Origin: Kingdonia uniflora
Lineage: Eukaryota > Streptophyta > Magnoliopsida > Ranunculales > Circaeasteraceae
DNA length: 64,000 nucleotides
Direction of reading: 5' to 3'
Assembly (NCBI GenBank): GCA_014058105.1
Contig: JACGCM010001242.1
Coordinates: forward strand, 682,001-746,000
Shown here piece by piece: positions 1 to 64,000 of this stretch (positions are counted from its first letter, which is position 1; the number at the start of each line of letters is the position of its first letter). Position numbers and translations under genes: made by a program. Below the pieces are notes generated by a model. It did not search any database and was not told the origin of the DNA. It saw only the letters and a program-made list of their open reading frames with translations.

Positions 1-2545
1 CCAACACGGATGTACAAGAGCCAGATTCAACATGAGGTTTCAGCCACATTCCAACATCTCGGGTGACGTACAACTTCATAAACCACCTGGCTCAGCCGTG
101 TACCTCACTGAGCAATGTTGTCTCACTGCCTCCTAGATAATGGAAGGGAACACAGCCCTAACAGCCTCATCCCGGGGAAAGAAGGCTTATGGCTAAGATC
201 AATCAGCTCTAAGAATCATGAGGACGCTAAGTGCCACAACACGATAATCAAACAATCCTAAGGCAAACTATCAGAAGTTCAACATCCACAACCAACCACC
301 ACTGACAAGCCGTCTGCTCACCATCAACAACCAACAGTCCAAGAGATACCACACTCCCACATGGAATCTAACATTCCAAACAGCCACCAACCACAATGGC
401 AGTGCTCAAGGACCAGGCCTCGAGAACACAGAGAACGCCTAGACTAGTCCTAAGACTAATCAAAACAATAGCAGGCAAGAGGACGAGCTCCGAATCGAAG
501 ACCATGTCTTACTTAAGCTATGTCGCCCCAAGACTACCCTAGAACCAAGTCCAGCGACCTAAACTAACCAAGGTGATATACTATAAGGTGAGAACTATAG
601 TCTCTGAACTACACTATCTCTAAGAAATGGCGACTAAACCACAAGCTGTCCATAAGTTTCTACTAATCGTCAAACCAAGTTACTAGTACCCTGAAACAAG
701 ATGGATACACTAATAGCTAACTAATGATACCATACTCAATATATTATCTATATATTCCACACTTAAAATATTATATATATAGCGATACTGAGGCATCGCA
801 ACACACTGAGAAATGCCTTTGTTCTCAACCTCAACGAAGAAAAGAGCCGTGATAACCACCCTCAATGAAAATGGTCTAAGAGCAATCTCAGGAGTCATCG
901 TCACATCGACGACAATAGAGAATAACCTCCTATGACTAAACATAACCATCAGGTTCAATCTAGTAACTAAACTTACAACTAACTCGGGTCTTACTAACTT
1001 ATCAAACCCTTAAGTACTCTCGCCTAAAGTATGCTAAACGGATAACCCGTAGATGCGCTAAGCAATCAACCATATACTAACATAATCACGGTGATAAACA
1101 TAATAAGCTATGTGATACAATAACTTACAAATCAATATAATGGTCTAGTTCTTAAGGAAGATAAAACTCGTCTGATAATAATCCAAGTCCGACAGAAACC
1201 AACTCAGAAAACCGAACCTAGGATCGACAACGAGGCAATCGGAACAATGAACAAGCTACCACAACCAATAACAATAACAAGTAAGCAATCAATTCATGAA
1301 AACGACATCAAACCCAAACCCTAGAAATCAGACCTACGCCGAAATCGAGCGAAAGGAACTGAAAAGGAATCGGGAAAACTTACCGAGGATAGGATCGAAC
1401 CTTGCGACGAAGCGGGCGAAGAATCCTCGAGCGATGGGGAAGAGTGGATCAAGAGTATGAAGGAGAGGGGAATAGGTTAGGGAGAGGAGAGAGAAAAAAA
1501 AAGGAAGTGAGAAAAAGAAAGACTAAAACCCAAAAAAGCTGAAAACGCATTTCTGTTTGAATAGGAAATGATCCTGTTCGAGCAGAGTGAAGTGTATTCG
1601 AACAGAGAAGAGTTTTGTTCAAATATAAAGGGGTCTATTTGAACAGAAAGGTCCCTGTTCGAATAGAACTGGTCCTGCCCCAAAAAATACACCCCGAAAG
1701 CACAACGGATTACCCCGGGCACCCCAGAATCACCCCAAACCACCCCCACTACCACACAATCACTACAACAAGTCCAAGAAGGGTTTTCCAAAGTTGAAAA
1801 ACCACCTCCACCGCCTCACGGACACCAAAACGCCTATGCCCCCAAAAAGAAATCTTTTCCTCGGGAAACTCTGGAAACCTACCGGCTAATCCAACGGCTC
1901 ACCGGAACCACCCCAAACTATAGACACACTAATAAAACATCGTTACCAAACTTTCTAGGGGTTCCTGAGGTCTAAACACCTCCTCTACCGCCTAATGGCC
2001 ACCGGAATTACTAAAACCCATAAAAAGGAATCTAACGGCTAGAAACTTATCCGAAAGGAATAAATGGATACGGAATGGATAGAAAAGACTCGTGAGGAAT
2101 AATATACAAATGTGCGACGTGTTGGAGTATATACGGAAGCTTAACAGAAGACAGAAGGAATCTTTTCTGAAAAAAATTGATAGAAAGGAAGAAAATGGAC
2201 AGAAAGGAAGAAAATGGACAAAAAGTAATAAAAATTGACAGGAGGAATCTGACAAGCCAGATAGGAGGGGAAGTATCAAGGAAGCCCAAATCTAACCTAA
2301 TAATATCACGCCACACCATCACACAATAATATCACACAACCACCAAACCACAACGGGCACCCAAAACCAAAATACAAACACTTCCGCCCCGAAACCGCCG
2401 AAACCAACAAAACTACCAAAAGGTATCTAATACAAACCTACCAAAAGAAATAACACGGATGCATAACGAATAACAATATATGAATAATAGTAACAATACT
2501 TAATAATAAACAAAAAAAAATACCCTGAAGTTCCGGGACATTACA
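1..2545 (-). mobile_element. LTR-like block of an unidentified LTR retrotransposon (reverse orientation)
   Basis: No protein domain is visible in this stretch. Read on the minus strand, the right edge begins TGTAATGTCCCGGAACTTCA, a TG-initial sequence of the kind that opens long plant gypsy LTRs such as the Del/Tekay group. The sequence changes character at 2545/2546, where the partial LTR of the next element starts. The short ORFs inside are low-complexity and overlap each other on both strands, so I do not call genes. The other end of the LTR probably lies left of the window. Family assignment is a guess from the terminus and the long non-coding length. Confidence 0.4.
1553..1676. repeat. 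Short tandem repeat of about 21 bp inside the LTR-like block
   Basis: Six degenerate copies of a unit built on CTGTTCGAATAG or its near reverse complement CTATTCGAACAG start at about 1553, 1573, 1594, 1615, 1635 and 1655. The motif is itself close to palindromic, so both orientations recur. Spacing is 20-22 bp, about two turns of the DNA helix. Confidence 0.55.
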
Positions 2546-2851
2546 TTAAACCAAGAAACCAATTATTTGTAACTACCTGTATCTATTATAAATAAAGGCA
2601 GGGGATATGTTAATAGGGGATTCATTTTTTGATATCATTCTTGACTTTACTTATCAAATCTCTTTGTAATTGTAATAATCTAGCACATATTGGATTTATA
2701 TCTTAAATTACTCCTCGATGTTGCTGTTTTTCTCAGGTTTTACTGAGTTTCCACGCAAAATCTAGTGTGTTCTAGCTTTATTTACAAAATCATCATAAGC
2801 TCATTACTAAAAGTATTAGCGAAGTTTACCAACCATAAAACTAGCTATTAT
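2546..2851 (+). mobile_element. Partial 5' LTR of G1 (promoter-R-U5 part)
   Basis: This lies directly upstream of the primer-binding motif. A TATA-type sequence, TATAAATAAAGG, at about 2590-2601 would be the promoter core. The upstream U3 part is absent because another LTR-like block ends at 2545. The expected terminal CA before the PBS is not preserved (TATTATA is found), in line with an old copy. Confidence 0.5.
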
Positions 2852-2872
2852 AATTGACGCCGTCTATGGGAA
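2852..2872 (+). other. Primer-binding-site motif of G1
   Basis: The sequence ATTGACGCCGTCTATGGGAA is a close variant of the ATTGGCGCCGTCTGTGGGAA-type motif that follows the 5' LTR in many plant Tat-lineage elements. It sits between the LTR remnant and gag, as expected. Compare the better preserved copy of element B at 22852-22870. Confidence 0.55.
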
Positions 2873-2917
2873 ACCTACTTTTTTCTTTACGAAATCTCAT
2901 CCTGAACAGTTATTACC

Positions 2918-3945
2918 ATGACCAACATGAACCTCTGAAGTTCCTCCATTACCCAGAGAAACAACAAGGGCATTCTAGCTAACGTCTTACCAAAAATAGT
3001 TAATTTACACAATACTGTTATCGAGCTTCAGAAGCAGATGGAGTCTGATAGGGTTCAGCAGCTCTAAGATCAAAAAATTCATGTTTAAGACCTCTAAGTT
3101 GAAAGTGACAAAAGGAGGGAAGCCCTGGAACAACAAAGCTGAACCCATAAGAAAGAAATAGAAAGTCTGCAAAGGCAACAAAATTAATTCACTATTCGAC
3201 ATGGATCGCCTCCCCAAGCCTGAAGTAAATATCAATGCAGAACTTCTCAGAAGGACAAAGAGATTTTGATCCTCAGGCTGCAGCTGTACCAAATACTCTC
3301 CCACAATTCATTACCATGGATGACTTGAATAATCGAATTCAGACCATACATTTTGACAATCCAAGTTGAAGATCCACTCTGGATAGGATTGAGACAAATC
3401 TTATTTCCCCTCACCTCGAAGTCATGCCAATTCCAGACAACTTTTACATGCTGAAATTTCAACAATAAGCATGTCTCACCAACCCTCTCACCCACGTCCA
3501 TCACTTCAAAGCAGGGATCGACCTGTACTCCAAACTTGATCACATACTATGTCGTTTGTTTAACATGAGCCTCAAAGAAGAGCCTCTAAGGTGGTTTCAC
3601 ACCATTTCTGAAGGATCGATAACCATCTTTGCCCAATTACAATGACTGTTTGAATCAAACTGCGCACATGCTAAATAGCATGAGATAATAGTTGATTCAT
3701 TAATCTTTTTCAAACAAGGTGTGAAGGAAACCCTTGTAAACTTTTATAAAAAAAATTTGCAAGAAATAAGGAAGATTAGGAATTCAGATCCAAAGATTGT
3801 CGTACCAGCATTCACCTCAGACCTCTACATCAATTCTAAAGTTTGAGAAGAGCTTACGCTTTACAAACCCAAGAAGGAAAAGAAACTACTATCCATCCTT
3901 TAAAGAAGAACGTCCACATCTTTGCATGATCTTTTCAAGAAATGT
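2918..3945 (+). pseudogene. gag: gag of G1, decayed
   Basis: Gag builds the virus-like particle. The reading starts MTNMNL at 2918 and shifts frame several times. The core is recognisable at about 3370-3720. It begins with 'DPLWIGLRQ...' read across frames and continues with the segment from HHFKAGIDLYSKLDHILCRL to EEPLRWFHTISEGSIT, which matches the 'A..WF..LP.GSI.SF..L...F' core of retrotransposon gag. It then has FFKQGVKETLVNFYKK, the following helix. An N-terminal segment at 3010-3150 is rich in Glu, Gln and Lys and looks coiled-coil. No zinc knuckle is seen downstream, where sequence similar to the RT linker starts almost at once. Many in-frame stops are present. Confidence 0.7.
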
Positions 3946-3959
3946 CAAAAATTTACCCA

Positions 3960-6900
3960 TCAGTTGCATGCCCTAAGTTAAACCTCATACCAGATAGCAG
4001 AGCTATATTACAAAAGTATTGTAACCGATTCTTTAGGCTTCGAGAAGCAATTAATAAAGAGATTGATAAGCTACTTTGAGTGGGATTCATTCGAGAAGCT
4101 AAATATCTAAAGTGAGTCTCAAACATTGAAGCTGTCCCGATGAAGAATGGAAAAATCAGGGTATGTGTGGATTTCACAGAACCAAATAAATTCATACCTA
4201 AAGATAACTTTTTCCTTCCTTTGATTCTTTACCTCCTCGACTCTGTAGTAGGATATGAACTTCTTCCAATGATGGATGCGGCTTTGGAATATAATCAAGT
4301 TCTTCTTGCTGAAGAACATTAAGAGAAGACTTCATTCGAAACAAAAAGGGGCCCCTTTAATATTACACGATCATGCCTTTTGGATTGAAGAATGTAAAAG
4401 CAACGAATCAAAGACATGTCACAAAAATGTTTAAAGATCACTTAGGCAAAATTATGGAGGTTTACATCGACGACATGATCAACAAAAGCCTGAAGCTGGA
4501 ATATCATTATAGCCACTTACAAACAATCTTCAACATTCTTTGAACATATCACGTGAAGTTAAACCCTAAAAAATGTCAATTTGGGGTTGCATCAAGAAAA
4601 TTCTTGGGACATCTGGTAAGCAAAAGAGGGATAGAAATTGATCGAGCACAAATCAAAGCACTTATGACCATGCCATCACCCCGAAAAAAAAAAGATGTCC
4701 AAAAACTCGCAGGGAAAGTTGCAGCTTAGCACATATTTATCTCCAAGTTATTTGATCGATGCAAACTTTCTTACCACCTTATTTGGGAAGACCCATCACC
4801 AATGATAAAAAATTAACCCAAAAAAATAATCTGGACCCCATAATGAGAATTTGTTTTCCAAGATCTCAAAAGATAGGAGTATCCTCCCATAATGAGTACT
4901 CTTGTTAATGGCAAAGTATTAATAATGTATTTATGGACAATAGAAGACTCTATCAGTTATGTCTTTATTTGAGAAGACAACAGCGTCGAAAAACTAATCT
5001 ACTTCATTAGCAAAACTTTTATGCCTACTGAAAGAAAATACACAACAACTGAGAAGCAGCTGTTGACCCTGGTGTATAGTTCCCAAAAATTTCAACCTTA
5101 TTTCCAAGTACACCCTGTCGAATTAATCACCAAATTCTCCCTTAAACTAATGTTATCCAAAAAAGAAATGTCCAGAAGGGTTCAAGAATGGTATATTTTC
5201 CTAGACGAATGCAACATCACATTTGAACCATAAATTTTGATTAAAGGGCAGGCAGTTGCCGACTTCTTGGTAGATTTCCCCGATGAAGACCTTGAATGGA
5301 AGGAACTTGAAAAAGTTCTAGCCAATGACACAATTGTAGAGCTAGACGCATGGTCATAAAGTGCAGGATGGAGACTTTTTATAGACAGATTAGCAAGACC
5401 AAGAGGATCAGGGATTGGCCTCGTTCTTGTTACACAATCCAATCACAGAATTGATAAAGCTATCAAACTCAAGTTCTATGCAACAAATAATGAAACAGAG
5501 TATGAGGTTATCTTACATGGCTTTGACCTCGCAATGGCACTGGGAGTAGATGAAATAGCTACCTACGTGGACTCATTACCCGTAGGAACCATTATAAAAA
5601 AAACATTTGAAACATCAGGAAAAATTGTTGACTACGCTGCACTGGTCGAAGAAAAAATGAAGAAATTCCAATACGTCATAATTTCTTATTTGCCTCAGGT
5701 AAAAACCGATATGTCGATGCTTTAGCATATATTACTGCAATGCTCGAGGACAGTGAGAGAAGAACACTAAATATTGAAGTTATCAAATATTCTTGCCTTA
5801 AAACAAGTTATGCCATGCAAATCCAAGTTGTCGAGACTGACAATTCCAAAGATTGGAGAAAGCCATTTCTTACCTATTTCAATTCAAATACCCTCCCCGA
5901 GAATAAAGAAGAAGTTTGATCTCTGTTAGCCAAATGTCCATGATTCAAAGTCCAAGTTGGTGTAATATACCGAATAACAGGCAGAGGCCCACTGATCGAG
6001 TACATATCTTATAAACAAGCCCAAATCAAGATTAAGAAGCTTCATGAAGGAAATTGTGTTGTACATATCTTAGGACAATCACTAGCGCAAAGAGTATTCA
6101 TACAAGGTTTATACTGGCCAAAGATGAGACAAAACTTTGATTGCAAATGCTACAAATGTGACATTCACGCACAAGACATCAAAAGTTTAGCTCTTGACTT
6201 ATATGTCATTAATGCCCTCTGGCCCTTTAAACAATTGGCCATTGACATCATTGGTCCATTCCACTCTGCATCGGGAAACAAAAATTTTGTCTTTGTAGCT
6301 ACAGACTGTTTTACAAAATAGGTCGAAGCTGTGCCACTTTGTCGCATTGATAAAAATGAAATGATCAAGTTCCTGTGGGTCATCATCACTCAATTTGGTT
6401 GTCCACAAATGATAAGATCTGATAATGGAAAATAATTTATCAACAGCAAAGTCTTCAAATTCCTCCACAAATGCAAGATCCATTTGACTACTTTTACACC
6501 TTACTTTCCACAAGGAAATGGCCAAGCTGAGGCTATTAATAAAAGCATCAAGTCAAGATTGTGAAAACGCTTCGGCGGAAAAAAGGGCAGATGCGTCGAA
6601 GATGTACTTAGAATTTTATGGGCATATAGAACAATGCCATGGACATCCAGAGGCTACACACCATTTATGATGGCCATCGATACTAAAGCTACAATCCCTT
6701 TAGATCTTGACCTCCTAACCACTAGAAGAAAAGTCACAGATTAAGAAAATAAATTTAGACTTCTTTGTAATCTTAATTGGATTAAAGAAACTCGAGATCA
6801 TGTCATTGAAAACTTAGGTCGATACCATGATAGTCTAAGGAAAGCAAAAAACAAGAAGGTAAGGAAATGTACATTCAACGTAGTCGATCTTGTACTTCGA

Positions 6901-6975
6901 CAAATTTATGACAGTACTGAACCAAAAATATTAGGCAAGTTGTAAGAAAATTGGGAAGGACCTTATGATAAGAGG
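3960..6975 (+). pseudogene. pol: pol of G1: RT, RNase H, second RNase H and integrase, decayed
   Basis: Domains in order are as follows. The reverse transcriptase (about 4130-4800) has VCVDFTEPNKFIPKDNFFLP and the catalytic YIDDM box near 4465. The first RNase H ends with LVYSSQKFQPYFQVHP at 5066-5115. The archaeal-type RNase H is at about 5370-5720 (LFIDR, GIGLVL, NETEYEVILHGFDLA). The integrase is at about 5900-6975, with a zinc-binding region holding CYKCDIHAQ and a core holding AIDIIGPF, RSDNGK and GNGQAEAIN, so the three catalytic acidic residues D, D and E are still readable. The C-terminal module WEGPYD ends it. Stops replace Trp or Gln codons in many places, for example before VEAVPLCR and inside the DNGK.F motif. 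This fits decay by cytosine deamination. Confidence 0.9.
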
Positions 6976-6984
6976 ATTTTAGGG

Positions 6985-8205
6985 GTCCTCTAGCAAAATA
7001 CCAGCTCAAAGTATAATTGTCAAATTGTAGCACAGATGAGTGGGATCGAATCCACAAGGAGGTTTGGGAAAATGAATACTTTCTAGGCCGAATTACGATT
7101 TTAGAAGAGATAAATCTAAAAAGAAGAAATAAAAACTAATTATAAAACTTAATGAGGGAGAGAGCTAAGGTTTGGACTTAGCATCTACCTTTCAAAGCAC
7201 TAATCGATATACAACTACATCCTAATATCCCCTCCCATCATATGTTCATGTTAATACACATACGATGTTATAAAATAAACTACTAAATCTATGGTCAAGC
7301 ATTTAGTGGTTATGCTTTTAAGTTATGGTGAAGAGTATCTTAGAGAGTTATCAACTCAACCAAAGCTAGGCTTGAGTGAGTTCTCTACTGTTTTCTCTTT
7401 TTTATATCTCCAAATCAAGTTTATGATTAGTAGCACTTGTTTGTATCTGAAGTTATGTTCAAGCCTTCGATATGATATACTAACTTATCAATCATAAAAT
7501 ACTAAGAGAAAACTAATTAGAGCCTAGTTAATACCAACTATTGCTCATCCAAGAAGAGGTAGAAGAGGCATCATCCTTGCCTTAGCTTGGAGATTAGCCG
7601 CTTATCTTGGACTTCATTGCATTAACAACTAATAAAGACATTAACAAAAATTAAACTCTGATAAAAAGAAGAAGAAGAAAAGAAAATTAACTTAATTTAC
7701 TATTACCTTCCAATATGAAATGCCCAATTTTAATAGGGGGAGGGTTCCTTTTATAGGAGAAGAAACCCAAATTTAGAAACTATGCATTAAATTATAAATA
7801 ATATTTTTATAATAATTTATTTTAATATTACAACCAATCACCTAAGATTCTTGCATATAATTCTCTTAAGTGATGTAGAGATCTTTCTTCATGGAAACTC
7901 TTGCATATATCTTCAATATAAAATATCTTCAAGGATGTTGGTTGCAATATCTTCTTTGATTTTATTCTCCAAGAATATTTACGCATATATTTCTTCAATG
8001 TTGACACCAAATGTATTGTATCTTTGACTTTTTGTGCTATGAACTGTTAGAGACACTTTTACTTGACTTTAAAAGCTTGGTTTCAAATATCCATCTTCAA
8101 TAGCTACAATCAAACAAATGCGTATAAGTACCCAAAATTAAATATAATGGACGACTAAAATACATGATCGGGTATATTAAAAATGTTATTATTACGTGCT
8201 CATCA
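6985..8205 (-). mobile_element. Unrelated LTR with polypurine tract, inserted at the end of G1
   Basis: Read on the minus strand, a G-rich tract (GTTTGAGGGTATT, just right of 8205) is followed by TGATGAGCACGTAATAATAA, the usual polypurine tract to LTR start junction. The other end, near 7020-7060, holds GGATTCGATCCCACTCATC, a segment typical of the 3' part of such plant LTRs. Upstream on the minus strand (8206-8300) is GGGACGAGCAAAAG, which also belongs to the 3' untranslated part of this element type. No coding capacity is seen inside. Either a solo LTR or the 3' end of a truncated element is possible. Confidence 0.45.
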
Positions 8206-8783
8206 AATACCCTCAAACTTTTCTTTTGCTCGTCCCGAGTAAAATAAAATAATAGCCATTTTTTAGGGAGCGCGATTACATTTAGCATATGCAACATGCC
8301 GATAAACCTCCAGGTTTAGTCTGCTAGATGAGTGTTGTCTCGTGAGGGTTTATAGTGACTGTACCCACAAAAGTTAATAAGGACATTTTAAACAATTCTA
8401 GAATACACATGACTCATTTCCTATGAACTTATCCTTACTTAGTTGTGACAAAAATACACCGATGGGAAATCTTTAAACCTGTTATTCTCCCAAGTTTACC
8501 GAAGAATATTTTAAGCTTATCCAAAACTAGAAGTACTACCTCAAGATTAGAAAAAGAATCAAGTATTTTACTTTATCTATATTTGAGTGTACAATAAAAT
8601 TAGTTTTATCGCCTAATAAGTTGTCTAGAATAATTTACCCAATATTTGGTAGTCTAGTTCTTACTGGAATAAATTTAATGGTCAGTTGGACAAGTACCTT
8701 ATTCAATTCCTCTTCCTAGAATTTTACTTTGAGTACATCGTTTCTTAGTGAAGTTTCCGCAACAAGAAGTTTTTGGTCGACAA
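8206..8783. other. Unassigned sequence between two LTRs
   Basis: The first 90 bp look like the 3' untranslated end of the element whose LTR lies at 6985-8205. The remainder is AT-rich with no ORF, repeat or recognisable motif. Confidence 0.3.
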
Positions 8784-9496
8784 TGTAGGGGTCAAACTTC
8801 ACAAGGAGGGGAAGTTGGCTCTTACACCTCAAGATTTATCTTCTACCAAAGGATTCAAGTATATAATCAATAATATGAATAGACTACTAACAATATACTT
8901 ACATGGAGGCCTAGAATGGGATACTCCACGACCTCTGAAGAGGATTTTTAAAAGTATTGATATAACTGTCAAGTAGTTGAAGCTTTGAGTGCAGGATGAT
9001 TTACAGGGTGATCGAAGGTAAACTTCAAGGGATCATAGGAGAGATTTTGTCACCTCTTCTTGGTTTACCCTCTCTCTTTTTTACAGAACATAGGAAGGAG
9101 TGAGTCACCAAGGAAAGTCAAATTATAGGTGTATCCTCCAGGTATCCTTCGGGTATCAAGCGGGTATCGCGGAGTTGGTGTTGACGCCGTAAATGTCGGG
9201 TCTGGCACTGTGCTCTAACATTGTAGCCGTAGTTGGTTTTGTCACTGTAGTTGTGAGGACCAACAATGTCGTCGTTCTTGCCTGGTGAGCTGGCTTATCT
9301 GACATGTCTACCTTCGACCATGTACAACTATGGTCGAAGTATTTCTGATGTTGATGTGGGGTTCGTGTGCTGACGAATCTACCTTCATCTTCGAGGCTTA
9401 TTTACAGATTGATTGGGCTTTAAGGCATTCATGTAGGCTTCGATGTAGACTTCGAGTGTTCGACTGGAGCTAGAAGGCTGCGAGTAGGCTACTACA
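8784..9496 (-). mobile_element. 3' LTR of element A
   Basis: On the minus strand it begins TGTAGTAGCCTACTCGC directly after a polypurine tract and can be closed at CCCCTACA (plus-strand TGTAGGGG at 8784), giving 713 bp with TG...CA ends. The right edge is well supported by the tract. The left edge is inferred only from the terminal dinucleotide and from comparison of layout with the LTR of element B, which ends CCTTACA. No partner LTR is available in the window. Confidence 0.5.
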
Positions 9497-9510
9497 TTCG
9501 CCCCCTCTCA
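9497..9510 (-). other. Polypurine tract of element A
   Basis: The minus strand reads GAGAGGGGGCGAA immediately before the LTR start TGTAGTAG. This is the plus-strand primer for reverse transcription. It sits exactly at the LTR junction and fixes the element's orientation as minus. Confidence 0.55.
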
Positions 9511-9825
9511 GCAAGGGTCTCAGAAATAGGTGCAGAAGTATTTGCTGTGAAAAACTATTGGTTTCTAGAAGTTGACCGGTTGACTGATGTATATTGGGTT
9601 CCCGAGGAAGGTAGTAATGGAGGGTAATTACAAAGTTATGGTGATTACAGAGTAATAAATAATGTTAATGAGGATATAAATATGGCTTGTGCGGGGGTAA
9701 CACTATATACTCTTCGTCTTCACTCTCTTCATCTGCATTTCGTGAAAACAATCATGGATACCACTCCCAACACGTGCTATCAGGGAAGGATGGGATTTTC
9801 TAGAGATTGTTGAATAGGACAGAAA

Positions 9826-10020
9826 ATGGCTGAACTGAAGATGAAGTTCTTTGGTGACAAGGGGCTCGACTGGAACATGCCAGACCTGGTAGAGGTGGAA
9901 CTTAGGGAGCCGATCAACGAGCAATCCTACGCGTACTTATGGGGGATGATGCAGTGGAGGTTTACAGCTACCGAAGAACGTTACCTCTTTCTGTCGCGTT
10001 TGGTCAAGCATATTACGTAG
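9826..10020 (+). CDS. Small ORF in the 3' region of element A, antisense to pol (copy 1 of 2)
   Basis: A 64-residue ORF starts MAELKMKFFGDKGLDW and includes PINEQSYAYLWGMMQWRF. It shares the pattern FFGD.GLDW.MP, then EPI, then SYAY.W with the ORF at 10770-11042, so the two are diverged copies of one segment. I do not recognise the family. It lies between the polypurine tract and pol of element A, on the opposite strand, where Retand-type elements carry antisense ORFs. The reading continues open for some residues after the stop (EEDQLLEDKQGS), so it may be a fragment of a longer decayed frame. Confidence 0.4.
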   Translation: MAELKMKFFGDKGLDWNMPDLVEVELREPINEQSYAYLWGMMQWRFTATEERYLFLSRLVKHIT

Positions 10021-10769
10021 GAAGAGGATCAGTTATTGGAGGATAAGCAGGGATCGGCGGGAAGAGCAGGTCCATCTAAAAATAGGGCGAGTTCTTCGTA
10101 AGGTGGTGATGGGTTTTGTTTTATATGGCAGTATTCGAAGCTTTATTTTTTGTTGAAGTTTGTGTATTTTTCTCTTCTGCCCTTCTCTCTACTTTTGTAT
10201 GAATGAAGTAATGATATGAAGAAGGTATTTTAATGGAATAACGTATTTTTTTCATCTGATAAGTATGGTAGGCAAATAGACTGTTAGGCTTTTGAATGAA
10301 GGGTAAATGATAGAAACAATACTCTACGAGGGGAAAAGTACTTTGAATTGTCATAGTTATCGAAGGTATTGGTTAATATTCGACCTGGAATGAATAATTG
10401 ACTCAGAATTCTCAAAGCTCGATATATATATATCGATAGGGTTGTGGGAAATGCATATATAGGGATTGAGGGCTCGAGACTGGGGATGTGTCGATTGTAA
10501 AACCTTAGAAATAGGTGTTGAGTGGGCATACAGATAAAACGGTTGAGTTTGGGAAGTTGAAAAGATTTGACTGTTGAAATTTCGAGGGAAACTTTTAAGA
10601 CTGTGATAAATGCTAGTTCTGATTAAGGAGGGTTTAAATACACCTGATTTTGGGTATAAGTAGGGTATCTTGAGGGAACTTCAGACGTCTGCACTTTTTC
10701 TGAGTAATCATGTCTTCATTTTTACCCTAAAGCAGTGGAGACACTCCTGACACCAGGTACCTGAAATGA
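10021..10769. other. Non-coding spacer between the paired small ORFs
   Basis: AT-rich, no convincing ORF. A TATATATATA-type run lies at about 10422-10435. Nothing else is seen. Confidence 0.3.
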
Positions 10770-11042
10770 GTGACGGCAAGGGACCTTCGTATATGGGAGA
10801 AGACCCTCGAGCTGGAGCAGAGATTTTTTGGTGATCGAGGCCTGGATTGGGTTATGCCATATTTTTCTGAACTGAAGCCAGGGGAACCCATTAGTGGGAT
10901 GTCGTATGCGTACTGGTGGAGGGTGCATCAAATTATGGGCCCGCTCCCCAGCGATCGATTCGCCCTCCTGGAGTTGCTAGCCAAGGAGGTGGTGGACAAG
11001 GAAGATGCTGAGGTTGGGTTCTTGAAGAAGTTTCCCGTCTGA
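10770..11042 (+). CDS. Small ORF in the 3' region of element A, antisense to pol (copy 2 of 2)
   Basis: A 90-residue ORF. Residues about 15-55 (ELEQRFFGDRGLDWVMP, then KPGEPISGMSYAYWWR) match the ORF at 9826-10020. It then extends further with LPSDRFALLELLAKEVVDKED, a predicted helix. The length and acidic C-terminus suggest that this is the more complete copy. Function unknown. It may belong to the antisense gene of element A rather than stand alone. Confidence 0.4.
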   Translation: MTARDLRIWEKTLELEQRFFGDRGLDWVMPYFSELKPGEPISGMSYAYWWRVHQIMGPLPSDRFALLELLAKEVVDKEDAEVGFLKKFPV

Positions 11043-12144
11043 AAATAAGGGTTTCTTCAATGTGGTAAATGTACTGGTATAGGATGGTAGGTAGGAATGC
11101 TTGTAGTTTTGTATTGTTGATGTTGATGGTTTTCTTTTGTGCTTCAATGTAAGGGCGTCAGCCCAAATGAAATTAAAAATCAATAAGATAACCGTCGAAG
11201 TGAAATACTGAATTGTTTGTCTAAGTAAGACCATCATAATACTCAAAGATAATTTAGGCACGAAAACAACTTGTTGAATGTCGAATATTAAAGAAATCGA
11301 ATGACTGGCACATTTTGAAATTGAATATTAAGTTATCTGTGGACGAATGTTCAAGACATGATGTAGATGATTATTCACAGATGGAAAGAAGGGCTTCGAG
11401 GGTAGGTGAGCTTCGACTGTCAGAACTGACAATCCAAACAGCTGGCATGTCAGAAACTGTACTAAGTCTAGGGCAGAGTGCCCTCCAAGCATCATGATGT
11501 TTCTTTGGATTACTAAAAAGGTTGATTTGATGTAAGGATTTGATTTGACAGCTTCGAGTAGGGATCAGAAAGGCTCGACTTGGTTTATATAAAAAATTGT
11601 GTGAATGTGAGCGTGAGACGCGCACGTGGGGATAATGTAGGGTAAAGTTAATAAATAAAACATATATCAGCTAAAAAGTAGGGGTAGTTGGGTAGTGGTA
11701 ATGATAGCAGTTTTGGAAATTGAGGCAATTTTTTGCTATTTTGAGGAGGTATATATGATGGTAAGGGCATGGTAACTGTTCCCATTTACCCACTTATAGA
11801 AAAAAATAATGAGTTAATGGAGGAGAGCATACGCCATTGTTCCATAGAGTTTGGTCGTTGTTGTGGGATCATCTAATTGCTACGAGGAATGAAGAATACT
11901 CTACTCAAACAAGTATATCATCATATTTCTATCTTGATGCTTCGTCTTCTATTTCTGTATGTAGAGTACATATTAGGGTAGAGGCTGCTAGGGTTTATTG
12001 TTGTGATGATATGATCGGGGGGAAACCATGTATCTCTGGGTCAAGCCTTTTGGGGTTCTGAGGGTATTGACAGTGTAATAGGGATTGGAGTTGAACATTC
12101 AACTATGATAGTATGGGTTGGAGAAGGTAGGTAAAAATTAGTTA
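11043..12144. other. Upstream region of the antisense gene of element A
   Basis: No long ORF. At 11749-11756 there is a TATATATG-type sequence in an otherwise mixed context, and 11830-12060 reads like a plant 5' untranslated leader (TC-rich, ending before AACCATG at about 12024). It could be the promoter of the antisense ORF at 12145. This is inference from position only. Confidence 0.2.
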
Positions 12145-14359
12145 TTGACATGTAATAGTCGAATATATCGATCTGATTGTGTGCCTCTTCTTTTGTTGGG
12201 TAAGATGCGTGCCCATCGATCTTCGAGGCTGAGGCTAATAGACGAGGAGATCGGAGAAAATGAACCGAGTGTGTCTGGTCATGCACCCATGAATGAGAGC
12301 AGTGACTTGGAGGAGTTTGAAATAGTAACATATGCCCCATTAACCATGGTGGTACCTGAAGTGGCAGCTTCGAGTAAGAGCCGTAGAAAGGCTTGAGTGA
12401 CCGAGGAGAGGGATGGAGAGAAGGAGGGAGGAGAGAGAAGAGGACCCGAAGGTAGTGTCGAGCCTTCAGGGGATGAAAGGGAAGAGTGGGAGAAAAGTGA
12501 TGATAGTGAGAGTTCGATTGATTCGGGGGAAGCTGCGGGGTTGGTCTTAGCTAAAGAGAAGCTGAGATTGAATCCATTTACGGCTAAACTGGAGTTATCG
12601 AAGGTAGGGGTGGTATTATATGCAATGGGATCTGGGTATACTTCCAAATCTTGACCTCGAGAGAGTTTCATGGCATTCAGAGGCCAGATTCAGCTGGGGA
12701 TGCAACTGCCCCTTTGAAGGCTGATAAAAGAGGTATTGAACTTCTTGGAGGTTATCCCATGCCAGATGAATGGAAATTTATATGAAATGATGAGGGTGGT
12801 CGAGGGAATGAATGTTGAAATGAGGCGTAAAGGGAGGGGTTTGATCGAGTGGTATGATATTGCATCATTCTACTCAAGAAAAGCAAACCAGAAGGTGGGC
12901 ACATACCATATCCAATGTCACACAGATAAGCCTTGGTTGTTTGATCTGTGCTCGACGGGTCGAGGGTGGGATAAAGACTTGGTAGTTGTGCGGTGTAAGT
13001 TTTAGAATGTCGAAGGGGAGGACCCTTATCAGTTACAATATAGGCTTTATAATCCAGATAAATAGATGGTCGAAGATTTTTTGACATATTGATCGAATAG
13101 ACTGATAACCATGTTTTTTTTTATCTGCAACACCAAAGAACCGAGCACTAACAAACCTGAGGAATTATATTGATGAGCTGATCAACGCGGACAAGGAATG
13201 GTTAAACTGTATTTTCAGGAAACTGGGTATTAAGAGGAAAAGGCAGAAGATGACAGATTCCCTACTTCAAAACGTACCCGTTACACCGAAGCCATCAAAG
13301 AAGAGTATGCGAAGGTTCATCGAGAGGTGTCAAAGGAATGGAGAAGGTGAAGTTGGCGAGGAAAGTAAGTTATGCTCCCAAGGGGCAGCAGGTGCCGAAA
13401 CTGGCAAGACCAGTACACGAACTAGCCCGTGATGCCTCGAGGCAGTCATTGAAGCAGATGTTAACGTAGGCTAATAAAGAGAAGGGAAAGGTCTTTCCCA
13501 AATCTCTAAAGGTATAACAGTCAAAGGAACCTCAGTGGAAGGCGTAGAACGCTGGGGGAGGATGATGCAGAGGATGTGGATGAGGAACTGATGGAGGCCG
13601 AGCTAGAGGATCAGGCTCGAGCCATGGCTACTTCAATGGCAACACTCTACGGCACTGACCCAGACGAAGCTGGGTGGAGGATGAATAAGATGATGCATCA
13701 ACTAACTATTTTGCTTTTGAAATTCTGAAATTTTGCTTAAGTGCATCATACTTTGAGAGATACTGATGTCTCGACTATTCTAGCAGACAGATGCTTGGTC
13801 ACAGGCTTTCATCATGGCCCAAAAGGTAATATCATGGCAGTTGAAATAGGCACTAGAAAATTTGGAGCTCGCTCAGGGGACCGAGGCGTCGCTGGCTTCT
13901 GAGATTAATATTTTGAAGCGAGGGCAAGGGGCTGTCAGAGGTAAATGCGAAAGGAGACTCGAAGCCCAGCGTTACAATCATACGTAGGTGCTGGAGTCGA
14001 TGCTGGCTGAGAAGGATAGGGTTATTGTAGGACAGAGGGTGACATTCTAAGGGCTGTTAGATGATGAATGTGTAGTTATTGTCAAGCTGAAGACGTTCAT
14101 AGGAGATTTGGGGTATGATCCTGAAACTTTGAAATGCTTTCCCATAGCCAATGATCCTGTTGTTGAAGATGTTGTTCAGACAGAGGGGGTAGAAGTAGAT
14201 GTTGCTAGTATAGGCGTGGCTAGTGGCGTAGAGACTCTTGCAGTTGAAGAAGCTGCTGCTGTGGTTGTGACTACTAGGTCGAACCCTTCTGCTGATGGTA
14301 CTGGAAGTGCTGGTGTTGAAGAATCGGACTGGGGAGATGATGTGGCCATACTTATATGA
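12145..14359 (+). pseudogene. Antisense gene of element A: acidic N-terminus, plant-transposon domain, coiled coil; decayed
   Basis: The reading begins at 12145 (or at the internal Met at 12205, MRAHRSSRLRLIDEEIGENE). After one TGA it continues in the same frame from 12397 as a highly charged stretch rich in Glu, Gly and Arg. The 12736-13005 segment (LIEWYDIASFYSRKAN, then GTYHIQCHTDKPWLFDLCST and GWDKDLVVVRCKF) resembles the 'F...R......W...S..GWK..FFFV' domain found in accessory ORFs of plant gypsy elements. From about 13850 the frame is coiled-coil (ALENLELAQGTEASLASEIN), ending with an Ala/Val/Glu-rich tail at 14108-14359. Stops and frameshifts separate these parts; a short intron near 13110 is possible. 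It runs opposite to pol of element A, as the antisense ORFs of Retand elements do. Function unknown. Confidence 0.55.
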
Positions 14360-14744
14360 AGTACTTTGTTGGGCGTGCCGAACTATTTTTTCTTATCTTT
14401 CTATTGTGTTGTAATATTTGAACAATGTTGAGCTTGTTTTGCACTTGAGCTGTGAACTTGTGATTGATTAGATTTGCTGATGTATGTTAAACTTGATTTG
14501 TATTGATTTGATGTACTGGATTCCTTATGTATGTTCTGAACTTGATTTGAATTGATTTGTGTTGAACTTGATTCTCAGATATATGCAGTGTTAAAATGTC
14601 TTGTATGTAGTAGACTTGTTGATATTCTTGTAAACGTGTATCTGCATATGTTGTAAGTGTAGAATGTTTGTAGAATTATCGAATCTTGAAGAGCTTCGAT
14701 ATGGTTCCCCGAGTATCAGTCGAGAGGTGAACGTGACACTTTTG

Positions 14745-15555
14745 TGAGACCAAGAAATTTACTGGACTTCGATGGTCTGAGCCTAATCGGAGTAGAATGT
14801 GGTTACCCCCAATGCATTCATGAGGGTCCGATCTCTCGACTATTCATGCCCCTCGAGTTTGCTCAAATTTTGGAGACTTGAAAATTTTCAAGGTCGCCCC
14901 CAAGTATCAGTCGGGTCAAAGGGTTGACATGATAGTTGGGGTAAACTAAGAAATTCACTAGACTTCGAAGGCCTGAGCCTGATCGAAGTAGAATGTGGTC
15001 GCCCCCAATACATTCTCGAGGGTCCGGTCTCTCGACCATTCATGCTCCTCGAGTTTGCTCAAATTTTGGAGACTTAAAAATTTTTAAGGTCGCCCCCAAG
15101 TATCAGTCGGGTCGAAGGGTTGACATGATACTTAGGGTAAACCAAGAAATTCAACTGGACTTCGAAGGCCTGAGCCTGATTGAAGTAGAATGTGGTTGCC
15201 CCCAATGCATTCCCGAAGGTTCGGTCTCTCGACCATTCATGCCTCTCGAGTTTGCTCAAATTTCGGGGACTTGAAAATTTTCAAGGTCGCCCCCAAGTAT
15301 TAGTCGGGTCGAAGGGTTGATATGATACTTAGGGTAAACCAAGAAATTTACTAGACTTTGAAGGCCTGAGCCTGATCAAAGTAGAACGTGGTCGCCCTCA
15401 ATACATTCTCGAGGGTCCGGTCTCTCTACCATTCATGCCCCTCAAGTTTGCTCGAATTTTGGAGACTTAAAAAATTTTAAGGTTGCCCCCAAGTATCAGT
15501 CGAATTAAAGGGTTGACATGATACTTAGGGTAAACCAAGAAATTTACTAGAAAAT
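14745..15555. repeat. Tandem array of about 196-bp units, four copies
   Basis: The marker CAAGAAATT recurs at about 14749, 14947, 15142, 15337 and 15534, giving a period of 195-198 bp. Each unit also contains GGTCGCCCCCAA, CTCGAGGGTCCGGTCTCTCG and GTTTGCTCAAATTTTGGAGA. Copies differ by scattered substitutions, mostly transitions. The array sits directly downstream of the integrase end of element A. Tandem arrays in this 3' untranslated position are known for Tat-lineage elements and can seed satellite DNA. Confidence 0.88.
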
Positions 15556-15639
15556 GGGAGACGAAGTTCAGAAGAAAAAGATGTTCATTAATTATAATGT
15601 GTTTATATCAGTAGAACAAGGTAAAAAGTGTGGCCTGTT

Positions 15640-18600
15640 GTATGACACCAACTACATTATATTCTATGGATTTCGTAGGGGCTCTTCATCTTCTGTCAAT
15701 AGGTAATATGAACCCTTGTCGGTTTTATCGTAAACGACATAAGGTCCTTCCTAGGATTTGGCAAGCTTACCGACATTTTGAGGCTTTAATGATTGGGTGA
15801 CACGTCGAAGTACAAGGTCTCCAATGTTGAAACTTCATGGTCAAACTCGCTTATTATATGACTTCTGGAGGTATAGGTGGTAACGGCCGAGGTTGGAGAT
15901 GGTTCGGTCTCTGGTTTTGTTAGTCCATAGCATTTGGCACCCAAGTTTAAACTCATTATCTTCATCTGGGAAGTTAGGATCTCGTGTGGGTGCTTTAAAT
16001 TATGTATGAAGCACTGCTTCAGTGCCATAGACTAGGAGAAAAGGGGTGCAACCGGTCGCTTTTCTTGGTATTGTTCAGTAAGCCCAGAAGACATGTAGTA
16101 ATTCCTGAACCCATCATCCTTTCTTTGCATTGACACGTTTCATGAAACCGTCGATAATTGTTTTATTGATTGCTTCGACCTAACCATTCCCTTGGGAGTA
16201 TTAAGGTGTTGAGGGGAAGAGGATAATATTGTACTTCTCGTGGAAATTTTGGACTTTGATCCTAATGAATTATGGGCCATTATCGCATCAAATCATATGA
16301 GGGCAGCTGAAGCGTGTAATAATGTTCTCCCATAGGAATTTGATGACTTCTTCTTTTCTGGTTCGATAAAAAGCTACGGCTTCGACCCATTTGGTAAAAT
16401 AATTTATTGCAACAAGGATTTTTTCTCAACTACCCAAAGCTTTGGGAAAAGGACCCACATGATTAATTGTTCATTGTTTAAATGACCAAGAGACTTGGCT
16501 AAAGTGGAGGTCTTGTGAGGGGTAATGGATGTCGTGGGCATGGCACTGGCATTTGTCACAGTATTTGGCATACTCTTTGGCTTGCTTCTTCATATTGGGC
16601 CTGAATGAACCATGGGAGACGACTTGAAGGGCCATAGATGGACCAGTGGTATGAGCACCGCAGGTACCTTCAGGAAGTTTGGCAAGAATTGAAGAGGCTT
16701 CGTTTTTCGAAATGCATCGAAGGAGGGAACCATTTGGGTATTTGTGATGTAACTCGTGTTTGAGGATGGTGTATCTGTGGCAATTTCCTAATAATGACTG
16801 TTTAGCTTTGGGATCGTCTGGGAGGACAGCATTGTTGAAGTAATTGAGGAATGGTATTTGCCAGTTGTCTAGATCGAGACTCTCACCCCCAGTATTAATG
16901 GCATTGACTTCTATCTGGTCGATACTTGGGCCTTCTAGTACTTCGATATGAAGAGTTTGGGATTTGGGCTGGCCTAACATAGTTGTTATATAAGTAAGGG
17001 CATCTGCATGTCTATTTTTTCCTCTGGGATAGTGAGTAATAGAAGAATTTTCAGGTAAACGGTACATGCGCTGGCGGACGAGTGCAGCATATTTGGCCAT
17101 GTGACCATTGGCTTGATTTTTATCAAAGTATTATCTCTAGACGAGTTGGAAATCTATGAAAACTACAAGTTTAGGGGCGCCGAGGTCGAGTGTGTGGTCA
17201 AGACCATGGATCAAGGCTTCATATTCAGCCTCGTCGTTAAAGCATTCGAAGTTTAACTTAACTGCCTTTTCAATTCGATCATTGGTGGGTGTGACCAGGA
17301 CGATACTGATCCCCAATTTGTTAGGTCCAGTAAATCCGTTTGTGAAGAGACGCCAGCCTATGTTGGGGTTCCATGGGTTTATTAGTTCAGGTTGGTCATC
17401 TGGTAGGTCATTTTCATGTTCCTCCCAGTCCACATCTTCGACCGAGAAGTCAGCAAGGAAATCGGCAACTGCTTGGCTTTTTTAGAATTCTTGCTCCTCA
17501 AATGTGATATCATGTTCCCCCTGATAAATGGACCACTATTGTACTTGTTGGATTTTTCTTTCTTGCTGAGTACTTCTCGAAGGGGATAACTTGTTATAAC
17601 AGGGATAGGGTGAGCTTAAAAATATAGTTTGAGTTTTTGGGAAGTGTAGACGAGGGTGAGAAGCAAACGCTCAAGTTTTATGTATTGAGTTTTTGCAGGT
17701 CTTAAAGTTTTGATGATAAAATATATAGGTTTCTTGATGTTTGATTCGATTTGAATAAGGACTGAGTTGATAGAAGTGTCAGTGACCGCGAGGTATAAAG
17801 AAAGTGTTTTACCTTCATCAAGGGTGCTAATGATGGGTGGTCGCACAAGGTATGTTTTAAGTTCGAGGAAGGCGTGTTCACAGTCAAGTGTCCAATTGAT
17901 CTCAGGGTTATTTTTCTTTCTAGCCTTGTAGATGCCTTGGTCGCGTAAGAGGGAGAAGAGCCAAGCACAGCGATCTGAGGATTTGAAAATGAAATGGTTG
18001 AGAGCCGCTATCTTACCAGCCACCTTTCGGACATCTCTTTTGGTTCGGAGGGAAGGCATATCGATGAGGGCTCGGATTTGCTGATAAGGTGGCATAAATA
18101 TTTGCCAGACGAGGCACCAAACTAGCATTTGTCTTGGTTAAGCTTCATGTTGTATGTTCGAAGTATCAAAAGGACTTTAGTCAGGTCCTAGATGTGGGTC
18201 TATTTTTGGAGGATCTTGCATAACATGTCATCGATGTAAACTTTAACAGACTTGCCAAGCAAGGGTTTGAACATGGTTGTAACCAGGCGTTGGTAGGTGG
18301 CACCCATATTTTTATGGCCGAAGGGCATGACGTTAAAACAGTAAAGGCCTTGTTCAGTGATAAAAGAAGTTTTAAGTTGATCCTCGGGGAGGAGGGGTAC
18401 CTGACTCTAACCCGAAGCCGCGTCTATCATCGATAGGCGCTCATTTCCAGTAGTGGCATCGAGGAGTACTGAAATGATCGGGAGGGGTAAGTTGTCCTTT
18501 AGTGTGTATTTGTTGAGGTCTGTAAAGTCAATACAGATTTTGATCTTGCCATTCTTTTTAGGAACTACAACAATATTGGATATCTAATCAGCATACTTAA

Positions 18601-19183
18601 CTTCTCAGATGATACCTGTGGCTATGAGTTTATCAACCTCGAGGTTGGCAGCTTCTCAAAGTCGTGGTGCCAAGGTATGCTTCCTCTGCTTTACTGTTAT
18701 CGAATGGGGGATGAGGTCGAGGCAGTGACATGCTAAACTGGGGTCGACATTGGGCATCTCCTGAAACGTCCATGCGAAGACGTCTTTGTTTATTCAAAGG
18801 AAGTCTGTGAGTTTGAGGCTCTCGGCCTCATCTAGAAAGGTTCTGATGAATGTACCTATTCCAGGACCGTCGAGTTTAATATAGACAGTGGGTTCAATGG
18901 GTGAGATGGCAGGTGTCGAAGGTACAGTGATAGAGGGAGACAATGATTGTTATGGTTGTTTGATGAGTTTCTAGCAGATCGATCTTTGGATGCTCACATG
19001 AACGAGAGAGGTGTTGAAAACCTTATAAGTTCTACAGGGGGTATTGAAACGAAGGGTCTGATGATAAGTCGAAGGTATGGCGCGCATGGCATGGAGCAGA
19101 TGTTGATGCTTCAGTGCTCGATGTAAGACTTTGAGATGAGCATTGTAATTTGAAATGCTGATATGAGAAAATAATATTTCCAC
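15640..19183 (-). pseudogene. pol: pol of element A: protease tail, RT, RNase H, second RNase H, integrase
   Basis: From high to low coordinates: the segment after the protease (HAMRAIPSTYHQTLRF, about 19100), a long RT domain with IKICIDFTDLNKYTLKDNLP and catalytic YIDDM (about 18230), the RT-RNase H connection and RNase H (18128-17616, the best preserved stretch, 170 residues open), the archaeal-type RNase H (17433-17137, WRLFTNGFTG, NDEAEYEALIHGLDHTL), and the integrase (17100-15640). The integrase has a zinc region with YCDKCQCHA and a core reading INHVGPF, CDNGP and GNG.VEAIN. The first catalytic Asp is therefore Asn, while the other two acidic residues remain. The C-terminal chromatin-side module (GKLAKS.EGPYVV) ends the frame. 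Several stops are at former Trp codons. The copy is inactive. Confidence 0.9.
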
Positions 19184-19264
19184 ACCTGCAATAGATGTTA
19201 TTCTTTGGTTTGACCCATTGAATTAGAAGAAGTTTGTGGGTGTAGAAGTAAGTATTATATGTGC

Positions 19265-20055
19265 TTCAACCCTTGGACTTCAGGGAGGCTTAGCGGTAGC
19301 GAGCTAGTATTATCTTTGTTCGTACTTTAGGAGGTCACCGCAGGCTAAGAGGTTCTTTATGGCCTCCGCCTCGGATCTGTGTTTCCTCAGGGATTCGGCT
19401 AGTATTATCTATGCCTTGATACCATATTGGCGAGTTGGGCTTATCGGCAATGAGCAACGTCTCACTCGTGCTTTAGGCCTGATCCCGCAGGGTGGGACTC
19501 TTTATGGCCCCAGCCCCAGAAGTGTTTGTATCCTCAGGGGTTCGACTAGTATTATCTATGCCTTGATACCATATTGGATATTGGAGCTTAGCGGCAGCGA
19601 GCAAGTTTTTCCCTCACTCGTACTTTAGGCTTGTTATCTTCAGGCTAAGAGGTTCGTTATGGTCCTCGCCTTCGGATGTATGAGTATCCTCAGGAGTTAG
19701 GCTAGTATTATCTATACCATTACCAATGTTGGATGTTGGAGCTTAGCGGCAGTGAGCAAGTTTTTTCCTCACTCGTGCTTTTGGCTTGTTATCTTCAGGC
19801 TAAGAGGTTCATTATGGCCTCCGCCTTCAGATGTATGAGTATCCTCAGGAGTTAGGCTAGTATTATCTATGCCATTACCAATGTTGGATGTTGGAGCTTA
19901 GCGGCAGCGAGCAAGTTTTTTCCTCACTCGTGCTTTAGGTTTGTTATCTTCAGGCTAAGAGGTTCATTATGGCCCCCGCCTTCGGATGTATGAGTATCCT
20001 CAGGAGTTAGGCTAGTATTATCTATGCCATTACCAATGTTGGATGTTGTTTACCT
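19265..20055. repeat. Tandem array of about 155-bp units, five copies
   Basis: The marker CAGGCTAAGAGGTTC occurs at 19641, 19796 and 19951, exactly 155 bp apart, and at about 19341. A diverged copy without the marker lies near 19490. Each unit contains GCTAGTATTATCTATGCC, GCTTAGCGGCAG.GAGCAAG and TCACTCGTGCTTTAGG. The three right-hand copies are nearly identical and the two left-hand copies more diverged, so the array grew recently on the integrase side. It occupies the 3' untranslated region of element B, like the 196-bp array in element A, but the units are unrelated. Confidence 0.88.
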
Positions 20056-20214
20056 TTAGGGATTGAGCTAGGATAAACTACAATTTTACCCTTGGATGGA
20101 GATTTCATTGATTGATAGGGATTCTTGTGATAAAAATATGATTTTATTGATTAAAAAGAGTTTGAACATACACTGGAGGTAAAATCTCAAGGTGGATTGA
20201 ACGTTGTTGAGTGA

Positions 20215-22030
20215 CGGAGGAGCTGTTTAGCGTCGATATAACTTCAATCTTCTTGTATTTCATGGATTTTAAATTTTATCACCAACTTCCATCATGAGAT
20301 AGTATAAACCCAGACCAGTTTGACCTATGACCATGAAAGGACCTTCCCAGTTTTCTGCTAGTTTCCCAGCATGTGGATCTTTTCTGTTATCTGGAATTTC
20401 TCGAAGAACCCAGTCGTTGATGGCAAACTCCCGAGTGCGAACTCGTTTGTTGTATGAATTTGCCAGTGTTTGATGATATCAACCAAGATTTCTGATAGCC
20501 CAATCTCGTATCTCATCGATCCAATTGAGGTTGCAAGCCAATTCGAACTCATTCTCTTCGTCTATGAGCTCGTGGTCTCTTACAGGATGGTGGTACTTCG
20601 TTGGGATGATTGCTTCAGTTCCATAGGCAAGTAGAAAAGGAGAGCACTGTGTTGATTTCCGGGGAATAGTTCGATAGGCCCATAAGACGTGATGTAATTC
20701 ACGTATCCAGTTACCCTTCTTCTGTAACATAAGGCACTTTTTGAGACCATCTACGATGATCTTGTTTGTGATCTTCGCCTGTCCGTTTCCCTGGGGGTAG
20801 TATGGGTTCGATGGAGAATGGATTATGTTGTGTTTGTTAAGAAATGCTACGACCTTTGCTCCAACGAACTGAGGACAATTATCGATACGGATCAAATGTG
20901 GACAACCAAATGTTGTGATGATATGCTGGCAAATGAAAGAAATGACCTCTTCTTCTCGAGTTCTGCATAGAGGAGCTGCTTTGACCCATTGGGTGAAGTA
21001 ATCTGTGGCAACAAGGAGAAATTTTCTATTACCCAGAGTATTAGGGAATTCACCAACTAGATTGAGTGCCCATCGCTTGAACGGCCAGTACACCTTACTG
21101 GCATGGAGTTTGAGGGTAGGGGCCCAAATTTGATTTCCATGACGCTGACATGCATCGCATTTCCTTCAATATTCTTTAGCTTGTTTCCGCATCCCTGGCC
21201 AGAACACTCCTTGGGTAATAGTTTTGTTAACAAGAACTCGTCCTGCAGTATGGGATCCGCAGACTCCTTCATGTAGATCTCGAAGCATGTTGTCGGCAAG
21301 TTCCATAGAGAGGCACTTGAGGTATGGACCAGTGACCGAGCATTTGTAGAGATCATCGTTTTGTTGTACTGTGTAGCGTTTTGAATTCTCGATGATGTGT
21401 CTACGCTGCTGTGGATCATCTGATAGTGGCCCGTTGCATGAGTTATCCTGACTGAGATAAGTAACGAAAGGTTTCCTCCAATCATCTTCCGCCATCTCAT
21501 CGCCCCCAGTGTTAATCGTATATATCGTAGTTCGATTAATACTGGGGATATAAATAAGCTCGATTTGAAGGTGTCATGATTCCGTACCCAATACCCCGGC
21601 TAAGTAAGCCAAGGAGTCAGCGTGGCAATTCTCTCCTCGAGGGAGATATTTGAGCGTAGCTCTGTGAAATTTTTTTAGTTTTTCTGCAATCAGAGCTGCA
21701 TAATCGACCATGATGATATTCTTCTTGAAATGTTCTGAGTAGTCATGAAGATTAGAAGAGAGTCTGTGTAGGCTGAGATTTCAGTGATTCCCAGTTCGAG
21801 AGCCATGTCCCAAACTGATAGACCACTACTATACTCTTCTGGATTTCTCGTTCTTAGACAATACTTCCCGAAGTGGGTAGTTCATCATGACTTTGACAGG
21901 ATGTGCTTAAAAATAGTGTTTGAGTTTTTGTACGGTATAAACGTGAGTTAAAAGTAATCTTTCAATTTTAGAGTACCTCGTTTCCTCTGGAGTAAGTGTC
22001 TTGCTGATGAAGAAGATCGGTTTCTATGTA
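20215..22030 (-). pseudogene. pol: pol remnant of element B: RNase H, second RNase H, integrase
   Basis: The RNase H remnant lies at about 22030-21840 and the archaeal-type RNase H at 21840-21610 (LKYLPREENCHADSLAYLA). The integrase follows from 21500. Its zinc domain is well kept (LHEGVCGSHTAGR, then KCDACQRHG), and its core runs from 21093 to 20479 as a 204-residue open frame. In the catalytic triad the first Asp is Asn (ALNLVGEF), the second is kept (RIDNCPQF) and the Glu is Lys (GNGQAKITN), so strand transfer would fail even though the frame is open. The C-terminal module WEGPFMV is at about 20320. The Asn and Lys changes are G to A transitions on the coding strand. Confidence 0.88.
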
Positions 22031-22081
22031 TTTGACGATCTTGGGTGTATGAAAACCTGTTAGGACATTCATATCAAATAA

Positions 22082-22790
22082 TTATTTAGCAATTGGACTA
22101 CCTTGTAATTTGTGCGAGTCATCCTTCGCGTCTAAAGCCGTTGCTTCGATGATCTCCTTGATACGCTGGTCCATGAGTTCCTGAGAAATATAATACTGAG
22201 GGATAGGAGCTGCTGGAATTGCTGGAACTACCGGAGCAGCTGGAACTATCGGAATTACTTGACGTATGAGTCTGGGGACATGGTCACCTATTTCCTCTCT
22301 CATACGTTCAGGAAGCAGGGCTCGGTAAGGAGGTCGGAAGACTTCCTCGGGCTGCTTGGAAGGTTTGCGATCTCTGTTGATATATGTTTGTGCCTCCAAT
22401 CCTAAATGAATTGAGACTATCAAAGCTTGTGGATCCTCACAATGAATCTTAGAAATGTCTGTACTATGTACCTCATGTGCCCCTAACCTCTTGTGAATGG
22501 AAACTCTTGAGATTGTTGGTACTGATTCGCGCTCTCTCAGGGCTGGTGGTGGTTGGTTGCTCTGTAATGCCTTCAGAGCTGTTTGAAAAGCTAACATCTG
22601 AGCTTTTTGCTTCTTTGACTCCTAAACTCGAGCTTGACGCTCTCGTTCTGATTCCTTCTCACGGATTTCTCAATCTGACTCCATTTCTCAGCTTCGACAA
22701 TTAAGCTCGCCCGAAGCTTGGAGACCCGATCAGGTTCCCTCGAACTTTCAGGCTGAGCTCCCGAAGACTGACATGTTTGAACCATAATTG
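22082..22790 (-). pseudogene. gag: gag N-terminal part of element B
   Basis: The reading starts MVQTCQSSGAQPESSREPDR at 22785, just inside the primer-binding site, and after a frameshift near 22600 continues as a 171-residue open frame to 22082. The first part is basic and charged (EKWSQIEKSVRRNQ). The second contains a Pro/Ala/Val-rich linker, VPAAPVVPAIPAAPIP, at about 22240-22200. It ends in SPIAK with no retrotransposon-gag core, which the internal deletion has removed. Position after a PBS and composition support gag; the sequence alone is not diagnostic. Confidence 0.6.
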
Positions 22791-22851
22791 AATACTACTC
22801 GACTGATGAGTATCAATCGTGGTCCTTAAGTACGTGGAAAAAATTGTACGT

Positions 22852-22870
22852 TCCCACAGACGGTGCCAAA
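22852..22870 (-). other. Primer-binding site of element B
   Basis: The minus strand reads TTTGGCACCGTCTGTGGGA directly after the LTR end CCTTACA. This is the standard Tat-lineage motif with one change and fixes the orientation and the LTR boundary. Confidence 0.7.
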
Positions 22871-23457
22871 TGTAAGGACCAGATTTTGTAAAGCTCGAAC
22901 TGGCTTGAAATCGATCCTTACACCAAAAACTACTATGTTAAGAATTAAATAAGAGATAAAACTTGACACAGGGGATTTATCGTGGAAAACCTGTGAATAG
23001 GTAAAAACTACGACCTCGAATAGAGGATTTTGTGAAAGTAGTATTATTGCTTGAGAAAATGGGAGAATCTGATTATAAGAGTTAATCTAAGATAGAATAG
23101 CTAGATATCAGATAATTATATGGGTAGAATTCTTTGTCGGCCACCTTATTTCCTTAGGAGCTCTGCCCTTTTGTAGACCCTGCTCTCAGTTTGACATCGT
23201 GCTCGAACACGTTCTCCTGAAAGTGGGAGTTATGGGAAGTTGAGTGTGTAACTGCTAGCTCGTAGGAGACAGGTGTCTGTTCACTTATTCTGTTTACATC
23301 TGTTGTGGACGATCTACGTTCTGCTCGAGTTCGTGGCAGATGTGTAACTGTTAACACGTTTGTAAGTGTGAATCTGGTACTAGATAAGGTTGAGTCTTAT
23401 AGAGTTCGAGGTGTAGATGAGATCGAGTGTCCTTAGCATGAGGGATAAGTCCCTACA
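22871..23457 (-). mobile_element. 5' LTR of element B
   Basis: 587 bp on the minus strand, beginning TGTAGGGACTTATCCCTC and ending CCTTACA, so TG...CA termini at both ends, followed by the primer-binding site. The right flank is GGTAT, the candidate target-site copy; the matching left copy is not available because the 3' LTR is lost. Confidence 0.72.
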
Positions 23458-23514
23458 GGTATCATTAGTATATATCTTCTCTTTTACACCTTCCCTGGAA
23501 ATCATACAAAGCTC

Positions 23515-24849
23515 AAGTATCAAATATCCTGATATATGGGGTTTGGAACCCAAACCCTAAAGCTCTCTTTATTCTAAACTTATCTAGTATTGATTTGAAA
23601 ACCATCTTCTTAAAAAATATAGGGATGGATACTTGCATCTTCAAGCCTGGCATACATGATGTTTTTAGTATGAAAGCTGCACATGAAAGCCTGATAAACA
23701 AGTTCCATGTATGTTGGTAGAAGAAATACATTGGAGAAACTCTTTTTATCCTAGACACTCTAACCTGACTTGGAAAATTATTCAAAATACTATTCCAATT
23801 GAATAGAAGATTCAATCCAGATCAATTTAGTCGGTATCTCAATGTAAATTGTGCAAGTCTGATATGGAGAATACTAATTATTTATTTTTTGACAATACTA
23901 TTTCTAGGAGAATATAGAGTTGGTCAGGAGATTTATTTGGTATCAAAATTGATAAGTGGGGGCAGAAACATATCATTCAACTTATAAACCACTAAAATTC
24001 TTATGTTGAGGATCTATGCGTGAATAAAGTTATGGCTTGTCTAAACTCAATTTGGTTTATCATAAACAAAATTAATCATAACAATCCAGTTCCTTCTACT
24101 ACTTTCATTAAAAAAACTCATCCATACTGCTATACATAACTTTGCATCCAGATCTAATGGATTTATGAACAATAACTAGGTAGAATGGTCTCCTGAACAA
24201 TCTACAAATTGGATTTAAAAGAAGACAAGCTCTCGGGATTAGATCCAGCATGTAAAACTTCCATGGTATGAGGAAATCAAGATAAATAGTGATGGATCAA
24301 GCCTTGGTAATCTAGGTACAACTGGCATTAATTCTACTTTCATAGCCCACAATGGGGATTCTTTGGAGTCTTACTGGTGAACATCGATGTTACAACATCA
24401 TACTATGTTGAATGTAGCAGTATCATGTATGTTCTTAATATTGTATTGGACAATAATTAGCTAAAGGTGTTCGTAGGTTTTGACTCTAAAACTGCATTCA
24501 GGGACTTTATTAATAATAAATATTCATGGGAACTCAGAGCTAGATGGGAACACATCACCTCCAAGCTTCAAATCAAGATTTAAACACACCTGGAGGGAGT
24601 ATAATTTTAGTGCTGATAATGCTACAAACCTAGCTGCTAGAATGGCTCCCCTTACTAAAGTTTAGCATACTGGCATACCTATCTTCTTACACAAGATTGA
24701 GGTCCCTTGGATGGAATATTTTAGATTTGATTAATTCTTTTAATAATGTAATGTTATAAAACTTTGCTATTATTTGGAGAATTACAGGACTTGTCTGTAA
24801 TCTCTTATTATTTCTTCAATAAATTTTCTTACCTTTTGTAAAAAAAAAA
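23515..24849 (+). mobile_element. 5'-truncated LINE (L1-type) fragment with RNase H domain and poly(A) tail
   Basis: Frames from 23620 read DTCIFKPGIHDVFSMKAAHE, typical of the segment after the reverse transcriptase of plant L1-type elements. The C-terminal RNase H domain follows at about 24270-24665 (KINSDGSSLGNLGTTGIN with the first catalytic Asp, then FKHTWREYNFSADNATNLA). Stops and frameshifts interrupt it. A polyadenylation signal, AATAAA, lies at 24818-24823, and ten A residues end the element at 24840-24849. This 3' end with 5' truncation is the usual LINE structure. Element B lies directly to its left. Confidence 0.75.
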
Positions 24850-25480
24850 GGGAGAACAGATATAGAAAGAACGAAATTACCCATTCCCCAGTTATGTAGA
24901 ATATCCTTTGTCTGCATTAGGAAAGGCGATATCAGAACTCTTCCCACTCACCGATACATCTTAGTCCCACCTTTAATAAGTGAAAAAAAAAAATAATCTA
25001 GCTTAGCAAAACTTGTTTATGTTCTTATGAAAGAGTTCGAAAAAGAAAAACCATGATTCTACCCCTTCCCATGGTGTTTTCCATTGTTTGGCATGCCCTG
25101 CGAATTATGAACAAGTTTAGAATTACGTCAATGAGCACATAAACCATGAAAAATTGAACAACAAAAAATAGGGGATCTTAGAAGCAATGCATGTCTTTTC
25201 TTATGTAACAATATATTTTTTACTTAAAATCTATAATAGATACTGGCTTATGTGATTACAGTTTTGCTTACATAATATAGCAATATGCTCCTGAATCACA
25301 AGTTTACAACTGATCGCCGTTAGATAATACATAGAATTTATCAGTATTGTATATGTTACCACATTTACAACCATGTTCCAAAGTACAATTGGAGCGAAAA
25401 TGATGCAAACTGAAAATGGGGGAAATAGAAGAATTGACAAATGTGGACTGAAACAAAACTAAAAAGACATTATGTCTAAT
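24850..25480. other. AT-rich spacer between the LINE and the MULE block
   Basis: No ORF with recognisable similarity, no repeat and no terminal structure is seen. Confidence 0.3.
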
Positions 25481-26450
25481 GGCTATTCAGTATTGCATAT
25501 ATATATATAGGGGAAGGATATAGAAACACTCACAAACCAGACACTCAAGTTTGACATAATAGGAACCACTCATCTATATTAGATGAGTGGCTCTTAAAAT
25601 TGGTAATTTTCTATATAGGGAAATGAGGTGGAAAACTTATATTAAGTGACAGTCACATCGTATTTCCCTCTCTCTTAAAAACAAATAATTCAAATCACTT
25701 TAAATTACATCACTTTTCCTCCTGTCTTACTTTATCTTTGTTACACTCACCCTGTCTTTTTCTCTCTCTCCACCATTAGAGGCAAAACTGGAGGTTTTCG
25801 AATTAAATTACTCCTCTTTGTCCCTTTATATCTCCTGAACAATTTTTCTCTCATCTCGAAGTTTATCATTCGCACTACCATTAGATGCATAATTGGGCTT
25901 AAGAGCTCTGTAATTGGTTGTAATTGATTGGAAAACTGCAGTGGACATTAGTTCGAATGGCTATTCAGTGCTGCATATATATATATATATATATATATAG
26001 GGGAAGGATTTAGAGACATTCATTAACCAGACACAAAAGTCTGACTTAATAGGAACCACTCATCTTTATTAGATGAGTGACTCTTAAAATTAGTGATTTT
26101 CTATATAGGGAAATGAGGTGGAAAACTTATATTAGGTGGCAATCTCACCGTATTTCCCACAAACTTATAAAAAAAGAATTCAAATCACTCTAAATTATGT
26201 TACTCTTCCTCCTATCTTACTATATTTCTGTTACACTCACCCTGTCTCTCTGTCTCTCTTCACCATTAGAGGCAAAATTAAGGGTTTTCAAATTAAATTA
26301 CTCCTCTTTGTCCCTGTATATCTCTTGAATAGTTTCTTTCTCCATCTCAAAGCTTGTCAGTGGTACTACCATTAGATGCAAAATTGGGTTTAAGAGTTCT
26401 GTAATTGGTTGTTGTTGATTGGAGAACTGCAGTGGATATTAGCTCGTTGG
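25481..26450. repeat. Tandem duplication of the left terminal region of MULE1 with its flank
   Basis: Two copies of about 475 bp in direct orientation begin with the flank ATGGCTATTCAGT (25481 and 25957). Each then has a TA microsatellite, the element start GGGGAAGGAT (25510 and 26000) and the whole terminal repeat up to CTGCAGTGGA. Because short host-like flank is included, the duplication happened after insertion. Copies differ at scattered positions and in TA-run length, so it is not very recent. Confidence 0.85.
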
Positions 26451-26910
26451 GGCTTCCTTTAATTTGGGGGTTTCATACAAGAATCTAGGGTATTGCTGTT
26501 TTTACAAATTATTGTTGTTATTGGAGATTGTCATTGGATATTATTGCTGGTGATTATTATTGTTATTAGAGATTGTTGTTGGAGATTGTTTCATCTTCAA
26601 TAATTTATTGAAGATTGTTATTGTTTATGTCACAAACCAGGGATTTGACTGTCAATTCCACGGTATGTTTGTGGTGGTCAATCCTCAATTTATATTCATT
26701 AAGCTTTGACGAAACAATTGTAATCCTATGGATGTATTTGAAAAGAAATAAATATTGGTTCTTTTACTAAGTAAATGGTTTCGTATTGATATAACATTTT
26801 TTTTCTTCTGTATGCGACCAAATAACATACACTAGGGATCCCCATTATAGTTCATGTATGGTTGTCTCCCCAGTATATTTAATTGTCGAGATCAACAATT
26901 TTATAGAGTT

Positions 26911-27142
26911 AATATTGTCGGCACTCGACAATTATGCTTGTTTATGTGAAGACTTACATATATAATATTGTCGAGATCGATAATAATGTTAGTGTATGTG
27001 AATACTTGCATATATAATATTGTCAAGATCGACAATTATGTTGGTGTATGTGAGGACTTCCATATATAATATTGTCGAGATTGACAATTATGTTAGTGTA
27101 TGTTGGGACTTAGACATATAATATTGTCGAATACCCAACAAT
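26911..27142. repeat. 52-bp tandem array with palindrome ATTGTCGAGATCGACAAT (MULE1, five copies)
   Basis: Palindromic cores start at 26914, 26967, 27019, 27071 and 27123, a period of 52-53 bp; an isolated core lies at 26882. The spacer reads TATGTTAGTGTATGTGAGGA then CTTACATATATAAT. The array lies between the left terminal repeat and the start of the PMD gene, where a promoter or subterminal protein-binding region would be. The same unit recurs in MULE3. Confidence 0.88.
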
Positions 27143-27159
27143 TCATACATAATCAATCC

Positions 27160-30100
27160 TACCTACTAACATTTCCCTACTTGAATATGGTGTTCTTCCA
27201 TCTACAGATAGCACAATAAAAGAGAAACTTCCTCCTACAGGTTCCAATAAAATAAAGAAAAAGTTGGATAGAGCAGACCCGGAACACCCATACTTTAAAA
27301 AACTAAAAAGAAGGCCGAGAAAGAGAAAGACTATTAAGAAGAAAATAGTGGTCCCTCCAAACACTTTTGAACAGTTAGCAGCATTTTAAACTATGGATGA
27401 GGGCATTCGTTAACACAGTAGAGCTGATACAATGGCTAAAAGGGACAATATAGATAAAAACATGGTCAATGAAGATTATCTAGAACATAATATTGAAGAT
27501 GGTGACGAGCCTCAAGTAACTTTGGGTTCTGAAATTTAGAGTGAGTCTGCCTAAGCTGCTTTGGGAGCTCAACCAATACTCGGTGAATGTCGTAGCGGAC
27601 CCAATTCTGAGGTTAATATTACTAATAATGATACTTATGAGGGTAATTGTCAATGTAGTGATGGGGGATAATTGTGAAGGTGAAGAGGCTGCAAACAACA
27701 AAGATGTAGGACCTATTGATAATAGTTTGCTCAGAAGCTTCAAGTTCCATAGAGCGAGGTCGATCGCGCTAGGGAAGGTATACTATTTAATTATTATTGT
27801 TCTCATTATTGTTTGTTACAGTTTGGAAATTTAAATAGTTACATTTTCTTTGCTAATCTCATTTTTGTGACATAATTGATATTATTATTCAAAAAAATTC
27901 ATGCCTTCGTATTCACCATCACCCGTCAATGTGAGATCTTACAAGGGAACCACAAATTGTTAAACAATTAGTTATGTTGAAGGGTTTAGATGAAATTGGG
28001 GATATATCTTATAACTATTATAACTTCGGGTTTATTTCTGCTTTTGTCGAACGTTGGCTGCCGAAAACTAATAGTTTTCATTTCAAATGGGGAAAGATGA
28101 CTCCAACTTTTGATGATGTGAAGCTATTGATTGGGTTACTTGCAGATGGTGATGTTACGGTAATTGGTGGTACTTGGGGATTCCTCACCCTTGTTGATGT
28201 TTTCCAGAAGAATTTTTTACTAGATGCTGTTGACTTCAAAACTATGAAAGTTGGTGGTAAAGGAAATTTTTTGTCACTGTCTAAACTAAAAGAACATTTT
28301 GTATACAAATTTAAGAAGGTTATCAGTGATGGTACTACTACAGCAGCTAAGTAGAAGGGGTTAACAGCCATTTATGTTGCTCGTGCGTACATGTTATATA
28401 TTCTCAGTTTATTTTTATTTCCCACTAAAAAGGGCATGGATGTCAATGTACGGTATTTTGACTTGTTTGCCAAGGATAAATTGGCCAAAAAGTGGTCATG
28501 GGGATCAACAGTTCTTGTGCAAATATATCACAATCTCAGTACAGTATCTTAAGATGATGGGAGGCAATTGACATGCTATACCACGTTGCACGAGGTAATT
28601 CATGTAGTCTTTTACTACTGTTATATATATGTAGTAATTATTCCCATAGTTATCAGATAGAAAATGCCACTTGGATAACTTATTTCCAGATATGAACTAC
28701 ATCTTAGATAAGCAGTTTCTAATTGAATGCATTAGATGGTAGTATCTATGAGATCTTAGTCTACAGTATTGTCAACATATGCATGAACCTATTTACTAAT
28801 TTAATTTTGTTTATCTATATACATGAAGTCAGGGATCTTTGTACATTTCCCAAAGCTCCCTGGGATACCGAAGGAGCTGAATTCAAATAACTATGATAAC
28901 TATACTTGTTGGAAATGGGGTGGATCTGTAGTGGTCTGGCTTTACTAATGTTCAGGGAAGTATTAAACAATTATATAGTCGAGGATGTAAGTTGATTAGA
29001 TGTCTTCCCCGTCTTTATTTGATGTTTGCACAGTTTTTTCTTTAGATGTCTTCCCCGTCTCTTTCCCTGTTCTTAACATAATCCAGTTGGCTCATTTTTC
29101 ACTTAGGTTATATGGGACCCATATAGGGATAAAAGAGATAATGCACATGCGTTCAATGATATCCCCATTTTTTATGGAGCGTTATCAAGTCCATACCATG
29201 TTCAACCCTACTACCCAAATAGCGTTGTACGACAGTTTTCTCAGATTCAAGGCATCCCCACGAAGCCAAGATATCCAGAGGTGTCCAACCTATGTATCTC
29301 AGAAGAGCCGAGAAAATACAACCCTAAGTATGATTAGGTTAATTGCTTATCTAGAAAGAAGTGGAAGGAATGGGTATTAAAGAAGGATAAAAAGGGGCAG
29401 AGGGTACAAGAGGGCCTACAGTATATGCAGAGATATAATTGGAGTGGTTTGGCACTATCTCATGGATGAAGATCTATCCCATTACTACTGACTTGGCTGC
29501 ATATGATGATGTTGGGTTATCTAAAATTTATCGACGGAAAGAAGCTTGTGTTAATGAGGAGGGTGACATACCCGTAGACCAATGTCAAGATGTTGGTGAG
29601 CAATATGATGCACCAGTTAGTACATCTTATGAAAATTTGATTAACTTACTTGCCTTATAGGAGCCAAAAAAAAAATTTCTCAAATATTCTATACACTTTA
29701 TGCCCCACTTTTTTAGCTCAATGACCATGCCACTCTGTCTCCAAATGGGCATGATACCATGCAAGCATGGGGTAAATCTGACAGGTTGGATCAGCAAATA
29801 TCCTTCTTAAATGTCAAGCTTCAAAAGCTTAAGGAAGACAAAGATAAAGAGTCTGAAGCCAGCATAAAGCTAGCAAAGGTACTGAAAGAAAAGGTTAGTT
29901 ATAATTCCCACGATGCATATTGTTCACTATCTGTAACTTTATATAATGGGCCCCTTATATAATTGTTGATTATGAGAGATATCGACAACTATTTCATAAG
30001 ACAGTATGTCATTATTGTCGGGTAAGTCCCCATAATTGACAATAATCTAGTAAGACATGCTAGGAAATTATCAAATTTACAGTAAGTCCACAATTTAGAG

Positions 30101-31470
30101 CTTATTTTGGATTCCCTTGAAGTTTACATGTTTAGAATTAATTGGGTTCCAGAATAATAATTTCATCTTATATTAACCTCAGACAAGTGAATGTAATTTA
30201 TTGAGAGAAACCATTGAGCAAATAAAGGAGGACATGCAACTGAAGCGTGTACTTGGAATGCTTATTTTACTATTTATCCTAATATTGGAGTTCTTTTTAG
30301 CATAAGAAATTACCTAATGCTGAAGAGATGAAGAATACTTTTGAAGTAGATAACAATAAATGGGTATGACCTATTCCTAACTCTTGTACCTATGTCACCC
30401 CATGTAATTATTGATAAACTTTGTTGATGCACTTATTTGTAAAGCTACAATATCTAGTTGTTGCTGCAAAAGGTTTGGCATCAATTATTGAATAAGGCAC
30501 TTGCGAGTAAAGAGATGGCAGACATGGGGGACCTAACCTTTGAAAAACTTTTTAACCTGAATGAAAGATTCTTCATAATTGCACAGCAGGAACCCAATGG
30601 AGATTATCAAGAAGAGTTGGTCTTCACGGGGCTAACTCTTGAAAATGTCATTATTGCTAGGAGGGAGAATATGTCTAAGAAGAAGAAGTTATAAGAAGTT
30701 CTATTCCAATCGTGGTTGAAAAATCTTCTAGATATTTGTGGCATCGACGTGGATGATAATAATTCTTGTTTTAGGGTTTCGGCAATGATTCAGCATCAGA
30801 GTCAGCATAGATCCTAGGATTTAATGAAAACATTGAAGTCCTTTACCTCCAAAGACCCCGCATTTTGGAAAACTATCTTCAGTCAGACATTGGGTGTACA
30901 AATCAGTCCAGCAGGTGAGGAGGTGTATGAATCCTTGATGTGGGCATTTTTATTTGGTCATCAGCATGTGAAGTATAGGCATATGGGGCAATTACTATCC
31001 ACTTTCTATGAGAAGGTTGTGGTATTTATTAGCCACACTGAAGCATATACATTCTTACCCCTTTTTTGGGCACGGGGGAAAAACTCATTGTCGAATGAGG
31101 AGAGGTTCTAGAACCTTCTTAAAGAAACTAGTAAGTACTAGTGATTTGGTTTGGAGGCGGACAAACACTACATTCTTTTATTTCCAAGGTTTTATGCACT
31201 AATTTATCCAGCTTCTACTATTATCTTGGGTCATGCAAAATTAGATATTCTACCGGGGTTTCAAAAAAATGGTTGAAAATATATTTTGATGTAAAGACCA
31301 GGACCTTTAAGGCATTACTAAGAGAACACAAAGTAAAGGGTTATCAATTGAATGACTTGATTGTTGCTGGTTTGTGGCAGTACTCTTATCCTTTCATTTT
31401 TGGAAAACCATTGTATGCCCCTGTATGTATAGGGTTGCAACTTCTTATGATATATATTTCTTAGGTGGCC
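27160..31470 (+). pseudogene. PMD gene of MULE1: basic N-terminus, plant mobile domain, coiled coil, conserved C-terminal domain
   Basis: The first exon encodes a Lys/Arg-rich stretch (HPYFKKLKRRPRKRKTIKKK, about 27280-27340) and ends FKFHRARSIALGK at a GT donor at 27778. The plant mobile domain follows, open from 27974 to 28593 apart from two stops: FGFISAFVERWLPKTNSFHF, MTPTFDDVKLLIGL, then ARAYMLYILSLFLFPTKKG and WSWGSTVLVQIYHNL. Further exons hold HFPKLPGIPKEL (about 28850) and VIWDPYRDKRDNAHAF with YHVQPYYPN.VVRQF (about 29110-29250), the usual end of PMD proteins. A coiled coil lies at 29759-29890. The last domain (30450-31470, AQQEPNGDYQEELVFTGLTL, FISHTEAYTFLPLFWARGKN) matches the end of the MULE3 gene and, more weakly, of the MULE2 gene; I do not recognise it. 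PMDs are known from the silencing factors MAIN/MAIL1 and from transposons. Confidence 0.8.
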
Positions 31471-31639
31471 CTTAATGATTCATTTTTTGTCGACAAGTAT
31501 TTGTATATCCCATTTTTTGTAGTATACACAAGTGTATTGGTACACTATTATATATAAATCTTAATTCTGACTGTTAAATTCCATTAATATTGCCTGTGTA
31601 GAATATTTTAGCAGTGCTTTAATGATTCTCTACATGCTG

Positions 31640-31820
31640 CTATCTTCAGCTGAGAGTTAAATTGTCAATAATCGACAATCTAATATTTTATTTTATTTTT
31701 GTCGAGCAATGGATTAATGTTAACTGTCATTGTCGATGGCCGACAATATAGTTTAATTATTGTCGATTTAATGAAAAAGCTGACAATTTACTGCTACATA
31801 ACCGATAATTTACCTGCATA
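31640..31820. repeat. Cluster of palindrome copies between the convergent genes of MULE1
   Basis: Cores ATTGTCAATAATCGACAAT at 31661-31679 and ATTGTCGATGGCCGACAAT at 31729-31747, with half-sites such as TTGTCGA near 31699 and 31757. They lie in non-coding sequence just after the PMD gene. Confidence 0.7.
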
Positions 31821-32325
31821 ATGAAATACTACATGTGTTACATTGTCAGTAACGCTGAGGAATCTTCAAATTTATAGAGGAAACATAAAGCACAGTGCAT
31901 TGCTACTGTCCAATTTTCATTTTCAAAATCCAAATACAAAGTAAACTGAAAGTTGAAAAAACACAAAAGTCCCTCGTCAACAATAATAATAATATACATA
32001 TTTATTAAAGAAAGGAATTTGGAATGCAAGGCAAGTTCTTCTATTTTCCCAGATGTCGTGGTTGTCGGGATTCTCTTGCAGCGGCTAAACAGAACCCTAT
32101 TAGCATCTCCTACATGAAATTCATTCTAATTTTAAATACGGGATAAATACATGGTAAACACATTATGATTAATCACGAAAAATATGGCATTTATGCGCAG
32201 TATCGAATATGCACTAACTTGATTTCACTATCTTTATTTTGAGAAGTGGGCATGTTCATTTTTCGTGGTTGCCAATTACTCTACAACTTTTGCATGTTCT
32301 CTTCTTCATAACAGCCTCTTTCATA

Positions 32326-32340
32326 CCCCCCCCCCCCCCC
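32326..32340. repeat. C15 homopolymer in MULE1
   Basis: An uninterrupted run of 15 C between the convergent genes. Its length may be affected by sequencing error. Confidence 0.9.
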
Positions 32341-32469
32341 TTCTATCTCGCCCCTTTCTTGTGATCAGTCTTTGCTCATCCTTTAGTTTGAACCACAAGA
32401 GGGTTTAAAATGAAAGTTCCAGACATCTTAGAATCTACTAAAGAAGTTGAGATATTTGGTTGCGATGCA

Positions 32470-34330
32470 TCTATTTATGTGAAAGACTCATCGTAGTGGT
32501 CAAGGTAAGACTTTATCTCGTCTAGCTTCAAAACTGCAAATTCAAAACGTTCTTTAATCTTCGAGGCCCTTTTGAATAACTTTAATGCACGAAGGGATAG
32601 GTGGTTATGGCGTAAGGGATGTCGTAAGTTCTCTGCTGCTAAGTGACTTTCATCATATGACCATGAGAACTTGTTTGCACCAATCTTCCACCCTATCTTA
32701 ATGATAGCATCAAGTATTTTGATAATGTCATATTTCAAGAAAACCTTAAGAGGTGACAACACGGGAGTCCAACATACTCAAACAACTTGCATCTACAATT
32801 ACTAGTTAGCTTCTCTAAGTCTATATTTAGCTCGAATGACTCGGTACGACCACTATGGGACTTCACTGTAAGTTTTCAGAGGTTTTCTTCTACGTTTCTT
32901 TCTATTGCAAAGAAGTGAATGACCTGGTGCAAACTGATTTTCAAGTTTGTGGAACATTGTTCTTATGTATATCATTACAGTATCTTTGAGTAGTACTTGA
33001 TGAGGACCAACTTAATCATATCTGTATTCTGACACAAAGTCTTCTCTACTTTCCTTGTCATATACATCTAAAAGGCAGCCTCATACTTGGTCACAAAACT
33101 GTACAATCCAGTTATTATGGGCAACTAACCATTAAAGAAGTTGTTTATGGACTCACTTCATCCTGTAGTACTCATGCCCGCAAAGAAGGTTGACCTATTC
33201 TATAATGGTATCCATCTATGTCTAATATTAAAGATGCCTTACATCCAAAGGTTACCATCCAATTTATGTTTCTTTATTAGTTTCATCCACCTAATTTCAA
33301 AATGCATGGGCTCATATGTGTTGTGCATTATTGAATCAATCTCTTTTTTTAATGTAGATGGCCTGATAAACATGGTCGATTTTCTTGGGGAATTTATTTG
33401 TAATGTGTTATAGACACAATCGGTCTATGGTACTGGGGAAGACCTGTAAATAAATCAAAACTTGTAATAAATGGGTATTATCTAATATTGTCAATCACAA
33501 GCCAAAATCGACAATCGAATGTTGACACATGCTTCTACTCGAACATATATTGTCGACTATCTTGCCGACTAATCTAAATATTTTTGACCTAGATGGTAAA
33601 TCGACAATATACCTAGCATGTCAAATTCGAATTACTTATTTACTTTGGGCACAGCGACAGCCATAGATGTATCTTGATCAGTTATAATTGAAACAGGGTG
33701 TTTATAGTTCATTACCTTGAGCCAAGTATGGAACAACCATATAAATGTGTTTTCTTTCTCATTTCTTAGAAGAGCACATCCGTATTGAATCGCTTGGTAG
33801 TGGTTGTTGATCCCTGCAAACGGACCAAAGGGCATCTTGAAGACATTGGTCTAATACATAGTATCGAAGGTTATGACTTATCCAAATGCCTCGTATACAC
33901 ACCATGAATGTCCATCGATCCAAAAAAAATGACTATTTGGCCCTCCTCATCCAATTCAATATCAAAATAAAACATCGGATCTTAATTTTGTTTCTTCCTA
34001 AACCACTCCAACACGGCTTGTACATCTCCTCTGGCTAGTCATTCCTTATTTACTTTGGCGTTATGGTTATAACAATCCCATCTGTTGAAGATTTTATTTA
34101 GGAATAATGTTGGCACCTTGCACACCGAAATATTGTGCAGCTCAAGTGTTGTTGCTAGGTTTTTTGCTGCTTTTAAAAAAATTTGTTAACCTTCATACAA
34201 TGATGACTCTGTGGAAATACAAGTTTATGATTATGGATATCCATGAAACTTATGATAACATATTTGCCTATTTTGGCATTCTAATTAATGTTCATCGTTG
34301 CTTTATACCCACACTTATCAGATGATCTTT
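32470..34330 (-). pseudogene. FAR1-type MULE transposase of MULE1
   Basis: From high to low coordinates: the end of a FAR1-type DNA-binding domain (KCGYKATMNIN, then FMDIHNHKLVFP, about 34320-34210), a decayed linker, and the DDE core with FGPFAGINNHYQAIQYGCAL and KHPVSIITDQDTSMAVAVPK, which holds the second catalytic Asp (33835-33640). An intron of about 200 bp follows (about 33645-33444). The next exon reads VFPSTIDRLCL.HITNKFP, then the region with the third acidic residue, now heavily decayed. A SWIM-type segment and the C-terminus (SRALKLFKRASKIKERFEFA-like, 32762-32475) end it. The intron position is the same in MULE2 and MULE3. FAR1/FHY3 transcription factors derive from this transposase family. 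Confidence 0.88.
33485..33608. repeat. Palindrome half-site cluster inside the transposase intron of MULE1
   Basis: The intron contains ATTGTCAATC...AATCGACAAT (33487-33515), ATATTGTCGAC at 33548 and ATCGACAATATA at 33600, degenerate copies of the 18-bp palindrome. The adjacent exons contain none. Confidence 0.6.
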
Positions 34331-35349
34331 TGTTCTCATCTCTTTTAATAGTCTCTGCATCTATCCCAAGGTTTTTCCTTAAAAAACCATTGTTCATGCA
34401 ATAGAAGTGGGCTCTACCTATATCCTCAGATCTCAGACGCTTAGAAAATTATGTATCTTGGTAGAAAAATCCTGCCCTCTTCCATAACGTTCGTACCATA
34501 GACATGCGTCCTCAACAGTATCAAAATGTTAATACTCATATGGGGCTTTCGCCAACAACGGATTAATAATACGTTCATTTTAAAATCTTTCTGGGGACTC
34601 GTCACGAATAACTTTCATCTAATTATACTCTACAAAGTTTTCCTTATAGATGTTAATCTCACTGACAAGGTCAGACATAAAAAAAGAGATTGTGAGTTGA
34701 AAGTAATTTAAAATATATCACAAATTTTAACGATTCAAGACAAACACATGTTCATTTCATTTCAAAAGCCTTCATTACATCACATGCTACAAAGACCGAA
34801 TACAAAATAAACAATCACCCAAAAAAAACTCATTGTTTAGGTAAAGAGGAAACATTAACCCTCCTTGCACAACACAAACTTCTAACACCTTAACTGTCAT
34901 ATCCAAAAATCTAGTTATATTCACATTCTTGCCAGCTATATTGACCCCTTTGCCACCCATCAGAAAAATTGTTAAAAGAATTGTATTCAGGCCTGTTACA
35001 CTGTGAATTATAATATGATAAATGTTGCTCCGCCCATAATACATTTTCTAGACGTCTAAATTCTAATTCAGCTTGTTACAGTACTGGATCAATTTCTTCG
35101 TGAGTTAGCGAAGAAATTGAGATGTGGACACTATCGTAACTCTCTACCTCATCCATGGAAAAACACACACAAATTAATTTATGGGCCCAGTTCAAAAAAC
35201 TGAACCCCATTGTCAAGCCTCTAAAATAATAGAGCATGTCTTAATAGAAGTGAAATGCTATGTAATTGTCATACCTTAACCAAGCATGCTTAAAATGTAC
35301 GGGGTAACCTAAAAGAAGCTGAGAACATAAGTTAAATCATATGTAATTA

Positions 35350-35590
35350 TCGACCACTCACACACAATCGACAATACATTGTCGATCATTTAGTTCTTCG
35401 ACAAAAGGAGAACTCTGCTTTTGTCGAATCCACCGTAATTGACAATACGAACCGCCATATTATCGACCTAACTAATGCATGTTTACAATCCAAACTGAGA
35501 TGTTCACTTCTAGTGTGAGGTACAGGACTGATAAAATATCGATCGATAATTTTATTGAAGTATTATTGTCAACACTCGATAATTTTTAGT
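35350..35590. repeat. Subterminal palindrome cluster on the transposase side of MULE1
   Basis: Degenerate copies include ATCGACAATACATTGTCGAT at about 35377-35396, TTTGTCGAATCC with AATTGACAAT at about 35418-35444, ATCGATCGATAAT near 35538 and ATTGTCAACACTCGATAAT at about 35567-35585. They lie between the transposase start and the right terminal repeat and mirror the array at the other end of the element. Confidence 0.6.
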
Positions 35591-36089
35591 GTTTCACATT
35601 TTAAGTTTAATTGCTCCATTTCAATGCACAATACTAACCAAAATTAGATTTCACAGGAGATGACTCACCGTAGTTGTAAAGCCCATAATTATCTATTATG
35701 TCTCTAAATTCCAGTAATCTCCTGACTATAAATTACCACTACATCAGTATAATCCCTAAATTCTAGAGTTTTGTACCCCTAAAAATTTCACATAATTCCA
35801 TACAAAAAGGGAAACTATCTCTAAATTTGAGAGAGATGAGGATGAGAAAATACTTGTAGAAAGACCAAGAATAATAACAACAACAAAAACCCAACAAATT
35901 TTTAGTGTGATATCTGACTGAGAGGGAATAAGAGTCTTCTGCTACTCCCTTCAATTACTGTGGGTATCGCAGTTCTCAGGACAAAATAATTTAGCCTCTA
36001 TTGGAAAAAATTGCAAGAAAGAGATAAAGAATGGTATGGGGGAGAGAAAGAGATAGATATGAAAGGGGGAGTGAGATAATTTATGGGAT

Positions 36090-36280
36090 TGATTTCAAAT
36101 TGTTTAAGTGAAGAGAAAGGAAGAGTGCAACGTGGCTGTCATCTAATATAAGTTTTCTACCTTATTTCCCAATATATCAAATCACCAATTTTAAGAGCCA
36201 CTCATCTAATAGAAATAAGTGGTTCCTATTGAGTGAGACTTTAGTGTCAGGTTTGTGAGTATCTCTAAATCCTCTCTCTC
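36090..36280 (-). repeat. Right terminal inverted repeat of MULE1
   Basis: The reverse complement matches the left terminal repeats at 25510 and 26000: GGATTTAGAGATACTCACAA, then TAGGAACCACT, the hairpin (36198-36222) and AAAACTTATATTAGATGACA. Similarity fades toward 35900. It is followed by a TA run. Confidence 0.82.
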
Positions 36281-36312
36281 TCATAATATATATATATATC
36301 AATAGACAGTCT

Positions 36313-36420
36313 AGATGAGAGGTATTAGAAGCATGATGTGGCGAGTGGTGACGTGGTATTTTAAAATCAATTTTTCAAATATGGCAGTGATATTTTGGCA
36401 GCTCTCTCTCATAATCTCAT
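36313..36420 (+). repeat. Left terminal inverted repeat of MULE2
   Basis: AGATGAGAGGTATTAGAAGC, then ATGATGTGGCGAGTGGTGAC and GTGGTATTTTA, pairs with the right end at 49146-49015. The right copy has about 70 extra bases near its tip, including a second GGAAGCATC, so the ends are unequal in length. Confidence 0.68.
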
Positions 36421-37657
36421 TCATCAAGACAACTCTCTCTCTTTTTCTCTCATTCATCAAGACAACTTTCTCTCTCCCTCTCTCTCTTTATCTCTCTCTT
36501 ACCAAATGATTCCTCACCCTCTCTCACTACAAAACTAATTTAGCTTGCCTTCTGTCACCCACATTATTTTTCGTAAGGTTTGTTTGTTTATTTTAACCCT
36601 GCAAAATTAAAAGGTATGATTCATTATAGTTTACAATAGTTTCTAGCCTAGAGTACCAATTTCTTATAATGGTTGTATTAGTTTTTGATTCCCCATATAT
36701 CAAATTTGTAATGGTTTATGACCTAGAGTAACAATTTCTTGCATCATTTGTAGTTTTGGATAGGTTAATTCGAAACCATAAGGATTTGGGGAAACTTGTA
36801 ATTGTAGTTATAGTTTGTAATGACTGTTTTCAAAAACACAGAATATGATTTGCATTTTGTAGTTTCAAAAATATTTTATCTAAAGACGTAATTTACGGTT
36901 GAATACATTATTATTATTATTTTTAATTTCTAGAAAGAGTATGATGTAGATAAGTACTTTACAATTTTGATGGTGCCACTGGGTATAAGTTTCAGTTATA
37001 GATCATCCCCTATTGCTTGTACTATTTAGTGTGTATAGTTTGGGTATAATGGTCCTTTCGGCTTATCTTTTCCGAAACCAATTACTTAAGAATACTTTTT
37101 CAAAACTAGATAGTTTCGAAAAGGAATTTCAAAACTTGGTGAGCATAAACTCAACGGTAACTTTCATTGATGAGGAGGAAGGTGTAAGTGTTGTTGTTCT
37201 CAGAAGTGTTGTATTTGATTATTTAGGAGAAACGCCTACAATTCCAGTAAGTTGGATTCTTTCTTCAAGAAGTTTTGAATCATATATTTTGTTTACCTTA
37301 TCCTGAGTTGTATGTTTGACTTTCGAAAGTGTCTGAACCAAAAGAAAAGAAGGCAAGGAGTTTTGAATTTATCAATTCGATTTCGAAAACTATAAAACGA
37401 TATTGTATTTTTTTTTCTTACCCTTCAGACCCCTTATAAGTAGAGTAGTTTATTTATAAGTGATGTCCTAACTGCAAACTTAAATTCATGATATAAGGGT
37501 GGTGAGATATCGGAGACATGGCAGTTTTAATGGATTGCACTGTTGGAGTGGTTGTTGCCTTCATTAAGTTTTTCCATCGCTTTATCCATGGATCGTGGGC
37601 GGTAGTGATTAAAGCCCCCTCCCTCCAAACCAACTCTGAAACAGATTGGGAGTAAAA
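36421..37657. other. Leader region of MULE2 before the transposase gene
   Basis: TC-rich microsatellite (36400-36500) followed by AT-rich sequence with scattered motif-2 half-sites (GTTTCRGTA type, for example near 37069 and 37126). An open frame at 37013-37306 has no recognisable similarity. Confidence 0.35.
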
Positions 37658-37822
37658 ATGATTTTTGCAATTTCTGAAGAAGACATACGATATGACTCGA
37701 AAGAGGAACGCCGACTAACTCTGTTCGAGGAAGAAATTATGTGGGGCACCAGGCAACCCAACTACAATGCTTATAATAGTTCAGACGATTACGAATCAGA
37801 CGATTTGTATGATAGATCTTGA
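37658..37822 (+). CDS. Small acidic ORF upstream of the MULE2 transposase, possibly its first exon
   Basis: A 54-residue frame starts MIFAISEEDIRYDSKEERRL and ends DDYESDDLYDRS. It is strongly acidic. No family recognised. It lies 0.7 kb upstream of the clear transposase similarity on the same strand, so it may be an N-terminal exon. Confidence 0.3.
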   Translation: MIFAISEEDIRYDSKEERRLTLFEEEIMWGTRQPNYNAYNSSDDYESDDLYDRS

Positions 37823-38530
37823 TATGACTACGAACATTAGGCTCTTTAAATAATTGTAATAATATCTTTAAACTATTATAATTTGCTTGGTTATGCATAG
37901 ATATCTTATTTTAATTCTGGGATTTTCTTTTATTACATTCAGCCATTTATTCCGACTGAAAGATACTAGAACCACTTTGATTGAGTCTTGATTCTCTTTG
38001 AACGAAACTACGTTGTTTCGCTTAGGTAAAGTGAAAGTAACTGTCGTTTGGAACTTCCCTACCAAAACTCATTTAGAAATCGTACTCCTCATTATGTTTG
38101 AGCTGTTTAACATGAGAAAAAATCATGAGATATTAACTTGAACTAATCATATTGCATGTTATTTTATAGGATGGGAAATTCAGATGTAGACATGTACTCC
38201 CCTGTTATTGGGGAAGGATCATCAGTCCCAAACTTCCAAGGCACGCACGTCTAAGTGGCTGGTGTGCATACTTTTGAAGGCTTTGAAGTTACTTCCAAAG
38301 CTTCGGTAGACCCCCTCGAAGTGACTATTTCATATGTTGGGAAGCAATTATATCCATTTTTGCTACCGAGTTATATTATTTATATTATGGGAAAAGTATA
38401 GGTTTCTCGATAAAGAAGAGAACTTTGAAGAAGTTGCCTCATTTGAATTTTATTAGTAGGGTGTATTTCACCTGTATATCAAGGTGTTTCGAAGAAGAAC
38501 AAGGGCAAAGAACTCGATACTAATCAGGAG

Positions 38531-40960
38531 TTGGGGAACCAACAATCATCTGAGAGAAGTCATTGTAGGGTAAACATGAATATAAACTGGCAGAAGATGT
38601 ATGAGGTGTACGAGGTCACTACTCTTTTGGACGTGCATAATCATTCCCTTGTGTTCCCACATAACCGGCACAATATGAAAGTGAACCGTAATTTCCAGGA
38701 GGCGACGAAGTGACTTTCCGAATTATTTTAGTTCCTCAATATTCGAGTAGGCAAGGTGTCAGCATTATTCCCTAAACGTACTTTTGACAAGAGGGATTTT
38801 TATAACCACACACGTAACAACAACCGAAGGCAGCTTAAGGTTGGGGACGCCCAATCAGTTTTGGGCTTCTTCATGAGAAAGCAGGCGCAAAGCCCCATGT
38901 TTTACTTTAACATACAATTTGATGAGGACAACCGTGTACCGAACTTCTTCTGGATAGATGCCCCTTCCAGGATGGCGTATGAATAATTCGGTGAGGTTAT
39001 GACATTCGATACGACATACAAGAAAAGCAAGTACAAGATGCCCTTTGCACCTTTCACATAGGTCAACCACCACTACCAAAGCATTCGGTTTAGATGTGCC
39101 CTCCTCAGGAATGAGACTGAACTATCTTTTACTTGGCTATTCAACACGTGGCTTACAGCAGTTGGCAACAAGTACCCTCGTACCATTATCATAGACCAAG
39201 ACTTGGCTATGGGTGCCGCAATTCCTAAGGTACTATTAATCTGTTATATTTTAAAATTAAACTTCATTGTTTAGTGAGAAACTTTTTTCTCCTATTTTCC
39301 CATTAAAGGTGAAAGGGACAGAAGTAGCATGGGCTGACATCGTTTTGGAATGATCGTGTCAAAAACTGTAGGAGTTTCATAAGATGAGATGCCGAAACAG
39401 TCATGTTTCGATGTACTTTGGCAAAACTTTAACCCAACTTCTAAGAGTTATGTGTGCTAATAATGTTTCGGATGTACGATTTTGAAACTAGCACTATTTC
39501 TGAAAAGAGATATCAATATTGTACAATTTTGGAATTTTTATTTCAAAATCATGACACCAAGAGTTTTTTGTCAAGTTCAATTGAATGTATTATAAAAGCC
39601 GTACTTGTTTCCACCTTTAAAGATCATAGCACTAAACTTTGATTAAATTTGTTAGATAGGTATTCCCGGATATGAAGCATAGGCTTTGTTTGTGGCGCAT
39701 CTTGCACAAGTTTGCTGAGAAATTGAATCATGTGTATAAAGAAGATTCAAAGTTTGAAAAAGATTTGTACTATATCATCTACGACACCTGTCACCCAGAT
39801 CAGTTTGCTGCCAAGTGGTACTTATTGTTGGTGGAGCACAAATTGGAAAACCACTCTTGGTTTAATACATTTTTTGAGATTAGGGAGAGATGGGTGCCAC
39901 TGTGGAACAGGGCGCACTTATTTGTAAGCCAGAGTACGACTAGCCGTATCGAGGGCACGAACCACATGTTCAAAAATTGGTTGAATGATAAGATGAATTT
40001 GTACACGTTCGTCACGAGGTACGAAGCTGCCTTGGAAGAAGCTTACAAGATGGAAAGTGATGAGGATTTTCAATCTAAGCACAAGTTTCATCAAGTAAAC
40101 CCACATAATGTTTTGTTCCCAGATGTGGCAAAGTTATACACCAGGATAATGGTCAATAAGCTGGAGCTTGAATAGAATCAGATTATTCATTTCATAACAT
40201 CAGATCTGACGATTGAGGGAAAGGTTGTTACACTAATTGTAACATCTCATGTAGGTAGGGTTGAGAAGCACAAAGTTTAATTCTACACCGAACTGAATAC
40301 GAAAAGATGTGGATGCCAATTGAAGGAGTACTTGGGCATCCCTTGTAGTCAAATTATGAAGGTATTCCATCTCTACAATATTGTCAAGATTCCCCAACAT
40401 TTCATTCTAAAGAGATGGACAGTGGGGGCAAGCGACACCCATTGGTGTTGGTGGAGGGGGGAGCATTTGAGGGGGAGCTATTAAAGGAGTCATTGCGGCA
40501 CAGCCACTTGTTTATCAAGGCTTCAAAATTGTTTGAGGTAGTGTCGAAGGATATGGGCAAATTCGAATTTGTACTTTTTAAGCTAAAAGATATTGAAGAC
40601 AATTTGCACGAATGCGAGATTGCGAAGGAGTTGCAACCTGGAACTGAACCACAACAATAAGAAACTGAAGCTGTGAAAGAATGGAAACCTCATTTTTAAA
40701 CTGAAGCAGTCACAACCTATTTTTCGACAGCACTCACAACCCCATGTTATTGAACAATCACTTTCAAATGTTGTAGATCAATCGCCTATCTTGGACCCTA
40801 AGGTGGCATAAACAAAATGTCATAACAAGGAGGATCACAAGAAGAATAGTAGGAGGTAGATGGGCATTTTGGAAAGTAGCAAGATGAAGAGGAGAAGAAT
40901 GTGCAGAGGGTGCCATACCATGTAATACCACGATAAATGTAATTGTCCAACTACGAAGAC
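38531..40960 (+). pseudogene. FAR1-type MULE transposase of MULE2, nearly full length
   Basis: Exon 1 (38531-39230) reads in one frame with four stops. It has the DNA-binding domain end (HCRVNMNINWQ, LLDVHNHSLVFPHNR), then MFYFNIQFDEDNRVPNFFW, FGEVMTFDTTYKKSKY with the first catalytic Asp, and RTIIIDQDLAMGAAIPK with the second. A GT donor at 39231 and an AG before 39660 bound an intron of about 430 bp. Exon 2 (39660-40175 open) has MKHRLCLWRILHKFAEKL and SRIEGTNHMFKNWLND with the catalytic Glu. A stop follows, then the SWIM zinc finger KRCGCQLKEYLGIPCSQ, where the final metal-binding His is Gln. After a frameshift the C-terminus is at 40415-40657, and a zinc-knuckle-like CRGCHTM.YHDKCNCP is near 40900-40950. 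Length fits the family. Confidence 0.92.
39385..39495. repeat. Motif-2 copies inside the transposase intron of MULE2
   Basis: CCGAAACAGTCATGTTTCGA at 39392-39411 and GTTTCGGATGTACGATTTTG at 39466-39485 are inverted pairs of a GTTTCG half-site. The exons on both sides lack them. Confidence 0.55.
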
Positions 40961-40979
40961 ACCCGAGTCAAGAAGTAAG

Positions 40980-42110
40980 TAGTAGAAACTATGTTATTTT
41001 TTTCCTTTTCCTTCTTGTGTATATCCTCTAGTCTAAACTAGTATCTATTTGGTTGGCATTTAATGCCAACTACTTTTTTGGTTCAAATTTATGCTTCTAA
41101 AACTCTATCAAGTTTGGCAGTACGTATTCCGAAAATGGTTAATTTCTTTAACTTGCTACTTCAAATGAATATGTCTACATCTTCTTTTTTTGGTTGGTAA
41201 AGAGGAACAGGATGAAGAAGAAGAAGAAGAAGAACAGGAAAAAGAATAGGAAGAGAAGTAGGAGGATGAGGTGAGTGATGAAGATAGCGATGATCCATAA
41301 AAAGAAATGGAAAAGACATTTTTGGCCGTGACAGTAGCCGTAGACTTTTTGTTTTACATGTTTTACATGTTTCATTTGGAATGTACTTTGTATTCGGCTT
41401 CATCCACTAGATTATATCAAGAACCTTATTGATCCAATATTTTGTTCTATATCCATGATTTCGCGATAATAGGATTGGATATCATGTTATGTCTTATGTA
41501 CTTTTATGTTTGCCATTTGGGATGTACTTGTATTGGCCTGAATCTATTAAACTGGAACGACCCTACTGTTCCAATTTTGTTTTGTATGTCATTCAATGTT
41601 AGGGAAGTGAAGTTAAATATCCAAAACATAATACTTTCATTAGTTACATGCCAAAACTATATACTTTCGATAAGAATATATCGAAACAGCAATAATTGAG
41701 GAAATTGCGGTTTCAATGGTTAATGTTTTCCTTGAAGCCCAAAAATAATTTATCCAGTGATAACATCCCAATGTCAATACATACAAAATATAGCCCACTT
41801 ATTCATATGTACATCACAATCATGAGGTTATAGAATGTATCAAAATATCATAAATAGTAGTTAATGTTTTGCCTTTAGCCAAAAAATTAGTTACTTTGTG
41901 ATTAGTCTTGAACGATGTCGTTCAAAATGTAATTATCATCCATACCTGCATCCAAAAAAAACTTCCTAAACTTTCCCATCCTTACCAAGCAATCCTTTGG
42001 CCACATTGTATCAATTACTTTGACCTTAATTTTTTGGTAGACCCTCCATACATCAGAAATGGGAGGCCACGGTGCATCTTACTTAAGAACCAACCACACA
42101 TAGCGCGAGT
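40980..42110. other. Region between the convergent genes of MULE2
   Basis: AT-rich, with an Asp/Glu-Lys coding-like purine tract at 41205-41290 (GAAGAAGAAG) and no recognisable ORF. Nothing else is seen. Confidence 0.3.
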
Positions 42111-42111
42111 G

Positions 42112-42130
42112 CCCCCCCCCCCCCCCCCCC
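42112..42130. repeat. C19 homopolymer in MULE2
   Basis: An uninterrupted run of 19 C just downstream of the 3' end of the PMD gene. Its length may be unreliable. Confidence 0.9.
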
Positions 42131-42914
42131 ATCTCTTAAAGTGGAAATCCCAATGACGGTGTGGTTGTACTTCTCCAAAATAGATCTCTGATAAGCTTCC
42201 CTCAGATCTCAATCTACCCAAGAGAAGCTCGTCTTGTCTAAACTAAGGGGCATAAATTTTAATGTCATGTGGGGGGCTATAAAGCATACAACGCGTTGGT
42301 AATGGGTGGCAAATACATGCCCCAAGTATAGGAACTCCCCATCTTTGCTAACATATCTTAGGTTGGAAACATATTTTTCGTAGCTGTGAATCCCCTCACC
42401 ATGGAATTCGCATGCCTTTCTCTTTGCCCACTGAACACATTTTTTCGATAATTTAACCACTTGTGCCACTTCACTAGTTTCAACATATCCATTTTTTCTT
42501 GGATATAATGGAATTGGTTTTTAAAAACTAATTGCACTACGTACCTGTACAAGGAGTTTTCATCATCTTGGACCATGTATATGCCCTTTAGAAGTAACCA
42601 ATCCAGTAGTGATGGAAAGAGTCTAATTTTCAAGGTGCCTAGCCTAGCCACCCTCACCTTCCTTTCCTCAATGGAAGCTTTAGCTCCCTCGATCGCTATG
42701 GTAACATCTTCAGCAGTTAAACACAATTCTTCTCCATATTTCCTGTCTGGCCCTTCCATCATGCATTCGATAACTTCCAGATGTATTACTTCTTACTCTG
42801 CCCCTTGCTGGTTGTCCCTTACAAAACTGGCTTGTGGAAATTCAAAGCCACCCACAAATCCTTTTCCCATTTGATCTAATATAGTTTATGGAAAAAAATG
42901 TCAGTAAGGGTCAA

Positions 42915-43060
42915 AATTTAGTGCTTCATAGTTTCGTTCGCATGATGCCAAAATTGACCCTGTTTTGCAAAATGTATAACAAAATGACCCCGTTTCAGTA
43001 CAGTCATACCGAAATTGCATAGTTTTGATTCACACTCCCGAAAATGAACCAAGTTGCAAA
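42915..43060. repeat. Motif-2 cluster in an intron of the MULE2 PMD gene
   Basis: TAGTTTCGTTCG, CCGTTTCAGTACAG, ATACCGAAATTG and CTCCCGAAAATG occur within 130 bp, variants of the GTTTCRGTA half-site in both orientations. Further copies lie at 43671-43700, 44390-44520, 46580-46680 and 48090-48330. Confidence 0.55.
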
Positions 43061-44585
43061 ATACAAATACCGATACTACTAAATGTTCTTAACAATACAA
43101 AAAACTAAAACTTATTGTTATGGTAGTGAAATTTCTTTAAGTAATATGTAAATGTCACTTTGAGGGAAACTTATAAATTTTTGTAACTTAATGTAAACCT
43201 CAACATACTTCTGATGTTGATGTCTTACACGAGATTCTTGGAATTCCAGACAACTTGAATTTACGAACTTGTATTCAATTTTTATTACTAATTGGGTAAC
43301 CGATAAATTAACTCACCCATTTTGCAAGTTCTTCTTTTTGTTTCCCTATTTGGAGGTTTAAGAAGTAAACCAACATTTGAAATAGCCATTATAGGTTAAT
43401 CCCAATGGAAAGCTAAAGAGGTGTTTACTTACAACTTTGAAAGGGCAATGTTTTACCTCAGTTTCTTTAGTTATGAATTAGGTTTCAATGACTTTAATCT
43501 TCCCCTTAAGATTTACCATCTCCATCAACAACTCTGTATTTTTAGTTTTCTACACTTTTAAAACATTACATAGGGTTGGTTTAGTGAATGCCTGCTAGGA
43601 TTAAGATTGTATTTTTTTCAGTCTAATGTTTTGGCGGAGAGCTCAACACAAAGTTAAGGATGGAAAATGCCAGTTTTGAAACTACGAATACTGCCATGCT
43701 GAATAGATTAATGTTTTTTATTCTAAATTTTATGGGAGGACATCCCCGGGCGCCGGATTTAGGAATTTAATACCAAGAAGTAATGTTTTACAAGAAAAAA
43801 AATAGCACTCCCATAATTTTCACATAAAACAATATGTAACCACTACTTATAGTTTCAATCAAATAATTGTAAACCTTCAAATGTTTTAATATCACAAAAT
43901 GTAAAGCAAAAACCAAACCAATGTTAGTAGTTTCAGTCAAATAGATTAACTAATTCATAAGGTGGGACTCATAAGTGATCCAGTATCAAACGTTACGTCT
44001 GTGGAGTTCACATTCATTTTCTCTAGCTCTAACTCTCTTTGCTTTAATACTTTCTTCTTATCTTGTAGTTCTTTAGCTAAACTCTCCCTTGATTCTGAAG
44101 ATTCGCTTTCATCATCATCAACCAAACCAACTTACTTCCTCCTCAACTCTCCAATTTCTTGTAATACCACTTTTCTTTCATCTTCTAGCTTCTGCTTCTC
44201 TTCCAATGCCTTCTTTAACTCATCCTCCAAAAGAAACATGGTAGCTACTTCCACCTCCAACCTTTCCTTGTAACCACTTAGACCTGCAACCTGGGTGGGT
44301 TTCCTAAAATATTGAGAAGCACATAGCATTTAGAATCACCAAAACAAAAGCAGTTATAGTACATATTCATTCAGAATGCTATTTTATTTAGTTTCAGAAC
44401 TGCTCAATCGAAACTCTTGAATTTTAAAAAATTAAAATGAAAGATGTTGAGTTTCAGTTTATTTATTTCAAAAGTCTGTCAATTTCAGTTTAGAAAAATC
44501 GAAACTGAAACTAACATTAAATCCAAAGCATAAAGGCAACAGTTAATTGCTTAAATAGAAAAAGTCATTATTAGTACTGAAGTTT

Positions 44586-44816
44586 ACCTAAATCTTCAAA
44601 GAGAATGATGGTTCTATTTCTATAGGGACAGCATCTCCCTCGGTAACCATTGACAAGATTTTTTGTTTCAGTACTGAACACTCCTCCTGAACAATCACGA
44701 ATCTAAATCTTCAAAGAGAATGATGGTTCCATTTCTATAGGAACAGCATCTCCCTCGGTAACCATTGACGAGATTTTTAGTTTCAGTACTGAACACTCCT
44801 CCTGAACAATCATGAA
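44586..44816. repeat. Recent tandem duplication of about 115 bp in the MULE2 PMD gene
   Basis: Two copies start AAATCTTCAAAGAGAATGAT at 44590 and 44705 and run through GCATCTCCCTCGGTAACCAT to CAGTACTGAACACTCCTCCT. They differ at only a few positions. On the minus strand each encodes VQEECSVLK followed by VTEGDAVPIE, a coiled-coil exon segment. The unit is not a multiple of three, so the duplication shifts the frame. Confidence 0.8.
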
Positions 44817-47800
44817 TCATCTAATAAATCAATTGTTTATAGAACTATAAAATACTAGTAACGGATACGTACCTATTCTAATAACTTCCCGGCAATCATA
44901 CGCAGTTCCATAAGTTTAATCTCTTTCTCCTCTTTGTATCTTGCAAACTCAGATTTCATAGAATCCATAACCCCCATCAAAGTAGCCAGAATCAGTGGGC
45001 CAAGAACTTTATCCTTACCATGAAGAGCCTACAAGATTTCTTCTTCAGGGGTCAAACGTATGAAGGTCACAGTCTCGAACCAAGGTATGTGCTCCAGGGT
45101 ACAGTTGGGGAATCGAGCAGTGATGTGTTGGGCACCTTCTACATCAAGGTTTATATTTTCCTTCCACTTCCCTTCGAAGAACTTGTCTTTCCATGCATGC
45201 ATGACCTTGTAGTGGGGGAACTCCCTGCATCCTGCCAAACTATCGCATTACCTTATCAGGATAGTATGCTTGCACATAATACGTATCTTGTACCATCCCG
45301 TCGAAGAAATTCAGACGTGAAATATCAAAGGCAGGCCCACGACTATCTTAGTAAGAATCCCTAACAACCTAAAATACATAATATTTTTTCAGTTATACAA
45401 ACAACATTCATGGAGTTACCTATTTATAACGCACAACTACTTCCTTCCCGACCCTGTACTTACATCCTTCGCTTTGTAGTTGTCAAGTACAATCTGTACC
45501 TCTTTCAGGCTTCCACACTTTATAAGTGGTTCATACTTTTGTTTGCCTTCCACTTGGTATAGTATGCATCACCAATGCGCACCTGAGTTTTTGGGACCCC
45601 AGGAAGCTTGGGGAAGTGGGCATAAATCAACAAAAATAACATAATTAAAAAATAATTAATCATAAAATGTTGAAATAAAATAATAGCTGATACTAAAAGT
45701 AAAGTAATTTTCCTCAAGTAGAGTTGTAAATCCTACAAATTGTCCACAGTCGTGGCCCGTTACAGACCCAAGCTCCCTACAGAGAGATGCCAAGACAGCA
45801 GTCCCCCAAGAGTAATCCAAGAGTTTGCCTAGAGCTTTGAATAGTAATAGATATTTAGAGGAGATATAAGACCCTGTCTTCATAGGGAACAATACCTGGC
45901 CCACCAAGTAAAGGAGGTAAGCCTTCACCAAAGAAATGGGATGTTTTTTCTTTCTCTTACTTCATTTATCAGCCCTTCCCTTCTTTTGGACAACCTTTTC
46001 TTTCCCTTTTCCCAATGTGGTACTACTCATCGCCGTCTGCTTCTTCAATGAGGATTCTTCTTCTAGTTTATCTTTGAAGCAATTCTCTGGCCAAGACATT
46101 TTAACTGTCAAAGCTTTACCATCTGCTTATTTGGCCTTCTTGAAATCAACCACCGATAATTTCAGCTCACTTGTAAACAAAGCCACCATATCAAATTTTG
46201 ACAACTCCGACAAATAAGTACCATCGACCCTCGGTGCCACTAGTTGCAGCACGTCCTTAGGAGGGAAGAGAGAAACTGTTGGTTTCTACATGCCACTTCT
46301 CGGCAAAGGCTGTTATCATTGGGGAGTTGTGATGATCATACAAAATTTGACCTGACCCACTCAAGATAAAGTTATCAACAAGTTCCCTTGCAGCATCACC
46401 TTCTAGCCCTACATGCCATTTGACTGGGTGGTGGTGGATTTTGTGGCATTTGCCCTCCTTCTATTCAAAGAAATGAATATATTATCATAACAATATCATA
46501 ACTTAAATTGATTATGGGTTTATCAAAATTGCATTCCTCCTATTGTTATAATGCATAGTACCCTCAAGGATCATTAATTAGTTTCGGAATACACCTAACG
46601 AAACTAGAAGACTTTTGAAAATATGTGCCGACAATAAATCAGTTTCAAAACTCCAAAACGAAATTATTTACTTTCTAAAATTTAAAACATAACTAAGATA
46701 CTCCAAAATTAAATGATAAACATCTTCCTTCACTAAAAAAAATTTTCTAGATGCCTTTAATTCAAGTTTTTCTATGCTAAACCCAAAGAAGAAAACTAAG
46801 GAATTGAAGAAGTACAAACCAATAATTGTTTAACAAACTATATAATTGTAATCAATCTCTATATCAAATGAAATGGTAATAATAATAAAAGTACGTAAAT
46901 AATTATTACCTTTCCATCCAGATATGCCTTTGCTCTATGGTACTTCCACGCTGCAAGTAAATTGGGGTCCACGGGCCTTAATTCTAAAATAGGAACAGTT
47001 GGCAAAATTGGTAAAAGAGATTGCCCAACCTCAACAATCTCATTTTCTTGACTCGGAGTCACACTCACCACAGTATTTAAACTCCCATCATCCTTGTTGT
47101 TCACACCACCAAACTCGGATAGATTATCTTCTTCATTTATATTCCCTTCTACAGCTTCATTCTCATTCCCTTCTATAGTTTTACCCTCTTTGTGAGTTTT
47201 ATTCCTAGCGTTCCCATCGCCAAGTCTAGAAGGAATCTCAATAGCATCCTCATCAATTTTAGGGGAATTTTCATTGGTTTGGCTAAATTTTTCTCCTCTA
47301 TTCTTATCCATACCCGCAAACTCGTCTTTAATACCATTCTCAGCTTGCTCTGCGGCATGCTCATCTTGCAATGGTATCTGCAATATCGCACTACCCTCAT
47401 ACTCCATATCCATCGGCTGGCCATAACCATGATCTTCAAGGTTTTGTAGGAGTTGATCGGCGTCTTCAGAGCCAGGATACTCTGCGCTTAATTTTTTTGT
47501 GGGCTCGCTGTCTGTTTTGCCCTCATTGCGATCCTTAATAGCCACCTTCCGTTTCTTACATGCAGGATTGCCAACACCTTCAATGATCGTGGCTTTAACA
47601 CGGCTTTCCTCCGCAGCCTTCCAGATTGATATTATCTATGGGGGTTTTCTTACTGTTGGCTTTTCCACAGTTTTTTTCTCAAGTGGCTTGTTCGATGTAC
47701 TTCTCATAAGGCGAGGAACACCAACTACCTTTTGCCACTGTAATTTAAACTTTTCAGCGGCTTTGGGGATAGGCTTATCCACCATAACATCCTTCCCCTT

Positions 47801-49014
47801 CCCTACAGCCTTAAGGATTTATCAACAACTGGGGGGTTCCTCCACCACATTGTCCTTCCCCTTGCCTTTCAGTTTTAGTTTTTTTTTTTACCGGGGGTTC
47901 CACCATCATATCTTCTATATTATCTATCTTTGGTTCTTTTTCTGGAGGACGATCGCTTCGTTTGGTCTTCTGCTTGCCTCCCCTCATCTTCACCATTTTT
48001 TCTAGCATAAACATACATGAAGATCATTGCACAGAAGAAATACAGCTCAAGCCAATAAATATGGAAATGGGGCAACATTTTATTATTTCAGAAAAAAATA
48101 TCGAAACTCACAAGTTTCGGTATAGATTTTCGATACTACACTTCATTATAAATATTTCGATAATCATATAAAGAAACTTTCAGTTTCAGAACCACTGCAA
48201 CAAAATAGCATTTGTACATCTCAATTATCCATTTGCTACTGTGAAGACTACGTATTCCCAATGGCACTAAGATATTTGCAAAGTAGACATCAATAGCAGA
48301 GTTTTGATAAATTTTTAAACCGAAACTACTATAGATATACAAATTACCTAACTAGCAAATCAAGAAAATAATTTCAGATAGTAGTTTCTAACTAACATAC
48401 ATTATGCAACTAAAAATAAACAATAAAGTTTGCGATTCAAAATACGACAATAATTACCAGTTTCCCCCCAAACTCTTATGCTTTCAAAATAGCCTAACTA
48501 AAATTTAAATGAAATCCTAGGTTTGAATCTGCCCATAACGAAACATCTCTTGCACCCAAAAATCAAATTCCATATAAGAAATTCCATATAAAAATCAAAT
48601 TCATTTCAAATATGGGAAATGGCTGATTGATTTTTATTTTAGGGTTAGATTGACCCACCCCAAATTTTGAAACACCAACAAACCCATTCCCATACAAGCG
48701 AAATTGAAATCAACATTCGGTGGAAAAATGGTGTACAAATAACTACTTATTCGCCACAAACCAAAAACCCTACGAATTCAACAAACCCAAAACTTAAGAA
48801 ACTGTATAAACACTAAGGGGGAGGAATCATACCTTGCAAGAAATCACAGCCAATGTTTGAAAGCACAAAATCGTACCGCTAAAAGAGACTGAACAAATAG
48901 ATTCGTACGAGATGACAAAGATGAATCATCTGGGAAAGGGAGAGTAAGATTAAGAGAAAGAGAGAGAATGATATAAGAATTTTAAAAATAGTTCTACTGC
49001 CAAAGGATGTGACT

Positions 49015-49146
49015 TTTCAATAGTAAAATGCCATGTCATACTCGCCACGTCATGCTTCCTTGGCCACATCATTTGCCTTGTTGGCAAGCTTTGCCAACAA
49101 CTCTCAACTAGACCTTTCATTTTGCCAAATGGAAGCATCCTCATCT
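49015..49146 (-). repeat. Right terminal inverted repeat of MULE2
   Basis: Its reverse complement contains GGAAGCATGACGTGGCGAGT and ATGACATGGCATTTTA, matching the left end at 36328. A small palindrome, TTGGCAAGCTTTGCCAA, lies at 49081-49097. A TA microsatellite follows the tip. Confidence 0.68.
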
Positions 49147-51864
49147 TAGGGTTTTATTATATATATATATACATATTATTTATGTTAAGTACCTAGTATT
49201 GTGTACCTAGTTTTGAACTGCGCATCATATCTATATACTATTAAAGGAATAGCCATGCCCCATGAGAATCAATCTTGGCTGTTAATCACACTTGTTGTGG
49301 AAAATTGAGGGTTTAGATCGTAAGGGTTATTTCGTCTGTTCTCGCAATTTATTTAATTTAAAGTTCCTGTCTATATACAAAAAAATCCCTCAGCATCTCA
49401 ATCGTAATTACTTTATAAAATGGTGGGTATAATGGAAGTCCAACCCACAACTTTTCTCCTATTCAAAATCTCAGGGGTATTTTAGAAAGTCTAAATATGA
49501 AAACAGGGATATTTTGGTAATTTTAAATTGAACATTTTTGTCAAGTATCCTAAAATACCCTATAACTTTATCTAAATTCCACAACTATCTTCTCTCCTCT
49601 TCTCCTAAAAATTCCCCAAAACCCTAGAAATCCAAAATCCACAATTACAAAGTACCAATTTTACTTCAATTCTAAAATTTAATATTTAAAACACAATGGA
49701 AGAAAGCAAAGTTAAGAGCTTGAGTGAGGGTCGACCTCCAATCCCCTTTGCGGGATTGTATAAGCAAATTTTCAGTACTTCTTGTGTTGCTGCAAGTTCG
49801 TCGATGAGGACTACACTTATTCGTCACTCATCCCTCGTAAGTCTCTATTTGTGTATGTTATCTTTGGTTTATTCCCCATGTTCAACCATATCCCTGGAAA
49901 ATATAAATGAGTATTATGGGCATGTTTTAGTATTTTTAACTAATTAGCCTCAAAACTCAATTTCTCATTATATTTTTCATAAGCTTCTTTAAATTTTGAC
50001 GGCGAAGGACAATGACGGATCTAATGGTATTCATGGAAGTATGTCGTACACTGGCTTCATGAATTTTGAGGTTTGTTCTTAACTTCTTACATATTTGTGC
50101 AATTATTATGAGGGTGCTTTACATATTCACCCAATGTTGAGTCATGTTTATACTTTACATATTCAAGTATAATATATGAATTACAATACAACTTAAAGAC
50201 ATTATAGGCTACTCAAGGATAACATTATCCCCGGCGATACACATCAAGTTAAAGTGTTGGTAGACGATAGTAGCTTATATACGAATTTATCGTACTTGTT
50301 TTGTTTTTCCTTTTTTACTTGGCATTAATTAATAAAAACTTAATTTATTTTAATATTGTTAATTGGTTTTCCAAATTTCCCTCTATCTAAAAAATTGTTT
50401 TGATTAGCATCATAATAAACATTTCTCTCCAGCAACATGGGCATCTTCTCACGGGTTAGTTCATCACATCCGTTTATAACTTTGTCCTTAGGATTTAAAT
50501 TTTGTACTTAAGATTGTAGAAGGAAGACGATAGAAAAAAAAATGGAAAAAATAATTTTTCATTGGTTCAGGAACTCATTGTTATGGCTAGCTAACTATTG
50601 TGCATCGGCCAAACCTAGCGGCCAATCTTTAGTAAACTATTTATACTGGTGGATTAAAGTAAGCTCTTTAACCATAGATCTTAACATGCTTGTAACAACA
50701 GTACGTAGTCTTTCTTTGTTTATGATTGTATATTATGTTCTTTCAGGTATAGAGGTTTTCTGAATGAAGATGATCTTGTTGTCAGATCGATAGTGGGAGC
50801 TGCTTTAGGAATAAACCAAACTTCTGCCAACCAACTCTGGTTTAATTTTCAGCCACTTTTCTTTTAGTCAATCCTGGCCACTTTTTTAGCCACAAGAGAA
50901 TATAGTGCAACCTGTAAAATTGAGAGACACGTGATTTCACTTAAGTATTTACAGGCTTAGTGTCAATTCTATTATTGTACTATAAAATGATCAGCATCAG
51001 TTGTGGCAATTTTCTAAAAAGTCTCCTTCAGTCCAGGTCTCTTGTAATTTACAGCCTTATAGTAGCTTCTGGAAGCATAGGTAAGAAATAAATGTGATGA
51101 TGCATATTCTAATTTTTGGCTGTGAAATAAACTGTCATTATTGTACTAGCTTTTTCTTCCTTGATCCACTAGCTTTTGTTAGACTCCTATCTTATACCAA
51201 TAGTAAAGTGATCCCGACCACCAGATTATTAACTCCCCTATCTCTTATGAAGGCTATTATTTCTTGAATGAAAATGTTTATATGAGCATAGAAAGTAAAA
51301 TGATATTATAGTTCGTTAATGACAGTTTTGTCGAGTGGAACCTTGTAGTGGCTCGAAAACCTGTCATTCTTATGCTGAGATTTGATATGAAGTTTTATTT
51401 CCTTACTTTATCAACATTAATTTTTAATCTTGATGAGTATTTCATATTCTGGTGTTTTTTTATTTATCAGTGTCTTTCTTGTTTGTTTGTTATAACTACA
51501 AACACGTTCACATGAGACAGTTAAGGTAGAAACTTGTTGAGTTTTCCTAATGATCATATTCAATATCTGACTTTAGTATTTTTCTTTAAGGCGACTAAAT
51601 TAGTTAAATAATGGTGTTATGCATTTACGATTTATGTCTTCATGAATTGGCGGCTGCTTTTGATAACAAAATTAGCATGAAGTACTTATTAGAGTTCATA
51701 TATATTTGGTGTGCTGTTATAATGTTTTCATTTCAATGACACTTAGAACTGTCAGTTTGACGATCGTATCTGGAGTTCTTGATTGTGATGGTGTTTCTTA
51801 GGGTTTTATTTTGGTTTCTAAATTTTAAAACTATTTTTCATTAATTATGTGTATCTGTCTGCAG
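49147..51864. other. Spacer with a Helitron-like 5' tip and unassigned open frames
   Basis: At 49230 the sequence TCTATATACTATTAAAGG, preceded by A, resembles a plant Helitron 5' end; no 3' hairpin with CTRR was found. An open frame at 49696-49842 (MEESKVKSLSEGRPPIPFAG) ends at a possible GT donor, and frames at 50542-50763 are open, but none has recognisable similarity. They could be upstream exons of the O-fucosyltransferase-like pseudogene or of a captured gene. The rest is AT-rich. Confidence 0.3.
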
Positions 51865-53480
51865 GATATTTGAGGACATCTTTGATGTGGATCATTTTGG
51901 CCATTTGAAGAACGATGTGAGAATTATTCCTGACGTCCTGAATGCTTTCTTGACAAATCAGAGTTATTCACAGGTATAAGGTCCAATAAATTCTTATGTT
52001 TTGTGGGTAAAACTTTGCTTTGATTTCTTTTACATCATCCATTTAGAAGTTCTATATATCTTTTCTTAGAAGGAGACAATCCAGTTTTACTACTATTACT
52101 TTGCAAATCTGAGATCTGAATTGGCATTCATGAAAGTCATGAACTACTATGATAGATGAATGATATGGATCCTTGTAAAGATAATATGTATTTTTTGTAT
52201 GCAGAGTATTGCAGACGCACATTAAAGATCATCCCAAAGTATGCTCCAGCACAGTTCTCTATTGATTATATGTTACCTCGGATCAAGAAGAAAAAAAGAA
52301 TGGCTTTAAAACCTTTTGTTGACCGCATAGGGTAAGTTGTGGATGTTGCAAATTTGTCTTCAGCACCTGCTTGCTGGACTAATTTAGTCTTTATTTGTGA
52401 ATAAGGATTTTCCGTTTACCTCTGTTGATTGATTTTAAATTTTCAGATATGATGATAATGCTCCACAAAGGATTAACAGGCTAAGGTACAAGAGGAGAAA
52501 GAGATAAGATAAATTCCTACTTGAGATTGAACATATAGGTGATCGGTTGGCATCAAAGATGAGAAACCACACTACAAGTTCAAATCTATACATGCACTCA
52601 ATTAATTTCGATGTTCTCAAATGCTTATCTTATTTCCTTTTAAAATTTGAGTTCCTTTGTATCAGGGTTCTTCACTTAAGATTTGAGAAAGGAATAGTAA
52701 ATTTATCAAGAGACCAGAAAGCAAAAATGGCAGAATACGGAAAGAAAAAAAGTGGTCTCAAAGGTATAAGCTGAGTGACTATGAATAATTTCATTTTTTT
52801 TATAATCAAACATTTTAAAATGATATATTGCCTTATTTTTTTATGTTAACTTGGCATTTTGTCTGCACAATGGATCCCATCTCTGGCAACTAGCACTACA
52901 AAAGCGAAAGGAAGGACGGTGTCCCCTTGAACCCGAGGAAGTTTCCGTAATCCTTATGGAAATGGGTTACCCTAAAGAAACTCAAATATATGTTGCTATT
53001 GGGCAGGTCTATGGTGGACAAAATCGAATGGCACCACTCATGAATATGTTCCATAATCTGGTAAACAAGTACTGTGAATAACATGTCCAATTAATCTAAA
53101 AAGTTCACTTTTAGAAGTTCTGGAGCAACAATATAAAAGTATAGAATTTCATTAGTTCAAGGAATGCATGATGCAACAGATAGTAAAATAAAATGTGTAT
53201 AAGTTACACTATTCCTTCAAAATTTGTGCCTCTTTTGAACTATAGCTCGATCACAAAAATATTTAACTTCCCTTTGAGACTACTTACTCTGACTTTAACT
53301 AAATGCTTATCTAATTAACTTTGGTCTTCTTGGGGATAACTATAATATATGTTACGAAGGATGAATTAACAAGCAAAGAGGAGCTAGATCATTTCATGAA
53401 GCACTAGTTTGGCAGCCGTGGACTTCTTAGCCTGCGTGAAGTCTGATGTATTTGTTATGACTCATGGTGGAAGCTAAAGG
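51865..53480 (+). pseudogene. Plant O-fucosyltransferase-like gene (former DUF246 family), decayed
   Basis: These proteins are Golgi GT-B-type glycosyltransferases. Exons are delimited by AG/GT sites: 51865-51973 (IFEDIFDVDHFGHLKNDVRI), 52205-52331 (TLKIIPKYAPAQFSIDYMLP, then MALKPFVDRIG), 52447 to about 52600 with a stop after RYKRRKR, about 52665-52770 (LHLRFEKGIVNLS, the conserved HLRFE motif), 52860-53081 (GSHLWQLALQKRKEGRCPLE, MGYPKETQIYVAIGQVYGGQ) and about 53360-53465 (SKEELDHFMKH, then VDFLACVKSDVFVMTHGG). The last exon needs a frameshift and a stop removed, and a segment after LS is missing. The N-terminal donor-binding motif is not found upstream. It is the only host-type gene in the window. 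The family's function is known only for a few members. Confidence 0.88.
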
Positions 53481-56400
53481 TTGAGACCACTCTTAACCAA
53501 AGGTATTGATTCTTTCTCGGTATCAAACTTTTATTGGAGTGTTTGTAATCTATTTTAGGGCTTATGATTTATGATAGGAAGGTATTTCTAAATCAACAAT
53601 GTCATAGCTTAATTTCATTTTCTTCTAATCATTGCTTTAACTTCTACATGATTTGCTACTTGATATTTTGGTGGATTCCTAAGTAACAGTCTAAATATTT
53701 GGTTTTTGGTTTTGGATTTTGACAAAGAAAATGAACCACGGAAATCAGTCTCTGGGACATGTTTGCAAGGTTTATAAGCCCTTTTGGTTTGTTCTTCTTA
53801 TCCTTCCTATTGTTTTCCCACTCTCTGTACATAGTTTGTAGACTAAGCATTCTCCATTTCAATATCTGTCAAAGAAATTCTAACTATAAAGGTTATTCAA
53901 ATCTTTAATGGAGGAACTAATTTTTTTTGTTTGATTTGATCTTTCTCTTTGCTTTTTACAGGCTAAATATAATGAGCTCTTACCAAAACCATCTCATACC
54001 ATTTGCTTTACGATGAAAGTATTTATCTTCTCCCTTTCTCCTCCTGTTATTTATACTATATTGATGCATCATGTTAAAACAAAATATTTACACATCTTCT
54101 TAAATCTGTTTTACGAGAGTTACTGATGCATTATGAATTCTGACGTAAAGAGCACTTTATCAATTTTTTCCTTAATCAACACCTGCTAGAATGATTATAT
54201 GATCTATTTCAAACTCGAGTGTCTACATTAAGAAAAAAACTTACAAGAATCATGAAGGGATTGCGCCATTCTTTACTTAGCAATACTCTCAATTTTGAAG
54301 GTTCTTAAATTTTTACTTCTTTAGTTATTGGACATTTCGGCATTTACTTGCGAACTGGCAAATTCAAAGCAGACTAGCATAATGAGATTCATGTACTCTT
54401 CTCAAAGCCTTTTGTTATATTTGAATCTATGATAAGAAAAATTGAGATCCATCTAGTATTTTAAAGGATAATGGGCTTTGATTTGGACTAATGACACCTG
54501 AAAAGTTATACGAATCTAAAATAATAATAAAAAGGAGGAAAATCTTTAATACCACTTTTTTCATTAATTTCTCCATGTTCTTCATAGTTTATTTGTTATT
54601 TCGTATATTACAACATGCATCTTTTGTATTGTTCAGGTTTATACACCGTTTGCATATACATAAAAATGCAGTCTCAAGTATAATTACCTTAAGATGATTT
54701 TTCCAAAGGTTTTTTCGTAGGCTTCCTATGTTTTAGCTAATTTGACAAATCTTAAGAGGTATTAACATAATTTTGCTCTTATGAAAGACCAGTTTAATGC
54801 AAAAAGGATCATCATCTAGTCAATATATTGTTTTGGCAAATCCAGTAATGATACCACTACCCTCCTGTTCCTGGGCTATTGCTTCAAAAATATCATATCA
54901 AAAGGAAAGGTAGCTTAATGGTGAGGTTCAATGGCTTGGTGCACTAACTCAAAGATTTAATTCTTCTATCTTTTATTTCTTCGTATATCATCTATGGAAT
55001 GTTAGAACCTATATCATATTTTGATGAGAAAAAATAGCAAGCAATCAGACATGTTCTCAATGACTAATGACATTGCAACTAGAAAGATATAGTTATTTCC
55101 TTTCAAAACTTCAATTTTAATTTTGGAATACAATAACTTAGTTTACATTACAGGGTAGTTTAGATTCACTAAATGTGTTTCATTATATGTAGGTGCTCTT
55201 TCATTCAGATTTACCCTCCAAAGAAGTTTTTGTTGTCTTTCCAATGAAGAAGCTATGTATCTACAATCAGGTAATCCATTTTGTCCATCTTCTTCTAGGA
55301 TCATAAGATCTTTGATAAATGGTGTCTTCTTTCTTAATTATATATAGTTAATAATTTACTTAATTGGGTCATAGGTTTCATTGGTTGATTCTTCAGTTAT
55401 GGTTTCTCAATTTAGTCTCCAAAGATGAAGTAAATAGGGCATGTTGAGGATCGATGTCAACTATATACGTGAGAAAAAGGGAAATAAAACTCTATGGAAT
55501 GAAATTTAGGGGTATGTTTTGAGTGGGAGAAGCCACTTTCTTTAAACTTTCTTTACCCTATTGTTGTTTGGCAATAGCACACTATTTAGTATTTCTGGTT
55601 AAAGTCTTCTTTTATTGCAAAATGCTTCTACCTTTGTTTAACATCATGCATTTGTACATGATATTATAGAGATGAATTTTATGCCAACCTCCAGAGCTAT
55701 TCAAAGTGGACATTTCGACATGGATTTGAAGCCAATTCAAGCTATTCAATATGGATGTCAGCATCGCAACATCTTTTTGCCAAAGAATATGGGATAGTGT
55801 CATTAAATGATAACTTTTTAATAGTTTAACTATGTTATTATCATTATGGTAACCCATGACTACTGTACTTGGACATTTTTTATTCCCATAATGGTTTACA
55901 TTTCTACTGTATGGCCATATTTTGCCAATAAAACCTATTGTAATTTATAGATTAGGTTGTGAACGCTTAATCTTCTACTTTTATTTTTTAGTTTAAAAAT
56001 TAGACTGTCTCAAAATTCTCATTGTTATTGTTGTCCTACTGCTATGAAATTTCTCTCCATTTTTTGCATTCTTTTCAAATTAATCATCACTCTATTTTTA
56101 CTCTTTTTATAAATTTTATGTAGTGAACTTGGATGGGGTTTCTAAAGTGGTATGCTTTATTCAACTTCTATAAGTACTGTGAAAGTTGTATGTTGCAAAT
56201 GATAATATTTGAGGTTTGGCCATTAAATGAAAAATCTTATAGTAGAGCCATGACGCCTAAGTAGAAGTATTAGCTAAGAATGCCCAGAGAAAACTTGAAA
56301 TGTGGAACCACATGTTGATCTAGATGACAACAAACAGAGAGAATTAAGTATTTTGTTTATGTACATTTGATTTTTCTTTGTTTTCATAGATTAGGCTTTA

Positions 56401-56764
56401 GTATTTGTGGTAATTCTTGAAAATGATTGCATTATGTGGAACTTTGTGATCGTATGATGAACTTAAAAAAATTCTATACAATATTAGTATTTCTTTATTC
56501 TTTATTCACAAGTTTATTAGCTTCATAAAAGATCTTGGACTAGAAAAAAAATTGTGTGCAGTCCATGTAGCAAATCTAAATCCATGGAAGCCATATGATA
56601 AAGTTTGATATGGACAGTTGATTAACACTCATAATAGAAGTTCTATTATAGAACACATGAAATATTATGTATTTTGTGAAACTTTTTGAAGCATTCTAAT
56701 GGCTTGAGCTACGTGGTAACATCTCCAAGTGCCTTAGTATTTTTAAGCACATCATGTATGTTAA
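53481..56764. other. AT-rich intergenic stretch without recognisable genes
   Basis: Only short open frames without similarity are present. A phrase at about 55200-55270, read SFRFTLQRSFCCLSNEEAMY, is open briefly but not assigned. No terminal repeats, arrays or RNA genes are seen. Confidence 0.35.
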
Positions 56765-57060
56765 TGGGAAAGGATATAGAGACACTCAAGTCGAAAACAC
56801 CCAAGTCTCACTCAACCACAACCACTCATCTAATAGAGATGAGTGGCTCACAAAATTTGGTGATTTCCTATAAGGGAAATGAGGTAGAAAAATGTTGGGT
56901 CCTACCTGCCCCACTCTCTTTAGCTGGCAGACATTTCACTCTCTCACTCTTAGAAATTTCAAATTCGAACAACCCATCACTCATATCACTCAATTCTCTC
57001 TCTCTCTCATATTACACACTCTTGTTTACCATTTCTGCCTTTAGAGGTAAAATTTCAATC
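56765..57060 (+). repeat. Left terminal inverted repeat of MULE3
   Basis: Matches 26000-26280 and 25510-25790 in order: the GGGAAAGGATATAGAGACA tip, AACCACTCATC, the hairpin, GATTTCCTATAAGGGAAATG, then a TC-rich tract and TTTAGAGGTAAAATTT (compare ATTAGAGGCAAAATTA in MULE1). Confidence 0.85.
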
Positions 57061-57363
57061 TCAAAAGAGAAGCAATTTTTCCATTAGAGGTAAAATTTTA
57101 TCACTCTAAAGAACTCCGACACCCTTGCTGATAGTACACTTACTCGACAGGTACTTTATGACCCTTACTCGATAGTAGTACACTTGGATGTTGTGAAATT
57201 GTTAGAAGAATGGTATTCCACCACACTTAATCCCTGTGAAATTTGTTAGAAGAATATAATTTCCTGTGCAATTTGTCTTTGATTGATTACTTGAAGGTGG
57301 GTCCCAAGAGAGTAATGCGTAAATCGGTAATTTTATTTGCATAACACTGAACTGAGACTAAAT

Positions 57364-57535
57364 AATTGTCGGATTCGACCATATTAGTAGTGCGATCCTC
57401 ACATACACTACTATAATTGTTGAATTCGACAATATTATATATGACTGTTGGGGACACACTAACTGAATTGTCGAACTCGACAATTTTACATATGAATGTT
57501 TGAGGCACAGTAACTAAATTGTTGAACTCAACAAT
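57364..57535. repeat. 52-bp palindrome array upstream of the MULE3 transposase (four copies)
   Basis: Cores start at 57364 (ATTGTCGGATTCGACCAT), 57416 (ATTGTTGAATTCGACAAT), 57467 (ATTGTCGAACTCGACAAT) and 57518 (ATTGTTGAACTCAACAAT), a period of 51-52 bp. The array ends 23 bp before the first ATG of the transposase frame. The spacer corresponds to that of the MULE1 array in reverse complement, in keeping with the opposite orientation of the elements. Confidence 0.9.
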
Positions 57536-57558
57536 ATTACTGTACAGAGTAAGCGGCG

Positions 57559-59700
57559 ATGGTGAAGACGAGGTCTCAGAGTCGTCGGGAGGCTACTTCT
57601 CGCCGTATTAAGCAGTTGTATGACAAACTGGTGTTGCGTTATTTTTGCTTAGTAAATCTAAATGGTCCACCATTGCCACCGCGTGAGGCGAGCTACAAAG
57701 AAATGGGTGAGGCTGAGGTAGCATTGTGGAGGGAGGTTGTTGTATGAAATAGCTTTTCAACAAAAAACCTTGGGAATCCAAAGAGTAGCGACGTAGCTAG
57801 CAACAGAAGATCATCTGATAAGTGTGAGTGTAAAGCAACGATGAACATAAATTGGAATGCCAAAATAGACAAATATGTTGTTACAAGTTTCATGGATATC
57901 CATAACCATAAACTCATATCTCCATAGAATCAGCATCGGATGAAGGTTAACAGATTCTTTCCTGAAGCAGCAAAAAACTTTACTGCGGCATTTGAGCTCC
58001 ACAATATTCCGGTCAACAAGATCCCAGCATTATTCTCAGATAGAAACTTTAGCAAACGGGATTGTTACAACCACAACGCCAAAGTAAATAAGGAATGTCT
58101 AGTCAGAGGAGATGCACAAACCGTATTGGAGTAGTTTAGGAAGAAACAAACTGCAGATCCGATGTTTATTTTGACATAGAATTAGATGAGGAGGACCGAG
58201 CAATTTTTTTTTTTGGATCGATAGACGTTCAAGGTGCGCATATGAGGCATTTGGAGATGTCGTCACCTTTGATACTACGTATCGGACGAATGTGTACAAG
58301 ATACCATTTTCTCCATTTGCAGGGATCAACAACCACTACCAAACAATTCAATACAAATGTGTTCTACTAAGAATTGAGCAAAAAACATATTTGTATGGTT
58401 GTTCCATACTTGACTGAAGGCAATGAACAACAAACAGCCTGCTTCAATTATCACCGATCAAGATGCAGCTATGGCCACGACTATTCCCAAGGTAAAAAGG
58501 TACTTTGACACTTGTTACTCCAGTTACAGTTGTTAACTAGAGTATATTGTAGATTTTACCTTACCAATATTGTCGAACACTTGTTACTCCAGTTACAGTT
58601 GTTAAATTGTCGAATTCGACAATATTTGCTAGCATAACTCCAATCCAATTATACTACTAAATTGTCTAATTTGACAATATCATATAATATTTATAGACGC
58701 TTTCATTCTAAGTTCTGGTTTATTTTCAAGTCTTCCCCAACACCAGATATCGATTTTTTCTGTGGCACATTATAAACAAATTTCCTAAGAAAATCTACCA
58801 TATTTATCGGGAACCATCTATATTCAAAGAATATATCAATTCGATAATGCACAATACATATGGGGTTGTAGAGTTTGAAACCAAGTGGATAGACCTAATG
58901 AATAAACATAAATTGGATGAAAACGTTTAAATGCAAGGAATCATCAATATTAGACAAAGATGGATACCGTTATGGAATAGGTCAACCTTCTTTGCAGGGA
59001 AGATCAGTACAGGACGGAGTGAGTCGACAAACAGCTTCTTTAATGGTTGGTTGCTAATAACAACTAGGATGTACAGTTTTGTGACCAAGTATGAGGCTTC
59101 CCTTTTAAAGCTATATGAGCGATAAAGTGCATAAGATTTTGCATTAGAACATAGATATCGTCAAGTTGGTCATCATCAAGCTCTACTGAAAGATGTTGTA
59201 AATATTTACACCAAAATAATGTTCCACAAACTTTAGGACCAGTTTGGCCAGGTTGTTCACTTTGTTGTAATAGAAAGACACGTAGAAGGCAACGTTCAAA
59301 AACTTAGAGTGAAGTCCCATAGTGATCGTACCGAGTCATTTGAGTTAGAAATAGACTTAGAGAAGCTAACTGGCAATTATGGATATAAGTTGTTTAAGTA
59401 TGTTAGACTCCCATGTTGTCATCTTCTGAAGGTTTTCTCAAAATACAACATTCTCAAAATACCAGAGGCTTTTATTATGGCAAGGTGGACGATTGGTACA
59501 AACAAGTTTTCAAGGTCGTATGATGAAAGTCAGCTATAAGGAGATAACTTATGATATGCCTTATGCCATAGCCACCTATCCCTTTATGCATCAAACTTAT
59601 TCGAGAAGGCCTCGAAGATGAAAGAAAGTTTTGATTTTGTGGTTTTGAAGCTAGACGAGCTTGAGTCTTACCTTCAAAACTACGATGAGTCTTTAACATA
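57559..59700 (+). pseudogene. FAR1-type MULE transposase of MULE3
   Basis: An N-terminal frame starts MVKTRSQSRREATSRRIKQL at 57559, probably exon 1. The DNA-binding domain follows (KCECKATMNINWNAKIDKY, FMDIHNHKLISP), then a well kept linker (57940-58134, FSDRNFSKRDCYNHNAKV). The DDE core has FGDVVTFDTTYRTNVYK and PASIITDQDAAMATTIPK. An intron (58491 to about 58735) sits at the same codon as in MULE1 and MULE2 and carries two palindromes. Exon 2 has FLWHIINKFPKKIYHIY, IRQRWIPLWNR and GRSESTNSFFNGWLL with the catalytic Glu. In the SWIM finger NYGYKLFKYVRLPCCHLLK the first two Cys are Tyr, while the C.H pair is kept. The C-terminus (LFEKASKMKESFDFVVLKLD) is at 59600-59700, and the zinc-knuckle region near 59870 has lost residues. 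Confidence 0.92.
58606..58678. repeat. Two palindrome copies inside the MULE3 transposase intron
   Basis: ATTGTCGAATTCGACAAT at 58606-58623 is a perfect 18-bp palindrome; ATTGTCTAATTTGACAAT at 58661-58678 follows 55 bp later. A half-site, ATTGTCGAACAC, lies at 58569. Confidence 0.88.
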
Positions 59701-60384
59701 GATAGATGCATCGTAGCAAAACATCTCAACTTCTATCACAGATTCTCTGGTGTCTGGAACTATGATTTTAAGCCCTCTCGTTGTTTAAACAAAAGGATGG
59801 GCGAAGAGTAATCACAGGAAAGGGGCAAGATGAAAGGGGGGATGGAAGAGGCCGTTATGAAGAAGAAGATAACCTGCAAAAATTATGGAGTACTCAGCAA
59901 CCGTGACAAATGGACAAGCCCACTTCTCAAAAGGATAATAGCATAATCAAGTAAGTACATATTCGATACTATGCATAAACGGCATATTCTCCATGATTTT
60001 TCTATAATGTATTCCATTCTATATTTATGCCATATTTACAATAATATATTTCATGTATGAGACAGCAATGGGGAATCAGTTCAGCCATTGTAATCGATTC
60101 CGACAACTACAACATCTAGGAAAACAGAAGGAGTTCACATGTATTAACTAATAAATATGTATTTGATTATTATTGAGATATTCGTATGTTGATTCAACAT
60201 TATGTTTGCTTTGTAATTAGAATTTAGGACAATATCAATGCAGTATTTCATTGAGACAATAGCAATGAATTATTTGGAGTTTAAGGATTGTGTGGCTTTA
60301 TGCACTCTCTATGAATTTGTAGATTATCAAAAATACTGTATTAAATTGTCGGGTTATGTAATAGATCCTCTATAATTTAACTAA

Positions 60385-60560
60385 ATTGTCAATTTTGATA
60401 ATATTATATACCCATAACTCTAATTACATTTTGTAATATTGTCGGGTTCGACAATATTATAAATGCATAATTCGAAATACACTACAAAAATTGTCAAAAT
60501 CGATAATATTATACAATGTAAGTAATCACATACACTACAAGTATTGTCAAAATCGACAAT
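60385..60560. repeat. 52-bp palindrome array between the convergent genes of MULE3 (four copies)
   Basis: Cores start at 60385, 60438 (ATTGTCGGGTTCGACAAT), 60490 and 60543 (ATTGTCAAAATCGACAAT), a period of 52-53 bp. A partial core lies at about 60344. Confidence 0.9.
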
Positions 60561-61791
60561 ATTTTATTTTTTTGATCCAAGTGCACTGTTAAAATATTCT
60601 TTAGAGCCAATATTTACAAACTTTGAATAGGATGACCTAACATAAATGTATATACTACAAAAATAAATTAACAAGAGGTACTTTTATAAAAAATTATATA
60701 CTGTGATATACAAACAGTGAGCTAACAGAACTGTCATGTACAAAAAATGGATAACCATGTAGGGATACTACCAATAAACAGTGAGTTAACATAACTGTGA
60801 TATACAAACATTTGGTCGACGAACCTATTTGATTGTCGATAAACCAACAGCCACCATGTCATTAACTTAATACCCCTTTACATTGTGCTCTCTAAGTAAT
60901 GCTTTGAAGGTCCTTACCTTCACATTAAAATACCTAGTCAGTTGTTCTTTCACAAAAGCCAGAAAAATTTCTAGATTTGCATTACCATATAAAAGAGAAG
61001 AAACTGGAGGTATTGATGCATCAAACCTTGGAAACAAGCAAACGTAATGGTTGTTCGCCCCCAAACCAAACCACCAGTACTTACTAGTATCCATAAGAAG
61101 GTTTTGGAACCTCTCCTCATTTGAAGTAGTATTTATTTTACGTGCCCAAAAGAGGGGTAAGAATGTATATGCTTCAGTGTGGCTAATAAAGGCCACAACC
61201 ATCTCATAGTAAGTAGATAGTAAATGCACCATATGCTAATACTCCATATGTTAATGACCATAACAACATGCCTGCAGCAGAATTTGATACGCATTCTCAC
61301 CATCTGGAGTAAATTGTATACCCAATGTTTGGCTGAAGATACTCTTCCAGAATGTGGGGTCCTTGTAGAGAAAGGTCTTCAATGATTTTATTATATCTGG
61401 AAATCTATGTTGGCTCTGGTGCTGAATCGCAGTGGTAACCCTAAAACTAGAATTGTAATCACTAATTTTGACGCCACGAACATTTATAAGATATTTCATC
61501 CACGGTTGGAATAAAATTTATTGTATCTTCTTCTTCTTAGCCATTTTCTCCCTCCTAGCAATGATAACATTTTCAAGGGTTACCGCCGTAAAAACCAAGT
61601 CTTCTTGATAATCTCCCTTGGGTCCTTGTTGTGCTATTGTAAAGAATATTTCGTTCTGCTCAAAAAGTTCTTCAAAGGTTGGATCCCCTATGTCTCCCAT
61701 CCCTTTACTTGCGAGTGCCTTCTTCAATGTTTGACTCCAAACCTCCTGCAACAAGAACTAATATTTGAACAAACAATAATATTATAGCAAT

Positions 61792-61943
61792 ATTATCGAT
61801 TTTGACAATATTATATATGCATAATTCCAATTACATTGCTATAATTGTCAACTCGACAATAATATATTGTGCAAGTGTACATATATATTATCAATATTGT
61901 CGAATTTGACAATATGCAGTTGGTAATCGTCGAATTCGACAAT
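61792..61943. repeat. 52-bp palindrome array in an intron of the MULE3 PMD gene (three to four copies)
   Basis: Cores start at 61792 (ATTATCGATTTTGACAAT), 61844, 61896 (ATTGTCGAATTTGACAAT) and 61926 (ATCGTCGAATTCGACAAT). The first three are 52 bp apart; the last is closer, at 30 bp. Confidence 0.9.
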
Positions 61944-62129
61944 TATGACTTTAAACCATGCATTAAATAGAGTAATCTTAAATAGGTACAAGAGTTAGGA
62001 ATAGGTCATACGCATTCAATGTTATCTACATCCAAAGTCTTCTTCCTCTCTTCAGAATTAACTAGTTTGTTATGCTAAAAAAAACTCCAATATTAGGATA
62101 AAGACACTTGGTACATGTACATTACCTAT

Positions 62130-62248
62130 ATTGTCGAGTTCGATAATATTTTTCTTGCACAACTCCAAATAAACTTCTTAATTGTCAAATTTGACAATAT
62201 TTAATTTCAATAACATGATTTGGAAGCCATATTCCCGAATTTGACAAT
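62130..62248. repeat. Palindrome array in a second intron of the MULE3 PMD gene (three copies)
   Basis: Cores start at 62130 (ATTGTCGAGTTCGATAAT), 62181 (ATTGTCAAATTTGACAAT) and 62231 (ATTCCCGAATTTGACAAT), 50-51 bp apart. The sequence around them (CATTACACAGAGCAATCTCA) repeats that of the array at 61792-61943, so the block was duplicated. Confidence 0.88.
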
Positions 62249-63473
62249 TCCCACTTCAAACCATGCATTACACAGAGCAATCTCAAATAGGTACAAGAGT
62301 TAGAATAGGAGATACCCATTCACTATTATTTACTTCCAAAGAATTCATCCCCTCTTCAGCATTAACCAACTTCTTACGCTGAAAAAATAGCCAACATTAG
62401 GATAAACAGTGAAATCAGCATTCCATAAAATTAAGAAGGACGAGGGGGGGAGTTTACGAGATGGTTTGTTTACTCCATACATCTCGTTGCTTTTTTCTTA
62501 CACTTGGATGCCCAGTTCATTATCTATTCCAAAGACATAAAGGAGATGAGCTATATAACTCCAGTACATAAAAACTAACATTATGCTGGATGCAGATAGG
62601 TATAACTGACCTTTTCTTTGAGGGCCTCTCTTAGGTCTATATTGCCTTTAGACTCATTCTCTTTATCTTCCTTGAGCTTTTGAAGCTGGTCATTTAGTAC
62701 TGTGATTTGCAGATCGAAACTGCCAGATCCACCCCTTATTGGCATGGTATCATGGGCATTTGGAGATAGACTAGCATACTCATGATGCTGCAGAAGTGGT
62801 AATTCAAGTAAAAAAAATATTAGAGAATATAAATTTTGAAGTAAAAATAATATAAGCGAAGTAAGATAAAAATAGTTGTAATATGTACTAACCGATACAT
62901 CATATTGTTCAGCAATATCTTCATATTGGTGTATGGGGGTATCACCATGCTCATTGACACTGGCTTCCTACCTTTGATGAATTCCAACATCATCATCTGC
63001 AGCAAGGTCAACAGTAATGGGACATATCATAGTCTACGAGACAGAGGCAAACCACTCCAAGTATCCCTCTGTACATACTAGAGGCCCCTCTCGTACCCTC
63101 CGTCCCCTATCAGCCTTCTTCAAAATGAACTTCTTCCACTTTTGGGCAGAGAAGCAATCAACCCACACATACTTAGGGTTGAATTTCCTCTGATCTTTTG
63201 CGTTCCATAGGTTGGAAACCTCTGTCAACAGTCACTTTACGGGGATACCTTGTTCCCGATTAAACTGCCGCACAACCCTATTTGGGTAGTAGGGTTGAAC
63301 ATGATTTGGACTTGCTAATGCACCATAAATAAAGTGACCTCCTTGAATGCATGTGCAGAATCCTTTTTATCTCTGTATGGGTCCCATATAACCTACGTGA
63401 AAAATGAATTAAATGTATTATGTACCATTAAGTTGAATAATTTTTCCAGTAGGCCAGAGAAAAATTTAACAAC

Positions 63474-63716
63474 ATTGCCGAATTCGACAATATTATAGTG
63501 GACTGGTAGTTATTGAGATAGAATATTATCGATTTCGACAATTTACCATGTTCATTTCAACAAATTTGCATATGCACAACTAAAGAAACCTGAATAATTG
63601 GTCAAATCGACAATATTATATGTATAATAGTAGATGTACGTAGTCAATATTGTCGAATTTGACAATTATTCCATTTTCTTTAGTTGTGAATATGCAACAT
63701 TGTCGAAATCGACAAT
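63474..63716. repeat. Palindrome array in a third intron of the MULE3 PMD gene (five copies)
   Basis: Cores start at 63474 (ATTGCCGAATTCGACAAT), 63525 (ATTATCGATTTCGACAAT), 63597 (ATTGGTCAAATCGACAAT), 63649 (ATTGTCGAATTTGACAAT) and 63699 (ATTGTCGAAATCGACAAT), mostly 50-52 bp apart. Confidence 0.9.
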
Positions 63717-64000
63717 ATTGAAGCAGTATAATCTACTAACTCCAAGTGCAATATGATACAGGACTGTAGCAGGGCAATAAACTTATATTCACCAATTTGT
63801 AGTTGTCCAATACCTCCCTAAACTTGAGAAAGTTGTACCACCGTATCTATCCGTAACAGATACATCCCATTTCCAACAAGTACAGTGCTCGCATGCATCA
63901 GAGTCCATCTCCTTGGGGATCCCATCAAGCTTTGAGAAATGTGCAAAGATCTACGACTACATGTATATAGATAAACAAAATAAAATTAGTAGAGGTTCAA

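Follow-up and report, generated by a model that had tools for sequence, protein, structure and literature searches.

Three MULEs in a 64,000-nt stretch of Kingdonia uniflora DNA (the window, to which all positions refer) represent two families, each of which combines a plant mobile domain (PMD) gene with a short motif of its own in non-coding DNA. This combination suggests that each family may have its own address system for escaping plant silencing. From the sequence comparisons described below, we lean on balance towards viewing every MULE family as a regulatory circuit of its own, in which the PMD protein would read its family's motif as a VANC-type anti-silencing factor.

Elements and genes of the window

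MULE1 and MULE3 belong to family A and MULE2 to family B. Their features are listed by position, strand (. for neither) and description.

25510..36284,., MULE1, a diverged family-A member (TIRs 75-84% identical, end sequences read; ends approximate)
26882..27130,., motif array of MULE1 5′ of the PMD gene, 52-bp unit
27860..31458, +, PMD/coiled-coil gene of MULE1, stop-interrupted (Pfam PMD 5.8e-15 and 2.4e-10; coding mask built on ORFs of families A and C)
29962..30094,., MULE1 half-sites within a PMD-gene intron (at most one mismatch)
31661..31766,., MULE1 half-sites separating the convergent genes
32173..34699, -, transposase gene of MULE1, broken (Pfam MULE 9.9e-14; coding mask)
33487..33608,., MULE1 half-sites within the transposase intron
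35346..35583,., MULE1 half-sites 5′ of the transposase
36310..49150,., MULE2 (family B; ends by eye, approximate)
36752..48794,., 34 dispersed AGTTTCGG half-sites of MULE2 (at most one mismatch; 1 of 34 inside the coding mask)
38311..40958, +, transposase of MULE2 (FAR1 8.9e-5 at 38447-38710, below the Pfam cut-off)
42212..47635, -, PMD/coiled-coil gene of MULE2 (extent from ORFs; coding mask covers part only)
56757..56765,., 9-bp target site duplication (TSD) of MULE3, TATGTTAAT (second copy at 66288-66296, beyond the window)
56766..64000,., MULE3 (family A), running on to 66287
57365..57535,., MULE3 array 5′ of the transposase, 51-bp unit, 4 palindromes
57553..59797, +, transposase of MULE3, broken (ORFs; similarity to MULE1/MULE2 transposase blocks)
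58606..58678,., MULE3 array within the transposase intron, 2 palindromes
60438..60560,., MULE3 array separating the convergent genes, 3 palindromes
60870..64000, -, part of the MULE3 PMD gene encoding the coiled coil and C-terminus (product annotated as GIB67_008142)
61792..62248,., MULE3 arrays within PMD-gene introns, 6 palindromes
63474..63716,., MULE3 array within a PMD-gene intron, 4 palindromes

Pfam searches supported the original prediction of one shared plan, a FAR1/MULE-type transposase gene convergent with, and antisense to, a PMD/coiled-coil gene. The MULE domain was found in the transposase of MULE1 (score as listed). In family C, a third PMD family, the transposase matched MULE at 2.2e-5, just below the cut-off, and SWIM at 2.5e-4, and the MULE2 transposase matched MULE weakly (0.28), yet could be aligned to that of family C. 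A FAR1 DNA-binding domain was found in families A and C. The best-scoring part of the MULE3 PMD gene lies just beyond the window at 64022-64522, in the adjoining contig stretch that was used to complete this element, and its coiled-coil and C-terminal parts lie inside; the coiled coil of the PMD protein was read from the sequence by eye. AlphaFold models of the PMD (pLDDT 63) and of the C-terminus of the PMD gene (pLDDT 44) yielded nothing usable, as did Foldseek and PDB sequence searches.

TIRs were found in five family-A copies, MULE1 and locus L029, and a blastn search of MULE2 returned no TIR. TSDs were checked in a minority of the copies, among them MULE3, whose TSD is perfect. The left end of MULE1 is present twice, with the duplicate at 26000.

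Palindrome arrays of family A

The half-site ATTGTCGA is carried by MULE1 and MULE3, in MULE3 mostly as the palindrome ATTGTCGA-NN-TCGACAAT, and this exact 18-mer occurs 1846 times genome-wide (reversed control, 0). Within the window 23 sites matched ATTGTCGAATTCGACAAT with at most three mismatches (0 in 100 shuffles), of which 19 were in MULE3 (57365-63716), four in MULE1 (26882-27088) and none elsewhere. In MULE1 few palindromes are intact, but the half-site ATTGTCGA is present in 15 exact copies (0.17 expected).

Four full-length family-A copies of 11-12 kb each contained seven clusters distributed over upstream, intron and intergenic DNA. The predicted absence of motifs from exons was borne out, with 0 of 262 palindromes inside the coding mask of ten family-A copies and one of the 34 sites of MULE2 inside its own; the exceptions are 3 of the 15 exact half-sites of MULE1, of which two belong to the 5′ array and the third (31087) falls in the final exon of the PMD gene. 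A first coding mask, built by tblastx of MULE1 against the copies, was replaced by exon-block proteins because the arrays themselves had aligned.

Identity among family-A copies was 0.883 in the motif arms, 0.787 in their flanks, 0.828 in other non-coding DNA and 0.877 in coding DNA. In a column-consensus test 30 of 34 motif sites exceeded their own flanks, an excess that misaligned repeat units can inflate by lowering flank identity. This test replaced an earlier count that was rejected because picking sites by how well they match in a single copy biases the result towards the motif. The centre letters of the palindrome vary symmetrically, as a dimeric reader would produce. The copies in the window are disrupted and seem to have been silenced for a long time, since CpG-type transitions formed the largest class of changes outside the motif centre (142 of 354, our own sum). 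CpG decay was also considered as a sign of protection, but its rate relative to A/T columns (our own ratio) is much the same inside the motif as elsewhere and thus lends protection no support.

Motif of MULE2 and specificity across families

MULE2 had been expected to be filled with GTTTCRGTA half-sites, which it is not, as only four exact sites were present (0.83 expected; four were reached in 2 of 100 shuffles). De novo counting in MULE2 yielded TAGTTTCG/AGTTTCGG, and we replaced GTTTCRGTA by AGTTTCGG, of which it is a decayed form. The 34 sites of AGTTTCGG at no more than one mismatch compare with 7.8 in shuffles (z 9.3), and the enrichment was replicated in two further copies picked without regard to the motif. 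This motif is dispersed and weaker, does not form arrays, and falls inside the range of non-MULE controls in a 10-mer scan.

Neither motif is shared between the window families, as had been claimed: ATTGTCGA was at chance in MULE2 (12 vs 9.4), and AGTTTCGG at or below chance in MULE1 (1 vs 4.9) and MULE3 (3 vs 4.9). Family C uses ATTGTCGA, likewise in arrays, in another geometry, that of everted pairs (277 exact sites genome-wide; reversed control, 0), and keeps this half-site in common with family A despite an identity of only about 48% between the PMD exons of the two families. Family U comprises DUF1985+Ulp1 loci of the same genome, in which no transposase was found, and carries the motif TCATTTGTTA as direct repeats in 21-bp arrays. 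Across families A, B, C and U each family was enriched for its own motif and the cross terms were mostly near chance; ATTGTCGA was above chance in two of three family-U loci (z 3.3) and in the non-MULE DNA of the window (41 vs 20.7, z 4.9).

Half-site spacings were coherent at about 10.2-10.7 bp in families A, C and U and in MULE1, with the exception of MULE2, whose spacings showed no helical phase. The counts from the helical-phase null, which jitters each gap, are too favourable because tandem units are not independent, and we base the phasing claim on the concordance of units that differ in length (about 51.5, 30.5 and 21 bp).

Relation of the PMD to DUF1985

PMD and DUF1985 appear to be remotely homologous, although the thread connecting them is thin. 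The MULE PMD profile matched one DUF1985 ORF (L034) at 1.2e-8 among 1220 ORFs, and MULE2 exon 45659-45961 matched PMD at 1.1e-12 and DUF1985 at 1.2e-4, the latter below the cut-off. The other MULE PMD ORFs that were scanned with Pfam gave no DUF1985 match, with either nothing or a weak DUF7745 match, and DUF287 was not seen in the ORFs scanned. As the domain scores as PMD, with DUF1985 below the cut-off and in MULE2 only, the accessory protein would be no more than a relative and not itself a VANC. When family A is compared with family C, the accessory gene diverges faster, with the PMD exon at about 48% identity as against 55-73% by segment for the transposase.

Candidate readers of the motifs

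In the circuit that we favour, the PMD protein, probably as a dimer or oligomer formed through its coiled coil, would occupy neighbouring half-sites along a single face of the helix and would read copies of its own family only. It would then remove or block DNA methylation or other silencing locally, permitting expression of the transposase and PMD genes, and new families would arise through joint change of protein and motif. Points against this circuit are the disrupted, apparently long-silenced state of the window copies, the half-site common to families A and C despite their diverged PMD exons, the weak motif of MULE2, the excess of ATTGTCGA in non-MULE DNA of the window and in two of three family-U loci, the thin link between PMD and DUF1985, and the family-U loci, in which no transposase was found.

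The original prediction had left the reader as either the PMD protein or the transposase. The latter might use its FAR1 zinc-finger domain to read the motif in assembly or autoregulation, in the manner of TnpA and its repeats in maize Spm, and the FAR1 domains of families A and C fit this role. A further point in its favour is that families A/C and B differ in transposase sequence; since transposase and PMD diverge together, this comparison cannot tell which of them reads the motif. However, ten termini of five family-A copies (350 bp each, 3.5 kb) held a single half-site at up to one mismatch, compared with 5.9-7.4 half-sites per kb in whole elements. Such nearly motif-free termini count against end-binding of the kind known for transposases and their terminal repeats, and the arrays lie in introns and mid-element, distant from the ends. 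We therefore regard the transposase as the less likely of the two readers and this explanation as unlikely overall. TnpA of Spm/En is itself an element-encoded protein with many short sites and is linked to demethylation; Spm/En differs in being a CACTA element with sites that are subterminal, not intronic.

The arrays might instead be passive minisatellites without a reader, in which slippage and gene conversion dispersed a unit of 51 or 30 bp across non-coding DNA and exons stayed clean through coding constraint only. Their tandem arrangement, the spacer sequence common to MULE3 units of different clusters (by eye) and an approximately 800-bp satellite on contig C116 derived from one array region are all in keeping with such an origin. 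We consider it improbable given that conservation is higher in the motif arms than in their own spacers (subject to the alignment effect noted above), that array geometry changed between families A and C with the half-site retained, and that different motifs occur in families B and U. An action of the palindromes at the level of RNA or DNA structure (hairpins, splicing or replication) accords with the perfect palindrome of family A but seems very improbable, as some arrays lie upstream of genes, and the everted pairs of family C and direct repeats of family U leave no common secondary structure. Arrays that serve to silence or insulate the element, through a host factor or a MAIN/MAIL1-like PMD protein, would agree with the requirement of MAIN and MAIL1 for TE silencing (PMC5418596) and with the common promoter motif of MAIN/MAIL1-dependent genes (PMC7156037), in the available text of these sources. 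We think this explanation has little chance of being correct, since a TE would be expected to lose sites that silence it, not to multiply and conserve them, and since motif differences track family and not host.

Comparison with known systems

The PMD-protein circuit most resembles Arabidopsis VANDAL21 and VANDAL6 with VANC21 and VANC6. In the available text of Hosaka 2017 (PMC5735166), these MULEs have an accessory gene and a family-specific short motif, tandemly repeated in introns, intergenic and upstream DNA, the motif differs among related families, and divergence is faster in the accessory protein than in the transposase. The accessory domain of the VANC proteins, DUF1985, is apparently a remote homologue of the PMD. 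The VANC analogy was partly supported by family-specific motifs, non-coding placement, exon avoidance, conservation above flanks in family A, faster accessory divergence and the possible PMD-DUF1985 homology, and was weakened by the dispersed MULE2 motif. Further differences are that the accessory domain scores as PMD here, that families A and C have long TIRs, and that the motif is a palindrome or pair of half-sites, compared with YAGTATTAY for VANC21 and AGTTGTCC/AGTTGTAC for VANC6 (PMC5735166).

An anti-silencing role of MULE-borne PMDs has already been proposed by Ikeda et al. 2017 (PMC5418596) and again in PMC8616336, in the available text as speculation only; family-specific, conserved and phased arrays make the idea concretely and cheaply testable, as the protein either binds or does not. 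If true, VANC-type address systems would extend from Arabidopsis VANDALs to the PMD-MULEs of an early-diverging eudicot, and PMD proteins would offer new sequence-specific epigenome tools. The arrays would also hint at distant kinship between VANC and the silencing proteins MAIN/MAIL1. A possible but rather doubtful extension would place PMD and DUF1985 in a single superfamily whose members are encoded by transposons, counter silencing in a sequence-specific way and oligomerise on helically phased half-site arrays, with array geometry (inverted, everted or direct; 51, 30 or 21 bp) and half-site together giving each family its private address. The host MAIN/MAIL silencing proteins would then be tamed relatives of these TE-encoded factors. 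MAIN and MAIL1 share with the system described here the plant mobile domain, a link to TE silencing and a motif in dependent promoters (PMC7156037, available text), but are host genes that promote silencing.

PMD-bearing MULEs of the MUDR, MUDRAVI2 and MDR groups (Dupeyron 2019, PMC6446971) and those with PMD-C (Ikeda 2017, PMC5418596) likewise have a transposase and a PMD gene, often antisense, a 9-bp TSD and a SWIM finger, the last seen here in family C. Motif arrays, present here, are not among the features reported for them in the available text of these two papers, and the PMD-transposase fusions described in PMC5418596 contrast with the convergent separate genes of the present elements.

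Gene organisation of the three elements

Three MULEs of the window have the common layout originally predicted for them, in which a FAR1/MULE-type transposase gene is convergent with an accessory gene whose product carries a plant mobile domain (PMD), a coiled coil (recognised by eye) and a C-terminal part.

25510-36284: MULE1, family A
about 36310-49150: MULE2, family B
56766-66287 (in-window part 56766-64000): MULE3, family A

The FAR1 domain scored 7.8e-16 in a family-A copy, 6.6e-17 in family C (two further loci of the same genome, L029 and L030) and, weakly, 8.9e-5 in MULE2. Stops interrupt the genes of all three window copies, and the 9-bp target site duplication of MULE3 is perfect. The left end of MULE1 is tandemly doubled (25497-25796 and 25987-26286, 490 bp apart, 86% identical). 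Between MULE2 and MULE3 (about 52800-53500) lies a piece resembling, by eye, an O-fucosyltransferase-like host gene, and tandem units of 196 bp and 155 bp occur amid retrotransposon-like fragments at 14749-15551 and 19341-20048.

The family-A palindrome

All 23 window matches to the palindrome ATTGTCGAATTCGACAAT (up to 3 mismatches) fell within MULE1 (4) and MULE3 (19), as predicted, with none in 100 shuffles. Across the 1.0-Gb genome there were 1846 exact matches against 0 for the pattern read backwards and a rough chance expectation, from window base composition, of about 0.04. Ten array-bearing places were picked, non-randomly, from the first 100 or so listed genome matches; nine were copies of the family-A element and one was a satellite on contig C116, while an eleventh place, a 3 kb stretch of contig C11 (L004), was left unclassed. 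The satellite consists of units of about 800 bp built from the PMD-upstream region of a family-A MULE, and carries 147 palindromes at up to 3 mismatches within the first 20 kb (C116:1-20000; L021, L022) of the 89 kb contig. Four full-length family-A copies of 11-12 kb carry 29-34 palindromes each, and MULE3 carries 26. Each of the four has seven clusters, of which MULE3 has six.

Sites of the seven palindrome clusters in family A
Upstream of PMD gene: 1
PMD-gene introns: 3
Intergenic: 1
Transposase intron: 1
Upstream of transposase gene: 1

No palindromes were found in the short introns, the TIRs or a 1.1-kb (approximate) unmasked stretch of one copy (e967, 4.05-5.15 kb) that is probably in part coiled-coil exons. 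The coding mask, comprising positions counted as exon from similarity to ORFs of related copies, covers 42,590 of 101,141 bp in ten family-A copies and holds 0 of their 262 palindromes, which are not independent events because the copies are kin and the sites tandem. The predicted confinement of motifs to introns, intergenic and upstream DNA stood for the family-A palindromes; it was not absolute elsewhere, as one of 34 MULE2 sites (mask 3427 of 12841 bp) and some family-C sites are masked.

Conservation was scored at 16 arm positions in a 10-copy alignment whose column consensus holds 34 palindromes. Between-copy identity was 0.883 in the arms, 0.787 in adjoining spacer, 0.828 in other non-coding columns and 0.877 in coding columns. 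Arms were more identical than their own flanks at 30 of 34 sites, by a mean of 0.095 against a maximum of 0.052 among 20,000 resampled control windows, a contrast possibly inflated by misaligned repeat units. Variation at the two letters of the centre is symmetric, with mainly A/G/T at position 9 and mainly T/C/A at position 10, which fits the expectation for a symmetric reader. Since CpG-type transitions form the largest class of change (142 of 354 outside the centre, at 297 sites), family-A copies were probably methylated in the past; present protection does not follow.

Motifs of families B, C and U

The half-site originally proposed for MULE2, GTTTCRGTA, occurs exactly only four times (0.83 expected) and was replaced by the better-fitting AGTTTCGG(TA); enrichment of an own motif held, with 34 AGTTTCGG sites at up to 1 mismatch against 7.8 in shuffles (z 9.3). 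Two family-B copies selected on transposase similarity alone gave 16 against 6.3 (L028, z 3.7) and 20 against 4.1 (L038, z 7.3). Counting against the motif, an open 10-mer scan put MULE2 (2e-6) and L028 (6e-8, with a different word) within the spread of values from ten control stretches of non-MULE DNA, 2e-13 to 9e-4. Inverted AGTTTCGG pairs are scarce, with four at one spacing and three exact genome-wide (control 0). Of 150 matches scored from 1831 candidates, 22, MULE2 itself aside, were at least 62% identical, and 21 of these contained stops; family B looks old, which fits decay of a CpG-bearing motif.

The family-C loci L029 and L030, chosen from the same scan by transposase similarity and an open frame (522 and 483 aa), both have a PMD gene (1.6e-17 and 8.4e-35). 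They contain 60 and 67 copies of ATTGTCGA (10.0 and 10.2 expected) and one family-A palindrome each. Half-sites mostly form everted TCGACAAT-NN-ATTGTCGA pairs and inverted ones some 20 bp apart; their period is 30-31 bp, and TTCGACAAT-NN-ATTGTCGAA occurs 277 times genome-wide (backwards control 0). Of 64 exact half-sites, 2 lie in the coding mask, both close to a single exon boundary; at up to 1 mismatch the figure is 9 of 127.

Three further loci (family U: L035, L036 and L037) were selected on matches to DUF1985, the domain of Arabidopsis VANC proteins (PMC5735166), and on long open frames. Their DUF1985 scores (2.3e-7, 8.9e-8 and 2.8e-7) are each slightly under the Pfam cut-off; an Ulp1 protease domain was found in both loci scanned (2.3e-12, 1e-8), and blastx with family A-C transposases and PMDs found no match in any of the three. 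TCATTTGT occurs 135, 154 and 110 times (24.5-27.7 expected), mostly in 21-bp arrays that lie downstream of the Ulp1 frame as two blocks facing each other. In Kingdonia, these TCATTTGTTA arrays of 21-bp period give a family that carries the VANC domain a motif of its own.

Family specificity and helical spacing

A cross table of ten element loci, five control stretches, three motifs and two reversed motifs gave own-motif z scores of 14.1 and 22.2 (A), 9.3, 3.7 and 7.3 (B), 15.1 and 17.8 (C) and 21.9, 25.7 and 18.3 (U). Cross-family scores lay between -1.9 and 1.0, including all A-B terms, in agreement with the prediction that MULE1/MULE3 and MULE2 share neither motif; the exception was ATTGTCGA in two of three family-U loci (z 3.3 each). 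ATTGTCGA was also above chance in the control stretch 1-25400 of the window (41 against 20.7, z 4.9) and mildly so in one flank (z 2.7). Control maxima were z 0.9 for the B motif, 1.8 for the U motif and 2.3 for reversed motifs.

Scanning half-site spacing from 6 to 20 bp gave best periods of 10.4 (A), 10.2 (C), 10.5 (MULE1) and 10.3-10.4 (C116). Jittered-gap nulls matched the observed coherence in 0-5 of 2000 sets for A and C, in 34 of 2000 for exact MULE1 sites (1 of 2000 at up to 1 mismatch) and in 0 of 1000 for family U at 10.45-10.65; for MULE2, 1077 of 2000 reached the observed value, giving no helical phase. The repeat units, about 51.5, 30.5 and 21 bp long, come close to 5, 3 and 2 helical turns. 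Coherence with the helical repeat in A, C, MULE1 and U is suggestive and no stronger, because tandem units are copies of each other.

Comparison with known systems

Earlier reports describe VANC21 and VANC6 as binding short motifs (YAGTATTAY; AGTTGTCC/AGTTGTAC) that are tandemly repeated in the non-coding DNA of their own VANDALs, where methylation loss is induced (PMC5735166; PMC10398659). Antisense PMD genes are described from many plant MULEs (PMC6446971), an anti-silencing role for MULE-borne PMDs has been suggested without data (PMC5418596; PMC8616336), and a promoter motif is common to the genes that depend on MAIN/MAIL1 (PMC7156037). The motif-array pattern of Kingdonia PMD-MULEs is real and reproducible; its anatomy is of the VANC type, and its function may be too. 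Unlike the VANC system, the accessory domain is PMD rather than DUF1985 and the arrays are palindromic or of phased half-sites. Keyword searches, from which most subscription papers fall outside, returned no report of these arrays and no paper joining 'DUF1985' and 'plant mobile domain'; the accessible portions of papers retrieved with 'plant mobile domain' and 'anti-silencing' made no mention of motif arrays in PMD elements.

Candidate reader of the motif

A transposase is expected to bind element ends, yet ten 350-bp family-A termini hold one half-site in total (up to 1 mismatch), which makes the transposase a less likely reader. By aligned segment, the PMD gene diverges faster than the transposase: C against A identity is 48-49% in the PMD exon, 41-49% in the C-terminal exon and 55-73% in the transposase, and C against B identity is 37-45%, 26-34% and 35-49%, respectively. 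Overall, the PMD protein is the favoured, though unproven, reader.

By several comparisons, PMD and DUF1985 look remotely homologous. The MULE2 PMD exon matches it at 1.2e-4, and a two-sequence DUF1985 profile run against 1220 ORFs ranked MULE PMDs (2.4e-4 to 0.015) immediately below its own member sequences and one other DUF1985 locus. A MULE PMD profile matched DUF1985 ORFs of two loci (L034, 1.2e-8; L031, 0.008), hhalign gave 71% probability, and Pfam assigns both domains, partly under cut-off, to L031, L032 and L034. Against this kinship, a Pfam scan of PMD ORFs in MULE1, L016, L019, L023, L029 and L030 found no DUF1985 match, with two of them weakly matching DUF7745.

As the best explanation, we lean slightly towards a PMD protein that would read its own family's motif as a VANC-type anti-silencing factor. 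The wider proposal, that PMD and DUF1985 form one superfamily of TE-encoded sequence-specific anti-silencers acting on phased arrays, with MAIN/MAIL as tamed kin, is speculative and rather improbable. Both were rated lower because no transposase was found in family U and DUF1985 was matched by one scanned MULE PMD only. A PMD-like ORF in another locus (L032, 1429-1761, minus strand), by eye likely Gypsy-borne, scores similarly for PMD (1.3e-6) and DUF1985 (1.1e-5), both under cut-off, and may connect these two Pfam families.
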